64,000 nucleotides of DNA from Cornus controversa (Eukaryota; Streptophyta; Magnoliopsida; Cornales; Cornaceae). A model generated the notes under the pieces. That model made no database searches. It was not told the origin of the DNA and was given only the letters and a program-made list of their open reading frames with translations. Made by a program: the position numbers and the translations under genes. Below are positions 1 to 64,000 of the stretch, piece after piece; the stretch's first letter is position 1, and the number at the start of each line of letters is the position of its first letter. Where the stretch lies: the NCBI GenBank assembly GCA_026545225.1, contig CM048850.1:25597797-25661796 (forward strand), in the 5' to 3' direction.

Positions 1-197
1 TGATTGATCAATATAAAATCTCGATTAATCGAAGTAAAGTCTCAATCGATCGAAATAAAATCTCGATTCATTGAATAAATCTCGATTCATCGAAGTAGAT
101 CTCGATTGAGCGAGGCTGATCTCGATTGATTAAAGTGGTATTTCGATCAATCGAAATCTCGATTGATCGAGATGCACATCTCGATCAATCGAGATGC
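1..197 (+). repeat. CGAT-NN-ATCG inverted-repeat array upstream of the Athila-1 internal promoter
   Basis: The window opens inside an Athila element with about nine to ten degenerate copies of a short inverted repeat. The best copies read ATCTCGAT-CA-ATCGAGAT or its complement, with 8-bp arms and a 2-nt spacer; others are flanked by TTT/AAA. The array ends about 30 bp before a TATTTAAA box. The equivalent array of Athila-2 is at 51692-52054. The repeat is seen directly; a cis-regulatory role is inferred from its position. The array may begin before the window. Confidence 0.85.
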
Positions 198-226
198 ACG
201 CGATGCCTGCACGTGAGCCGAATTAG

Positions 227-234
227 TATTTAAA
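227..234 (+). promoter_or_regulatory. Putative internal TATA box of Athila-1 (drives ORF2)
   Basis: TATTTAAA lies just downstream of the inverted-repeat array and about 640 bp upstream of the ORF2 start codon. It is conserved in Athila-2 (51654-51661, minus strand) in the same relation to array, leader and ORF2. A pyrimidine-rich stretch follows, as expected around a plant transcription start. Inference from position and conservation only. Confidence 0.5.
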
Positions 235-457
235 CCGTTGGGCTTCCCTCTCATTTCAAAAGACCATCCGACTTCTTATCTTCTCCGAGCGATCCAAGGC
301 TTTCTCCGAGCACTGTCGCGCACTTGATCTACCATCCCCGATCAGCCACCGCCGTTCGACATAGTCCGAGATCGTCGCTAGCACTCGCACGCTCTTCTCT
401 TCGCGGCTGCGAGTTGGGTTTTCATCTTTGTGTGTCGTTCATCATCTTCGCCTTGAG

Positions 458-854
458 GTAAATAATGTATGGCTACATTTTGTGTACTTTCTCATTATTT
501 TTGATAGTTTTACGGCGTAATAAACATAGACAGTTGATGTTGGGTTGGATGGGTGCATTTGCGATATTCGTAATGAGATTTTACGGGTTTCGGGGGGGTA
601 GGAATGCATGTACGGGTGAGATATTACATTTTTTTGCTTCGAATGCTTATTGTACGGTTTGCAACCATGACCCATCGTTTCGGTTGCATCCGCTCAAGCT
701 GCCTCTTTGAGATCGAATTCTTTTGAATACATGTGTCAGCACCATGGACTAAGACCTCATTTTCATTTTTTCTTTCTGTTCTTTTAGTTTATTCTTAGTT
801 TAGTATTCCTCTTCTTTTATCTTTTATTTACGTAATTTTTGGAATAAAGTGCAG
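458..854 (+). other. Putative 5'-leader intron of Athila-1 ORF2
   Basis: The donor reads CTTGAG/GTAAAT and the acceptor AAGTGCAG/ACTG, with a long T-rich tract before the acceptor. The proposed second exon begins 14 nt before the ORF2 ATG. Athila-2 has the same structure (donor CTTGAG/GTAAGT, acceptor AAGTGCAG, 390 nt). I see no long coding frame in the interval. Splicing is inferred; both splice sites are conserved in the two elements. Confidence 0.55.
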
Positions 855-868
855 ACTGTTCCGAGATT

Positions 869-2092
869 ATGGCGAGGGTGAAGAATGCCCCCGGTTCTGT
901 TCGAGACGTGCCCGGGCGAGCCTTCCGGTCTCGGAAGTTTCACCCGGAGCAGATTTTTGACTTGAGAGAGTTCGAGACGCGTCCCGACAGCACATGGACT
1001 GTCGCCGAGCTCAGGGGGCATCGCCTCGACCAATTGTGTGTGCCTCCCACTGACGTGGCACACGAGCGTTTAGTGCAAGTCTTCTACGAGTGCATGACTT
1101 ACTCCTGCACAGCGCCAGACACATTAGAGACGGTCGTGGGCACCACGATGATTACGATTATGCCGAGCCGGATTGTGCAGATGCTTGGCATCCCTCACCT
1201 GCAGCCGCCAAATATGGTTGACCAGGACGGTCGACCGCTTTACAGGGCCACCCTTCCAGTAGACTCGACACTGTTCTCCATCGTGATGGACATGTGTGGT
1301 GGGGCGTTTACCACGCCCAGTCACAATTGCACGTCCAAATCGATGTGCCCGAGCAAATTATGGTTCCTGGACACCATTCTCATCAAGAACGTGTGTCCCC
1401 TGCAGCACGTGACAGAGCGCAGAGGCGACCTCCTCCGTTGCCTCTATGCTTTCCACACGGGCACGTGGTTTTCTGTCCCGTCGCTGGTATGGGGGCAGAT
1501 GTTCAAGGTCTGGGACGGCCTCGTCAACAAGAGGATGCCGCGAGCAGCGAGTTGGTGGCTTCCCTTTCCTTTCTTGGTCGCAGCTTTTCTCAGTAGTGCC
1601 AGTATACCAGTCAGTGATACTGACATTCAGTTGGCACCGCCCACCCGCTTCACATCTACTCATTGGGAGCGGGTGAGGCGACACTTAGAGCGACAGGACC
1701 ACCAGGGTGATCCACCAGATGATGTAGATATGGATGCCCCGGTGGAGATGGATGAGGGAGAGCCTGCAGGGGATGGGTCCGATGATGAGGAGATGGAGGA
1801 GGAGGCGATGGATATTGCTGCAGAGCGGCATGACATCCTAGCGACAGGCTACTCCTGCCTGGCGGCTGACGTAGAGCGGCTCCAGCATGGTTTTGACGAG
1901 CATGTCCAGGTGACGCAGAGTCAGCTGGCAGGCATTCGGACGAACATTTCATCTCTGGCACATGGTCAGAGGGCTATTTTAGACGAGTTCCGTGCCTTCC
2001 GGCAGGACCTGCAGTTCCTGCTTGCCGGACGAGCTTCCACCTCCACCTCTACTCCCACCGAGCCACAACCACCACCACCCGCGCTCGAGTAG
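869..2092 (+). CDS. Athila-type ORF2 (putative plant transposon protein domain), intact
   Basis: 407-residue open frame with no internal stop, placed after pol and before the 3' LTR as in Athila elements. The N-terminal half (about residues 20-260) resembles the plant transposon protein domain common in these third ORFs: a basic start (MARVKN), then a conserved block around residues 60-110 ending in MLGIPH. An acidic stretch (about 290-320, rich in D and E) leads to a likely coiled coil (about 330-385) and a Pro/Thr tail. I see no signal peptide or transmembrane helix, so an envelope role is not supported. It is closely similar to the Athila-2 ORF at 49806-51026. Molecular function is unknown. 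The ATG was chosen because it begins the similarity and follows the putative splice acceptor by 14 nt. Confidence 0.85.
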   Translation: MARVKNAPGSVRDVPGRAFRSRKFHPEQIFDLREFETRPDSTWTVAELRGHRLDQLCVPPTDVAHERLVQVFYECMTYSCTAPDTLETVVGTTMITIMPSRIVQMLGIPHLQPPNMVDQDGRPLYRATLPVDSTLFSIVMDMCGGAFTTPSHNCTSKSMCPSKLWFLDTILIKNVCPLQHVTERRGDLLRCLYAFHTGTWFSVPSLVWGQMFKVWDGLVNKRMPRAASWWLPFPFLVAAFLSSASIPVSDTDIQLAPPTRFTSTHWERVRRHLERQDHQGDPPDDVDMDAPVEMDEGEPAGDGSDDEEMEEEAMDIAAERHDILATGYSCLAADVERLQHGFDEHVQVTQSQLAGIRTNISSLAHGQRAILDEFRAFRQDLQFLLAGRASTSTSTPTEPQPPPPALE

Positions 2093-3862
2093 CTGCTTTT
2101 ATTTGTCCTTTATGCTTTACTTTCTGTATTTTTCTTTCTTTATGTTTGATAGGCCATGTTGGCCATGTTTTCTTTCCTTTTTAGTTTTTTATGAGTATTC
2201 CAGATGCATGTACACTTTGTACTAAACTCATTTTCATATTTATGGAATACATTTATCTTTTCTGTTATACCATGTATTATCTTTCCTGTCTTTATTTTTA
2301 CTTTCTATCAATATATCTGTTCTTTATACTTTGACTATGTATGTAGTACCACTTGCCTAATTGTTATATGCGATTCAGTTGATGATTTCCGTTTATTACC
2401 GCCTGGTTTAAATTCCCAATACTGTTGAGATTGCTTCAACGCAGTATGGCGGTAATAAAGAAAGGCAGCCCCTTTGCATGCTATACGTTAGCGTGCCTGG
2501 ATAGTCAATATCTTATCGCATAGACCTCTTAGACAAGTGGAAAACACCAGTTCAGACCCTTAGATATGCAGTGATCTTGACATTGTTCGTTTGTGCATTA
2601 TTATTTTATTATGTTCTTTTCATATACTTTTTGTTCCTTTTAATGCTCGTGGTATCCAGTTGGTGTTCTGTGCAGGTTTTTCTTATTTGCAGGATGACCG
2701 CTACTGTGGAATACCATTTTTGTCGCATTCTGCAATCTCGGTAACTTCTTTCCTTGTTCTTTTTGTCCAAACATTGAGGACAATGTTGCATATAAGTTTG
2801 GGGTTGCGGTATGCTATACCACTTGCATATGCATGCAATGTTCAGTCTTAGTATTGAGTGTCATTGTAGAGCAGTTTTCTTGATATTTTTGCATGCTTGC
2901 TATGATGTCTTGCTTTTTAAAGGAAGATCATTCGAATAAATGTCCGAGGTAAATGCAGCAGGTAGTTAAGAACTTTAACATTGTAAATACCCGCACTTTT
3001 GCAAGCTATATAGTAGGCTAGAACGGTCTACATTTTTGTCCAAATATGAGCACGTATAGTTCTTGCCCTAAATTTGTCCTTAACCGCACAAATTCGCACA
3101 AATGCATTTTAAATTGTGGGGTATAAGTCTGATGGAGAATTTTTTAAATTTCTGTTTTTATCTGAACAACTTAAAGAATATGTTCTTCCGGTTGTTGTAA
3201 AAAAAAAAAAGAGAGAGAAAAAGAGAAAAATTTGCAATAAGCCTTCTCACTCAATAAACCGGATTTCTATGCCTCAAAGCAGGGAGTATTCGTGTATAAG
3301 TGTGCAAGGTTGAGCATTAATAAGCGGGTGGCTTGCTCAAACTCATCGCCTTGTAAGCTCGGTTATTAAGTCCGAGGGGTGTTTCTTCACCTAATGCCCT
3401 AAAACCAATTGGTTTGGGAGTCATTGGCCCAATGCCGCTACATGGGCTTACAAGAAAGCAAAAAGAGCTAAGCATTGCACGGTCATCCGCACATGAGCAA
3501 TCATGAAATTTTGTGATAATGAACAACGCTGTCGAGCGTTTTCAATGAGTTTTTCTCTTAAAAACAGATTTGTTCGTTTTCTTCTCCAAATATGACAAAA
3601 GCCACGCTTTAGAATGCATGTTCACTTTTCAAAGAGGATTTTGGGGTCTGAATTGGTATGTTTACTCGGGCTGGCCATTATGTGGGGACCGTCGTTTATT
3701 TACAGCTTGTGAAAGTCCATTTTTGCTAATGACCACATAGTTCTGTAATACTTGTTGCATTTACCAAATGTGATATGAACGGATGATCGCCTTTTATCTA
3801 GTAATGACTGAGCATGATTAAACTTTTGTATAAGATAGTTAATTTTATTTTTGTAATATCGC
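2093..3862 (+). other. Non-coding 3' internal region of Athila-1
   Basis: About 1.77 kb between ORF2 and the polypurine tract. It has no long frame and is conserved with 48034-49805 of Athila-2, including the segments around 2640-2780 and 3300-3480. It contains an A-rich tract near 3200. No function recognised. Confidence 0.7.
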
Positions 3863-3882
3863 ATTGCTAAGGGACTAGCAAT
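3863..3882 (+). other. Conserved pre-PPT hairpin of Athila-1
   Basis: ATTGCTA-AGGGAC-TAGCAAT: a 7-bp stem with a 6-nt loop, ending a few nt before the polypurine tract. The same hairpin occurs at the same place in three other Athila-type elements here (5446-5465; 36075-36094 minus; 48014-48033 minus). Confidence 0.7.
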
Positions 3883-3886
3883 ATGT

Positions 3887-3899
3887 AAGTTTGGGGGTG
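3887..3899 (+). promoter_or_regulatory. Polypurine tract of Athila-1 (plus-strand primer)
   Basis: AGTTTGGGGGTG immediately precedes the 3' LTR start TGATAAG. This is the usual site where plus-strand DNA synthesis is primed in LTR retrotransposons. The same sequence abuts the 3' LTRs at 5483, 36057 (minus) and 47996 (minus). Confidence 0.8.
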
Positions 3900-5304
3900 T
3901 GATAAGTGTTCAATTCTATGCATTTAAACCCTTTTATTGCATATGTTAGTTCCGTTTTTATGATTACCGAGATATGTTTACGGTATTTTTGTGTTTTTGA
4001 CGTATTGCAGGTCTTGTAGTAAATGGAGCAAAGTTTGAAGGTTTTTGGCAGCTAAAGAGAAAAGTCAGAAATGCAGCCAAAGGCATCTCGATCAATCGAG
4101 ATGTTGATCTCGATCAATCGAGATCTCGATTGATCGAGATCTCATTTCGATTGATCGAGATCTCGATCAATCGAGATCCAATCTCGATTGATCGAGATTC
4201 TGCAGAAGCCACTTGCCCACTTGCTCACCTGCTCTCCCACTTGCAACAAAATCTCCCTTTTTGCACGACTTAGGGGGATTGTCTGACTTGAACAAGACCC
4301 TTGGGGACCTTCTTGATACAAGGGATATATATATATATATATGGTGGGCCCCAAGGTTGAAAAAGGAAGCCTTAAAGCACCAAAAAGTCACATATCTCAT
4401 ATATCTCTCAAGACACATCAAAGAAAAGGAGAGACATTCGGGAGAGGAAGAGGAGAAGCTGAACCAGACCAAGAAGCTTCACTTTCTTCATCAATGGAAG
4501 AGTGCAAGGCAACCATGAGCAACTAACTCTTCTACTAGGGTGTTGGTTTCAACCCCTAGCCATGTAAACTTGTTCATCTTTGTAGCACTTGGGATTTGTA
4601 ATTAAATGTTGATTATTTAGCCTAGTGATCATGTACACTAATACATTTCTTTTATATATTCATATGATTTTGGTTTTATTCTTGTCTTAGAGTATAATCT
4701 TCATGTGAATGCACAACATTTGCATATTCCACAAGAAGTGCAAATGATGGCTAGATAATGGTGTTTAAATGAATGTGTTGTGTTTGTTTGTATAAACCAT
4801 GCCAAGATAAGGTAATTTGGATGCATGTAGGTTCACTTAGAGAGTAGGGTAATTAGATAGTTAGTTAGGTTGAAGAGCTATGCTTATTGAAGATGGATTA
4901 TGATAGGTGGACGAACACATTGATCTTTTGATATGTCATTGAGGTCACAAGCCTAATGACATTGTTAGGCATTTAATTAATGAATCCCATGCTTGCTACA
5001 CTTATGAACATGTGAATGGCTAGTGGTGGAAACTAACCCTAGTTCTCTCTCCCATCATTTACTCTTTAATTTTATTGTCATTACATTCATGCAATAGTTT
5101 ATAAACAAAAATTCAAAAACCTATTTTTAGGATTAAAGTGAAATTAATCTTTCTTTAAGACAATTGCGATTAGTCCTCGTGGGATCGATACCCTCTATAT
5201 AGAACCGTATCTACAAAGCTTCGTGCTCTTGCGAGTGGTTAAATTATATTTTGATAAAAAGGGCAAAATTAAGCTTACAATATAATTCGAGTTTAGCCAC
5301 ATCA
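3900..5304 (+). mobile_element. 3' LTR of Athila-1
   Basis: 1405-bp LTR beginning TGATAAGTG and ending CACATCA, preceded by a polypurine tract. It aligns along its length with the reverse complement of the Athila-2 LTRs (46567-47996 and 57915-59324). It holds an inverted-repeat array (4085-4199) and an (AT)n TATA-like run at about 4323-4342. Its 5' partner is outside the window. The 3' target duplication would be ACTAT at 5305-5309, which cannot be checked here. Confidence 0.85.
4085..4199 (+). repeat. CGAT-NN-ATCG array in the Athila-1 LTR (six units)
   Basis: Six inverted-repeat units in 115 bp, most with 8-bp arms (ATCTCGAT / ATCGAGAT) and CA or TG spacers, in both orientations. The array lies about 125 bp upstream of the (AT)n TATA-like run of the LTR, so it is probably U3 enhancer sequence. 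The Athila-2 LTRs have six and five units at the same place. Confidence 0.85.
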
Positions 5305-5482
5305 ACTATACTCGTCCACTAGGGGGAACCTAGGGGTTTAAAGGCTTGTTGCATATGCTAAATGCAATCGTTTCTCCCACAAAAGTGGAGTTGGGTAGTT
5401 TAGTTAGTGTTTAGTAGTTTCTTTGTTTTAGTTTTGTTTTATTCTATTGCTAAGGGACTAGCAATATGTAAGTTTGGGGGTG
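5305..5482 (+). mobile_element. Internal tail of an older Athila-like element, split by Athila-1
   Basis: The 178 bp after Athila-1 ends with the diagnostic pre-PPT hairpin (5446-5465) and polypurine tract (5471-5482). Athila-1 therefore inserted into the 3' internal region of another Athila-like element, whose LTR starts at 5483. Confidence 0.7.
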
Positions 5483-6981
5483 TGATAGGTGTTGAATGTT
5501 ACGCATTCTAGCCTCTTAACTTATGTATTTTATTCTCTTAGTAATAGAGTATTTTGTTATTTTACTTCGTTTTAGTGTTTTCTGTATTTTTAGGGCCTTA
5601 ATGATTATTTCAGTTAAAACTAAGCTTTTGGGCTTTTAAAGAAGACATCCAAGATGGGTAGATGAAGCCTACATCAAGGAGATTCATTCAACCATTTATT
5701 TCAACTCAAATCAGCCCAAGGAAAAGGTCCAAGAGAATTACAGCTGCTTAAGAAGGTTTCGGGCCTGAAGCCCAAATCTGCGCATAATACAATCTTAATC
5801 CCGTTTTGGAAAACGGACCAGAAGTCTTATTTCTGAGCCTCAAATCGACATAATTTTTGCGTTGAACGAAATTTGATTCTGCACACTTTTGTATTTCACA
5901 AAAATTCCGTAAATCGGACTTCTAGTGGGTCAAAAGTTAGGCCGAAGTCAGCAGAAAAAACCCACCTGATTAGTGCTGCGGGAAACCCTAATTTATTCCT
6001 AATTGGATTAGGACTTTGGTGTATTCTCTTGGGGAATAAAGTGAAGAATAAGAGGCTGAGTTTGAGGGAGGATACAGAGCTGGGAGAGTCTGAGAGGGCT
6101 AAGAAAAAAAACAGAAACATATTTGCAGAGCCATTGGAGAACGAAGTCATACGCGTAATTCATGAAGATGATGCCTTCTTCCTCAACAGTTGAAGCTTCT
6201 TCTTCTACCATGAGCGGCTAGTTCATCCACTAGGGTTTTGATGTAGCTCTAACAAAGCATCAATGGTTTGATTGTTTTAATTATTGGGGATCGTTATATA
6301 CCTGCATAGATTGTGTAATTTAGAGGATTATTATTATAGAATTGAGCAATAAAAGTCTTGTAAATTCAGTTTCAATGATTTCTTATCTTGTCTTAGATAT
6401 TTAGTTGTTGTTATTGAACTCAATCTCTCTTGTTTTCTGTGATTATGAGAGCGATTATTACACAATGGTAATCACTGAATATATTGTTAAGAACTTTGAT
6501 GGATTATGCCTAGAGAAGATGAACCATACTGCACCCTAGATTAGAGTAGTTAGGCAGATGGCCCATGCCAATCGAAGATAATCCATGACTTAGCCTTAAT
6601 CATATGTTATCTTCTTGACGGATGAAGGTGAGCTTGTAGCCACCGACACCACTTATGCATGATGTAATTCCCCTATAGTTGATTCAATTGACCATTGATT
6701 GTGGAGTTAGTGGTGAAGTCAAATACCCTAGATTTCTCTCATATTATCTTCAATATCTATTTTACTTTGATTTATTTTATTTTACTTTTTAATTAGTTTA
6801 ATTTAAAAATCAGAATTCTTTCCTCTTAAATTTAATTAGAATTAATTCTGTATTCTAACTAATCAGACCATAATCCCTGAGGTACGATACCCCTTTCGAT
6901 AGCCCTATTCTGAAAGGAATTCGTTCTATTGCAAAGTGTGAAAATTTTTAATTGATATACTTTTTGAGTCACACTCACACA
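5483..6981 (+). mobile_element. 3' LTR of the older Athila-like element
   Basis: It starts TGATAGGTG directly after the polypurine tract and probably ends near CACTCACACA, about 1.5 kb. It shares scattered sequence with the solo LTR at 31363-32872, including a GAGCGGCTA segment and the same late-LTR layout. The start is firm; the end is judged by TG..CA and comparison only. I see no CGAT-NN-ATCG array in it. Confidence 0.65.
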
Positions 6982-7530
6982 TGAATCACTCATCCAGATA
7001 ATCAAAATTGAAATACATGATGAACCAATAAAATGCCACAAATAAGAGGATATATTAGAGTATATAAATATTAAAGTTGCACATTCTCTAACAATTTAAG
7101 TTTTCAAATAAATGGTAGCTTGTCAAATCTAAAAGTTCTTGAGTTCAACGACAAGATTACCCTAGAAATTAAAATTAGAACAATGCTACTCTATCGATAA
7201 GTTAGACCTAAAACACTAGTCAAAGGACTTTTATCAACTTAGATATGTTTTAAATGATAAACATGGGTCCCACTTAAAACATGTTTAAGGTAAATAAGCC
7301 TTCAACTAGTGTTGTAGGTCTAACTTGTCGGTCCAAATATTATTTTTCTTAAAATTGAAACACTTGTCGGAACAAAAAAAAAAAAAAAAAAAAGTCACAC
7401 TTGAGTGGACATATAAGAGGATATAAATATTAGAGTGATGCTCAACAAAGCTAGTGCATGAAAAAAATTATGGCATTTAAACTTAGACAATTCTAACAGT
7501 ATATGGACGTATTGAAAAAATTTACATTTA
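6982..7530. other. AT-rich spacer, no gene seen
   Basis: Low-complexity AT-rich sequence with an A17-type run near 7374-7393. Nothing recognisable. Confidence 0.5.
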
Positions 7531-7747
7531 GGCTCTGTTCGTTTAGACGTAAAATATAATTTTGAAAATTTTCGGTGTTTGGTAACATCAACCAATTAAC
7601 CTAACTATTCAATATTTTAGGGATTAGTTGCATTAATCCAAACATTTTGGTGTGAAAATGTTTTACGAGTATAACATTTTTTCTTTTAAAATATGCAATC
7701 AAACACCGAAAATTTTTAAAAATATTTTATGTTGAAACAAACGAACC
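7531..7747. mobile_element. Small MITE with imperfect terminal inverted repeats
   Basis: About 217 bp. The two ends are complementary over roughly 50 bp with gaps; both contain GTTCGTTT-like termini and an inner AAAATTTTCGGTGTTTG segment. TTA lies on each side, which would fit a Tourist/Harbinger target duplication. There is no coding capacity. The left terminus carries a few bases the right lacks, so the exact ends are uncertain. Confidence 0.6.
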
Positions 7748-8117
7748 TTACTTAAAAACATGTGTAGTATTTGAAATGTAAGCATACCTCATAAGTGTTC
7801 GTGAAACTGACACAAATAAGGGCAACTCAGAAGCTTAGTTAGGCTCTTGATCAAAGTCTCACTTGGAAGTGGTGAAACCTTTTTCTTGTGGCATAATAAT
7901 GGGCCATCAGGTTGGGCTCCAATACTTTTGGGTCATGTTTTAAACATTGAAAATGTTATATATTTTGGGCTTGTGGCATAAATGTTTTTATGGGTTTTGA
8001 GCCTGGTCCCCCTTAGCCTAAGCAGCTACTACACTATGTACATACATATTTAATGGACTCTCCAAAGAGGACGAGATATAATAAAACCTCTGAAGCATGA
8101 ATACTTATCTAGAGGGC

Positions 8118-8310
8118 CCGTAGTCGTATCGGATACGTATTTGTTACGTATACGATCAAAATATGACTGGACACGTATTAAATACTCTCGGGAAACATTC
8201 AATTTTTTTAAATAATTTTTTATTTTCCGATACGTTTCTGATACGTCAAGATATGTTTTGGATACGCCTTGATACGTTTCGGATACGTATCCCATATCCG
8301 TATCCGTGTT
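8118..8310. repeat. GATACG/CGTATC short-word repeat patch
   Basis: About ten copies of GATACGT-like words and their complements in 190 bp, including TCGGATACGTAT and CCGTATCCGTG. The centre (8190-8225) is T/A-rich. No terminal repeats or target duplication found; origin unknown. Confidence 0.6.
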
Positions 8311-8877
8311 TCATGAATAAAACTAAAAAGCTCATAGACCAAACGGGTCAAACTAACCATTTACAACTTGGCAGAGAGTACGTGTAATTCTCATACTTGC
8401 TAGTAATAAACTTTTTCTCAATCACAGAGCAGTTACAATGAAAATATATATTTTCTTGTGTGTGTATATATACTACAACTACAAATCTATTTTTGGTTAG
8501 ATAGAAATGAATTTATTTTTAATATTTTAAGAGTTTAGATAGCAGGAAAATAAATTTTTTGTGAAATTGTAACTTTTCCATAACCATTTAACTTTTCCAT
8601 AAAAGTTTCCTACAAAAATACAAGATCCTGAGAAAATTATAATTTCTTATAACTATCCCATAAAAGTTTCCTATAAAATTATAATTTCTTATAACTATTT
8701 TGAAAAAAATTCATGCTAACCAAATACATGTTAAAAATTTTATTTTCCTTTCATTCACTTCACTTAGTTTCGTATTCTTTTACTTTGATTTTCCGCTATT
8801 AGTTTCTTTTCAAGCAAACGGTCCCAAGTGTTTGAGGCTTTGAACCATATATGCAATTTTTTTTTTTCTCATATGAT

Positions 8878-9025
8878 AAATCAATAATTAATCAAGTGAT
8901 TGTAGTTTAGTGGTAAGAATTCCACGTTGTGGCCATGGAAACCTGGGCTCAAATCCCAGAGCCACAGGTTTAATCATTTATTTTTTTACTTATACAAAAT
9001 ATAAAAAAAAATCAATAATTAATCA
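8878..9025 (+). mobile_element. tRNA-His-derived retroposon flanked by 17-bp target duplications
   Basis: AAATCAATAATTAATCA occurs at 8878-8894 and again at 9009-9025. Between them lie a tRNA-His-like sequence (8896-8966) and a short AT-rich tail ending in an A run. A tRNA-like head, an A-rich 3' end and long identical direct repeats are the marks of LINE-mediated retroposition, so this is either a very short SINE or a retroposed tRNA. Part of the A run may belong to the tail rather than to the duplication. Confidence 0.75.
8896..8966 (+). pseudogene. tRNA-His(GTG) pseudogene
   Basis: Near-identical to plant nuclear tRNA-His through the D arm, anticodon loop TTGTGGC and T arm (CTGGG/CCCAG). 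It is broken at the acceptor stem, where the 5' strand GTGATTG does not pair with a 3' strand that has lost one base. There is also one mismatch in the anticodon stem. CCA is not encoded. It sits inside a retroposon with target duplications. Confidence 0.75.
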
Positions 9026-9341
9026 TCTAGAGTTTAACAGTCAACTAAAAATCCCAATAATTAATCACGTACTGTACAAATAAAAACTCATTTATTTATA
9101 TAATAATTAAAAGTATTATATATAATTAATATAGTTGAATTCCTTCCGGCAAGTTAGATATTGTGGCGCTATTAGAGATTTTATTTTATTTTTATTTTTT
9201 GTGGTTATAAGAAATTAGAGATTTATATACCATGAAAAATACAAGCTATATAGCTTAGAATATGCTTAAGGACTGGACTGGTCTTTTACCATCATCAAAA
9301 TCTTGACATACATATGGTGGTACTTGATATGGGCCCATCAT

Positions 9342-9387
9342 ATATAACTTTGGTATAATGAAAAAGCTCATTATACCAAAGTTATAT
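9342..9387. repeat. Perfect 20-bp hairpin
   Basis: Two 20-nt arms, perfectly complementary (9342-9361 and 9368-9387), are separated by six nt. The arm reads ATATAACTTTGGTATAATGA. No larger element seen around it. Confidence 0.85.
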
Positions 9388-9436
9388 CTAAAACAAAAGC
9401 GGAATATATATTAATTGTCCATTAAACTACTTTTGA

Positions 9437-9474
9437 ACAGTACATATATATATATATATATACACACACATATA
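9437..9474. repeat. (TA)n(CA)n microsatellite
   Basis: Simple repeat in AT-rich spacer. Confidence 0.7.
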
Positions 9475-10047
9475 TACCATATTCAATTTTCACACATGGG
9501 ATAAACAAGAGCTTAGTTCCCTTTAAGTAGTAAAGAGCGCGATGATCAAATGAGCTGACCAAGAGTTTAACCTTTTTGGAAGAATGGTTCATGTTGGAAA
9601 AGATAGTGGGTTAAATTTTGATTTTTACATGAAGTTGAGATCGTCTAATTAATTAACTGCATTTTGCATTAATTTATAAAAAGTAAATCATGAATTTTGA
9701 ATGCTAAAAATGTGATAAAGAGCAACAAACTAGGCTTGATTGGACAAGTAATTATGAAAATTGAAAAAAATCATACTCTACTCTAGAGTATGATACTTCA
9801 GGGCACATCTAATCGTGCGTGTTGTGCACACGTGGTGGACCTCACCGTGCCTGCACAACACACAGGGCTGGAATGACCCGTGATATAAACTCAGACATAT
9901 TCTAAAATTACTCAGGAAACTAAGATCATATACATTAAATTGAACGAGGATATAACATCAACATATCTTTGACATTCATTTACAAAAACAAAATAAAAAA
10001 TTCTAAGTATATATTAACATTAACGTGGTTGATTAAACATGTATTTG

Positions 10048-10264
10048 TTAAAGAGAAAACTAAACATTAGGCAATATCTCACAAATAGAATCAGCCTCTT
10101 CGTCGCATCTATATGCTTTGCAGTGCACATTATTTTCTTCATCACTTCCACTCCACAAAGACCTTTTTCTTCTCTTTTAACTTGTTGATCTCTCTTGATA
10201 TAATAAGTAGGTCTTTGATGTTTGATTTAGATTCTAATTTGTCGTCAGTACCAAAGAACTCAAC
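10048..10264 (-). pseudogene. Putative terminal exon of an unknown host gene, probably frameshifted
   Basis: On the minus strand a good acceptor (CTGTTTTCAG) is followed by an open frame of 40 codons (10264-10142) starting VEFFGTDDKLES and ending EKKKVFVEWK before TGA. Around the A/G run near 10164 a one-base shift opens a second frame that runs on for about 30 more codons with a protein-like, acidic, Cys-containing sequence (SDEENNVHC, CDEEADSICEILPN) to TAG. This suggests a terminal coding exon broken by a 1-nt indel. I do not recognise the family and found no upstream exons. It may be a gene fragment carried among repeats, or chance. Confidence 0.35.
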
Positions 10265-11975
10265 CTGAAAACAGTTTAAATCATTAGACTAATGATTCAA
10301 CAAACAACATAAATTAATAACAATAATACTAATAACAACCATAATTCTAACTAAAAAGCAGCGGATTATGTATATCATATATGCTAGCATTAATTTCTAT
10401 TTCTATAAGGCATAGGAATATATTGCTATTCCCGGCAGGTTTTAACTAGGACTAGAAATACTTCAACCATATGTCTGATCACTCATAATATGTATTAAGT
10501 GTTGACTGGATTGAATAAAAACATAATTGGCCAATAATATATTATTTGTTTTGGTTCTAATATGTATATATTGACAAGTTAAATTATTTATATATATATA
10601 TATATATTTCTTTTCAGTAGGCCGGTATAGTTTAAATTTATTTTTTGTACAACTCGAAGTACTTTTTTTTTCTTTCATAGCGGGGTTCTTATGTTTCGTT
10701 GGGGAAGAAGGAAGGAAGAGGGGTGGAGAGAGGTTAGGAGGGAATGAGCAAAAAAAATTTTGTTTGGCAAAGAGGAGGTCAGAGAGAGAAGAAAAAATCA
10801 TTCACCCTCCAAATTTGGACGGAAGATAGGAATGAAGAAAAGGCAAGACTATTAAAAATATTTTAAATTACAAAACTATCCTTATGATTTTTTTAATAAA
10901 CCCAAACAAAAAATAATGATGGGTATAATGGCAAAAATAAATTACAACTCTCTTTCTTCTCTCTTAACAAACAAACTTTTTTTTTAAAATGTCTTATCCC
11001 TCCCTTCTTCTCTTCCATCACACTAAATGAAAAGAAGAAGAACACAATATCTTCTCCAGAGATGTCTCATCCATCAATTCTTCTCTCCCTTCTATCCAAT
11101 TTTTTTCCTTTCTGCCAAACGTAGCATTAAGGTAACACGGGAAGAAACATACATAAATGAATACAATCTATTTGTTTGGTCTAGTTTTTGTATTGTTTAT
11201 ATATATGGAAAAACAAAACCCTAAAAGAAAAGAGACGGCATAATATTCTCTGTCCTAGAAGTGAATTGTGTATATTAGGCGGAGTAAGGAATTTGATTCC
11301 AGGCGGGGGAGGCAGGGGCATAGTAGACATGATGAAAAAACAAAATTTACAATGCGGCAAGATAGCAAGCCGAAACATAATAGTGTAAATGGTCGATGCA
11401 GTAATCAAAATTCATATAGTATGCAATAATTCAAAAAAAAACTTATTGTAAAAAAAATATAGACATTAAAATTATTTTTGACAACAATTTCTATTTTGCA
11501 TCTTCGATTTCACATGAAGTAGAATTTTTATTTTTATTTTTTTTGTGGTATGATTTATTCCAAAACAAAAACATATTTTTTTACACAATGTTTCATAAAA
11601 AAATATTTGAACTGTTTTTTAACAATGGTATTTACATTATATTTTTTTAATAAAAAAAAATCTCATTAAAGTTGTCTAGTTACAATAGCAAAAATAAGTG
11701 AAAATGACTATTTTTATTTTCTTTTTGCTTCAGATTTTGGTCTTTTTTTAAATCATGTGTAGTATTGTGCAAAATGTAACAAACATCACCAAATGTGTTT
11801 TCGTGACTTTTTTTTATTTTTTTCACCAATTTGCCAACAACAAGTCCAAGTTAATGAAATTCCAGTAATAAATATAAAGAATAAGAGAATAAAAAAAAAA
11901 GAAAAGAGAAAAGAAAGTTATTGCACATACATCATACATGAGTGCAATAAGAAGAAATTGTTTAAGAAGAGAATA
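10265..11975. other. AT-rich non-coding spacer with a possible foldback element
   Basis: No gene seen. About 10690-10800 is purine-rich and about 10950-11115 is pyrimidine-rich, with GTTTGGCA near the left part and TGCCAAACG near the right. This is an approximate inverted arrangement that could be a degenerate MITE; no target duplication found. Confidence 0.35.

Positions 11976-12063
<88 letters not shown>
11976..12063. repeat. Compound microsatellite (TA)n(TG)n(AG)n
   Basis: Three dinucleotide runs in direct succession, about 88 bp: TA to about 11992, TG to about 12027, then AG. Confidence 0.95.
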
Positions 12064-12067
<4 letters not shown>

Positions 12068-12916
12068 ATTGAAGATGAAAAAAAGGAATGCTATATTTTT
12101 TTTTGAAGAGAATAAAAAAAATTGATGAAGAAAAAGAAGAGTAAGATGAAAAAGAAAGGAAGAATTAGAGAGATTACTTACTGTAAAAAGGCCTTAATTT
12201 CATGAAAAATGATAGTCAAAATTTTCTTATCCATATGATGCATGTGGTGAGTGCATGTGGTGGGATCTATCACATGCATCTAATGGATGTAAAAGTGTAG
12301 GTGTAACAATTATGTCTAACAATTCTGCCTAAGTAGTGTGGTTAGATATGGTTCTAATTTGATTTATATTATCTGTCTCGTGAGAAGGATTCCACGCCTT
12401 AATATTTTATTTTTATTTTGTTTTCTCCTCACATAAATAAATATAGATATTTTTCTTAGTAAAATTCTCAACACCAAATATTAGATACCATAATAATTAT
12501 GTGCAGCCTCATAAACATCATTAATCATGGGTCATTATTGGTCTCTTAATTTTTTTTTTTCTAGGACCTTAACATATATATACAACCAAACAAATCTTAG
12601 AAATCATATTTATTTCCATTAATAACTCAAGAATACCATTCTCGGGATCTTCCCTAAGATCAAAGATTAAACCAAAAAGAATAACGCTATCAAAAAATTG
12701 TGTTCTAATTATTTTCTTTTTCTTTGCTGAGAAAATTAAAACATTCAAAGGACTATATATAAATGCTTATTGGAATACAAGCAAAAAAGTTGTGAATCAC
12801 CAGTCACTACAATTAGTTTATGCTTGTTTAGCTAGATTGTCCTGTCATAAAAATGTGCAAGTTGGTTAGGGGTGTGTCCATAAAAGTTCTTGCAAACAAG
12901 GAAAAATTACTAAATT
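12064..12916. other. AT-rich spacer, no gene seen
   Basis: No coding, RNA or transposon signature recognised apart from short poly-A/T tracts. Confidence 0.4.
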
Positions 12917-14434
12917 TGTAAAAATTTGGATAGATAGAAAAAATTTCAAATATACGGGTGCTTTCACAAGCATTTTTTCAGAGAACGCAAAATTGTGGTT
13001 TTTGCAAATTCTGAGGGAACTTGTATGCAGAGATCCGAATTTTTTTTTATTTTTTTATATATTTTCTGAAATGGGATTATAAATAGATTTACGTTATAAA
13101 TGTGATTTCCATATGTGGAGACTTGTTTAGAGGTCCAGAGAGTTTTATGAGCCATTTGGCTCATTTTTAAATTTTAGATCATCGGGACTCAGAACGAGGG
13201 TTGGGTGGGCCTAGAAAATCAGATATTTTTTAAAAAAATTAAATTTTGATTTTAGACCAATTAGAATATTAGAAGAGATGTAGAGTTGATTTTGAGGCCA
13301 TAGCCGCTTTCAAATTCGAAAACGGAGGTTGGGAAGATACGCTAAGTGAACTAGGGGTGTTTTGGTCATTTTACACCCTAGGACTTATAAATATCATAAT
13401 ACAGATATTTACAACCACTTTTCTCTCTCTAGAAATCTAAAAATCTCTCTTCTCTCTTCCCTTTTAAGCTCTTTAGCTTCTCTCTAAGTTTTGGAGACCT
13501 TAAGGCTAGATTCGGAAGGTGCCGAAGAAAAAAAGTTCACTCTACGTGGCGAATGTGTCATTTTGAATTGAACAAAGGTAGGCTTGGGTGGATTTTGAGT
13601 TAAGGAATTTGAGGTGTACCTTGAGATTTAATCTCTTGAGGTAGGGGGTGTGTGTTGTGTTTTTCAATACAAGTTAAATTTTATGAGTATAAAATTGATG
13701 TTTTCATGTTATATATGAATATATGAGACTTTAGGATGAGATTCTTGATTTAAATTGATGCTTATGTGTTTCCTTGGGTAGAAGATGATTGAAATGTGAT
13801 ATAGAAATCATGAATTGCTAGCATATGTTTTATGTAACATATATTGTATATATTAGGTTTTGGTAACATGTGTTGAAACCTTAGTTTCAATGTGATTTTG
13901 TGAAAAAGGTTGAATATATGCATGTGTCGATATGGTTTCTTGCATAACATTCTAGAAATGAATGTAGGACATGAAATGGGTGCAAATGCATAGAGACTTG
14001 TAAATGTTTATACTAAACGTGACATGTTTGGTGTGTGTGTGGGGTGATATCTCAAAAATGGCTCATGTACAAAGTAGAGAGGGAATAGATCCTTCGGGGT
14101 CACAAGACCTCAATCTTGCGTAAGAGGGTAGGTTAGTGGTGAATTAGTAACCTGAAAATAACTAAGGACATAGGGTGTGGGGCTTCGGCACGTGTCCGGT
14201 TTGTGTGTGTGAGTGTGAGAACAATTTCGAGAGAAGTGTGAGTTATGTGATTTTGTGTTGGATTTAAATTCGAATTTATTTTTGTCATATGTTACAGATA
14301 TGATGAAGTTGTGCATTGAAGCATGTTATATTGAGCTTTGTGGTTGTCAAGTATATTGATGTTGCATAGTTATGCTATGCATGTTGATTGATTTATGTGA
14401 AATGTGAGAACTTGTGTGGATTGCACAACATATG
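12917..14434 (+). mobile_element. Chromovirus-type LTR fragment A
   Basis: Resembles the other chromovirus-type LTRs here (17040-18828, 19327-21770, complement of 61399-64000). Shared segments include CGAAAACGGAGG near 13318, TCTCTC-rich sequence at 13420-13495, GGAGACCTTAAGGCTAGATT, a CTACGTGGCG segment and TTGAGGTAGGGGGTG at about 13637. The 3' end is cut at the LTR starting at 14435. The 5' end (TGTAAAAATTTGG) is a guess by analogy. Confidence 0.55.
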
Positions 14435-14682
14435 TGTAGACACCCATTTTTGACCTCCCACTTATTTTCAAATCCTAAACCAATCATACCAGGTTTTAAG
14501 ATCCCACCTCTTTGAGCATAAGCCCTAAATAGGGTAAAATGGTCATCTCTAAAAAAAATTAATTTTCAATCTATCTACCTAAACGGAAAACAGACTTCAC
14601 CATCAAGTTCAAAGGTACTAAAAACCTCAGAAACAACTACTCATGAAAATTGTAAGTCCTCCCGAACACTTGATTCCATTCA

Positions 14683-15160
14683 AAACCCTAAATCGGGGTC
14701 AAACGGGTCAACCCAAAAGTTTAACCAACAAACCATTCATCAAATCGATGAACAGACCTCAGCCTAACAATCGTAAGATCCAAAAACCATAGAAAATACT
14801 GTAATATTGATACATTTCAAGTCTGGACATTCCATTGACCAAAACCCTAAATCAGGGTTAGGCTGGTCAACCCAAAAGTTTGACCAACAAACTATTTGTC
14901 AAATCGATGAATGGACCACACTTTCATAACCTTAGGGTCCAAACCCCATAGGAAATATTATAATATTGACACATTTCTAGTTTGGACATCCCGTTGACCA
15001 AAACCCTAAATTAGGATCATGCATGTCAACCCAAAAGTTTGACCAACAAACCGTTTGTCAAATCGACGAACGAACCTCTCTTTCATAACCTTAAGGTCCA
15101 AAAACCATAGGAAATACTATAATATTGACACATTTTTAGTTCGAGCACATTTTTGACCAA
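14683..15160 (+). repeat. Three tandem 160-bp units
   Basis: Units begin at about 14683, 14842 and 15002 with AACCCTAAAT. Each contains AACCCAAAAGTTT, ACCAACAAACC and TAATATTGAYACATTT. They lie inside the Tat/Ogre-type LTR. Confidence 0.8.
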
Positions 15161-16290
15161 TTCCAACTCAGAGCGGTCATAGGGACCTTAAACCCATCGT
15201 GCTTGCACTTCATTTGAGTCCTTAACTCATTTCAACTTAAAATGGTCATAGGGACCCTAAACCTATCTTGCTTAAACTTCATTTGAGTCTTTGACTCATT
15301 CAATCCAAGAACAGTCACGGTGACCTTAAAACCATATAGCTTCAATATCATTTGAGTCTTCAACTCATTTCAATTTAAGAACGGTCACGGGGACCTTAAA
15401 CCCATCGTGCTTAGACTCATTTCACCTCAGAACAGTCACGGGGGCCTTAAACCCATTGTGCTTACACTTCATTCAAATCTTCGATTCATTTCAACTCAAA
15501 ACAGTCATGGGGACCTTAAGCCCATCGAGCTTCAATATCATTCGAGTCTACAACTCATTTCAATTCAAGAACGGTCACGGGGACCTTAAATCCATCTTGC
15601 TTAAACTTTATTCGAGTCTTCAACTCATTTCAATCCAAGAACGGTCATGGGGCCCTTAAACCCATCAAGCTTCAACATCATTCGAGTCTTCAACTCATTA
15701 CAATTCTATAACGGTCAAGGGGACCTTAAACCCATCACATTCAAATTTCATTCCAATCTTTGACTCATTTCAATTCAATAGTGGTCATGGGGACCTTAAA
15801 CCCATCGCACACAAATTTCATTCAAATCTTCAACTCATTTCAATTCCAAAATGCTTAAAGGGGCCTTAAACCCATTTCACTCCAATTTCATTCAAGTCTT
15901 CGACTCATTTCAATTCAAGAACGGTCATAGGGACCTTAAAACCATTTCCCTTATATTTTATTCGAGTCATTGACTCATTCTCAACTCAAAACGGTCATGG
16001 GGACTATAAACCCACACTTAATCCAACTCACGGTCACGGGGACCATAAATTCACTCTTAACCTAGAGCGGTCACAGGAACCATAAATTCACTCTTAACCT
16101 AGAGCGGTCACAGGAACCATAAATCCACTCTCAATTCAAAACAGTCACCTCGATCATAACCTAAGAAACGGTCGTGGGGACCATAGCCCAGGGAACAGTC
16201 ACGGGGACCATAAACCCACTCTCAACATAGTAGCGGTCACAAGGACCATAAACCCAATTTTAGTTCAGTAACCATCACGGGGACCTTAAA
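15160..16290 (+). repeat. Degenerate 70-bp tandem array
   Basis: The motif GGTCACGGGGACCTTAAACC recurs at about 15174, 15245, 15313, 15383, 15434, 15503, 15573, 15643, 15713, 15783 and onward, mostly 69-70 bp apart, each followed by a TTCATTCGAGTCTTCAACTC-like segment. From about 16020 units shorten to 30-60 bp. Confidence 0.85.
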
Positions 16291-17659
16291 CACCTTCGAT
16301 CAAACTACGTTTGACCCGATCCTTGGACAGCCACAAGGCACATAGGCAGTCTGGACAGTCCCAGATTTGGTCCTACCACCATAATCATTCCATTTTATTC
16401 ATCATATTCACTTCCTCTATATTTCATACTCGATTCATCCCCATTACAAACATCCAATGATCAGTCAATCTAGAACATTGGAACTACATTTGACCTGATT
16501 CCCTTCATCGGGATACATAAGCAGCTCGGGCAACCCTAAGTTCGGTAACATTTCCTATCTAACTCCTCTTCTTCTTTTTTTCCTTCTTAAATATATACAT
16601 ATGCATGTTTTTCTCTTTTTTTGAACATAATAATCTTTTAAATAGTAAAGCATCATGAGGATTAGGTAACCGTATTCAGTGCGAATGTTGTGGGGTGCCT
16701 AACACCTACCCTACACATAACCAAACCTTCGAACTCACTAGTCTGGTTTCAAAAGATCACATAGTAGTCATTCAACCGGGCATGTACATACATCAATATC
16801 TCAGGTGACCTAGCACACCAAAACTAAATGTTAGGTGGCGACTCTAAGAACACATCTCTCTTTCTCTGGCCCATCGCAAACATCCGTCGCGATACACGGA
16901 ATAGAACGGTAGTTGGACGACTTCCCAAATCCACTAATCCACTTCCTAAGGGATGCCGTCCGGCCAGCGGGAAATTTGTGGGTGCGACATCTAGTGGATG
17001 AGAATCTCAGCCATTTGAGAAACAAGAAATGACTGGCCAGCTCTCTCTCTCACTCCCTCTTCAACTCTTTTCCTTCTCTCTTCATTTCAGAGACCTTAGA
17101 CTCAGATTTGAATGTTGTTGGTGAAGAAAAACTTGTTCTACGTGGCAAGGGATTTGGTTTGAAATGAAAAAAATTAGATTTTGACTAGGTGAAACTTGGA
17201 TGAAATCTAGGGATTTGGTGGAAAAGGCTTAAAACTTGAGGTAGGGGTGTTTTTTCCTTCTTATTCATTGATTCCTAGGGTTTTAGTGAGTTAAGGAATG
17301 GTTGAGTTGAGTTTGGCATGTGTGGGAAAGTGATAGGGTTATATGTTATGCTCTTCTCTTCCTTATAATTTATACATATTTATGTTATTCATATTGTGAT
17401 ATATGATGAATGTGAGATTATATATATTGAATGCTTGATAATGTAAGTATGTTTTGAAGAATAATGAATTATATGCATATATGAAATGTATGCATAGCTT
17501 TGAGCATATATGTGGTTATATGTGGTGTATGAGAGTATAATGCATGATAGAAATCATATGTAGCAAGAATGTGCATTGAAAAGCATGAAAAGTATATATG
17601 TTATGTTTTATATGTGCCTAATGTGCATGAATGTATATATATTAGAGAATTGTTCAGGT

Positions 17660-17935
17660 GAGCCATACATGGGGTTTAGAGTTGTCCAGCTGTGTTATGG
17701 AAGTAGTATAATTATTATAATTATCCATTAAGGTGTGACCGTCAGAGTTGCCCAATCATACCAAGGCTAATGAATAAAATTTGAAGTTACCCAAAATCTT
17801 GTGACCATCGGAGTTATCCACTCATAATGGCAAGACCAATATATTGCTAGGAATATGTATGATTATTCAAAGTTATCCAAATCATACGGGTGTCATTGGA
17901 GTTGTTCAACACCACATGATCATCGAAGTTGACCA
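17660..17935 (+). repeat. Array of GAGTTRTCCA motifs in LTR B
   Basis: About eight copies of (G)GAGTTGTCC / GAAGTTACCC / GGAGTTATCC at roughly 30-60 bp spacing, each next to a CATAC or ACCATCGG-like segment. The complementary motif GGACAACTCCGA recurs in the LTR at 62580-62900. Confidence 0.6.
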
Positions 17936-18456
17936 ATTATGTCTATGTATCCGATTATGATAAAAAAAAAGATGTAAATATATTGATACTTATGAGTTTT
18001 AACTGTTAAGCATGATGAATGGATTAAATGCATAAATATTGAATTGTATTTGTGTTAATTCGACTTGAAATCATGAAAATGTCATGTACAGCAGTGACAT
18101 CATGGTTGAACATCATGTAGGTCAGTGTCGAGTCGATGCCTAGGTGGGTTGGGGCATTCCTACTAAGCTAGTTATTTTGCTCACCCCACTCCCTTCAAAC
18201 TTTTACAAATAAGGCACCGGTGGTAGACGAGACTTGAATAACTAAGTGGAGCTCTTAGTTATTTGTTGATGTTCTTTTGGGATATTGTATTTAAAATTAT
18301 TCATGTTATGTGTGTTTTAGATCAAATGTATGATTTATAGCATTTTAACTATGTTTCAATATTATATGAGATGAAAAGAGGATAAAGAAATTTTAATGTA
18401 TGAATTATGTAGATTGTGATCAATTGAGGGTTATACAAGGATTGCAGGTCGAGTGA

Positions 18457-18585
18457 TTACGATGCATCAAAAAACCCATGACAATATATCGTAATATTGT
18501 TAAGGATGTGGGTTGAAAAGCAACACTTTTCACATGATGTTACGATACATCGTATTCTCCATTATGATGCATCCTAATCAACAAT
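18457..18585 (+). repeat. CGAT-type inverted repeats in LTR B
   Basis: Includes TACGATGCATC, TACGATACATCGTA (ACGAT-AC-ATCGT) and ATGATGCATCC within 130 bp. Same core as the Athila arrays, with a different spacer and flank. Confidence 0.65.
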
Positions 18586-18659
18586 TAGATTGGGGATAGG
18601 AGTATTGTTTAAACGTGCATGTGTGGTCACGTGTGGGGCCTATAGGGATGGATTGATGT

Positions 18660-18665
18660 TGAGTA

Positions 18666-18694
<29 letters not shown>
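18660..18694. repeat. (TA)n run in LTR B, possible TATA region
   Basis: About 28 bp of alternating TA, roughly 80 bp downstream of the CGAT repeats. This is the same order (array, then TA run) as in the Athila LTR. Confidence 0.6.
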
Positions 18695-18697
<3 letters not shown>

Positions 18698-18828
18698 ATG
18701 TATGTGATTAAGCTTCCGCGATAATTAAAGTTTAAGGTAGTTCATTAGGGATTAATGGATGGACTCACTCTCGGGATTCGAGCTCGGAGATGGAGTCTCC
18801 GGTGACTCAGAATTGGGGCATGAAAACT

Positions 18829-18840
18829 TGGTATCAAAGC
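18829..18840 (+). promoter_or_regulatory. tRNA-iMet primer-binding site after LTR B
   Basis: TGGTATCAAAGC, one base from the usual plant initiator-Met PBS, directly after the LTR end. Confidence 0.75.
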
Positions 18841-18924
18841 ATGATATCAAAGTAATATTATTGATGAGGAGTGACGACACTTCATTCAATCAACCCATTT
18901 TTGGTGGCACAGAAATTGGGGCAT

Positions 18925-19326
18925 GATAAGCAAATTATCACCACGATTTATCAGTCCAGTTGAGATTTTTGAGCATTTTGGTGAAGTTGCATACCACTTA
19001 GCATTACCATCACAAATATCAAGTGTGCACAAAGTATTCCATGTTAAGGAAGTATGAACCAGATCCTTCACATATGCTAGATTGGACAAATCTCGAGGTG
19101 GAGGAAGATGTGTCTTAGAAAGAGAGACCAGTGGAGGTTTTGGACTCTAGGGAGCAAGTACTTTGAGATAAGACCATTCCATTGATCAAGGTACTTTGAA
19201 GACATCACAGAGTCAAGGAGGCTACATGAAAACGGGAACAAGAGCTTTGCTCAAAGTATCCCGTGTTGTTTATCACATAAGGTACTTTTTAATTTCGAGG
19301 ATGAAATTCCTTGATGGTTGGGAGGT
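18925..19326 (+). pseudogene. 3' end of a chromovirus pol (integrase C-terminus and chromodomain-like tail)
   Basis: Conceptual translation shows the late integrase region (RFISPVEIFEHFGEVAYHLALP, then VHKVFHV) followed, after stops and shifts, by sequence resembling the chromodomain-type end of Tekay/Del elements (IPLIKVLWRHH, ATWE-like, then FEDEIP). Only the last 0.4 kb of the internal region remains between the PBS after LTR B and LTR C, so almost all of gag-pol is deleted. Not functional. Confidence 0.7.
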
Positions 19327-20104
19327 TGTAAAGTCTCAATTTTTTTTTATTACAAGTTAATTATTATTTAATTATGATAAAGTATGAGAAATTTGTTTAA
19401 ATATGTGTTTTGTGAGTTATGAGACTTCTCCAGATTCTTGTGTTCGGGTGTAGGGCCTGATGTGAGTCGAATAACTAGGAAGACTTTTACGAATTTTGGA
19501 AATTTTATATAAGGGCGTGCGTATATGAACAATTGAGTGGTCTAAAAGATAAGTTGGGAGAAGAAAATGTTAGTACGCAATTAGTAGAAAGCTACTAGTA
19601 ACAAGGAACAAATTAAGAGGAAGAGATGAACTTAGTTGCAAAGATAGTAAATATAAATAAATTTATGACATTTATTCTGTCCAAAAATATGATTTTCTCT
19701 TCTCTCTCTTACTCTCTATAAATTTACTCCAACTTCTCTCTAGATTTTGAGAGACTTAAGGTTAGATTTGAAAATTGTTCCAAGAGAAAAAGGTTGTTCT
19801 CCTCATTATTGTCTTTGATTTGATCAGTTCGAAGTTCCATTTGGTGATGTTTAGAAAGTTGGGCAAAACTAGGGTTTAGATTTGGGGATAGCTCAAGAAG
19901 AGAAAATTGTTCTCCTTACTACGATATACGATTCTACGGTTCAGAATTCAAAATCGGTGAAGTTTGAAGATTTGGTAATTTGGGACTTTTTGACATTTTT
20001 GCTTGGGATTGAGATAGGGGTGTTCTCTCCACCTTATCGTCGATTCCTTAGGAATTGATATTGATTTTGGATTACTTAGCATGTTTAGAAGTATTAGAAA
20101 GTGG

Positions 20105-20149
20105 TAATTATCATTTGAAGACATCATTTGAGTCTTCAAATGATAATTA
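20105..20149. repeat. Perfect 18-bp hairpin in LTR C
   Basis: Arms 20105-20122 and 20132-20149 are fully complementary (TAATTATCATTTGAAGAC) around a 9-nt loop. Confidence 0.85.
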
Positions 20150-21357
20150 TTATGACATTGATGTGTGTGGACATTGTACATTTGTCTTGGTAAATTCGGT
20201 AATTATAAGTATGTTAGAATATGTGTTAATGTGGGCTATACATATGAATTATGCATACATGCTATATATGTTAGCATGCAAAATATTCTTTTCTACTAAA
20301 ACACATTTATGAAATAGTTGTTATTGCATTATTATATGCATGAAAAATGACATGTTGTAGCATTGAATTAAATGGCTGATGATGCATATGGAAATACGTG
20401 ACACATTTGAAATTGTATATGTCGACATACTTGAAATCTGTGTGCTTGGTTGTTAATTTTGGGAGAAGGTCAAAAAAGCAAGAGGGCCTAAGGCCCTAAG
20501 GTGCGAAGTTGGAAACTTGGCCAAGTTGGATTTTTTCTAGACCCTCGGGTTAGTAGCCCCCTAAAGTAGAATATTTTAGATAATTGACCTAATTAGTGAT
20601 TATCTGGTGGATCTACAAATACTCGCACTCTTGTTGATTTTGAAACTTATGTGACTTGGTGTTTAAGTTTTGTTATCGAATTGTTATATTCATGTTTAAG
20701 GCTTGTATGACTTCCATTAATTAAGCATTGTTGAGCATATGATTCATCCATATATTGTATTGAGGTTTCATGTACATGAGTATTGAAAGCATGCCATGTA
20801 GTATATATTAATGTCATGATTGCATTTCATGTACATCGCATCAATTCGATGAATAAGTTGGTTTGTGTATCTCTACTGGGCATGTAGGCGCTCATCCCCT
20901 CCCCCAAACATTTTTATAGATAATGCATCGGCGATCGACGAAACTTAGAGGTGTAAGAATCGAAGGACTCGGTTTATCATAAAAATTATATATGTTATGT
21001 TTATTCATGTCAAGTTTGGGCATCTATTGAGGTTTTGAAATTTGAATATGGGATAAACAACATCGTTATCGTTGACATGTGCAATTTGTTATCCCAGATA
21101 TTGTTACGATAAACCTCTTTATCTTTGGATTTTAGAGATGTTTATGTTTAATTATGGATAAGTTGTATAATAGGCTCGATATATGCATTTTGATTATTTT
21201 ACGCTTGAAATGATGAAATTATGAATTAGTTCATATTTATGTATGCTATAGTTATTTTGGACTTTTATAAGATCATTGAGAGTGCATGCATGTTAAGGAT
21301 TGAAGATCGGTTTAAAATGGAAAATCAAAAAATTTGAGAATTCCCTCAAGAAGAATC

Positions 21358-21551
21358 AAGATTGATCGTTATTCACATTATGATTTATCATAATTTTGAA
21401 TGAAAATGGAGGCCAAGTCCAGTGCGTTATGATGGATCCTACGATACATTTGTTATTGATTGTAATTTTGTTATATCGTAACCTCAATTACAATTGATCG
21501 TATTGAGAGTTATAATTGATCGTAACTCAACGTACGATTGATCGTATTGAG
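21358..21551 (+). repeat. CGAT-type inverted-repeat array in LTR C
   Basis: Includes TACGATTGATCGTA (TACGAT-TG-ATCGTA) and several decayed copies (ATTGATCGT, ACGATACATTTG, AATTGATCGTA). It lies about 80 bp upstream of a TATATATA stretch. Confidence 0.7.
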
Positions 21552-21773
21552 CAACTATTTCTAAAATTGAGGTTGAAGCTAAAGTACACATATACCCTAA
21601 TGAGGGACCCACTTGTATTAGTTGATATATATATACATTATATATATGTTTATGATTATGCTTCCACGGTTAAGAGATTTCGAGTTAATTAAATGGTTGG
21701 GTGAGAGTTCACATTTAATCACCCCCATTTCCCTCGTTCTTAGCCAGGTGTAAGAAATCGTGCTATGACAACT

Positions 21774-21785
21774 TGCTATCAGAGC
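21774..21785 (+). promoter_or_regulatory. tRNA-iMet primer-binding site after LTR C
   Basis: TGCTATCAGAGC, one mismatch to the usual TGGTATCAGAGC, three nt after the LTR end. Confidence 0.7.
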
Positions 21786-22059
21786 GATTAGGTTTGAATA
21801 CCTTTGGACGGTGGGTTGGGGTTGAACCAAATGTGTACTTGAAATTATACTTGAACTTAAGGTTATGACTTCTTATGTGGAATATGTTTATGTGCTTACA
21901 TGTTTGGTGTTGTATACCAAATTGTGGAATGACTTAGCATAGTGTTGATAAGCTTGATAAAGGTTGATTGATTATGAACGTCTTGTAACTAAGTGCCTTA
22001 TTGTTACCTATGTAGCAAGATTCTACTAAGAAGGGCACGAGGATGAGGTGCAAATGCTC

Positions 22060-22745
22060 CACAAGCACCTATTGATGGAGCATATTTCATGAGGGATATA
22101 ATTGATACCATACAATAGATCGCACGGGAAAGTCAAGAAGAGGAAGTGCAAGTGCAACCTAGAGTGGATCTTAGTCGAATGATGATTACAATAAAGGAGT
22201 ACAACAAGTATAGTCCACCCACATATGTGGGCTGGTCCGATCCTTTTATAGCAGAAGATTGGATAAACCAAACGCCAAAACTCTTGATTACACTAGAGAA
22301 TGATGAAGACCTAAGGGTTAACATTGTTGCATTTCATCTCTTGAGAGGCAGATCGTTGGTGGAAGTTTATTGGGAACACCTGTAATACAAAGGCAATGGA
22401 GTGGGAAGTGTTCAATGGACTATTCTTTAAAAGTGCTTTTCAACACTGGTGAAGGACTGATTAAAACAAGAATTCATTAATCTCAATCAGGGAGATATGA
22501 GTGTTATTGAGTACGAGACCAAGTGTATCTCATTTGCTTGTTTTGCCCCAGAGATGGTGGGCAATGAGGAGATAAAAACAAAGAGATTTGTCAAAGGACT
22601 TAAGACCTCCATTAGGAAACTACTGTTGATCTTAGGCTTGAAGATCTACATCGCGATTATTAAAAGGGCTCTGATAGCCGAGGAAGATGATAGGGATGTC
22701 CAAAATATTCGGGATTCGAAGGGACAAACTTAGAGTGCAGGGCCA
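22060..22745 (+). pseudogene. Chromovirus gag remnant
   Basis: Two overlapping-frame pieces match Ty3/gypsy gag. The first (about 22146-22385) has the capsid pattern PPTYVGWSDPFIAEDWI...LRVNIVAFHLLRGRS. The second (22497-22733) has SVIEYETKCISFACFAPEMV and KRFVKGLKTSIRK, typical of the C-terminal capsid. A frameshift and stop near 22383-22497 separate them. Translation is not plausible. Confidence 0.75.
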
Positions 22746-22863
22746 TATTCTGATAGCCAGGTAAGGAAGATGTATAGGGGAACACTTTATTTTCTTAGGG
22801 ACAGTAGTTTGCTCAGCACCATCAGTGCTCTAACCCACTGAACCCTCATGTCCTATGGTTATA

Positions 22864-22905
22864 TGTCATCATTGCCAGCAGCTGAGTCACTATAGGACTG
22901 AGTGT
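22864..22905 (+). pseudogene. CCHC zinc knuckle of the chromovirus gag
   Basis: Conceptual translation CHHCQQLSHYRTEC fits C-x2-C-x4-H-x4-C exactly. It lies 120 nt after the gag fragment, out of a continuous frame. Confidence 0.7.
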
Positions 22906-23239
22906 CCTCATAAGCAGTCAGTGGTCCTAGGATGAGAGCGAAATTATTTTTATTTCAGCCAGCCTGGCCACCTTAGGGTAGACTATCCTAAAGATAGGGT
23001 TCGTAGGGTAGGACCTGATCATAGCAGCATTATGCTCAGTCTACAGTGAGTTAACTTGGTTTTAGGGCATTGCCACCACCTTAACCAGATCATTTTGCAC
23101 AGGGTTCACAAGTGATGAGACGGACTACTACTAGCACATCCAGTCTATAGTCTGGGTACTAGGGTACTGGCCAACGGGTTAAAGGACACAAGGTCCTACA
23201 TTCACACTCATTCAGATAGATACCCCAGCAGGACCGTCA

Positions 23240-24410
23240 ATTGTCCCAGGTATCTTCTTGGATTCTAGTTCGTGGGTTAGGGTATTGGTTGATTCAAGTG
23301 TAACTCGTTCATTCGTACATGTTGCATTCGTGTTTGTTTTGAGTTTGGTGGTGTCTTCAATAGATACAGTTTTGTCTGTAAATACACCGGTTGGGGGCAG
23401 AGTTACCTTGGGTAGAGTTTATTGGTCTTGCGTAGGAAATTTCCACTTGTGGTTTGTGACTACTTAGATGTATTTCCAAAGGACTTAACAATTTTACCTC
23501 TACAACGAGAATTTGTGTTTACTATTGATCTCGCTTCTGGTATTGCATCTATCTCTATGGCATCGTACCGTATGGCACCGGTAGAATTGAAGGAACTGAA
23601 AGGCCAATCACAAGACTTGTTGGACTAGGAATTTTTACATCCTAGTACATCACCTTAGGAAGCTCCAGTACTTTTTGCTAAAAAGAAGGACAGATCCTTG
23701 CGATTGTGTATTGATTATCAAAAATTGAATCGAGCAATGATCAAGAACAAGTATTATTTGTTAAATATAGATGACTTGTTTAATCAATTAAAGGGATCGA
23801 AATATTTTTCAAAGATCAACTTGAGGTCGGGGTATTACTAGTTGAGGGTGAAAGATGAGGTTATACCGAAGACCGATTTTTATACTTGATATAGACACTA
23901 TGAGTTTCTAGTGATGTCATTTCGCTTGATGAATGCACTGGTGGCTTTCATGGACTTTCTGAATTATTTCTTTAGTGCCTACTTGGACAAATATTTTGTG
24001 ATATTTATTGATGATATCCTAGTGTAGTCATCATCTAGAGAAGAGCATGAGAGTCAATTGAGGACTGTGTTACAAATTTTCAGAGATACCAATTGTATGC
24101 CAAGTATGAGAAATTTGAATTTTTGCTAACGAAGGTAAAGTTCTTTGGACAAATAGTGTCTGGAGGAGGAGTTTCTGTGGATCCTTTAAAGATTGAAGCC
24201 ACAATGAGTTAGGAAAGGTTGAAGAACGTGTTTGAGATCCGTAGTTTCCTGGCTTATCTAGTTACTACCTACTTTTTGTGATGGATTTCTTATGATTGTT
24301 GGCACCTATGACACGACTTACTCATAAGGAAGTTATGTTGTTTGGAACGACGCTTGTGAGCATCCATTTATGAAGTTGAAGGGTCGATTGACTTTCGCCT
24401 CAATCTTTAT
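23240..24410 (+). pseudogene. Chromovirus protease and reverse transcriptase remnant
   Basis: 23258-23467 resembles the protease (LVDSSVTRSFVH in place of the usual DTGATHSFI; the DTG triad is lost). From about 23460 the RT is readable with several stops: [11 protein letters not shown], then FIDDILV near 24000 as the YxDD active-site motif, then an EIRSFL segment at 24230. It ends near 24410 at the start of RNase H; no integrase follows. Decayed and 3'-truncated. Confidence 0.75.
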
Positions 24411-24639
24411 TATTAGGAAAAATGTTATTGCAATTATGAGCAAGGATATGTATTTTGTATTGTTCCTTTTCAATTTCCTCTCTTTGATTCTCAATGATGT
24501 ATATAATAATGTTTCGATTATTCTTTTGAGATTAATGTATTTCGGGCATATGTTGGACACTTGTTATTACAATGGAATCTATATGATTTGGATGGGTTAG
24601 TTTATGTCTAAAATTTCCTTGTATTACCTTGTTATTGAT

Positions 24640-25198
24640 GGAAATATAGTCAGATGGAGCTTGGGCATTTATTAGGTGGTTTATAACAGGTGGGGAAATT
24701 TTAGACATCTCAAACTAAGTCTCCAGTCATCTGGAAGTTCGAGTAGACTCAAGAAGTTGATTTGGCATGAAACCAGATACCTGGAGCTAGTTTTAGACGC
24801 TAAAATTGGGATTTCAGACGTTTAGAAACTTCTATGTACTTCAACCTGATGACGCAACTTTGAAAAGCCATAACTTATTCGTTAGAACTCCAGTTGAGGT
24901 GATTCCTTTTTGAAATCAATTGTATCGGAGCCTACTTTCTAATAGAATTAGTTTCATCCAGACATTTCACTTCCATTGAGGGTTGTTTAAGTATTTTTAA
25001 ACCCCCCATCTAATGGGATGGGTTTCAGTGTGAGATTTCTATCCTATGTAGTTATGCTACCGCATTTGAAAGGTTTATGAATGCAAGTTGTGTATATAAG
25101 AGCTAGATGTTGTGGAGGAGCATTGATGTTCACTATATTTCCTTAATCACCCTCATTTCCTTCACTCTTGACCAGATGTTGGAAATCGAGGCGTGATA
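24640..25198 (+). mobile_element. Truncated chromovirus-type LTR D
   Basis: Its end (CACCCTCATTTCCTTCACTC, then AAATCGAGGCGTGATA) matches the end of LTR C (CACCCCCATTTCCCTCGTTC, AAATCGTGCTATGACA). Upstream it has GGGGAAATTTTAGACATCTC and GCAACTTTGAAAAGCCATAAC segments typical of such LTRs. The 5' part is missing. It is probably the 3' LTR of the 21771-24410 internal region. Confidence 0.55.
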
Positions 25199-25267
25199 TG
25201 TTCATTGCACCTTCCTTCGATCTTGATCTTTGCTTGTACTGCACCCGTCGCTCCCACTCTAATCTGA

Positions 25268-25560
25268 GGCTCTGATACCAGTTGTTGCGAAAAATTTAAC
25301 AAAAAAGAAGATCAAACATACATGCAAAGACACAAAGATTTATAAAGTTCACCAAAAATCTGGGTTACATCCTTGGCGTTGTAGGATTGTCACTATGATT
25401 AAAAAAACGGCATACAATTACGGAAAGTTCATACTGAATATATAGATACCTCTTAGGATTACAGAATAAGTGCAAAAATATCAAAAATTGAATCCGCAGA
25501 ATTGGACCAAATTGTACAATATTATCAAACTCCACACTTTCCATCACCTCGATGATATGG
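25268..25560 (-). mobile_element. Copia-type PBS and LTR remnant
   Basis: GGCTCTGATACCA (25268-25280) is the complement of a tRNA-iMet PBS. TGTTGCGAAAAATT at 25283 then reads as an LTR terminus on the minus strand. The following sequence (AAGTTCACC, GGGTTACATCC) resembles Ty1/copia LTRs. The far end is not located. Confidence 0.45.
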
Positions 25561-28527
25561 AGTCACATAAGTTCACTGCTTGTTTTGCATATCTTTTTCG
25601 TTTAGTTATGAATTTTTTTCTTTTTTTTTTTAATAGGGCCCCTATTTACTTAGTGTTGTGCATACTAACTGAGGCGAAAGATTTTGTCTTTTTTGTCAGG
25701 TTTGTTTGATGCATTATATGTGATATGCAGGAAATTCCGCTCCATCTACGGTGAACATGTGGATGAGCAATTGAATGGGTAAGAAAGATTGAACTTTCTT
25801 GTAGATCATGATAACTTGAAATTTTATGAAAGTTCGATCATGTGGCAGTCTGCATGGCAAAAGAAGATGAGTTTTTCTTCTTAATTTGGTCATTCTTTCT
25901 GTCATTTTTTGGTGAATAGCATTGATTTTTTATTTTTTTTTTTCTAAGAATGTATGGCATCAAATATATATGTTAGGGGGCTGGCCTTTCATGTTTGGAC
26001 ACTTGCAAAACTTTGGAAATGATAATATTCACAGTAAATGTTGAGAATCCAAGCTCTGATTACCTTACCAGTTCTTTTGTACTAGTGCTTTTAATGAAAG
26101 TTTATAGGGCACGACAAGTACTTTTAACCGGAAGTGTAAAGCACACATGACAGTCACTCTATGCATATTATTTAAGTGTCATATTAACAAGTACGTGTAT
26201 AATATATTCAGTATAATTACATTATACAACGTCCAAATTCACATTATATTATACCGAATCTATTATACATCTTCTCCATGTTCACACTGCATTTGGTGGC
26301 AAAGTCGTACATGGTTTAATGTTAGCAATGTTTTGTAAGTTCAAACTTCTATGTCGTCAGCATTAATTCACTTTGAAATTTTCACAAACTTTTGATCATA
26401 GTTCTAATTTTGTTCTTGGCCCAAATTTCCTGCGTCCACAAAGTTTGAAAAATAAATGGCTAGATGACCATACATCACATAGGCAATCACATCAATTTAA
26501 ACGTATTATGTCAACTTCTATAGGTGGGAAAATGTCTAACTTTTATAATGGTCTCGAATATATAAAAAGGTCACTGCAATATATGCGGAGGGATGAAGTA
26601 GAGCCAACCTAACTTTCAACATTATTTTGCTCAAGTGGACAGCTCAGTCTCGAACTTGCATTCTCATACTTGACCGCCAAAGTCAATAAACTTCAAAATT
26701 GTGTGAATTCATAATTTAGTCACCATGAAAATAGAATGTGCTATATCATGAAGTTTAGCGCCTTTCTAACAAACATTTATTGGAAAATTTCTCTATAAAT
26801 TATTAACAAGTCATTTCATACATTGATCAACAGCAATTTGTTATTTTATTTGAATTTTTCAGAACTCAAAAGCCATATATATTATGCCTTCAATTCTTGA
26901 CAGTCTGTGAAGGAGGTTTTAGCGTCATTCATCGCAGAGATTTGTTCAAATTATACATAGAACCAAAATCAATCTGATCCGAACGGTTGTATGAAAATGG
27001 AAACCAAATTGAATCGATGAGAGGTTTTGAAACTAACCAATCCAATCCATACAAGCCCGGATTGGATCGAATTGGTTCTACTAATTAGGCTTCTCTAAAC
27101 AGTGCAATAGTTTTTTTTTTTTACCACAACAACCCAATAGTAATTACAATTTGCAACTATTTCTAAATACTAGCGGTCCAATTATAATTCATCACCACCC
27201 CAATTATAACGGGCATGTCAATTTAACCTTTCCGTTCCGCCACTAGTGGAACGGATTTGAGATTATTCTAACAAGGTTAAGGGCCGATTTGAAAAGAGAG
27301 TGTAAAATATAAATAATAATAAATATATAAATAAATATTCTTTGATTAATTATACTTTTATTTTTTTTCTTCATTTTTATGATAATTTTAAAATTTAACA
27401 GCATTTTGTTACAATGATTGTCAAGTATTTGTCTACACCTAATTTTTTTACAAAATTTATCTTAAATTAGTTCAAATTTGAATTATTTTTGTTAAAAAAA
27501 AAAGGTATATCTTGGAAATCAAACTCGCCGCGACTTTGATGTGAGGTGGGTTTGGAAAGTTTTTTTTTTTTTTGTGCGACGGGTTTGGTAAAGGGGTGTC
27601 CTGTCCCCAAACCCGCTCTGTTGACATCTCTAATTATAACTATCAACCATCCACGCCCAATTTGCAAAAAAACACAATGGATCAATCATATGAAGCCTAG
27701 TGTGTATTTATATGCGTGGTGGGATAATATCAGTTAAGAGTGAATTAGAGATTTTTTGCTCCTCATTTGTGAATAAATCGAACCAATGCGACGAATTCTA
27801 CTAAAATTCAATTCGTAATCAAATTGATTGGCCTTCAAAATTGAACGAATTCTATTGAATTGTTCCAAATTGAATTCCGATTTGAACCAAAATCATGTGC
27901 ACCCTAGTCATTCAATTTTTTCAAAGGACCACCTAAGAGTCCCGGCCCATAGCTGGATACACCACTTGGTCCTACTTTTTCAATCAATTTGAGTGCAAGC
28001 TATCTTAGGGTGATCACAACCTACATGAGAAGATTGTGTTAAAAATGACATGACCCAGAGGTCCCCCCACCCCCACAATTATTGTCCCTCTCTTACTCTA
28101 TTCCCCTTTTAAAGCCAATAAAATTTGACTAACACTTCACAATTATGCTTCTTTTCTTCTCTCTATATTGGATGTTAGTGCAGCAATTGGTCCGGTAGTT
28201 CAACTACTTCAAGCACATAGCCAAATTACATTAAGTCTGCAGATAGAATAGCCATATGCTCTATAGGTCGGCCAAATCTGTGTGAATCTTGCCAAAGAAC
28301 TGAGAATGCATGATGATGCTCAGTCATTATGTGATTGTGACTGCAAAGCAGCAACGTTGGGAGTTATGTTTTGATTTGCCACTAAGAAGAAATTATGGCA
28401 AAATGTTGACTAGATAAGTAATGGTTGAAGATGATTATCATTTCAAAAAGAGTATGTTTGACATTTTCAGAGTATGTTTGACATTTTCTTAATTTTTTCT
28501 ATGGGAAATGATCATGTCTCAACTAAA

Positions 28528-28572
<45 letters not shown>

Positions 28573-30250
28573 AATCTTACCAAAAAAAATAACTTCATTA
28601 AGTACCACTAGATTATAACACTTTAATTATTATCTCACGTATTTATGTAGATACGAATTCGAGAGGATGAACCCAGTATAAACCTAATTTTTAATATTAT
28701 TTTAAAGTCGTATGATTGTTATTGATAAAAAGTATTAATTAGGTACCTAAGAAATCTAATACCCAACTACTTAATGAGAGAATTGAATTTTTTTTTTTAC
28801 CATTCAAGATCTCAATTGTTACAATTACTAGCTTAGTACCTTTCTAGTTGAATGCATCAATGTAAACCCTTTTTTTTTTGCATAAATCTTAAACCCAATA
28901 TGGCTATGTCCCAATATTTCTTGCAATCTGTTTTTTTGTAATTTTTCTATGACAATATCTGCAATTTACTCTACATTAATTTTGAAAGATTGCTAATTAT
29001 ACTGGAAAACACTTAGAATAACTTTTCAACTTTTATATGTAATTGATGAATTATTCTAAATGACCATGAAACATGAGTTCATCTTTTTGTAATTTTTTAA
29101 AAATATTTTTCTTTAATTTCTCAAAATTTATATGCGTAGATACGATTGTGTGACCTTTCTAGACTATGCAATGACAGAAGTCTCGTGCATTGGACTAATT
29201 CTTTTTACTCCTTTCTCAGAATAATAAAAAAAAAAAATTAGTAAACCCTATGTTCTCTTATTATTCATGGTACTTTTTGAATAATTCCAGAATTTTTGCG
29301 AATTATTAAATGTCATATGGCATATTCATTAAGAACTATCAGAAGACATATTCATTATCTAGCTGTCAGCTAAACTTGCAGTAACATAAAATTTGTCATT
29401 TGAGATTAGTGGGACCAACTAATGAGGTAGTATAGGGCACAACATTCAATACTAAATTAAACAATTAATTACAAGTTATAAATTCATATACAATGACGTG
29501 GAGATGTGTTTGGTTGGTAAGAAAAGAGCATTAAGAAACAAATGTATGTTGTTGCTGATAAAACAATTGCTGGTCAAATGAATCTTTAGGCGCCGCTTTT
29601 GCTTTCCGCCGCTGCTGACTAATGACTACAGTGGACTGATGATTGTATGCAATAGTGTCATCAATATTTAACTCAAATCCAATATACATATGGAGAGAGA
29701 GAATGTGATCATCTTATTCTAATTGTGCTTAAAGATACTTGAGAATGTGATCAAATTACTTTTCTATTAAATAACCAAAGAGAGTGAGACAATGCTAATA
29801 CAACGGTAAACCATAATTCTACCAAAGTCCCATCTTAAGATGAAATTTTAAGATTTTGAGAGAATCACAAACATAAAGTTTAAAATTAAGAGTGGAAAAT
29901 TTTGGAAGGATTTGAAAACAATGGTTTATGGAGATGCTAGTAGGTTCTTATGGGATTTCAATGACATTCCGGCTTAATGCAATGACCCACAAATGCAAAG
30001 ACAGTATTTTTTTATTTTTTTATCATTTTTAAGAATTAAAATGAGTCTAAAAACACTAATTATGATGTCAAAAAATGTGACTAAATCTAAGAGAAGGAAT
30101 TAGCCTAAGATAAGGAAGAATAACGACACTATTCCAATTCCGGATTATTATTTTTTTAGCCCACAATCGAGGGGATTTTGGACATGATATAAACAAGTTT
30201 TTCATAATGATTTTTCGTTGAAAAAGTGCTAGAAATTTTATTAAAATAGT
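25561..30250. other. Non-coding AT-rich stretch, no gene recognised
   Basis: Both strands lack convincing coding frames. It contains a 20-bp direct duplication at 28449-28490 (AGAGTATGTTTGACATTTTC twice), an (AT)n run at 28530-28570 and many poly-T tracts. Around 27540-27640 there is a fragment (CGGGTTTGG...CCAAACCCG) that may be a decayed MITE end. Confidence 0.4.
28530..28570. repeat. (AT)n microsatellite
   Basis: 41 bp of alternating TA. Confidence 0.95.
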
Positions 30251-30639
30251 ACCTGATAAGGGAGATTTTCCACGTTGACAATATGACCAGTTGAGTGAAT
30301 TTGAAATTTAATTTTTCAATATTATGACAAGACGATGAGGTAGTTTAGATATTTCCTTCATTCACGAAGTGCTTATAGTGAATCTCGGGAGACATGTCTT
30401 TGACAATCAAGTCAAGTGACTACTATAAATAAGTGTGTTTAATGAACAAGGTATGGGCAATCATTAACTTGAGAAAGTATTAAATATACGATACATCATC
30501 TCTCATTATTTATTCACAGATCAACTGCCTTGATCGTCAGAGAGGCCTAGGTTGGCACCACACCGGTGCCACCAATGTGATTTCATTCCTTATTTTGCAA
30601 GAAATGACGTCGTCCCAAACCGTGCTATTCTTTCCTTCA
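30250..30639 (+). mobile_element. 3' part of the 5' LTR of the Tat element
   Basis: Contains a TATA-like CTATAAATAAG at 30423 and, downstream, CTTGATCGTCAGAG and GGCACCACACCGGTGCCAC, a pattern usual in the R-U5 region of Tat-lineage LTRs. It ends CCTTCA at 30639, seven nt before a primer-binding site. The LTR start is not resolved because the 3' LTR is missing. Confidence 0.6.
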
Positions 30640-30645
30640 TTAGTT

Positions 30646-30663
30646 TGGCGTTGTCTGTGGGAA
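30646..30663 (+). promoter_or_regulatory. Primer-binding site of the Tat element
   Basis: TGGCGTTGTCTGTGGGAA resembles the TGGCGCCGTCTGTGGGAA site found after many plant Tat-lineage 5' LTRs. I do not assign the tRNA. Confidence 0.65.
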
Positions 30664-30754
30664 TGATAGTTCTCTTTGAAAAAGTATGGTCTTGTTGTGA
30701 TCCGGGCTGGCCATCGGTGAGGGAGCATTAGCGCATGACTCTGGTCAAAGGGAA

Positions 30755-31362
30755 GTGGTTGGGGAACCTCTAGCCGCCCCCAAACAACCAAGAGCGCGTC
30801 ACAGCGTTAGAACCATAAGTCTGCAAGGGTTGGACCAGTTGATCCAACAAAATGTGACAATCATGCAACGATTGCCTACCCCTCCTGGTCCGCCTCTCCA
30901 CCAGAATTCATCGGCTGGACATTATGATCCATCCAACTTAGACAGTCAAGAAAGAGATGCCGAGGGACCATATAACAACCCTCCTAGAGATGAAGTTGAG
31001 GCAGAGAAAAGTTAAATCGGTGAAGGACGTACGGATCCAGCCCTTCTGCCTCTCCTGCGAAATTCTTGACCATTAGTAGATATGACAGCCTCTGTCGATG
31101 AAAAGACAAAGGAGGTCACCCACTTCGACCTGTAGATATAGGATCTCAGAGCGAAGATGGATGACGTAATGCAAGCCATGAAAGGAAAAGGTTCTACAAT
31201 TATAGACGACCTTGTCCATAAAACCAACCTGCCATTCAGCCCTACCATCATGAAGTGAACTCTCCCAGGTAGGTTTAAGATGTCTACAATCGAGAGTTTT
31301 GATGGGACTCGAGATCCTCTCGACCACCTAGAGACATTCTAGGCACTTATGCACCTGCATGC
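30755..31362 (+). pseudogene. Tat gag, 5' portion
   Basis: Leader-proximal coding remnant (Pro-rich N-terminus about 30755-31015), then, in another frame, a capsid motif (FSPTIMK...FKMSTIESFDGTRDPLDHLETF, about 31215-31340) diagnostic of Tat gag. Several stops. It is interrupted at 31362 by a solo LTR and continues at 32873 in the same frame. Confidence 0.75.
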
Positions 31363-32872
31363 TGATAAGCAATGAATATTGCGTATTTAATGCCTCTAAA
31401 ATTATATGAATTAGTGTTTTAGTAATATATATTTCATGTTTTTATTAATAATTTTAATCTTTTCATGATTTCAAGTGATTAAGGGTAATTATGATTAATA
31501 ATGGTGCAACCGGGCTACAGATGGAGTTATTTTAGTAGGAAGGTGAAGTTTGACCCATGAGATATGTGTATATTGAAGATCCAAACTAAATGGACTGAAG
31601 AAATAGGCTAGAAGTGAATGTAAATGAAGGAAAAGAGCACGGCACGGGTCTATTCACCTTGAAGATTGGACTAATTCAGGCCTAAAAAGTTTTGTACCCG
31701 TTTTAGTATTCAGACCATAACTCCGTACACGATTGTCAAGACGACCCAAACTTCACATGGGTTGAAGAAAATTCAACTCTGTACAATTTCATATTTCATG
31801 AAAATTTCCTAAAACGGATGTTTAAGGTAACTGTCTGCCCTATTTGCGTAGCTGCCACTTTTTGGGCACAAATGCCACTTTTTGAGGCACAAGTGTCTTT
31901 CTCTTATGCACACTTGCCACTTTGGGAGGCTAGGTGTCCCGTGTGTGTTTTCTTCACAAAGTAAAAGGGGAGAAAAGAAAGAAAACTAGGTATTTTGGAG
32001 GGGGAAAGCATAGAGAGATATACAGAGGCGATTCGTGACTTCATCATCGTTCAAGCCTGGACCTCCGATCATGAGCGGCTAAACACCATTCTGGGGAAGT
32101 GTTGTAACCCTAACTTGTCTTTCAATGTTTTAGTTTGTATATTAATTTGGAAATTATTTATTTTGTGGATTGATTGTATAATCAAGACATAAACAACAGT
32201 TATGCTGTTAGTTTTAATTTGAATGGATTATTTCATTGCATATTTACTTTTGTTCTTGTAGACTGAATGCAAGTTTGCAATGATTAGGGTTTAGTTCTTT
32301 TCAACTTCTATGATTTTGTTAAGACAAGTTATATAATAGTTTTCATAGATCATTCAATTTAGAGTTTTTATAATTCGTATTAAGCGAAGATGGGTTATCA
32401 TATCATTAGTTAGTCTGATGTATAGGCCATGCTAAGCGAAGACGAGTTATACTTAATTATATGTTGAATGAATCCTCTTGATAGAACTGAATTTGGCTTG
32501 TAGCCATTCTTTTATGAATGAATAGATTAAACGTCCCAAATTAGTACAATTGTTATTGTCAGAAGGTTAGTGGTGAAGTCAATTCCCAAGACCCTCTCTC
32601 CAGTGTCTACCATTTGTTAATGTTGTATTTTATTTCATTTAATTTCAGCACCTTAGAATTAAAAACAAAATAAATTCTTTTTCAATTAAATTAGACAAGA
32701 TCTTGATAGCTTAACAATGAAACCAACGCAGTCTCTGTGGGTTCGACCCCTACTCACCACTTTACTAATTTTAGTAGAGTATTTGTAGGTTTTTATAAAT
32801 TCTCTTTTGTCGAGGTGTAAAACAACGACGACACGATTACATATTATTTTATCTCATTTTGCACATCAAACA
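31363..32872 (+). mobile_element. Solo LTR (1510 bp) inserted in Tat gag, TSD CATGC
   Basis: TGATAAGCAATG...CAAACA, bounded by CATGC at 31358-31362 and 32873-32877. No internal sequence remains, the product expected from LTR-LTR recombination. It is related in layout to the LTR at 5483-6981. Region 31848-31935 repeats words such as TGCCACTTTTTG and GGCACAAGTG, its own short-repeat cluster. Confidence 0.85.
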
Positions 32873-33640
32873 CATGCCATACCAGATGTCATCATGTGTT
32901 GCGCCTTTCCTACCAGACTCAAAGGATCGATGAGAGTATAGTTCAACAAGCTCAAACCGCGGTCAATTGAGGCTTTTGAGGAGCTAAGCAAGAAAGTGGC
33001 CCACCACCTACCTACTCATAGTGAAACAACAGAAGGGAGAATCATTTTGTGATTACAAGAGGAGGCTGATGACAAGGTTGCTTTGACTGCTTTTATGGGA
33101 GGTTTGCAAACTTCAAGGTTCTTATTCTATTTAGCCAAAGAGCCCCCAGCCACATGGTAGAGTTGTTGGTCAAAGCCCAGAAACACATGAATACAGAAGA
33201 CGATATAAACGCTTGGAAAGGAAAGGGGGCTAAGGAGAAAAAAATCAAATAACAAGAAAAGGCCGACATGAGCAACAAAGACAAGAAGGAGACCAAGTAC
33301 AAAAAGCCCTCTATCTACCAAAATGAGATGGCACCTCATTACAGGAGTGCCGATAAGTATGACAACTACATTCCCTCGAACATGTCTATAGATCAGGTTT
33401 TCCTATAGATTCAAGATGACCCGTTATTAAGGTGGCCACCAAAGTTAAAGTCTAATCTAGTAAGAAGATCTCACAATAAATACTGTAGGTTCAACTGGGA
33501 CCATGGACACAATACTAAAGATTGCATTGACCTCAAGGATCAGATTGAGGGTCTGATTTGAAGGGGTCACTTAAAGAGATTCACCGTAAGGAAAGGTAGA
33601 GAATGCGCCAACCCCCCGAGGGGATGTTAAGACAACTCCC
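32873..33640 (+). pseudogene. Tat gag, 3' portion with zinc-knuckle region
   Basis: Resumes directly after the solo LTR with IPDVIMCCAFPTRLKGSMRV, continuing the capsid. Near 33484-33570 the pattern FNWDHGHNTKDCIDLKDQIE and then GHLKRF is the Tat-lineage nucleocapsid signature. Stops and frame changes make it non-coding today. Confidence 0.8.
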
Positions 33641-33779
33641 CTGTGGAATACCAACTGATTGGAGAGATTAGAGTCGTTGTCGAGGGATATATAGGATATG
33701 GCAATTCAAGCTCGACCCACAAGGCCCACACTAGGAGGGCACGAGGCTTGTTCGAGGTATACGAGGTTGGAGTGGCTGC

Positions 33780-34330
33780 TCCACCCTTGAAAACACCTTG
33801 TCTGGTGGAACCAGTGATCACCTTGTCCGATGAAGATGCTAGAGGAGTTCAACAACCTAATGATGATCTTTCTGTTGTTACCATAATGATTGCCAACTAC
33901 AATATAAGGTGAATCCAAATTGATAATGGCAGTTCGGCAGATATCTTAGTTTTTGAAGTGTTCGACAAGATGAAAATCAGTAAAGAGAAACTCAAGCCTA
34001 CCTAGTCACCACTGGTAGGATTCTTAGGAGACAAAGTATATCCATTGGGAAGTGTTACCTCCTAGTGATGGCAAGCATCAGTCTAAAGCAAATTACAATT
34101 ATGATAGATTTCTTGGTGGTTGGTTGTCCCACTACCTACAACAACATTTTGGGAAGGATGACTTTGAACTCAATGAAGGCCATCACCTCAACTTATCATT
34201 TACTAATCCACTTCCTTACAGAGTATGGAGTAGGTGAGTTGAGAGAGACCAAGTCATGGCCAGAGAATGCTATGTTGCATCACTCAAAGGGAAGAAACAA
34301 CGAGAGACTATCATTATCGAATAAATAAAA
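33780..34330 (+). pseudogene. Tat protease region, copy 1
   Basis: IDNGSSADILVFEVFDKMKI (about 33918-33980) is the Tat aspartic protease active-site region, with DNG where DSG/DTG is usual. Downstream segments (LGSVT, then [18 protein letters not shown] in another frame) match protease to pre-RT sequence. A near copy lies at 43270-43640. Confidence 0.75.
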
Positions 34331-34489
34331 AAAATAAAAAAGGATTGAGCCCAACCAACATAAGACTTGTTAGAAATTGACATGGATGACAATGATGATG
34401 CAAAAAAGGTCAATGTAGGGTCTTTACCGCCCTCAAATTTTAGGAACAGACCCACCCATTTTCTTAGACAAAATCAATATGTGTTTGCA

Positions 34490-34741
34490 TGGACACATGA
34501 AGACATACCAAGCATCGACCCAACAACGATAGAGCATCGACTAAATGTGGGTCCTTCCTTTAAACCAGTTAGACAGAAGCGAAGGATCTCTTGCCTATGA
34601 AAGAAATTTGGCCATATCAGAAGAGGTCGACAAACTTTTAAAAGATGGCTTCATCTAAGAGGTACAATACCCAGATTGGTTGGCTAACGTTGTTCTGGTG
34701 AAGAAGGTGAATGGAAAATGGAGGTTGTGTGTTGATTTCAA
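34490..34741 (+). pseudogene. Start of Tat reverse transcriptase, copy 1
   Basis: Frames carry the RT N-terminal region: EHRLNVGPSFKPVRQKRR, then a VDKLLKDGFI-like segment, DWLANVVLVKKVNGKWRLCVDF. It stops at 34741 where the LTR of the second Athila family begins. Confidence 0.75.
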
Positions 34742-36057
34742 TGTTGTGTGTGGAAATTTTCTAATTTATATTTACCACTCGTAATAGAATGAATCCTTGA
34801 AGGATAGGGCTCTAAGTTGAGGGTGTCAATCCCACAGAGACTATGTAGGAATAATTCGCTAAAAGTCAAAGGTTGGCTCTCGTTTGTTTGCTTACTCTAC
34901 TTCAAAAGCATAAATGATAATTAAAATGCAGAGTTTGAGAAAAGAGTAAAGGGCTAGGGTGAGACTTCACCACTAACCTCGTAATATGTCAAACTTATAG
35001 TAAATTGGAAGAATTCATGCAAATGTGTACTAGGTGGTACAAATGGCTTGGCACCTACAATGCTACCTTCAAGAGGATACATGCACGTTAAAATACCTAC
35101 CTATTTACCTAGATATCTAATTAACTAAGTGTAGCTAATTTACCATCTCTCAACATGGACTATGCAAATCTAGCTATGCATGTTAAAGTGAAAACTAGTA
35201 CCAAGCCATTACGGGTAGTCCTTGTGGAACTACAAGTGTTTGAAGATCATGTGAGGAAAATAAACAATCTAAGACATGACAGAAAAATTACACACATGAA
35301 CATAAGGAATTTGTAAACTAATATTACTCATAAGGCTCAAGGCAAGGTACATATACACAAAAATTACATAAAAACCCCAATTCACTAAAGTTAGAACATA
35401 TTTACAAGACTAGGGTTTGTCAAAACCTAGAGAAGGATTAGTTGATCATGGTGGGCTGGAAGCACTCCATAGATAGATATGAATCCATGCTCAAAATGGT
35501 CTTCAAGGCCTTACAAAGCCATCTTTGAAACTTTCCCTCTCTAGAACTTCACTTTCTCTCTCTAGAACTCTATATATACTATCTATTACAAGAATTATGT
35601 TATATTTCTCTATTACATATTTCCTAGTTATATATCTGATTTTAGGCTCAAAATATCACAAAAATTCCATTCAAGGCTTCATCCAAGCAAAATTGGACAA
35701 GTGGCAAGTGAAGAAAATATCTCTAAAAAAATATCTTCTGCAGGATTGGGCGATGCATCGAAGCTATAACTTCGATGCATCGATCTTCCTTTGTTCTCAA
35801 ATCTTTCAACTCTTCAGCTTCTCGACTCCGGTCTTGACACGCCATTAACCCATCCTTGCCAACAATCTTCCTTGAAGTACGCTTGAATTGGGGAATGCAT
35901 TCTTAATTTTATAAAGGAGTCAAATTACTCCAAAAATTGACTTTGCACCTGAAATCATCAAAAACATAAAAACACATAAAACTATACAATATGTGTATCT
36001 AAGGGATTAAAATACATAAGTAAAGGCACGAGAATGTATAACATTCATCGCTTATCA
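34742..36057 (-). mobile_element. 3' LTR of Athila-B (second family)
   Basis: 1316-bp minus-strand LTR (TGATAAGCG... to ...ACACAACA), next to a polypurine tract at 36058. It is closely related, with scattered substitutions and indels, to the LTR at 44086-45458. Left flank TTCAA. Two GATGCATC palindromes at 35751-35784 form a further 13-bp inverted repeat. Confidence 0.8.
35751..35784 (-). repeat. CGAT-GC-ATCG palindrome pair in the Athila-B LTR
   Basis: CGATGCATCGAAG and its exact complement CTTCGATGCATCG lie either side of six nt. Each contains the palindrome TTCGATGCATCGAA or part of it. This is the family-specific version of the Athila-1/-2 array. Confidence 0.85.
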
Positions 36058-36094
36058 CACCCCCAAACTTAGATATTGCTAGGCCCTTAGCAAT
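36058..36094 (-). promoter_or_regulatory. Polypurine tract and conserved hairpin of Athila-B
   Basis: The minus strand reads AAGTTTGGGGGTG against the LTR. It is preceded by the hairpin ATTGCTA-AGGGCC-TAGCAAT (36075-36094), which keeps the stem but differs by one loop base from the other elements. Confidence 0.75.
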
Positions 36095-37730
36095 ACAAAA
36101 AGAAATAAAATAAAACAATTATTCTACTTCCATTTTTGTGGGACATATGGTTGCATTAAGCGAGTGCAACAAGCCTTTTAAATCCCCTAGATACGTCTAG
36201 TGGATGAGTGGTTTAACACTCTTGTTAAACTCACAAAAAGTATGTAAAAATTGTGGTTTTCTTAGTCATCAACTAGAAAAGAGTGATACCCAATTGATAT
36301 TCCAAATGGCAAATGCAAACAGTATTATGGAGCTATATGGACATCAATAGATATAAACCATTAAAAACTAGAATTAGGCAACAGTCCCCACATATTGGTC
36401 AATCTGATACTCGTACGAGTGCAAACCCTAAAATCTTCTTTGAAAGGTGAACATACATTCTAATGTGTGGTTTATTATCATTTATGGAGAATAAATAGAG
36501 CATCTGTCTTTAAAAGAAAAACTTTTTGAAATAGATCACAGAAGTATACCATTAGCTGCAAAGAAATTTACAAACACTTAAGTACAAGCGGTTGTGCAAT
36601 GTCTACGTTCCTTAAGCTTTCTAGCAAGCCTATGTAGCAGCATTCGGTCAATGACTCCCAAATCAAATTGTTTTAGGGCATTAGGTGAAAAGGCACCCCA
36701 TGGACTTAATAGCCGAGCTCACTAGGCTACGAACTTAAACGAGCCAATTGTTTCTTTATTGCACAACCTTGCCCACTTTTTAGACGCGAACATTCCACGC
36801 TTCCTGAGCTACAGAGGCTCGATTTATTGAGTGAGAAGGCTTATTGTAAGTTTTATTTTGTTTTGTTTGTTTTTTCTTTTTCTCTCTGTTTTTTGAAGGA
36901 TTTTTTTTTTTTTTTATAAACTTTGCTAAGGCAACTCGTTCTTCAAGTTGTTCAAGTAAAAAACAAACATTTTCAAAATTCTCCATATGATATATACCCC
37001 ACAATTCAATGTATGTGTGCGTGTTTGTATCGTTAAGGACATATTTAGAGGAAAAACTGAACAATATTCAAAAATTGAACAAAAATGTAGACCGTTCTAA
37101 CCTAGACATAATTTTCAAAAGTTTGAGTAATTTTGGATGTCAAAGCTCCTAATTACAAGATGCAATTATCAATGACATTCTAGCCATTACATCCTCAAAA
37201 GAAGGACATCATGGCAAACATGAAATAAAGATGTAATATGTGCAAAAATTTAAAAGCAAATAGTGTATGCAAATGTACTATACCCCCAAACTTAAATTAA
37301 ACATTGTCCTCAATGTTTGAACTAAAAAGAGATAGACCAATATTACCGGTTGGTTGATGGGTTTCAAAAAGTCAAAACATCAACCGTGTCAGGGTAATGG
37401 GTAGACAGGTACGTATCGGACACATGGGGCATCAAAATATGCACAAATACAAACTACATACCAGGATAACATACACGAACTAGAAAAGACAATAAAAGAG
37501 CTAAAAGGAAAGTAATACAAAATAAATATGCACCAATAAGGAAAAGGAAGCGCAATATTCCACTAATTCAACCCATTGTCAATACAAGCGATGAAATTTA
37601 TGGAATACACCAAAAATATTCTTTAAAAGCAACAAAACAGTGCCCACATGGCACTATACAGTTCAATGACTAAAAAGCAAAAGAAAATACATAACTAAAA
37701 TAAAAATAGTAACAAAATAGGAAACTGGAA
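36095..37730 (-). other. Non-coding 3' internal region of Athila-B
   Basis: Counterpart of 2093-3862. Shared landmarks include CTCAATAAA-like and CCCCAAACTTA segments. No gene. Confidence 0.6.
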
Positions 37731-38935
37731 CTAAGGCTGCGGCGGTGCGAAAGTAGAAGCAAAATTTGTGCTACAAGAGCCCAAGGTCATCCTAAGCAAC
37801 AGCTCAAACCGCTGTTGATCGTCCAAAATAGTGCTAATGCTAGCACCAAGGGCATCTAAGCCCCCATCGGTCTGTCGACGATGCTCAGTAGTTACACGGT
37901 AGTGCTCGAAAAAATACACTTGTAATTAGGCCAAATCCACAGCCAAACAGGTATAGCCAGTGGCAAGGTAATCTGAATCAACTCTGCCCATGCCAGACAT
38001 ATCAGCCTCAAGCTCCTCATCAGTGTCCTCTGTTGGGACATCCATCTCCATAGCCTCCCCGAGCTCATCCTTATCAGTCTCACCAGCCTCCATCTCAGGT
38101 GCGACCCACAAAAAAGCTCTCATATAGGCCACCATCTTCTTCCAGCTCTGGAGAGTGAAACGTGGTGGCGGCCTATAGTAATCTCAGATGCCTCAAACAG
38201 AAAAGTTGTCATATTCAAGAAGGCGGTGATGAGACAGCGAAAAGGAAGCTTCATGGTGGGTGACTTCTTGTTGGGCTTCCGAATCAGTTGGTCTTAGTCT
38301 TTATGAAGCTGACCCCAAATAATGGCCGGTACTAAAAACTAGCACCTGGTATCTATGGCATAGATGGCCTGTAAGAACTCACCACGACACTCAATAGAAT
38401 ACCCAAAAGGATGGGCATTCTTTTGTAAGACGGTGTCTAAAAACCACCAGCGCCAAGGAATCAAGGACTTGCTTATGGCATTGTTCTTATAGTTGGTAAA
38501 TTACCCAGCACACAGTTCTCGCACCATTTGGGAAAAAGTGTGATTCTGTGGCAGCTTGTGAGACACAAAATATTCCTCCCCCGGTTCAATATCCTCGGGT
38601 TACACGTGTGGCAGCCCGATAATCTCAGAAATGGTAGCAACAGTGATGGTGTGAGTCGTACCATCTACAGTAGTCCTCAGAACACCGGGCTCTACACAGT
38701 CATACTTGAGGTTCGTATAGAAGGCTTGAAAAAGCCTCGGGTAAGCCACTTCAGTAGCCGGTGACAAAAATTTGATGAGGTCACGACTCTGTAGTGCCTC
38801 TAATGTACAAATGGCATACCAGTCGTCCTCAAACTCCGCTTCCTCAGTTAGATATGCGGGTATCATCTCTCAATTCTTCCATTGACCGCGAGGGAAGTTG
38901 CGAATCACACCTGTAGGGACCTTGATACGGACCAT
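37731..38935 (-). pseudogene. Athila-B ORF2 remnant
   Basis: The ATG at 38935 begins MVRIKVPTGVIRN, matching the ORF2 start of the other elements. Then EAEFEDDWYAICTLEALQ and RLFQAFYTNLKYDC...IIGLPHV correspond to the plant transposon protein domain. The acidic coiled-coil part is at 38135-37926 (DELGEAMEMDVPTEDTDEE, YLATGYTCLAVDLA). At least four stops or shifts break it, including a TGA about 20 codons in. Confidence 0.75.
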
Positions 38936-39428
38936 ATTCTGTCAAAAATGTGGCAAGGGAAGTTACACAAATGGTAAGGGTGGTCTCGATTCCGTCAGTC
39001 CCTAGCAAGGGTGAACAAGTCTCAACAAAACTCAAAAATCTTCAATATTATTCCCAATCTCTAAGATAATCAATTGTACACAACAATCCTCCAAACTTCA
39101 TCCACAAATCTGAAAGTAATGCACAACTCCTCCAATGCCAACAAACTCAAAAAATCAACTAAAAAGGGGTAAAAAAAAACCCTTACCTAGCAAAGGCCAA
39201 AACGAACTCTAATGAGGCTATCCATGCGCAGAATCACCCTCCTTGAACTCGAGAATGAAGATGAAAGATGATGATTGTGATGATGTTGGCAATGGATTAT
39301 GATGGGGATGTGTGCGGGACTTTCGGACGAGAGGGAAAGAAGAAAGAATCGAGAGAGAGGGAAAAAATGAGAGGGAGAGAACAGAGGTTCAAATTTTAAG
39401 TGACTACATGTGCAGTCACGTGCTCAGG

Positions 39429-39630
39429 ATCGATGCATCGAAGTGTGTTGATGCAGCGAACTAGACATTTTGATGCATCGAAGTGTTGATGTATCGAACA
39501 TCTATCAAAACAAAGTACGAAAGCTATTGGAATTGGAATAGAAATGGGATATTTAAAGATCGATACATCGAAGTTGATTTTGATACATCGAAGGAGTGAT
39601 GCATTGAAGTGGATAATTCAATGCATCGAA
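39429..39630 (-). repeat. GATGCATC palindrome array upstream of Athila-B ORF2
   Basis: About eight copies of TTCGATGCATCGAA-like words (also GATACATC, GATGTATC), positioned between pol and ORF2 exactly as the array in Athila-1/-2. Confidence 0.85.
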
Positions 39631-39769
39631 TTGCCTTATGATTGTGATTTTACAAAATTGTCCCAAGGATGGAAAAATTATGTATAATCCTCAAAGTCAC
39701 ACCTCTCACACTCAGACACATTCAAAAATATTTAGATACATTCTTTTTGGATTCGAAGGGTCTCACGAA

Positions 39770-42700
39770 ACATGATAGGATCGCGAAAATGCCAAGTTTA
39801 TCATCTACGGCAAGACGTGAAACTAATTATAGGTCCAAGTATACGGGATTCGTCAATTCGATGATATCCACGTATTCTAATTGCATTTGGTCATTAATGC
39901 AAGGTTTCACCCTTTGTTTGTTAACTTTAAAAAGTGTTTCATCCTTGGAATCCTTTAGTTTCACCGCTCCATGGGGAGCAAAAGAATTGATAATGAAAGG
40001 ACTATCCTATTGGGAACAAAGTTTTTTGAGGAATAGGCGAAGCATAGACTTATAAAGCCAAACTTTTTTGCCTAGATAGAGTGGTTTGGAATGGATATTA
40101 TGGTTATAGAAGGCCTTGGTCTTTGCCTTATAGATTTTTGTACTTTCATACGCGTCATTTCGTATTTCCTTTAATTCACTCAATTGAAGCTTCCGGTTAG
40201 ATTCAGCCAATTTCATATCAAAATTTAATTTCTTAATAACTCAGAAGGCTTTGTGCTTAAGCTTAACCGGTAAGTGAGATACCTTACCATACACAAGATG
40301 GTACGGTGACATACCGATCAGTGTTTTATAAGTAGTACGGTACGCCCACAACACTTCATTTATACGTTATGACAAATCCTTGCGATCAGGGCGCACGATT
40401 TTTTTAAGGAAAAACTTAATTTCCCTATTAGATACTTCTACTTGGCCACTCGTTTAAGGGTGGTTAGGTGTAGCGACCTTGTGAATGATGGAGTATTTGA
40501 GTAGCAATGTTCGAAGGAACCGGTTGCAAAAATGTTTACCCTCGTCACTAATGATGGCTCAAAGACTACCAAAATGACTAAAGATGTTCGTTTGGATGAA
40601 CTTGACCATGATTACATAATCCACCGCTACTAATATAAACTCAAAATTGGCAGATTTTGGAAATGAGCCTATAATGTCAATGCCCCAAACATTGAAGATA
40701 TCGACGATTAAGATTAGGTTCAAGGGCATCATATCTTTATGAGTCATAGCGCCAAGGCACTGACATCGCTCACATGAGGTACAAAATAAGTATGCATCTC
40801 GATGCATAGTTGGCCAAAAGAAATCGCATTGAAGAATTTCTTAAATGGTCTTCTCAGCACTAAAATGACCTCTACATTCTAGTGTATGGCAAAAAGTAAG
40901 AATGGTAGGAATCTCACTCTCGAGCACACATTGGTGGATGAATTGGTCGAGACAATACTTGAATAAATGAGGATCGTCCCAAAAATATGAACATTCTTGG
41001 GAATAGAAGCAATCCTTTTCCTGTTTGGACCAAGAGGGTGGGATCTTCCCAGTTGCTAAGAAATTGACTATGTCAACAAACCAGGGAAGTTTCTCGTGAG
41101 TGACTTCCAACAGTTGCTCATCCAGGAAGGATTCACTAACTGGAAGTTGGTTATGATGGCACTCTACAAGAATCCGAGAAAAATGGTAGGAAACCACATT
41201 TTCGATACCCTTTTTATCCCGGATCTCAAAGCTAAACTCTTACAACAAGAGTATCCATCGGATCAATTAGGATTTAGTATCCTTTTTGACCAATAAAGTG
41301 CCGTAGAGCAATATAATCTGAGAAGACAATGACCTTGGATCCTAAGAAATAAGATCTAAATTTGTCCAAGGTGTAAACAACTACAAGCAATTCTTTTTCC
41401 GTAACTGTATAATTCATTTGAGCATCGAAAAGGGATTTACTTGCATAGTAAATCACATGGGGCAACTTGTCTACACGTTGCCTTAAGACAACACCCATAG
41501 CAAAATCGGATGCGTCACACATGACCTCAAATGGGAAAGCCCAATTTAGAGGGAGTAGAATTGGAGAAGTTGATAGAAGTGTGTGTAGTGTTTCAAAAGA
41601 TTTTAGGCACACTTCATCAAAGTGAAAATAATTATCTTTCTCAAGAAGTTAGCACAAGGGCGGAGATATCTTGCTAAAGTCCTTGATGAAACAATGATAA
41701 AAACCCGCATGGCCAAGGAATGAACGAATGCCCCTCATCGATGAAGGTGGAGAAAGCTTAGATATGAGTTCTACCTTGGCTCTATCAAGCTCTATACCTT
41801 GTTTGGACACAATATGCTCAAGTACAATTCCTTCTTGAACCATAAAATGGATTTTTTCCTAGCTAAGAATAATATTTGTGTTTATACAACGCTTGAGCAC
41901 AAGTGTAAAATTATGAAGGCACGAATCAAAGGAAGGTCCAAAGACTAAAAAGTCATCCATGAACACCTCAAGAAACTTCTCCACCATGTTTGAAAAGATA
42001 GACATCATACACCGTTGAAAAGTCATCGGTGCATTGCATAACACAAAGGGCATGCATCTATAAGAGAATGGTTTGAATGGACATGTGAATGTGATTTTTT
42101 CTTGGTCTTACGATTATATCCAGAATATCCATCTAAAATGTAGTAGAAACTTTGGCCCGCAAGCCTCTCTAGGATTTGATCAATGAATAGGAGTGGGAAC
42201 TGATCCTACCTAGTTGAGGAGTTTAGTTTTCTATAGTTGATACACACTCGCCAGCCAATGGTGTTGCATTGAGGAACTAATTCTCCTTGTTCATTTTGAA
42301 GCACGGTGATGTCGAATTTCTTTGGTTCCACTTGCGTGAGGCTTACCAACTTGCTATTAGAGATGGGGTATATAATACTAGTATCTAGCAACTTAATCAC
42401 ATCCTTCATGACTACCTGCTTCATGTTAGGATATAACCAACCTTGCGCCTCTCGCGAGATCTTTGCATCCTCTTCCAAATATATGCGGTGCATACAAATG
42501 GCAGGATCAATGCCTTTAAGTTGGTAACGATCCACCCTATGGCTCATTTATATTTTTTTAAGACCATTATGAGTGAACACTTTTGGTCATCGATTAGATT
42601 TAAAGCTATTATGACCGATAAATGTCACTTGGGCCAAGAAACACGTATTTGAGATTAGACGGTAAAGCCTTGAGCTCAAATTGAGGGAGAGACACAAGGG
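39770..42700 (-). pseudogene. Athila-B pol remnant (RT, RNase H, integrase)
   Basis: Readable in order on the minus strand. RT start is at 42547-42206 (GIDPAICMHRIYLEEDAKIS, WRVCINYRKLNSSTR). The RT catalytic segment is at 42053-41859 (FMDDFLVFGPS), then the connection region at 41843-41649 (RSFLGHAGFYHCFIKDFSKI). RNase H is at 41612-41274 (CDASDFAMG, DKFRSYFLGSKVIVFSDYIALRHF). The integrase zinc-finger region is about 41197-40760 and the core at 40740-40559 ([18 protein letters not shown]). The pol tail runs to about 39770. Many stops; inactive. It keeps the 62-codon RT connection that Athila-2 has lost. Confidence 0.8.
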
Positions 42701-42958
42701 ATGGAATTAGAGGAGTACTTGAAAGAGTAGGAAGAGGCTCAAATGGTGTCTTTCACATGCGAAAGCCATTTATCACCATGGCATCGAGCATTGTATTCAC
42801 ATCTTCAATTGATGGCCCAAAGTCAAAGTCTTCAAAATTAAATTAACTCAGACACGCCTTTAAAGGGTCTTTTGACAATATTTGGGGAAGCATCTCGTCG
42901 ATGAGTTCATCCATGACATCCACACAAAAGTAATCGCTTTCATCATTGGAGGCCTTAA
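42700..42958 (-). pseudogene. Athila-B protease-proximal fragment, truncated at the junction
   Basis: Aligns with 55090-55220 of Athila-2 (the segment just C-terminal of the protease). The rest of protease and gag, the PBS and the 5' LTR are absent; Tat sequence follows at once. Confidence 0.65.
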
Positions 42959-44085
42959 CGGTAGAGAATGCACCCCCCCCCCCCGAGGGGAGGTTAAGAT
43001 AACTCCCCCGTGGAATAGTAACCGATTAGAGAGATTACAGTCACTGTTGGAGAATATACAAGAGATGGCGATTCAAGCTCGACCCATAAGGCCCACACTA
43101 GGAGGGCACGAGGCTTGTCCAAGGTATACAAGGTTGGAGTGGTTGCTCCACCCTTGAAACACATAGTTTGGTGGAACCAGTCATCACCTTCTACAATGAA
43201 GATGCCAGAGGAGTTCAACAACCTCAAGATGATCTTTTTGTTGTTACCATGATGATTGTCAACTACAATATAAGGTGAATCCTAATTGATAATGGTAGTT
43301 CGACAGATATCTTAGTTTTTGAAGCGTTCGACAAGATGAAAATCGGTAAAGAGAAACTCAAGCCTACCTGGTCACCACTAGTAGGATTCTCAGGAGACAA
43401 AGTATATCCGTTGGGAAGTGTTACCGTGATGGTAGGCATCAGTCTATAGCAAATTACAATCATGATAGATTTCTTTGTGGTTGATTGTCCCTCCGCCTAC
43501 AAGAACATTTTGGGAAGGACGACCTTGAACTCAATAAAGGCCATCACCTCAACTTATCATCTACTGATCCACTTCCTTACAGAGTATGGAGTAGGTGAAT
43601 TGAGAGAGACCAAGTCACAACCAGAGATGATATGATGCATCACTCAAAAGGAAGAAATAATAAGAGACTATGATTGTTGAATAAATAAAAGAAATAAAAA
43701 AGAATCGAGCCCAACCAACAGACCACTTGTTTGAAATTGACCTGGATGACAATGATGATGCAAAGAAGATCAATGTAGGGTCTTTACTACCCTCAAATTT
43801 TAGGGACAGACTCACCCATTTTCTTAGACAAAATCAAGATGTGTTTGCATGGACACATGAAGACATGACAGGCTGGAGCATCGACTAAATGTGGGTCCTT
43901 CCTTCAAACCAGTCAGACAGAAGCATATGACCTTTTGCCTCAGAAATAAATTTGGCCATATCAGAAAAGGTTGACAAACTTCTAAAAGATGGCTTCATCC
44001 AAGAGGTACAATACCCAGATTTGTTGGCTAACGTTGTTCTGGTAAAAAGGGTGAATGGAAAATAGAGGTTGTGTATTGATTTCAC
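42959..44085 (+). pseudogene. Duplicated Tat segment (gag end, protease, RT start), copy 2
   Basis: Repeats 33592-34741 with numerous substitutions: the GGTAGAGAATGC start, a C12 run (42973-42984) where copy 1 has a short C run, the protease motif [19 protein letters not shown], then RT start to the same GATTTCA breakpoint. It is followed by an LTR of the Athila-B family at the same target position as copy 1. Confidence 0.85.
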
Positions 44086-45458
44086 TGTTGTGTGCAGAAA
44101 TTTTCTAATTTATATTTACCACTCACAATAGAATGAATCCTTGAAGGATAGGGCTCTAAGTTGAGGGTGTCGATCCCACAGAGACTACATAGGAATAATT
44201 CGCTAAAAGTCGAAGGTTGGTTCTCGTTTTTTTTCTTACTCTACTTCAAAAGCATAAATGATAATTAAAATGCAGAGTTTGAGATAAGAGTAAAGGGCTA
44301 GGGTGAAACTTCACCACTAGCCTTGTAATACGTTAAACTTATAATAAATTGGGAGAATTCATTCAATTGTGTACTAGGTGGTGCAAATGGTTTGTGGTCT
44401 ACAATGCTACCATCAAGAGGATACATGCACCTTAAAATACTATAATCCATCTTCGATATGTGTCAATTCCCTACCTACCTACTTACCTAGATACCTAATT
44501 AACTAAGTGTAGCTAATTTACCATCTCTTAGCAAGGACTATGCAAATCTAGCTATGCATGTTAAAGTGAAAACTAGTACAAAGCCATCACGTGTAGTCCT
44601 TGTGGAACTACAAGTGTTTGAAGATCATGTGAGAAAAATAAACATTCTAACCCAAGAAAGATAAATTACACACGTGAATATAAGGAATTTTTAAACTTAT
44701 ATTAATGATAAGGCTCAAGGTAAGGTACATATACACAAAAATTAAATAAAAACTCCAATTCACTAAAGTTAGAACATATTTACAAGACTAGGGTTTGTCA
44801 AAACCCTAAAGAAGGATTAGTTGATCATGGTGGGTTGGAAGCACTCCATAGATAGAGATGAATCCATGTTCAAAATAGTCTTTAAGGCCTTACAAAACCC
44901 TTATTGAAGCTTTCCCTCTCTAGAACTTCACTTTCTCTCTCTTGAATTCTATATATGCTATCTATTATAAGAATTATGTTATATATCTCTAATACATATT
45001 TTCTAGCTATATATCTGATTTGAGGCTCAAAATATCACAAAAATCATGTTCAAGGTTTTATCCAAGCAAAATTGGACAAGTGGTAAGTGAAGAAAATATC
45101 TGCAAAAAAAGATCTTCTACAGGATTGGGCGATGCATCGAAGTAGGAACTTCAATGCATTGAAGCTGTAACTTCAGTGCATTAATCTTCCCTTATTCTGA
45201 AATCTTTCGACTCTTTAACTTCTCGACTTCGGTCTTGACACGCCATTCACCCATCCTTGCTAACAATCTTCCATGAAGTACGCTTGAACTAAGGAATGCA
45301 TTCTTAAACTGATAAAGGAGTCGAATTATGCCAAAAATTGACTCTGAACCTGAAATCATCAAAAACATAAAAACACGTAAAATTATACAATATGTGCATC
45401 TAAGGGATTAAAATACATAAGTAAATGCACAAGAATGTATAACATTCAACGTTCATCA
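44086..45458 (-). mobile_element. Athila-B family LTR without internal region, TSD TTCAC
   Basis: 1373 bp, TG..CA. TTCAC lies at 44081-44085 and 45459-45463. The Tat RT frame continues on the right. It has an extra segment of roughly 30 bp (near 44440) relative to the LTR at 34742. Decayed GATGCATC words lie at 45130-45186. Confidence 0.85.
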
Positions 45459-46559
45459 TTCACTAACCTGAATAAGGTGCCCTAAAAATAGCTTTCCGTT
45501 GCCAACGATTGACATGCTATTAGAGGAAACGGCTGGCCAAGAATTGCTAAGTTTCATGGACGCTTATTTGAGGTACAACCAAATTCTTATATACCCTCCA
45601 AATAGAGAAAAAATATATTTTATCATAGATAGAGGTTTGTACTGTAATAAGGTGATGCCCTTTGTGCTGAATAATGCTGGTGCGACTTATCAGAGGCTAG
45701 TCAACTTGATGTTCAAAGATCAAATTAGGAAGAATATGGAGGTTTACGTTGATGACATATTAGTCAAAAGCTTAAAGGTAGAGGACCATTTAATTGACCT
45801 ATAAGAGACTTTCCAAGTCCTGAGGAAACACAAAATGAAGCTTAACCCAAGAAAATGTGCCTTTGGTGTTTCCTTAGGAAAGTTTTTGGGCTACATGATC
45901 AGCAGAAGAGGGATTAAGGCTAATCTAGAAAACATTTGAGCCATACTTGACATAAGGTCGCCGATATCAACCAAGGACCTACAAAGGTTGACAGGAAGAA
46001 TCGCATCGTTAAGCAGATTAATCTCCAGATCAACTAATAGGTGTTTGCCTTTCTTCCATGTGATTAAGAAACCTTTTCATTGGACACCAAAGTGTGAGCA
46101 GGCCTTCACAAAGAATATCTCACCTTCCCCCCACTCTTGTCGCTAGTTGTACTGGGAGAGGAGTTAAACATGTACTTGTCAGTTTCCTCATCGGCAGTAA
46201 GCTCGACTCTGGTTCAAGAAAAGGGTGAAATTTAGAAACCAGTGTATTACACCAGTCGAACGCTTAGTGGTGCAGAGGAAAGGTATCTGAAAATAGAGAA
46301 ATTGGCCTACGGCTTAATTATTTCTACCAGAAAGCTCAAGCTTTATTTCAAAGCACACACAATAATTGTGCTAATGGACCAACCACTTAGGTAAGTTCTC
46401 TACAAGCCGGGGATGTCTGGACGACTTATGAAATGGTTAGTAGAGCCCAGGGAGTTTGATATTCAGTATAAACCAAGGAATGCCATAAAGGGCCAAGCCA
46501 TAGTAGATGTGAGAGTAGAATTCACTCATTTTCAAGAAGATGGGCAGATGTACGACTTA
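45459..46559 (+). pseudogene. Tat reverse transcriptase and first RNase H
   Basis: Continues the RT after the LTR. It shows TAGQELLSFMDAYLRYNQI, NNAGATYQRLVNLMFKDQI and YVDDILVKS (catalytic YxDD, about 45745-45775), then the connection (CAFGVSLGKFLGYMIS) and RNase H (SRTLSGAEERYLKIEKLAY, then PREFDIQYKPRNAIKGQAIVD). A few stops. It ends at a TTA target site at 46557-46559. Confidence 0.8.
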
Positions 46560-46566
46560 GGGCCCG
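46560..46566. mobile_element. First 7 bp of the Harbinger/Tourist-like element, cut off by Athila-2
   Basis: GGGCCCG, after TTA (46557-46559). The last five bases GCCCG are the Athila-2 target duplication, repeated at 59325-59329 where the element resumes. Confidence 0.8.
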
Positions 46567-47996
46567 TGATGTGGTCGGAACTAAATTATATTGTAAGCTT
46601 AATTTTTCCCTTTTCATCAAAATATAATTTAACCACTCGCAAGAGCACGAATCTTTGTAGATAAGGTTCTATATAGAGGGTATCGATCCCACGAGGACTA
46701 GTCGCAATTGTCTTAAAGGAAGATTAATTACACTTTAATTCTAAAAACAGGTTTTTGAATTTGTGTTTATCAACTATTGCATGAATGAAATGACAAGAAA
46801 AGTAAAGAGTTTAAAGTTGGGAGAGAGAACTAGGGTTGGTTTCCACCACTAGCCGTTCACATGTTCATAAGTGTAGCAAGCATGGGATTCATTAATTAAA
46901 TGCCTAACAATGTCATTAGGCTTGTGACCTCAATGACATATCAAAAGATCAATGTGTGTGCTAACCTATCATAATCCATCTTCAACAAGCATAGCTCTTC
47001 AACCTAACTAACTACCTAATTACTCTACTCTCTAAGTGAACACTACATGCATCCAAACTACCTTGTCTTGGCATGGTCTATACAAACTAACATCACACAT
47101 TCATTTAAACACCATCATCTAGCCATCATTTGCACTTCTTGTGGAATATGCAAATGTTGTGCATTCAAGTGACAAAATCTACTCTAAGACAAGAATAAAT
47201 TCCATATCAAATGAATATATATAAGAGATGTATTTGTGTACATAATCACTAGGCTAAATAATCAACATTTAATTACAAATCCCAAGAGCTACAAAGATGA
47301 ACAAGTTTACATGGCTAGGGGTTGAAACCAACACCCTAGTAGAAGAGTTTAGTTGCTCATGGTTGCCTTGTACCCTTCCATTGATGAAGAAAGTGAAGCT
47401 TCTTGGTCTGGTTCAGCTTCTCCTCTTCCTCTCCCAAAGGTCTCTCTTGAAGTATTCTGATGTGTGTTGAGAGATATGTGAGATATGAGAGATATGGCCC
47501 TTTTATGCTTTTTGGCTCCTTTTTCTCCCTTGGGGGCCCACCATATATATATATATATCATTATATATATCTCTTGTATCAAGAAGGCACCCAAAAGTCT
47601 TGTTCAAGTCATACAATCCCCCTAAGTCGTGCAAAAAGGGGGATTTTGTTGCAAGTGGGAGAGCAGGTGAGTAAGTGGCCAAGTGGGTTCTGCAGAATCT
47701 TGATTGATCGAGATTGAATCTCGATTGATCGAGATTTCGATCAATCGAAATGAGATCTCGATCAATCGAGATTTCGATTAATCGAGATCAACATCTCGAT
47801 TGATCGAGATGCCTTTGGCTGCATTTTCTGATTTCTTCTCTTGACTGCAGAAAGGTTCAAACTTTGCTCCATTTACTCCAATACCTACAAAACATCAAAA
47901 ACACAAAAATACCGTAAACATATCTCGGTAGACGCAAAAACGAAACTAACATATGCAATAAAGAGGGTTCAAATGCATAGAATTGAACACTTATCA
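46567..47996 (-). mobile_element. 3' LTR of Athila-2
   Basis: 1430 bp on the minus strand, TGATAAG..CATCA. About 11 substitutions, one 1-bp and one 21-bp indel separate it from the 5' LTR (counted by eye), roughly 0.8% divergence, so the insertion is young. An (AT)n TATA-like run lies near 47544-47572, and a six-unit CGAT array at 47703-47814. Confidence 0.95.
47703..47814 (-). repeat. CGAT-NN-ATCG array in the Athila-2 3' LTR (six units)
   Basis: Six inverted-repeat units. The 5' LTR has five; the extra 21 bp here is one unit with its linker. Confidence 0.85.
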
Positions 47997-48033
47997 CACC
48001 CCCAAACTTACATATTGCTAGTCCCTTAGCAAT
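47997..48033 (-). promoter_or_regulatory. Polypurine tract and conserved hairpin of Athila-2
   Basis: AAGTTTGGGGGTG next to the LTR. The hairpin ATTGCTA-AGGGAC-TAGCAAT is at 48014-48033. Confidence 0.85.
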
Positions 48034-49805
48034 ACGATATTACAAAAATAAAATTAACTATCTTATACAAAATTTTAATCATGCTCAGCCATCAACTAGA
48101 TAAAGGGCGATCATCCGTTCATTTCACATTTGGCAAATGCAACAAGTATTATAGAACTATGTGGTCATTAGCAAAAATGGACTTTCACAAGCTATAAATA
48201 AACGACAGTCCCCACATAATGGCCAGCCCGAACAAATATAACCATTCCAACCCCAAAATCCTCTTTGAAAAGTGAACATGCATTCTAACGTGTGGCTTTT
48301 GTCATATTTGGAGAAGAAAACGTACAAATCTGTTTTTAAGAGAAAAACTCATTGAAAATGCTCGACACAGTCGTTCATTATCACCAAAACATTCATGATT
48401 GCTCATGTACGGATGACCGTGCAATGCTTAGCTCTTTTTGCTTTCTTGTAAGCCCATGTAGCGGCATTGGGCCAATGACTCCCAAACCAATTGGTTTTAG
48501 GGCATTAGGTGAAGAAGCACCCTCGGACTTAATAACCGAGCTTACAAGGCGATGAGCGTAAGCAAGCCACCCGCTTATCATTGCTCAACCTTACACACTT
48601 ATACGCGAATATTCCCTGCTTTGAGGCATAGAAATCCGGTTTATTGAGTGAGAAGGCTTATTGCATATTTTTCTCTTTTTCTTTCTTTTTCCCTTTTTTT
48701 TTATAACAACCGGAAGAACTTATTCTTTAAGTTGTTCAGATAAAAACATAAATTTACAAAATTCTCCATCAGACTTATACCCCACAATTTAAAATGCATG
48801 TGTGTGAATTTGTGCGGTTAAGGACAAATTTAGGGCAAGAACTGTACGTGCTCGAATTTGGACAAAAATGTAAACCGTTCTAGCCTACTATATAGCTTGC
48901 AAAAGTGCGGGTATTTACAATGTTAAAGTTCTTAACTACCCACTGCATTTACCTCGGACATTTATTCGAATGATCTTCCTTTAAAAAGCCAGACGTCATA
49001 GCAAGAATGCAAAAATATCAAGAAAAAAAAAATTGCTCTACAATGACACTCAATATAATGACTGAACATTGCATGCGTATGCAAGTGGTATAGCATACCG
49101 CACCCCCAAACTTATATGCAACATTGTCCTCAATGTTTGGACAAGAAGAACAAGGAAAGAAGTTACCGGGATGGCAGAATGCGAGAAAAATGGTATTCCA
49201 CAGCAGCGGTCATCCTGAAAATAAGAAAAACCTGCACAGAACACCAACTGGATACCACGAGCATTAAAAGTAACAAAAAGTAGATAAACAGAACATAATG
49301 AAATAATTATGCACAAACAGACAATGCCAATATCACTGTATATCTAAGGGTCTGAACTAGTGTTTCCCAATTGTCTAAGAGGTCTATGCGATAAGATATT
49401 AACTATCCAGGCACGCTAACGTATAGCACGCAAAGGGGCTGCCTTTCTTTATTACCGTCATACTGTGTTGAAGCAATCTCAACAGTATGGGAAATCGAAA
49501 CCAGGCGGTAATAAACGGAAATCATCAACTGAATCGCATATAACAAGTAGACAAGTGGTACTACATACATAGTCAAAGTATAGAGAACAGATATATTGAC
49601 AGAAAGCAAAAATAAAGACAGGAAAGATAACACATGGTATAAAAGAAAATATAAATGTATTCCATATAGATGAAAATGAGTTTCAGTACAAAGTGTACAT
49701 GTAGGTGGAATACTCAAAAAGAAACTAAACATAGCCAACATGGCCTATCAAAAATAAAGAAAGAAAAATACAGAAAGTAAAGCATAAAAGATGAATAAAA
49801 TGCAG
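48034..49805 (-). other. Non-coding 3' internal region of Athila-2
   Basis: 1.77 kb, conserved with 2093-3862. No gene seen. Confidence 0.7.
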
Positions 49806-51026
49806 CTACTCGAAGGCGGGTGCTGGTGGTGGCTCGGTGGGAGGAGAAGTGGAGGCGAAAGCTCGACCTGCGAACAGGAACTGCAGGTCCTGCCGGAAGG
49901 CTCGAAACTCGTCTATAATAGCTCTCTGGCCTTGTGCCAGAGAAGAAATGTCCGTCCGAATGCCTGCCAGCTGACTCTGCGTCACCTGGACATGCTCGTC
50001 AAAACCCTGCTGGAGTCGCTCTACGTCAGCCGCCAGGCAGGAGTAGCCTGTCGCTAGTATGTCATGCTGCTCTGCAGCCACGTCCATCTCCGCCTCCTCC
50101 ATCTCCTCATCCTCTGAGTCAGCCCCTGTAGGCTCTCCCTCATCCGTCTCCACCGGGGCATCCATATCTACATCGTCTGGTGGATCACCCTGGTGGTCCT
50201 GTCGCTCTAAGTGTCGCCTCACCCTCTCCCACTGAGTAGATGTGAAGCGGGTGGGCGGTGCCAACTGAATGTCAGTACGACTGACCGATATACTGGCACT
50301 GCTGAGAAAAGCGGCGATCAGGAAAGGGAAGGGAAGCCGCCAACTAGCTGCTCTCCGCATCCTCTTGTTCACGAGGCCGTCCCAGACCTTGAACATCTGC
50401 CCCCAGATTAGCGACGGGATCGAAAACCAAGTGCCCGTGTGGAAAGCATAGAGGCAACGGAGGAGGTCGCCCCTGCGCTCTGCCACGTGTTGCAGCGGAC
50501 ACGCGTTCTTGATGAGAACGGTGTCCAGGAACCAAAACCTGCTCGGGCACATCGATTTGGACGTGCAGTTGTGACTGGGCGTGGTGAACGCCTCGCCACA
50601 CATGTCCATCACGATCGAGAACAGTGTCGTGTCTGCGGGGAGTGCGGCCCTGAAGAGTGGCTGACCGTCCGGGCCAACCATGTCCGGTGGCTGCTGGTGA
50701 GGGATGCCGAGCATATGCGCAATCCGGCTTGGCGTAATCGTGATCGTGACAGTGCCCACGACCGTCTCTAGTGTATCCGGCGCGGTGCAGGAGTAGGTCA
50801 TGTGATCGTAAAAGACCTGCACTAAGCGCTCGTGTGCCACGTCGGTGGGAGGCACACATAGCCGATCGAGGCGACGCCTCCTGAGCTCGGCAACCGTCCA
50901 CGCGGTGTCGGGACGACTCTCGAACTCTGCTAAGTCAAAAATCTGCTCCGGGTGGAACTTCCGAGACCGGAAAACTCGCCCGGGCACGTCTCGAACAGAA
51001 CCGGCGGCGTTCTTCACCCTCGCCAT
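49806..51026 (-). CDS. Athila-type ORF2 (putative plant transposon protein domain), intact
   Basis: 406 residues from MARVKNAAGSVRD, uninterrupted although gag-pol of the same element has five stops. It has the same domain order as the Athila-1 protein: basic N-terminus, plant transposon protein-like domain (about 50-265, with HMLGIPH near 110), an acidic DEE stretch near 295-320, a coiled coil near 330-385 and a Pro-rich tail. The frame is open upstream to 51158, adding 44 mostly hydrophobic residues. Those fall in the T-rich end of the putative leader intron and are not open in Athila-1, so I start at 51026, 14 nt after the proposed acceptor. Function unknown. Confidence 0.85.
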   Translation of the reverse strand: MARVKNAAGSVRDVPGRVFRSRKFHPEQIFDLAEFESRPDTAWTVAELRRRRLDRLCVPPTDVAHERLVQVFYDHMTYSCTAPDTLETVVGTVTITITPSRIAHMLGIPHQQPPDMVGPDGQPLFRAALPADTTLFSIVMDMCGEAFTTPSHNCTSKSMCPSRFWFLDTVLIKNACPLQHVAERRGDLLRCLYAFHTGTWFSIPSLIWGQMFKVWDGLVNKRMRRAASWRLPFPFLIAAFLSSASISVSRTDIQLAPPTRFTSTQWERVRRHLERQDHQGDPPDDVDMDAPVETDEGEPTGADSEDEEMEEAEMDVAAEQHDILATGYSCLAADVERLQQGFDEHVQVTQSQLAGIRTDISSLAQGQRAIIDEFRAFRQDLQFLFAGRAFASTSPPTEPPPAPAFE

Positions 51027-51040
51027 AGTCTCGGAATAGT

Positions 51041-51430
51041 CTGCACTTGATTCCAAAAATTGCGTAAATAAAAGATAAATAAGAAGAAAACTAAAATAAG
51101 AATAAACTAAAAGAAGAAAAAAAAATGAAAATGAAGTCCTAGTCCATGGCGCTGACAAGAATTCAAAAAGTCGCTCTCAAAGAGGCAGTGTGAACGGATG
51201 CAACCGAAACGAAGGTGCCGCGGTTACACACCGTACACTAAGCATTTTAAACAAAAAGAATGCCAAATCTCACTCCTACATGAATTCCTACCCCCCGAAA
51301 CTTGCAAAATCTCATTACAAACACCGCAAATGCACCCATCCAACCCAATATCATCTAAATATGTTTATTACGCCGTAAAACTATCAAAAATGGCGAAAAA
51401 GTATACAAAAAGTAGCCATGCATCACTTAC
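51041..51430 (-). other. Putative 5'-leader intron of Athila-2 ORF2
   Basis: Donor CTTGAG/GTAAGT and acceptor AAGTGCAG, 390 nt, aligned with the intron proposed in Athila-1. Confidence 0.6.
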
Positions 51431-51653
51431 CTCAAGAGGAAGAAGATGAACGGCTCAAACAGAAGAAGACCCACTCGCAGCCGCGAAGAGAAGATAGCGC
51501 GAGCGCTAGCGGCGACTTCGTACTGTGTCGGATGGCGGCGGATGATCGGGAATGGTAGATCGAGTGCTCGGGAGTGCTTGGAGAAAGTCTGGATCGCACG
51601 GAGGAAGGGAAGAATTTGGATGGTTGTTTTGAAATGAGAGGGAAACCCAACGG

Positions 51654-51661
51654 TTTAAATA
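51654..51661 (-). promoter_or_regulatory. Putative internal TATA box of Athila-2
   Basis: TATTTAAA on the minus strand, about 30 bp after the CGAT array and about 225 bp before the leader donor site, as in Athila-1. Confidence 0.5.
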
Positions 51662-51691
51662 AGCTTTCGGATCACGTGCAGGCATCGCGTG

Positions 51692-52054
51692 CATCTCGAT
51701 TGATCGAGATGTGCATTTCGATCAATCGAGATTTCGATTGATCGAAATCTCACTTCGATCAATCGAAATCAGCTTCGATCGATCGAAATTCCTTCCTCGA
51801 TCAATCGAAAATTCCTTCACTGAATCGAGTTTTTACTTCGATCAATCGAACTTTTAATTCATTCAATCAAAATTTTATTTTGATCAATCGAAATCTTTGA
51901 TCGATCGAAGATCTATCGAAGTGCAATCGAAGAATACTACCTCTCGGGACTTTCGACTTGGCAAATTCTCTGCAATTTTTCGATCGATCGAAACTGAAAT
52001 CTCGATCAATCGAAATCTCGATTGATCGAGATCTTGGTTTCGATTAATCGAGAT
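51692..52054 (-). repeat. CGAT-NN-ATCG array upstream of Athila-2 ORF2
   Basis: About 15 units in 363 bp. Flanks vary between ATCTCGAT/ATCGAGAT and TTTCGAT/ATCGAAA. A unit-free gap of about 55 bp lies near 51925-51985. Confidence 0.9.
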
Positions 52055-52223
52055 GCTCAAAAACAGTCAGCTTCAGGTATGTTACAGGGACTTGGATATT
52101 TGGGAATTAGATACTACATTGCTTAGATACAAACCTACTTTGGATTAAAGGGACATCATGAAATCATGATAGCTACCATGGCTTCGCCACCTTACACGTC
52201 TATGGCGCGACGTCCGGATCGGC

Positions 52224-55200
52224 TCACGAGTCAAAATACACGGGATCCGTCAAAGTGACGATATCCATGTATTCGGTGGTGACTTGGTCATCCACGCACG
52301 CTTTTAAGCGCTGCCCGTTTACTTTGAACAATGAGCCGTCTTTCAAGTCCTTTAATTCCACCGCTCCGTGGGGAGCGACGGAATTAACCAAAAATGGACC
52401 ATCCCAACGGGAGCGAAGTTTTCCGGGAAACAAATGGAGGCGGGAGTTGTACAACCATACTTTTTGGCCCAGCGAAAATGTTTTGACTCGAATATTACGA
52501 TCATGAAAGGCTTTGGACTTTTCCTTATAGATTTTTGCATTCTCATACACGTCATGTCGCAATTCTTCCAATTCATTTAATTAAAGCTTTCGATTAGATC
52601 CAGCCTTTTGCATGTCAAAATTGAAAGTTTTGGTGGCCCACATAGCTTTATGCTCCAATTCAACCGGAAGATGGCATGCCTTGCCATAAACCAACCGATA
52701 AGGATACATTCCAATGGGAGTTTTATATGCGGTTCGGTATGCCCATAATGCATTGTTTAGTCGCAATGACCAAGCTTTCCGGTCGGGCCGAATAGTTTTC
52801 TGAAGAATGTTCTTAATCTCCCTATTGGATACTTCTACTTGGCCACTGGTTTGAGGATGGTATGGGGTGGCTACTTTGTGTGTGACGGAGTATTTGGTAA
52901 GCAAGGTTCGAAGGAACTGGTTATAGAAATGTTTACCTCCGTCACTAATGATGGCCCGAGGCTTACCAAACCGGCTAAAAATATTAGCTTGAATGAATTT
53001 AACCACGACTGCGTGATCATTGGTTTTGGTAGCAACGGCCTCTATCCACTTAGATACGTAGTCCACCGCCACAAGTATGTACTCATGACCAGTAGAGGGT
53101 GGAAATGGTCCCATGAAGTCAATGCCCCACACATCAAATATTTCAACGATAAGAATAGGGTTAAGAGGCATCATGTCCTTCCGAGACATCGCGCCAAGGC
53201 GTTGACATCGCTCACAAGAGCGGCAGAATGAATATGCATCCCGATGAAGTGTCGGCCAGAAAAATCCGCATTGGAGAATTTTTGCTGCGGTTTTCTTAGC
53301 ACTAAAGTGTCCCCCACAAGCGAGTGTATGACAAAACTTGAGAATGCTTTGGAATTCACTGTTGGGTACACACCTTCGAATTATTTGGTCGGGGCAATAT
53401 TTGAACAATTGAGGATCGTCCCAATAATATGATCGTGATTGGGAGAGAAAACGATCCTTCTCTTGCTTGGTCCAAGAAGATGGTATTTTACCGGTTGCCA
53501 AGTAATTAACCACATCCGCATACCAAGGGATACTCTCTTGAGAGATGACAAAGAGTTGTTCATCCGGGAAGGATTCACAAACTGGAATGGAATTATGGAG
53601 GGATTCAACAAGAATTCTAGACAGGTGGTCAGCCACCACATTTTCAGTTCCCTTTTTGTCTCTAATCTCAAAATTGAACTCTTGCAATAAGAGTATCCAT
53701 CGGATCAACCTAGGCTTGGTGTCCTTTTTGGCCAAAAGATGCCGGAGGGCAGCATGGTCCGAATAGACAATGACCTTTGAACCTAATAAAAAAGCTCGAA
53801 ATTTGTCTAATGCAAATACTACCGCAAGCAGTTCCTTTTTCATTGTTGTATAATTGATTTAAGCCTCGGAAAGGGTTTTACTTGCGTAGTAGATGACATG
53901 TGGCAGTTTGTCTACTCGTTGCCCTAAGACAGAACCCATGGCATAATCGGATGCATCACACATAATCTCAAATGGGAGAGCCCAATTTGGAGGGATTAGA
54001 ATTGGAGCGGTTGTAAGCATGGTGCGGAGTTTTTCAAAAGCGTTAAGGCACGCTTCATCAAAGGTAAAGCACGACTCTTTTTCAAGAAGGCGACACAAAG
54101 GCCGAGAGATCTTGCTAAAGTCTTTGATGAAACGGTGATAAAATCGTTTGAGAACACAAGCTAGATTTTGGAGGCATGATTCAAATGAAGGCCCAAAAAT
54201 GGAAAAATCATCCATGAACACTTCCAAGAATTTTTCCACCATGTCCGAGAAGATAGACATCATACACCATTGAAAAGTCGCCGGTGCATTGCACAACCCA
54301 AAGGGCATGCGTCTATAAGCAAATGTGCCGAAGGGACATGTAAAGGTGGTTTTCTCTTGGTCCCTCGGGTCTATAGCAACCTGATTATAGCCGGAATATC
54401 CATCCAAAAAGCAATAAAAACTTTGCCCGGCTAATCTCTCCAAGATTTGATCAATAAATGGGAGGGGGAAGTGATCTTTCCGAGTGGCTGAATTTAATTT
54501 CCGATAATCAATACACACTCTCCATCCTGTGGTGGTGCGTTGGGGAACTAATTCACCCTTATCATTAGGTTGCACCGTAATACCAGACTTCTTTGGAACC
54601 ACTTGAGTGGGACTAACCCACTTGCTATCTGAGATGGGGTAAATGATTCCCGCATCTAGTAACTTCACCACCTCCTTCATTACAACGTCCTTCATGTTTG
54701 GATTTAATCGACGTTGTGCCTCCCTTGAGGTCTTTGCATCCTCTTCCAAGTGTATGCGGTGCATACAAATAGAAGGGTCTATTCCCTTAAGATCTGCCAC
54801 ACTCTATCCTATTGCCTCCTTGTGCTCTTTTAGCACTTTTATAAGTTCCATCTCTTGATCATGGGTAAAATTAGAAGCAATAATGACTGGAAGGGTCTCA
54901 TTAGCGCCCAAGAAAACATACTTGAGTGTAGCCGGTAGGGGCTTGAGCTCAAGTTGTGGTGGGGAAATTAAAGAAGGAGTTTGGGAAGTTTTGGTCAAAG
55001 GGGGCAAGGGTTCTCTCGGAACTCTCCATTTAGGCAAATCTATGACAGTATTAACATCGAGCATGGAATTGACTTCACATATGTATTGCTCAATGTCAAA
55101 ATCATCATAGTTGAAGTGATTTAGGCATGCCTCTAAAGGATCCTTGGAAAGAATAGAAGGAAGTGCTTCTTGAACAAGGTCTTCCACAACATCAACACAA

Positions 55201-57554
55201 AAGCACTCACTTTCGTCGTCGGATATGTGGTGGGAAGCATTGAAAATGTTCAAGCGGACTTTCATATTCCCAAAAGAGATGTCCATCACTCCGGTACGAC
55301 AATTAACGCAAGCGTTTGCCGTGGCCAAGAATGGACGACCTAGAATGATAGGAATATGACGATTCGGATTTTGGACCGGTTCCGTGTCAAGGACTATGAA
55401 GTCCACCGGAAAATAGAATTTGTCCACTTGAATGATGACATCCTCAATGATGCCACGTGGTTGCTTCACCGAGCGGTCGGCGAGTTGCAACACAACCGTG
55501 GTATGCTTGAGTTCCCCCAAACCTAGTTGTTGGTAAACTGAGAATGGAAGCAAATTGACACTAGCCCCTAGATCAAGGAGTGCCTTTTCAAAAGATTGAT
55601 TTCCGATGGTGCACGAAATGGTCGGAGCACCCGGATCTTTGAATTTAGGAGGGGCTTGGTGTTGGAAAATGGAGCTTATGTGCTCAGTTAAGAGGACTTT
55701 CTTAGGAACATTATTCCTAGATTTTCGCTTTTGAGTGCACAAGTCCTTCAAGAATTTCGCATAGGAGGGAATTTGTCGAATAGCGTCAAGGAGAGGGAGA
55801 TTGATCTTTACTTGTTTGAAGATCTCCATCATGTCTTTGATTTTCTCTCCTTACTTCCCGAAATGAGAAGGTTCCTTCAATCTTTGAGGAAAAGGAACCG
55901 GAGGTTCATAAGAGGTGTCAAGATTTGGAATTGATGATGACACAACTTCACTTGCCTTTCCTTTTGGATTTGAAGGGGTATTTTGCAAATTTGGATTTAA
56001 CGGAAATAATTTTGGATTTAATTGGGATTCTTTTGGATTTTTAGGTTGCTCTTGGAATTCCTTTCTCTCTTCCTCCCCTACTTTGGAATTAATGATTTTA
56101 CCACTCCTCAAGGTTGTGATTGATTGAACTTGCTCCGGAGGAGCATTACAAGTTGAAGATGATGGATCCTCAATCACATGGACACCTTTGGAATTCACCA
56201 CCGGTTGACTCAGCAACTTACCTTCCTCCCTTCTATTTAAGGCATTAGCTAGTTGCCCGATTTGAGCTTCTAGCCTAGCCATAGATTGAGCATTGGCTTC
56301 AAGCTTAGAGATTGATTGAGAGTGAGTTTGCAATAAGCGGGTATTGGCCTCAATATTGCTTATCACTCTTTCTTCAAAGCTTTGGCTTCTCGGAGGAGGT
56401 GGTGGTTGTTGGTAATTAGATCTTTGATTGTAAGGTTGAGGATTTGGCCTATAATGAGGCTGTTGAGATTGGGAATTGAAAGAATTTTGCCCTTGGAAAG
56501 AGGGACTTGATTCTTGAGGTTTCCATGAAAAAGCCAGATGGTTCTTGTAACCAGGATTGTACGTGTTTGAATATGGATCATTCATTTGTTTAGAGTACAA
56601 GGCATTCGCTTGCTCTTGAGCATAATCGGGAGATTGCCCGGCAATAGGACAATCTCGCACAAAATGCGAAGTGCTATAGCAAAACGAACACCCTTCCTGA
56701 TTTTGGACAGATTGGTTTGGAATAGGCAGCCCATTTTTCATGATTAAATCCATTTTTCGGGACAAGGCTTCTACTTGCATGGCTACCTCATCTACCCGTG
56801 AAATCTCATGCACTCCTCTACAAGGTTGGGTGGCCTTCCCTTTCCTAGTGGAGGAGCGTTGAGCTAAATTGTTGCTTAGGGTTTGAAAGAGTTTCCATGC
56901 CTCATCGGGGCTTTTCAAAAGGTATCCACCCCCACACGCGGAGTCTATCATTTGTCTATGTTGCTCACTCACCCCATCATAAAAGCTTTACACTAGCTGC
57001 CATTTTGGGACAGCATGATGCGGACAAGATTTTAAAAGATCTTTTAACCTCTCCCACGTCTCATGGAATTGTTCTTGGTCAATTTGGGTGAATCCGGTGA
57101 TTGCTCGCCGAATATCACTTGTCTTACCCATTGGGAAGTATTTTTTTAAGAACTCTATTTGCATCTCTGCCCAAGAATGGATTGAGTTAGGTTCTAAGGA
57201 GTTGAACCAACTTCTAGCTTTATCTTTTAGGGAGAAGGGGAACATACGCAGCTTTAGGTCATCCTCCGTAAAGTGCGGTACACGAATAGTGGAACACACG
57301 GAAAGGAAGTAATCTAAGTGCCGGTACGGATCCTCATTAGGAAGACCGTGGAAGCTATTAAGAAGATTGATGGTGGAGGACTTTATTTCGAATTGATTTG
57401 CCGCTACATCCGAAAATTGAATACATGAAGGTACTTCAAATGTAGTCGGAAGGTAAAAGTCCATAAGCAACTCTCCTTGAGGAGGTGGTGGTGGAGGTGG
57501 TTGTTCATAATTAAAAGGAGGTAGTCCTGGAGGTTGTCTCTCATTTGGATCCAT
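52224..57554 (-). pseudogene. Athila-2 gag-pol: one frame with five stop codons and an RT deletion
   Basis: From the ATG at 57554 (MDPNERQPPG) to TAG/TAA at 52224 all domains lie in one frame with no frameshift. Gag capsid: about 57400-56990 (HLDYFLSVCSTI, WFNSLEPNSIHSW). Zinc knuckle: CSFCYSTSHFVRDC near 56700. Protease: LLDLGASVNLLP near 55580, DLG in place of DTG. RT: 54700-54160 (LDGYSGYNQVAI, FMDDFSIFG). RNase H: about 53990-53700. Integrase: H-H-C-C finger about 53330-53200, D,D-35-E core about 53140-52810. Tail to 52224. Stops at 56988-56990, 55851-55853, 54804-54806, 53859-53861 and 52581-52583. An in-frame loss of about 62 codons removes the RT connection near 54149. Not autonomous. 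Confidence 0.9.
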
Positions 57555-57890
57555 GTTTTCAGTCCTAGGCAATATAGGGTCCCTAGAGGTTCCTCTACGT
57601 TGTCTTCAAGTTCAATGTTACACGGAAGCAAAGGAAGTGACAAGGATCGTCTACCTAGCATGCATTAACAATCGAACAACACCTCAATACACAAAGTAAC
57701 AATAATCTATACAAAAAGAATGAATGAATTCAAACCACTAATTTTAGGCTTTATACTCACAAAGGGTTGGTATAACTAAAATCAAGAAGTTTGAGAAATA
57801 AGAACAAGATATATACAAAAAGAATGAAAGAATTTCTAGTCTAAGAATTAAACCAAAATTAATCTTCCAATGGCGACAATTAAACCGTAG

Positions 57891-57908
57891 TCCCCGGCAA
57901 CGGCGCCA
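57891..57908 (-). promoter_or_regulatory. Primer-binding site of Athila-2 (tRNA-Asp)
   Basis: TGGCGCCGTTGCCGGGGA on the minus strand, an exact complement of the 3' 18 nt of plant tRNA-Asp(GUC), six nt after the 5' LTR. This is the usual PBS of Athila elements. Confidence 0.9.
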
Positions 57909-57914
57909 AAATTT

Positions 57915-59324
57915 TGATGTGGTCGGAACTAAATTATATTGTAAGCTTAATTTTTCCCTTTTTATCAAAATATAATTTAACCACTTGCAAGAGCACGAAT
58001 CTTTGTAGATAAGGTTCTATATAGAGGGTATCGATCCCACGAGGACTAGTCGCAATTGTCTTAAAGGAAGATTAATTACACTTTAATTCTAAAAACAGGT
58101 TTTTGAATTTGTGTTTATCAACTATTGCATGAATGAAATGACAAGAAAAGTAAAGAGTTTAAAGTTGGGAGAGAGAACTAGGGTTGGTTTCCCCCACTAG
58201 CCGTTCACATGTTCATAAGTGTAGCAAGCATGGGATTCATTAATTAAATGCCTAACAATGTCATTAGGCTTGTGACCTCAATGACATATCAAAAGATCAA
58301 TGTGTGTGCTAACCTATCATAATCCATCTTCAACAAGCATAGCTCTTCAACCTAACTAACTACCTAATTACTCTACTCTCTAAGTGAACACTACATGCAT
58401 CCAAACTACCTTATCTTGGCATGGTCTATACAAACTAACATCACACATTCATTTAAACACCATCATCTAGCCATCATTTGCACTTCTTGTGGAATATGCA
58501 AATGTTGTGCATTCAAGTGACAAAATCTACTCTAAGACAAGAATAAATTCCATATCAAATGAATATATATAAGAGATGTATTTGTGTACATAATCACTAG
58601 GCTAAATAATCAACATTTAATTACAAATCCCAAGAGCTACAAAGATGAACAAGTTTACATGGCTAGGGGTTGAAACCAACACCCTAGTAGAAGAGTTTAG
58701 TTGCTCATGGTTGCCTTGCACCCTTCCATTGATGAAGAAAGTGAAGCTTCTTGGTCTGGTTCAGCTTCTCCTCTTCCTCTCCCGAAGGTCTCTCTTGAAG
58801 TATTCTGATGTGTGTTGAGAGATATGTAAGATATGAGAGATATGGCCCTTTTTATGCTTTTTGGCTCCTTTTTCTCCCTTGGGGGCCCACCATATATATA
58901 TATATATCATTATATATATCTCTTGTATCAAGAAGGCACCCAAAAGTCTTGTTCAAGTCATACAATCCCCCTAAGTCGTGCAAAAAGGGGGATTTTATTG
59001 CAAGTGGGAGAGCAGGTGAGCAAGTGGCCAAGTGGGTTCTGCAGAATCTCGATTGATCGAGATTTCGATCAATCGAAATGAGATCTCGATCAATCGAGAT
59101 TTCGATTAATCGAGATCAACATCTCGATTGATCGAGATGCCTTTGGCTGCATTTTCTGATTTCTTCTCTTGACTGCAGAAAGGTTCAAACTTTGCTCCAT
59201 TTACTCCAATACCTGCAAAACATCAAAAACACAAAAATACCGTAAACATATCTCGGTAGACGCAAAAACGGAACTAACATATGCAATAAAGAGGGTTCAA
59301 ATGCATAGAATTGAACACTTATCA
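57915..59324 (-). mobile_element. 5' LTR of Athila-2
   Basis: 1410 bp, pairing with 46567-47996. The outer end is bounded by GCCCG at 59325-59329, matching GCCCG at 46562-46566 beyond the other LTR. The CGAT array is at 59046-59139 (five units), with an (AT)n TATA-like run near 58892-58920 downstream in its orientation. Confidence 0.95.
59046..59139 (-). repeat. CGAT-NN-ATCG array in the Athila-2 5' LTR (five units)
   Basis: One unit fewer than the 3' LTR; otherwise identical in order. Confidence 0.85.
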
Positions 59325-60531
59325 GCCCGTTTGGTAACCATTTATGTTTAGTGTTTATTGTTATAAAAACAAATTTTTACGATAAACATGTTTGATAATT
59401 TTTGTTTTCTTTATAAATTGTCAAAACGTTTTTAAAACAACACTGTTCCTAAGCCTTCAAATCCGAAACATCAAAATGATGTTTATTGTTTATGTTTATT
59501 AAAAAAAAAAACTTTTTTTTTCTTTTTTATCTAAAATGGTGATTATATTATTTTAATTAAAAACTAAAACTAAAAGTGAGAAAATGAAAAGAAAAAAAAA
59601 TTATAAAAAGCTATTGTTTGATACAACAATAAAAATATTAGAATTATCAAGTGTGGATAGAATTAAAGAGATAGTTACTTAGGGACACCCATGCTAAAAA
59701 AAAAAAAAAAAAAACCTTATTTGATGAAAAAAAACAAAGAAGTTTCAACCATCTTCTTATCAAAGAAACATGCCCTCCAAGTTGTACTCATATCATTCAT
59801 TCATTTTTAGTGTCGAAAGAAAAATAGAAATCAAAAAAATGAAAAAGAAAGTAGTAGCATAAGAAGTTCAAGAGAAAGAGTATGCCCTCCAAATTCCTCT
59901 TCTCAGTCCATACAAATTGGACCGAACTGAACTGTTCATTACTGTTCCTGTTTCGGCTCTAAATTTTAGAAACTGTTCACTACGATTCCGGTTTCAAGCC
60001 TTAGAACAGGAACTGAAACTATTGAATATATATATATATATACATATATACATATATATATTTTATAATAATATTTATTCCATTTTCAAAATTAAAGAAC
60101 CGTTGGGAACAATTCAAGTTTCGGTTCTCCCAATAACTAAAAATAATCGAATCGTGTGCAACTCCCCCTACTTGTTAGGGTCTTTTGAATTATGGGTCAT
60201 TCTAGTTTTACAGTATCATTTGCAGTATGTAGATATATATGTAACCCAATATTATTTATTTCTTTTTTATGCATATTTTTTGCTCTGTTATTGCTGTATA
60301 GATTAATTGTAGCATAAACTTGACTTTTTATGTAGTTTATTATGTTGATATTTTTTATAAAAAAAAAAAAAACTGTTTAAGGTTAACAAACATCTTTTTT
60401 TGTTTATGATTTTTAAAATAAGCCAAACGTTTTTTCGTTATCAAACAACACTCATGTTTATGGATAAACAAAAGCATAACATAAACACTGTTTATATAAA
60501 CACTAAACATAAATGGTTACCAAACGGGCCC
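59325..60531. mobile_element. Harbinger/Tourist-like non-autonomous DNA element (1209 bp), TSD TTA
   Basis: Counting its first two bases left at 46560-46561, the element has perfect terminal inverted repeats of about 36 bp, starting GGGCCCGTTTGGTAACC. TTA flanks it at 46557-46559 and 60532-60534. Terminal GGGCC and a TTA duplication point to PIF/Harbinger (Tourist). No transposase is seen; the inside is AT-rich with (AT)n near 60028-60060 and poly-A tracts. hAT is less likely because no 8-bp duplication is found. Confidence 0.8.
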
Positions 60532-60534
60532 TTA

Positions 60535-61010
60535 GATGTGGAACAGTCAAATAAAGAAACTGCTTGGACACTGTTTGTGGATGGCTCAGCCAGCACCCCG
60601 AGCTAGTGGAGCAGGGCTAGTAATAGTTCCCCTGAAAGGAGAAAATATTAAATATGACCTCCGATTCAGTTTTAAGGCAACTAATAACAAAATAAATTAT
60701 AAAGCTTTACTAGTTAGACTAAGTATGGTAAAAGCTCTTAGAGTAACACGACTGAAGGCTTACACTGACTCTCAACTAGTTGCCAGACAAGTCCAAGGTA
60801 AATATGAGGCCAAGGATGAAAAAATGAAAACCTACCTTCAAAAGTTAGAGGAAGTTAAGGAGCACTTTGAAGACTTCTCTATCTGTCAGATTCCATGAAG
60901 GAGAATGAGCAAACAGATGTGTTAGCTCGACTAGCCACCGCAGAGAAGAGAAAAGTCACACCTGTGGAGTACCTGGATAGCCTAATTACATCATAGGATT
61001 GGCCACATGA
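60535..61010 (+). pseudogene. Tat second RNase H domain
   Basis: Resumes the Tat frame directly after the TTA duplication. It shows the plant-Tat additional RNase H: ETAWTLFVDGSAS, then GAGLVIVPLKGE, then KAYTDSQLVARQVQGKYEAKD with the catalytic Asp residues of LFVDG and YTDSQL. A one-base shift occurs around 60595 and stops near 60897. Two RNase H domains mark the Tat clade. Confidence 0.8.
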
Positions 61011-61032
61011 AGTACAATAAGTTGCTCAAGGC

Positions 61033-61350
61033 GTGGAATGGGCGCACCCCATTATTAGATATATAAAGGATGGAGAGTTACTGCCAGATCATGCAGAAGC
61101 TCGGAAGGTGAGAATACGAGCATCTAGGTACACCCTCATCAATGGGGTGCTCTACAAAAGAGGGTTTTCCATACCATACATGTGTTGCATTTCTACAAAA
61201 AAGGTAGAACACATCCTCAAAGACATACATGAAGGCCTTTGTGGAAACCATGTTGGAGGTAGGTCATTGGCCTATAAAGTCATTCACCAAGGATATTTTT
61301 GGCCCATTATGCAGAGTGATGCATTAGACTTCATGAGAAAGTGTGACATC
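61033..61350 (+). pseudogene. Tat integrase N-terminus, truncated
   Basis: Contains the linker (RYTLINGVLYKRGF) and the start of the HHCC zinc finger (HEGLCGNHVGGRSLAYKVIHQGYFWP...FMRKC). The second Cys and all of the catalytic core are missing. The TGTGACATC at 61341 also looks like an LTR start, so the cut may be an insertion. Confidence 0.75.
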
Positions 61351-61638
61351 TAGGAATCGTGACCATTTTTGGCCGGTTTTCTTTTTATTTCATTTAAATG
61401 TCACGCCCCAAAACCCGGACCGCCGGGACTCCCCCAGACCTACCCAGAATCCTGAGTGTGAACCCGTTCACTCAACCCCATGAACAATCTCAATTACACT
61501 CATGCATTAGTATCAAGGTTTGATACCATGCTATAACGAATAAAAAATACCCAATTTAAAAAAAAATCACACTCAATTCCGATCTAAAATGAATAAATTA
61601 CGTCGAAATGAAGTTTTGAAAAATGATGTGAATAGTAA

Positions 61639-61870
61639 TTTTGATTGTGCGAAAATGACACTCGATTATGCGAAATAAATCTTGATTGTGCGAAGATTTC
61701 ACCCTCTTGGGACCTCAGACCTACAATATTTCGCACGATCGAAATGAGGGTTTCGATTGTGCAAAATTTCTCCTGTCTGGACCCTAAAAATCACCATAAA
61801 TCATCACCCCTTCGCACAATCGAAATGGGGGTTTCGATTGTGTGAAATAGGCATTTCGCACGATCGAAAT
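61639..61870 (-). repeat. TTTCGATTGTGCGAAA repeats in LTR E
   Basis: About six copies of TTTCGAT-TG-TGCGAAA or its complement TTTCGCACAATCGAAA. This is a looser version of the CGAT-NN-ATCG theme in which the second arm reads TGCG. Confidence 0.75.
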
Positions 61871-62559
61871 GCTCCCCACGGGACCTCCAACAACCCTATA
61901 CATGGTTCATTTGGAGCCCAATCCACCTTCTATCATCCTAGAACTCCTCATACATGATCCATAACATAAATGAAAGTTTCCAACATCAATCTCACACTCA
62001 AGATCACATTCATAATTGAATTATACATCAAAATGAATCATTATCCTCCACAACCACAATTCATTCACAATGAAAACATTATCAAATGAACTAAGTGCCA
62101 CCATGGGCATTACATAAACTAAACTGTTGTCTTTCCACACCCAACAAGTTTATAATCCAATACATACATCAAAAGTACATATGTCCAAAGTACAACCACA
62201 ACTAAAAAGGAAGTCACATGCCACAAGCCGGTATGGATTGCCACAAAATGCTCAACATCCAAAAGATAACATAAACACCACTAGAGTTCCACTTGGACAC
62301 TCATGTCCCACCCGTCATCGGCACTTTATCTGTAAAAGAGTTTATAATAAAGGAGTGAGCACCACTGCGGCTCAGTAGAGATACCCCAACCCTTCTAAGT
62401 GCCGACTCGACACCGACCTACATGGAATGCATATGAATACACTACATGCCACATCCACAATCTCACAAACCAATCAACAAATGCAATTAAAGAGGATTGC
62501 ATATTTCACGAATCATGTACAACATGTTCAAACATAAAAGCATTAAAGGGAGTAAATGC

Positions 62560-62910
62560 TCTCTCTCTCGATCCTCATCCGATACCCTACATGATTGGCC
62601 CGCTCCGAGGATCATGTAACCTTGGACACCTTCGATAACCATCCAATGACCGGGACAACTCCGAAGGGTCATTCTACCATAGCAATATATTGGATTGCCA
62701 TAGAGTGAGGGGACAACTCCGAGGCTCACAAATCTTGGACATTCTCCGATAACCATCCTATGACCGGGATAACTCCGAGGGGTCATTAGTATTGGATATA
62801 CTCCGATCCTAGGCATTAAGCCTTAGTATGGCAGATCCACTCCGAGGGCCATACATAGTGGATAATTTCACCACATTTCACAACACGGTTGGACCACTCC
62901 GAAGCCCCGT
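62560..62910 (-). repeat. GGACAACTCCGA degenerate tandem repeats in LTR E
   Basis: About eight copies of (G)ACAACTCCGAGG/ACATTCTCCGAT-like words at 30-60 bp spacing, next to ATAACCATCC and ATGACCGGG segments. They are complementary to the GAGTTGTCC array of LTR B. Confidence 0.75.
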
Positions 62911-64000
62911 GTACCTCATTTGCGTCATTTTTCCCGCAACTTCCCACATATGCAATATGAATGCATAAACACATGACATTTTATTTTCATGCTCAACTCA
63001 TGCTCATTGATACTAAAAAGAAGTAACAAGCATATTTCCCATCACCACACACCACATATAGCACATATATGTATAACACATGCATATATCATCTCATATG
63101 CATACAACTTCAAAATTAGTATATTTTACTCATGCTACATTCAATGCATAATTTTAGTATATAGAACTAACATGCATTCAACAACCACATTCTCACATAT
63201 AATCACATATATGACACTTGGTACACATTTTTCACATATACACCAAATTGAGCACATAATGCTTATGTATCAATTTCTTACACCCACATCCTTCAAACCA
63301 ACATCCTACCACTAACACAATGGACACAATTGTGAAAAGATAGGACTCTAGAGAAGGAAAAAATACAACTTTCCACACCTCTCACCATCCTAAAGCATGT
63401 GAAACACAACCTACACCTCTCTTCTTCACCCAAAACCCTAGAATCGATAATTAGAAGAGAAGAAGAACCCCTACCTCAAAAATGAAGACCTTCCAAGCAC
63501 TTCACCAAAATTCCAGCGATGTCTATCTTGCCAAACCACCACTTTGATCAGTTCAAAGGGAAGTCCTAGCCGTCCCCTACGTATCTCCCTCATTCGGCAA
63601 GTCTTGAATCCAAGCCGAACGGGATCCGAAATGTAGAGAGAAGGGAGAGCTATGAAGATGGAGGGTCTTAGAGCGAGAAAGAGGTGTGAGATATGGTTGG
63701 GAGTCTCAGCCACTGATATTTAAAATATCTAGTGCTTGCAAAAAGACCAAAATGCCCCCGGCCACTTAACGTACCCTTTGGGCCTCCGTTTTCGATTCTG
63801 AAAACTCCTACAGTCTCGAAATCAATTTTTTAACTTTCTAAATATTTCATCTAAGCTATTCTCAAAAATAAATATTTTTAAAAATTTTCCAGATTACCGG
63901 GCCCACTTAAGTCGCATCTCGGGCCCCAATTTGACCAAAAAGTCAAACTTCTCCAAATCTCCCAAAAACTTTTCAAAACTTTAAAAACACTCCCCAAACA

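What the first reader, a model, noticed from the sequence alone, without database searches (positions are those of the whole stretch)
1..61870. A shared inverted-repeat grammar, CGAT-NN-ATCG, in LTRs of two retrotransposon clades
Clusters of short inverted repeats occur in Athila-1/-2 LTRs (4085-4199, 47703-47814, 59046-59139; spacer CA/TG, flanks ATCT or TTT), Athila-B LTRs (35751-35784, 45130-45186; spacer GC, flank TT), and chromovirus LTRs B and C (18457-18585, 21358-21551; spacer AC/TG, flank TA). LTR E (61639-61870) has the looser TTTCGAT-TG-TGCGAAA. Each family has its own dialect around the same core, usually about 80-130 bp upstream of a TA-rich run. Convergence on one architecture in separate lineages suggests a common host factor, an insulator-like protein, or a silencing or hairpin signal. 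I know of no description of this cross-family pattern; that is not proof of novelty.
Basis: partly seen in the sequence, partly recalled or inferred. Interest (0 to 1): 0.88.

Follow-up and report, generated by a model that had tools for sequence, protein, structure and literature searches.

The report
Palindrome arrays mark two retrotransposon promoters
Several families of plant jumping genes in this stretch carry clusters of the same short mirror-image DNA word upstream of their main promoter and, in two families, also in front of their extra gene, which suggests that one host protein may switch on both.

Summary
CGAT-NN-ATCG occurs 39 times in 64 kb against 0.28 expected, heads a scan of palindromes, and all 39 lie in arrays. 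In the five LTRs checked the array precedes a TATA-like run. LTR E uses another word.

They form arrays between pol and the third (env-like) ORF in both Athila families, in a dialect close to that of the family's LTR. Each is followed by CACGTG, a TATA-like box, a leader, GT-AG intron signals and the ORF3 start codon. I read this as an internal ORF3 promoter sharing its activator site with the LTR promoter.

Conservation, arm covariation and lack of G-U bias favour a DNA-level, dimer-type binding site over an RNA hairpin; each test is modest and some are post hoc. No transcript or binding data were available.

The architecture is known: Bousios et al. 2010 (PMC2829016, section 9) describe it in Ty1/copia Sireviruses, mostly with a CGG-CCG core, and call it Sirevirus-specific. 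Here it appears in Ty3/gypsy elements with a different core: a new variant of a known kind.

The parts
59046..59139 (-). U3 palindrome array, 5' LTR of Athila-1 copy A2 (LTR 57915-59324)
   Evidence: 5 exact cores; LTR pair 97.7% identical; PBS-like TGGCGCCGTTG at 57908; TATA-like run from 58918
47695..47814 (-). U3 palindrome array, 3' LTR of A2 (LTR 46567-47996)
   Evidence: 5 exact cores and one copy with a CpG transition
4085..4199 (+). U3 palindrome array, 3' LTR of Athila-1 copy A1 (LTR 3900-5305)
   Evidence: 6 exact cores; 3 of 93 aligned bases differ from the A2 5' LTR against 25 of 185 in the U3 before the array
51690..52056 (-). Internal palindrome array of A2 between pol stop (52221-52232) and ORF3
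   Evidence: 11 exact cores; pol stop placed
51652..51678 (-). CACGTG (51673-51678) and TATA-like TATTTAAACC (51652-51661) of the putative internal ORF3 promoter, A2
   Evidence: same order in A1 at 210-215 and 227-236
51038..51435 (-). Putative ORF3 leader intron of A2: donor motif 51425-51435, acceptor motif 51038-51048; ORF3 ATG within 51021-51029
   Evidence: read by eye, coordinates; not tested by transcripts
49809..51029 (-). ORF3 (third, env-like ORF) of A2
   Evidence: the open frame 49809-51176 gives a weak PF20167 match, 28.4 bits, below the cut-off of 45, E 1.8e-06
1..197 (+). Internal array of A1, cut by the window edge; followed by CACGTG 210-215, TATA-like 227-236, donor 453-463, acceptor 847-857, ORF3 ATG within 866-874
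   Evidence: 5 exact cores; the eight best-conserved of 79 windows against A2 start at 118-188
35751..35784 (-). U3 array of Athila-B 3' LTR, dialect TTCGATGCATCGA
   Evidence: 2 exact cores
45130..45186 (-). U3 array of Athila-B 5' LTR, one exact core plus decayed copies
39425..39628 (-). Internal array of Athila-B between pol stop (39823-39833) and ORF3
   Evidence: 2 exact and 4 one-mismatch cores
38932..39422 (-). Athila-B putative internal promoter and leader: CACGTG 39417-39422, TATA-like 39390-39399, donor 39181-39191, acceptor plus ATG 38932-38944
   Evidence: ORF3 piece 38603-38869 matches A2 ORF3 at 23 of 52 residues, E 3e-13
18457..18585 (+). U3 array of chromovirus-type LTR B, dialect TACGATNNATCGTA
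   Evidence: 1 exact, 2 one-mismatch cores; TATA run from 18667; Met-type PBS-like site, one mismatch, at 18829
21358..21551 (+). U3 array of chromovirus-type LTR C, dialect TACGATTGATCGTA
   Evidence: 1 exact, 2 one-mismatch cores; TATA run from 21626; PBS-like site, one mismatch, at 21774; gag and protease matches downstream
61639..61870 (-). Array in LTR E with a different word, TTTCGATYRTGCGAAA (8 units, both orientations)
   Evidence: no CGATNNATCG at 0-1 mismatch; strand by my reading of the LTR end

Best explanation
The arrays are clustered binding sites for a host DNA-binding protein that acts as a dimer on CGAT-NN-ATCG (half-site ATCG plus one or two outer bases that differ between families). 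In the LTR they form the upstream activating part of U3 and drive the genomic RNA. In the two Athila families with ORF3 a second array of similar dialect, with a CACGTG box and a TATA-like box, forms an internal promoter that drives a separate ORF3 mRNA, spliced in its leader. Shown: the words, their placement in U3 and before ORF3, the similar dialects, the order of TATA-like box, intron signals and ATG. Inferred: protein binding, dimer, activation rather than repression, transcription start of ORF3, splicing, and that one factor serves all families.
For: Enrichment and placement. The internal promoter regions of the two families give no BLAST match with each other (matches of at least 45 bp) yet share the order array, CACGTG, TATA-like box, leader, GT-AG signals, ATG, and homologous ORF3. 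Dialects of LTR and internal array are alike within a family: TCTCGAT/ATCGAGA 42 of 48 in the five Athila-1 arrays, CGATGCATC/GATGCATCG 9 of 10 in the Athila-B arrays. The part of the internal array next to the TATA-like box is the best-conserved stretch of the first 840 bp of A1 against A2 (95% against a mean of 83%); 10 of 107 bases differ there against 26 of 126 before and 104 of 596 after it (P 0.026 against both together; limits 128-235 chosen after seeing the alignment). LTR array: 3 of 93 differ against 25 of 185 in the U3 before it (P 0.006); CpG kept 20 of 20 against 18 of 26 in the rest of the LTR (P 0.006; sites counted from both sequences). Arms covary among 49 unique dyads: outer pair 7 matches in 30 against 20.3 in shuffles (P 0.001), pair 6 in 45 against 36.7 (P 0.0005) (11 pairs tested). 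No excess of G-U over C-A deviations (17 to 26). Precedent: Sirevirus palindromes in the same two places.
Against: No transcript, chromatin or binding data. The LTR array is not the most conserved part of the LTR, and against the whole rest of the LTR the difference is P 0.055. Between the two Athila-B LTRs the windows over the array are not conserved above average (0.83-0.93 against a mean of 0.905, with gaps). The conservation comparison rests on one pair of diverged Athila-1 copies; dyads within a family are related, so covariation counts are not independent, and within Athila-1 alone pair 7 gives only P 0.022 and pair 6 nothing. The internal A2 array has more TTTCGAT than TCTCGAT half-sites (11 against 7), so the dialect match is not exact. 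Spacing between dyads shows no helical phase in families other than Athila-1 (P 0.41). One Athila-type LTR has no array. LTR E uses another word. The chromovirus evidence is one exact core per LTR. Intron and TATA-like boxes are read by eye.
Confidence: 0.58

Rival explanations
1. The arrays act as RNA: the 3' U3 array and the internal array are both within the genomic RNA, fold into long hairpins and feed small RNAs that silence the element (or help RNA dimerise). They would be a host target or packaging signal, not a promoter.
For: All 8 arrays folded lie below the shuffle mean, z -2.8 to -10.7 (in two of the 8, one of 200 shuffles folded as well). Maize Sirevirus palindromes attract excess small RNAs (Bousios et al. 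2016, seen only as described in a passage of PMC10760457). 12 of 15 one-mismatch cores are CpG transitions, as expected in methylated DNA.
Against: Any palindrome array folds well, so the z-scores are weak evidence. Deviations are not biased to G-U. In the seven arrays checked a TATA-like box follows. CpG decay is expected in any methylated element. An Arabidopsis study reports no genome-wide correlation of DCL3-RdDM target elements with palindromes (PMC4977677 passage, data not shown there).
Confidence: 0.22
2. By-product: short palindromic units spread by local duplication and inverted duplication, and by conversion between LTR and internal array, with no function.
For: Within Athila-1 the LTR and internal arrays are about 80% alike over 118-124 bp and share 22-16-21 spacing; the two LTRs of A2 differ by one 21-bp unit.
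Against: The same core occurs in families whose arrays do not align, in the same kinds of place; in Athila-1 cores and CpGs are conserved above the adjoining U3.
Confidence: 0.12
3. Insulator-like or silencing-complex site shared among element clades.
For: Clustered dyads bound by one factor are compatible with it; no test here excludes it.
Against: Placement is promoter-proximal, also inside the element before ORF3; nothing seen here points to a boundary.
Confidence: 0.08

Closest known systems
Sirevirus repeated motifs (RM), Bousios et al. 2010, PMC2829016 (section 9 and two passages read)
   Same: Palindromic motif repeated many times per element, one consensus per element, in the upper half of the LTR upstream of TATA and, in ENV-bearing elements, upstream of ENV; the authors say this supports an internal ENV promoter.
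   Different: Sireviruses are Ty1/copia and 12 of 13 RMs have a CGG-CCG signature; here Ty3/gypsy elements with CGAT-NN-ATCG. The paper calls the RM Sirevirus-specific. Its exception Tnd-1 (ACAATCGATTGT) contains ATCGAT.
Grande accessory gene with its own promoter (Gomez-Orte et al. 2013; title seen in the reference list of PMC11963269)
   Same: A plant LTR element with an extra 3' gene transcribed from its own promoter.
   Different: Another lineage (recalled: Tat); I saw only the title, so whether it has palindromes is unknown to me.
Athila/Calypso/BAGY-2 env-like elements
   Same: Extra ORF after pol, tRNA-Asp-type PBS (for Calypso/Diaspora stated in a passage of PMC1142308).
   Different: For BAGY-2 and Athila a splice acceptor for ENV has been predicted (passage in PMC2829016); here an internal promoter with its own leader intron is proposed.
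Plant GATC motif acting through GATA factors (PMC11525189 passages)
   Same: Short GATC-containing word acting in multiple copies.
   Different: Acts downstream of the start site, with minimal effect upstream. By my reading its rule YVGATCBR does not fit the CA/TG-spacer cores and fits only those with a CG spacer; Athila-B cores lack GATC.

Membership tests
Sirevirus RM | Palindromic motif in many copies per element (at least 8 in the paper) | tested here: met
   Met in Athila-1 copy A2: 11 internal and 5 per LTR. Athila-B reaches 8 only if its 4 one-mismatch internal copies are counted (2 exact in the 3' LTR, 2 exact internal). LTRs B and C have 3 each at 0-1 mismatch, so not met there.
Sirevirus RM | Cluster in the LTR upstream of TATA | tested here: met
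   five LTRs checked; TATA-like boxes are pattern matches
Sirevirus RM | Further copies upstream of the ENV gene in ENV-bearing elements | tested here: met
   both Athila families with ORF3; that ORF3 is an envelope was not tested
Sirevirus RM | CGG-CCG core | tested here: not met
   core is CGAT-NN-ATCG
Sirevirus RM | Carried by Ty1/copia Sirevirus elements | tested here: not met
   A2 domain order protease, RT, RNase H, integrase is Ty3/gypsy order (order recalled)
Athila lineage | tRNA-Asp type PBS and third ORF after pol | tested here: met
   PBS-like TGGCGCCGTTG after the A2 5' LTR (label recalled, and tRNA-Asp for relatives); no such site was found for Athila-B within one mismatch; ORF3 homologous between the families
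Athila lineage | RT phylogeny within Athila | not tested
Chromovirus (LTRs B, C, E) | Chromodomain at the integrase end | not tested
   only Met-type PBS-like sites after LTRs B and C and gag/protease matches after LTR C; LTR E assigned by resemblance of its end only
Internal promoter | Transcription start between the array and ORF3 | not testable with these tools
   needs RNA data

The most novel reading that the evidence does not exclude
A single host dimeric factor recognising CGAT-NN-ATCG has been recruited independently by several Ty3/gypsy lineages, and Athila elements use it twice, at the LTR and at an internal ORF3 promoter, so that genomic and env-like RNAs are co-regulated. Together with the Sirevirus case this would be a general rule for env-bearing plant retrotransposons in both superfamilies.
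Probability: 0.3. Interest if true: 0.72.

Novelty: new variant of a known kind. Interest (0 to 1): 0.5.

Why it matters
How plant env-like genes are expressed is unsettled: splicing, stop-codon suppression and an internal promoter have all been proposed (passage in PMC2829016). A similar palindrome array at both the LTR and the ORF3 leader, in Ty3/gypsy as in Ty1/copia, gives a concrete, testable internal promoter and suggests that two superfamilies use one regulatory plan.

Tried and rejected
Helical phasing of the dyads: not significant in families other than Athila-1 (R 0.24, P 0.41; distances typed and from my reading of LTR E). RNA-level constraint: no G-U bias. LTR E as the same word: rejected. 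GATA-factor GATC motif as the binding site: poor fit (for the rule; the fit was judged by eye). Exchange between families: no cross-family match of the arrays at 45 bp or more; very short exchange would escape. ORF3 relatives in the protein database: 7186 candidates, none scored, so host and spread stay unknown. Rfam: one tRNA match. Palindromes as insertion targets (PMC6911290, 12 of 22 passages seen): that paper is about flanks of insertion sites and finds only a slight preference; it does not explain arrays inside LTRs.

Literature: ten searches were counted; no listed title or abstract start describes palindrome arrays in Athila or chromovirus LTRs. Of the 26 papers with 'athila' and 'palindrom' I saw main-text passages in six (PMC2829016, also its section 9; PMC10794571; PMC5738225; PMC4977677; PMC3212565; PMC6911290), hits only in the reference list in three (PMC11302176, PMC11963269, PMC12046899), and 17 only in the listing. 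One search listed 12 of 50 papers. Outside that set I saw passages of PMC1142308, PMC11525189 and PMC10760457. Most subscription papers are not held, and the 2016 Sirevirus palindrome paper was not available.
Full report
What is there. The window is dense in plant LTR retrotransposons. An Athila-type element A2 runs on the minus strand from 59324 to 46567 with LTRs 97.7% identical; its open frames give gag, protease, RT, RNase H and integrase matches followed by a third ORF. A second copy, A1, runs on the plus strand from the window edge to 5305 (89.7% identical to A2 over their shared 5.3 kb). A related family, Athila-B, lies on the minus strand with LTRs starting near 45458 and 36057. LTRs B (before 18829) and C (before 21774) are each followed by a Met-type primer-site-like sequence with one mismatch. 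LTR E ends near 61393 on the minus strand, by my reading of its end against the end of LTR B (sequence printed).

The observation. CGATNNATCG occurs 39 times against 0.28 expected. By place: 16 in Athila-1 LTRs, 16 in Athila-1 internal arrays, 3 in Athila-B LTRs, 2 in the Athila-B internal array, one each in LTRs B and C. Against a null made from each array's own composition the Athila-1 LTR arrays are only moderately unusual (P 0.014-0.034), the internal arrays and LTRs B and C clearly so (P 0.002 or less), LTR E not at all. In an unbiased scan of palindromes TCGAT-N2-ATCGA ranks first. In LTRs B and C the exact core occurs once each, but TACGAT or ATCGTA occurs 10 times in 382 bp out of 26 in the window. 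LTR E carries 8 units of TTTCGATYRTGCGAAA in both orientations and no core within one mismatch. The Athila-type LTR starting near 5483 and the stretch 25281-27300, next to another primer-site-like sequence, have no core, so the array is frequent but not universal.

The overlooked half. 18 of 39 cores lie outside LTRs, between the pol stop and ORF3. In A2 the order is pol stop 52221-52232, array 52056-51690, CACGTG 51673-51678, TATTTAAACC 51652-51661, leader, donor motif 51425-51435, acceptor motif 51038-51048, ATG within 51021-51029. A1 repeats the part that lies in the window. Athila-B has pol stop 39823-39833, array 39628-39425, CACGTG 39417-39422, TTAAAATTTG 39390-39399, donor 39181-39191, acceptor and ATG 38932-38944. 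The ORF3 proteins are related (23 of 52 residues, E 3e-13), whereas the promoter DNA of the two families gives no BLAST match of 45 bp or more. The internal array resembles that family's LTR array in dialect: TCTCGAT/ATCGAGA 42 of 48 in the Athila-1 arrays, CGATGCATC/GATGCATCG 9 of 10 in the Athila-B arrays. The match is not exact: A2's internal array holds more TTTCGAT than TCTCGAT half-sites (11 against 7), and TTTCGAT also occurs in LTR E. CACGTG occurs 13 times in the window; three lie just after the internal arrays (210, 39417, 51673) and one between array and TATA run in LTR B (18628); this was noticed after the fact.

Constraint. Between A1 and the A2 5' LTR, 3 of 93 bases differ in the LTR array, 25 of 185 in the U3 before it and 116 of 1291 in the rest of the LTR as a whole (P 0.006 and 0.055). 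All 20 CpG comparisons in the array are kept against 18 of 26 elsewhere in the LTR (P 0.006). The LTR array is not the most conserved part: stretches near 4468-4626 and 4915-5014 are higher. Between the two Athila-B LTRs the array windows are not above average. In the internal region the eight best of 79 windows start at 118-188 and cover the last dyads, the CACGTG and the TATA-like box, while the distal part of that array differs at 26 of 126. Decayed cores mostly lose a CpG: 12 of 15 one-mismatch cores are CpG transitions where 4 of 24 single changes would be (P about 1e-7), a mark of methylated DNA.

Protein site or RNA hairpin. Among 49 unique dyads (of 54 with 0-1 mismatch) the outer arm bases covary (pair 7: 30 against 20.3; pair 6: 45 against 36.7), though copies are related, 11 pairs were tested, and pair 6 reflects differences between families. 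The spacer is self-complementary in only 7 of 34 Athila-1 dyads, and it varies. The 8 arrays folded as RNA have z -2.8 to -10.7, which any palindrome array would tend to. If RNA pairing were selected, G-U should outnumber C-A on the sense strand; the count is 17 to 26. I therefore prefer a DNA-level dyad for a dimeric protein, without excluding the other. Helical phasing was not significant outside Athila-1.

Known relatives. Bousios et al. 2010 (PMC2829016; section 9 and two passages read) describe palindromic repeated motifs in 13 Sireviruses, in the LTR upstream of TATA and, in the nine with ENV, in the linker (77 of 79 copies upstream of ENV), 12 of 13 with a CGG-CCG signature, and call the motif Sirevirus-specific. 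The present arrays match in anatomy and fail on core and superfamily. [quoted passage not shown] So the kind is known; the Ty3/gypsy occurrence with one core shared across clades, and the internal array before ORF3 in Athila, I did not find described in the searches listed under Tried and rejected, which cover only the open library.

Verdict. Real, not chance, probably functional promoter sites; a new variant of a known kind. The claim of one shared host factor is plausible but untested; the strongest new point is the putative internal ORF3 promoter.

Noticed in passing
2794 (+), 49113 (-), 37293 (-): A second copy of the polypurine-tract sequence AAGTTTGGGGG lies about 1.1-1.2 kb before the one at the 3' LTR in A1 (one mismatch), A2 and Athila-B, in A2 and Athila-B inside a similar block. 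Four other one-mismatch matches lie elsewhere. Bousios et al. mention multiple PPTs in Sireviruses.
   Followed up: partly
33592-34735 and 42957-44080: Both Athila-B LTR copies are joined to about 1.1 kb of further shared sequence that, by my reading, resembles an antisense RT fragment of another Ty3/gypsy element; an old insertion or a segmental duplication could explain it.
   Followed up: no
near 59049 against 47696-47721: The two LTRs of A2 differ by one 21-bp unit of the array, so units are lost or gained in the genome or during reverse transcription.
   Followed up: no
14673-16086: Tandem repeat block with a recurring GGTC-N5-GACC palindrome.
   Followed up: no
7195-7330: Imperfect inverted repeat of about 136 bp (76.8%), possibly a MITE.
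   Followed up: no
8896-8966: tRNA match above the Rfam cut-off (35.7 bits against 29).
   Followed up: no
60536-61350: RNase H-like and integrase zinc-binding matches end close to the end of LTR E, as if LTR E had inserted into an older element.
   Followed up: no
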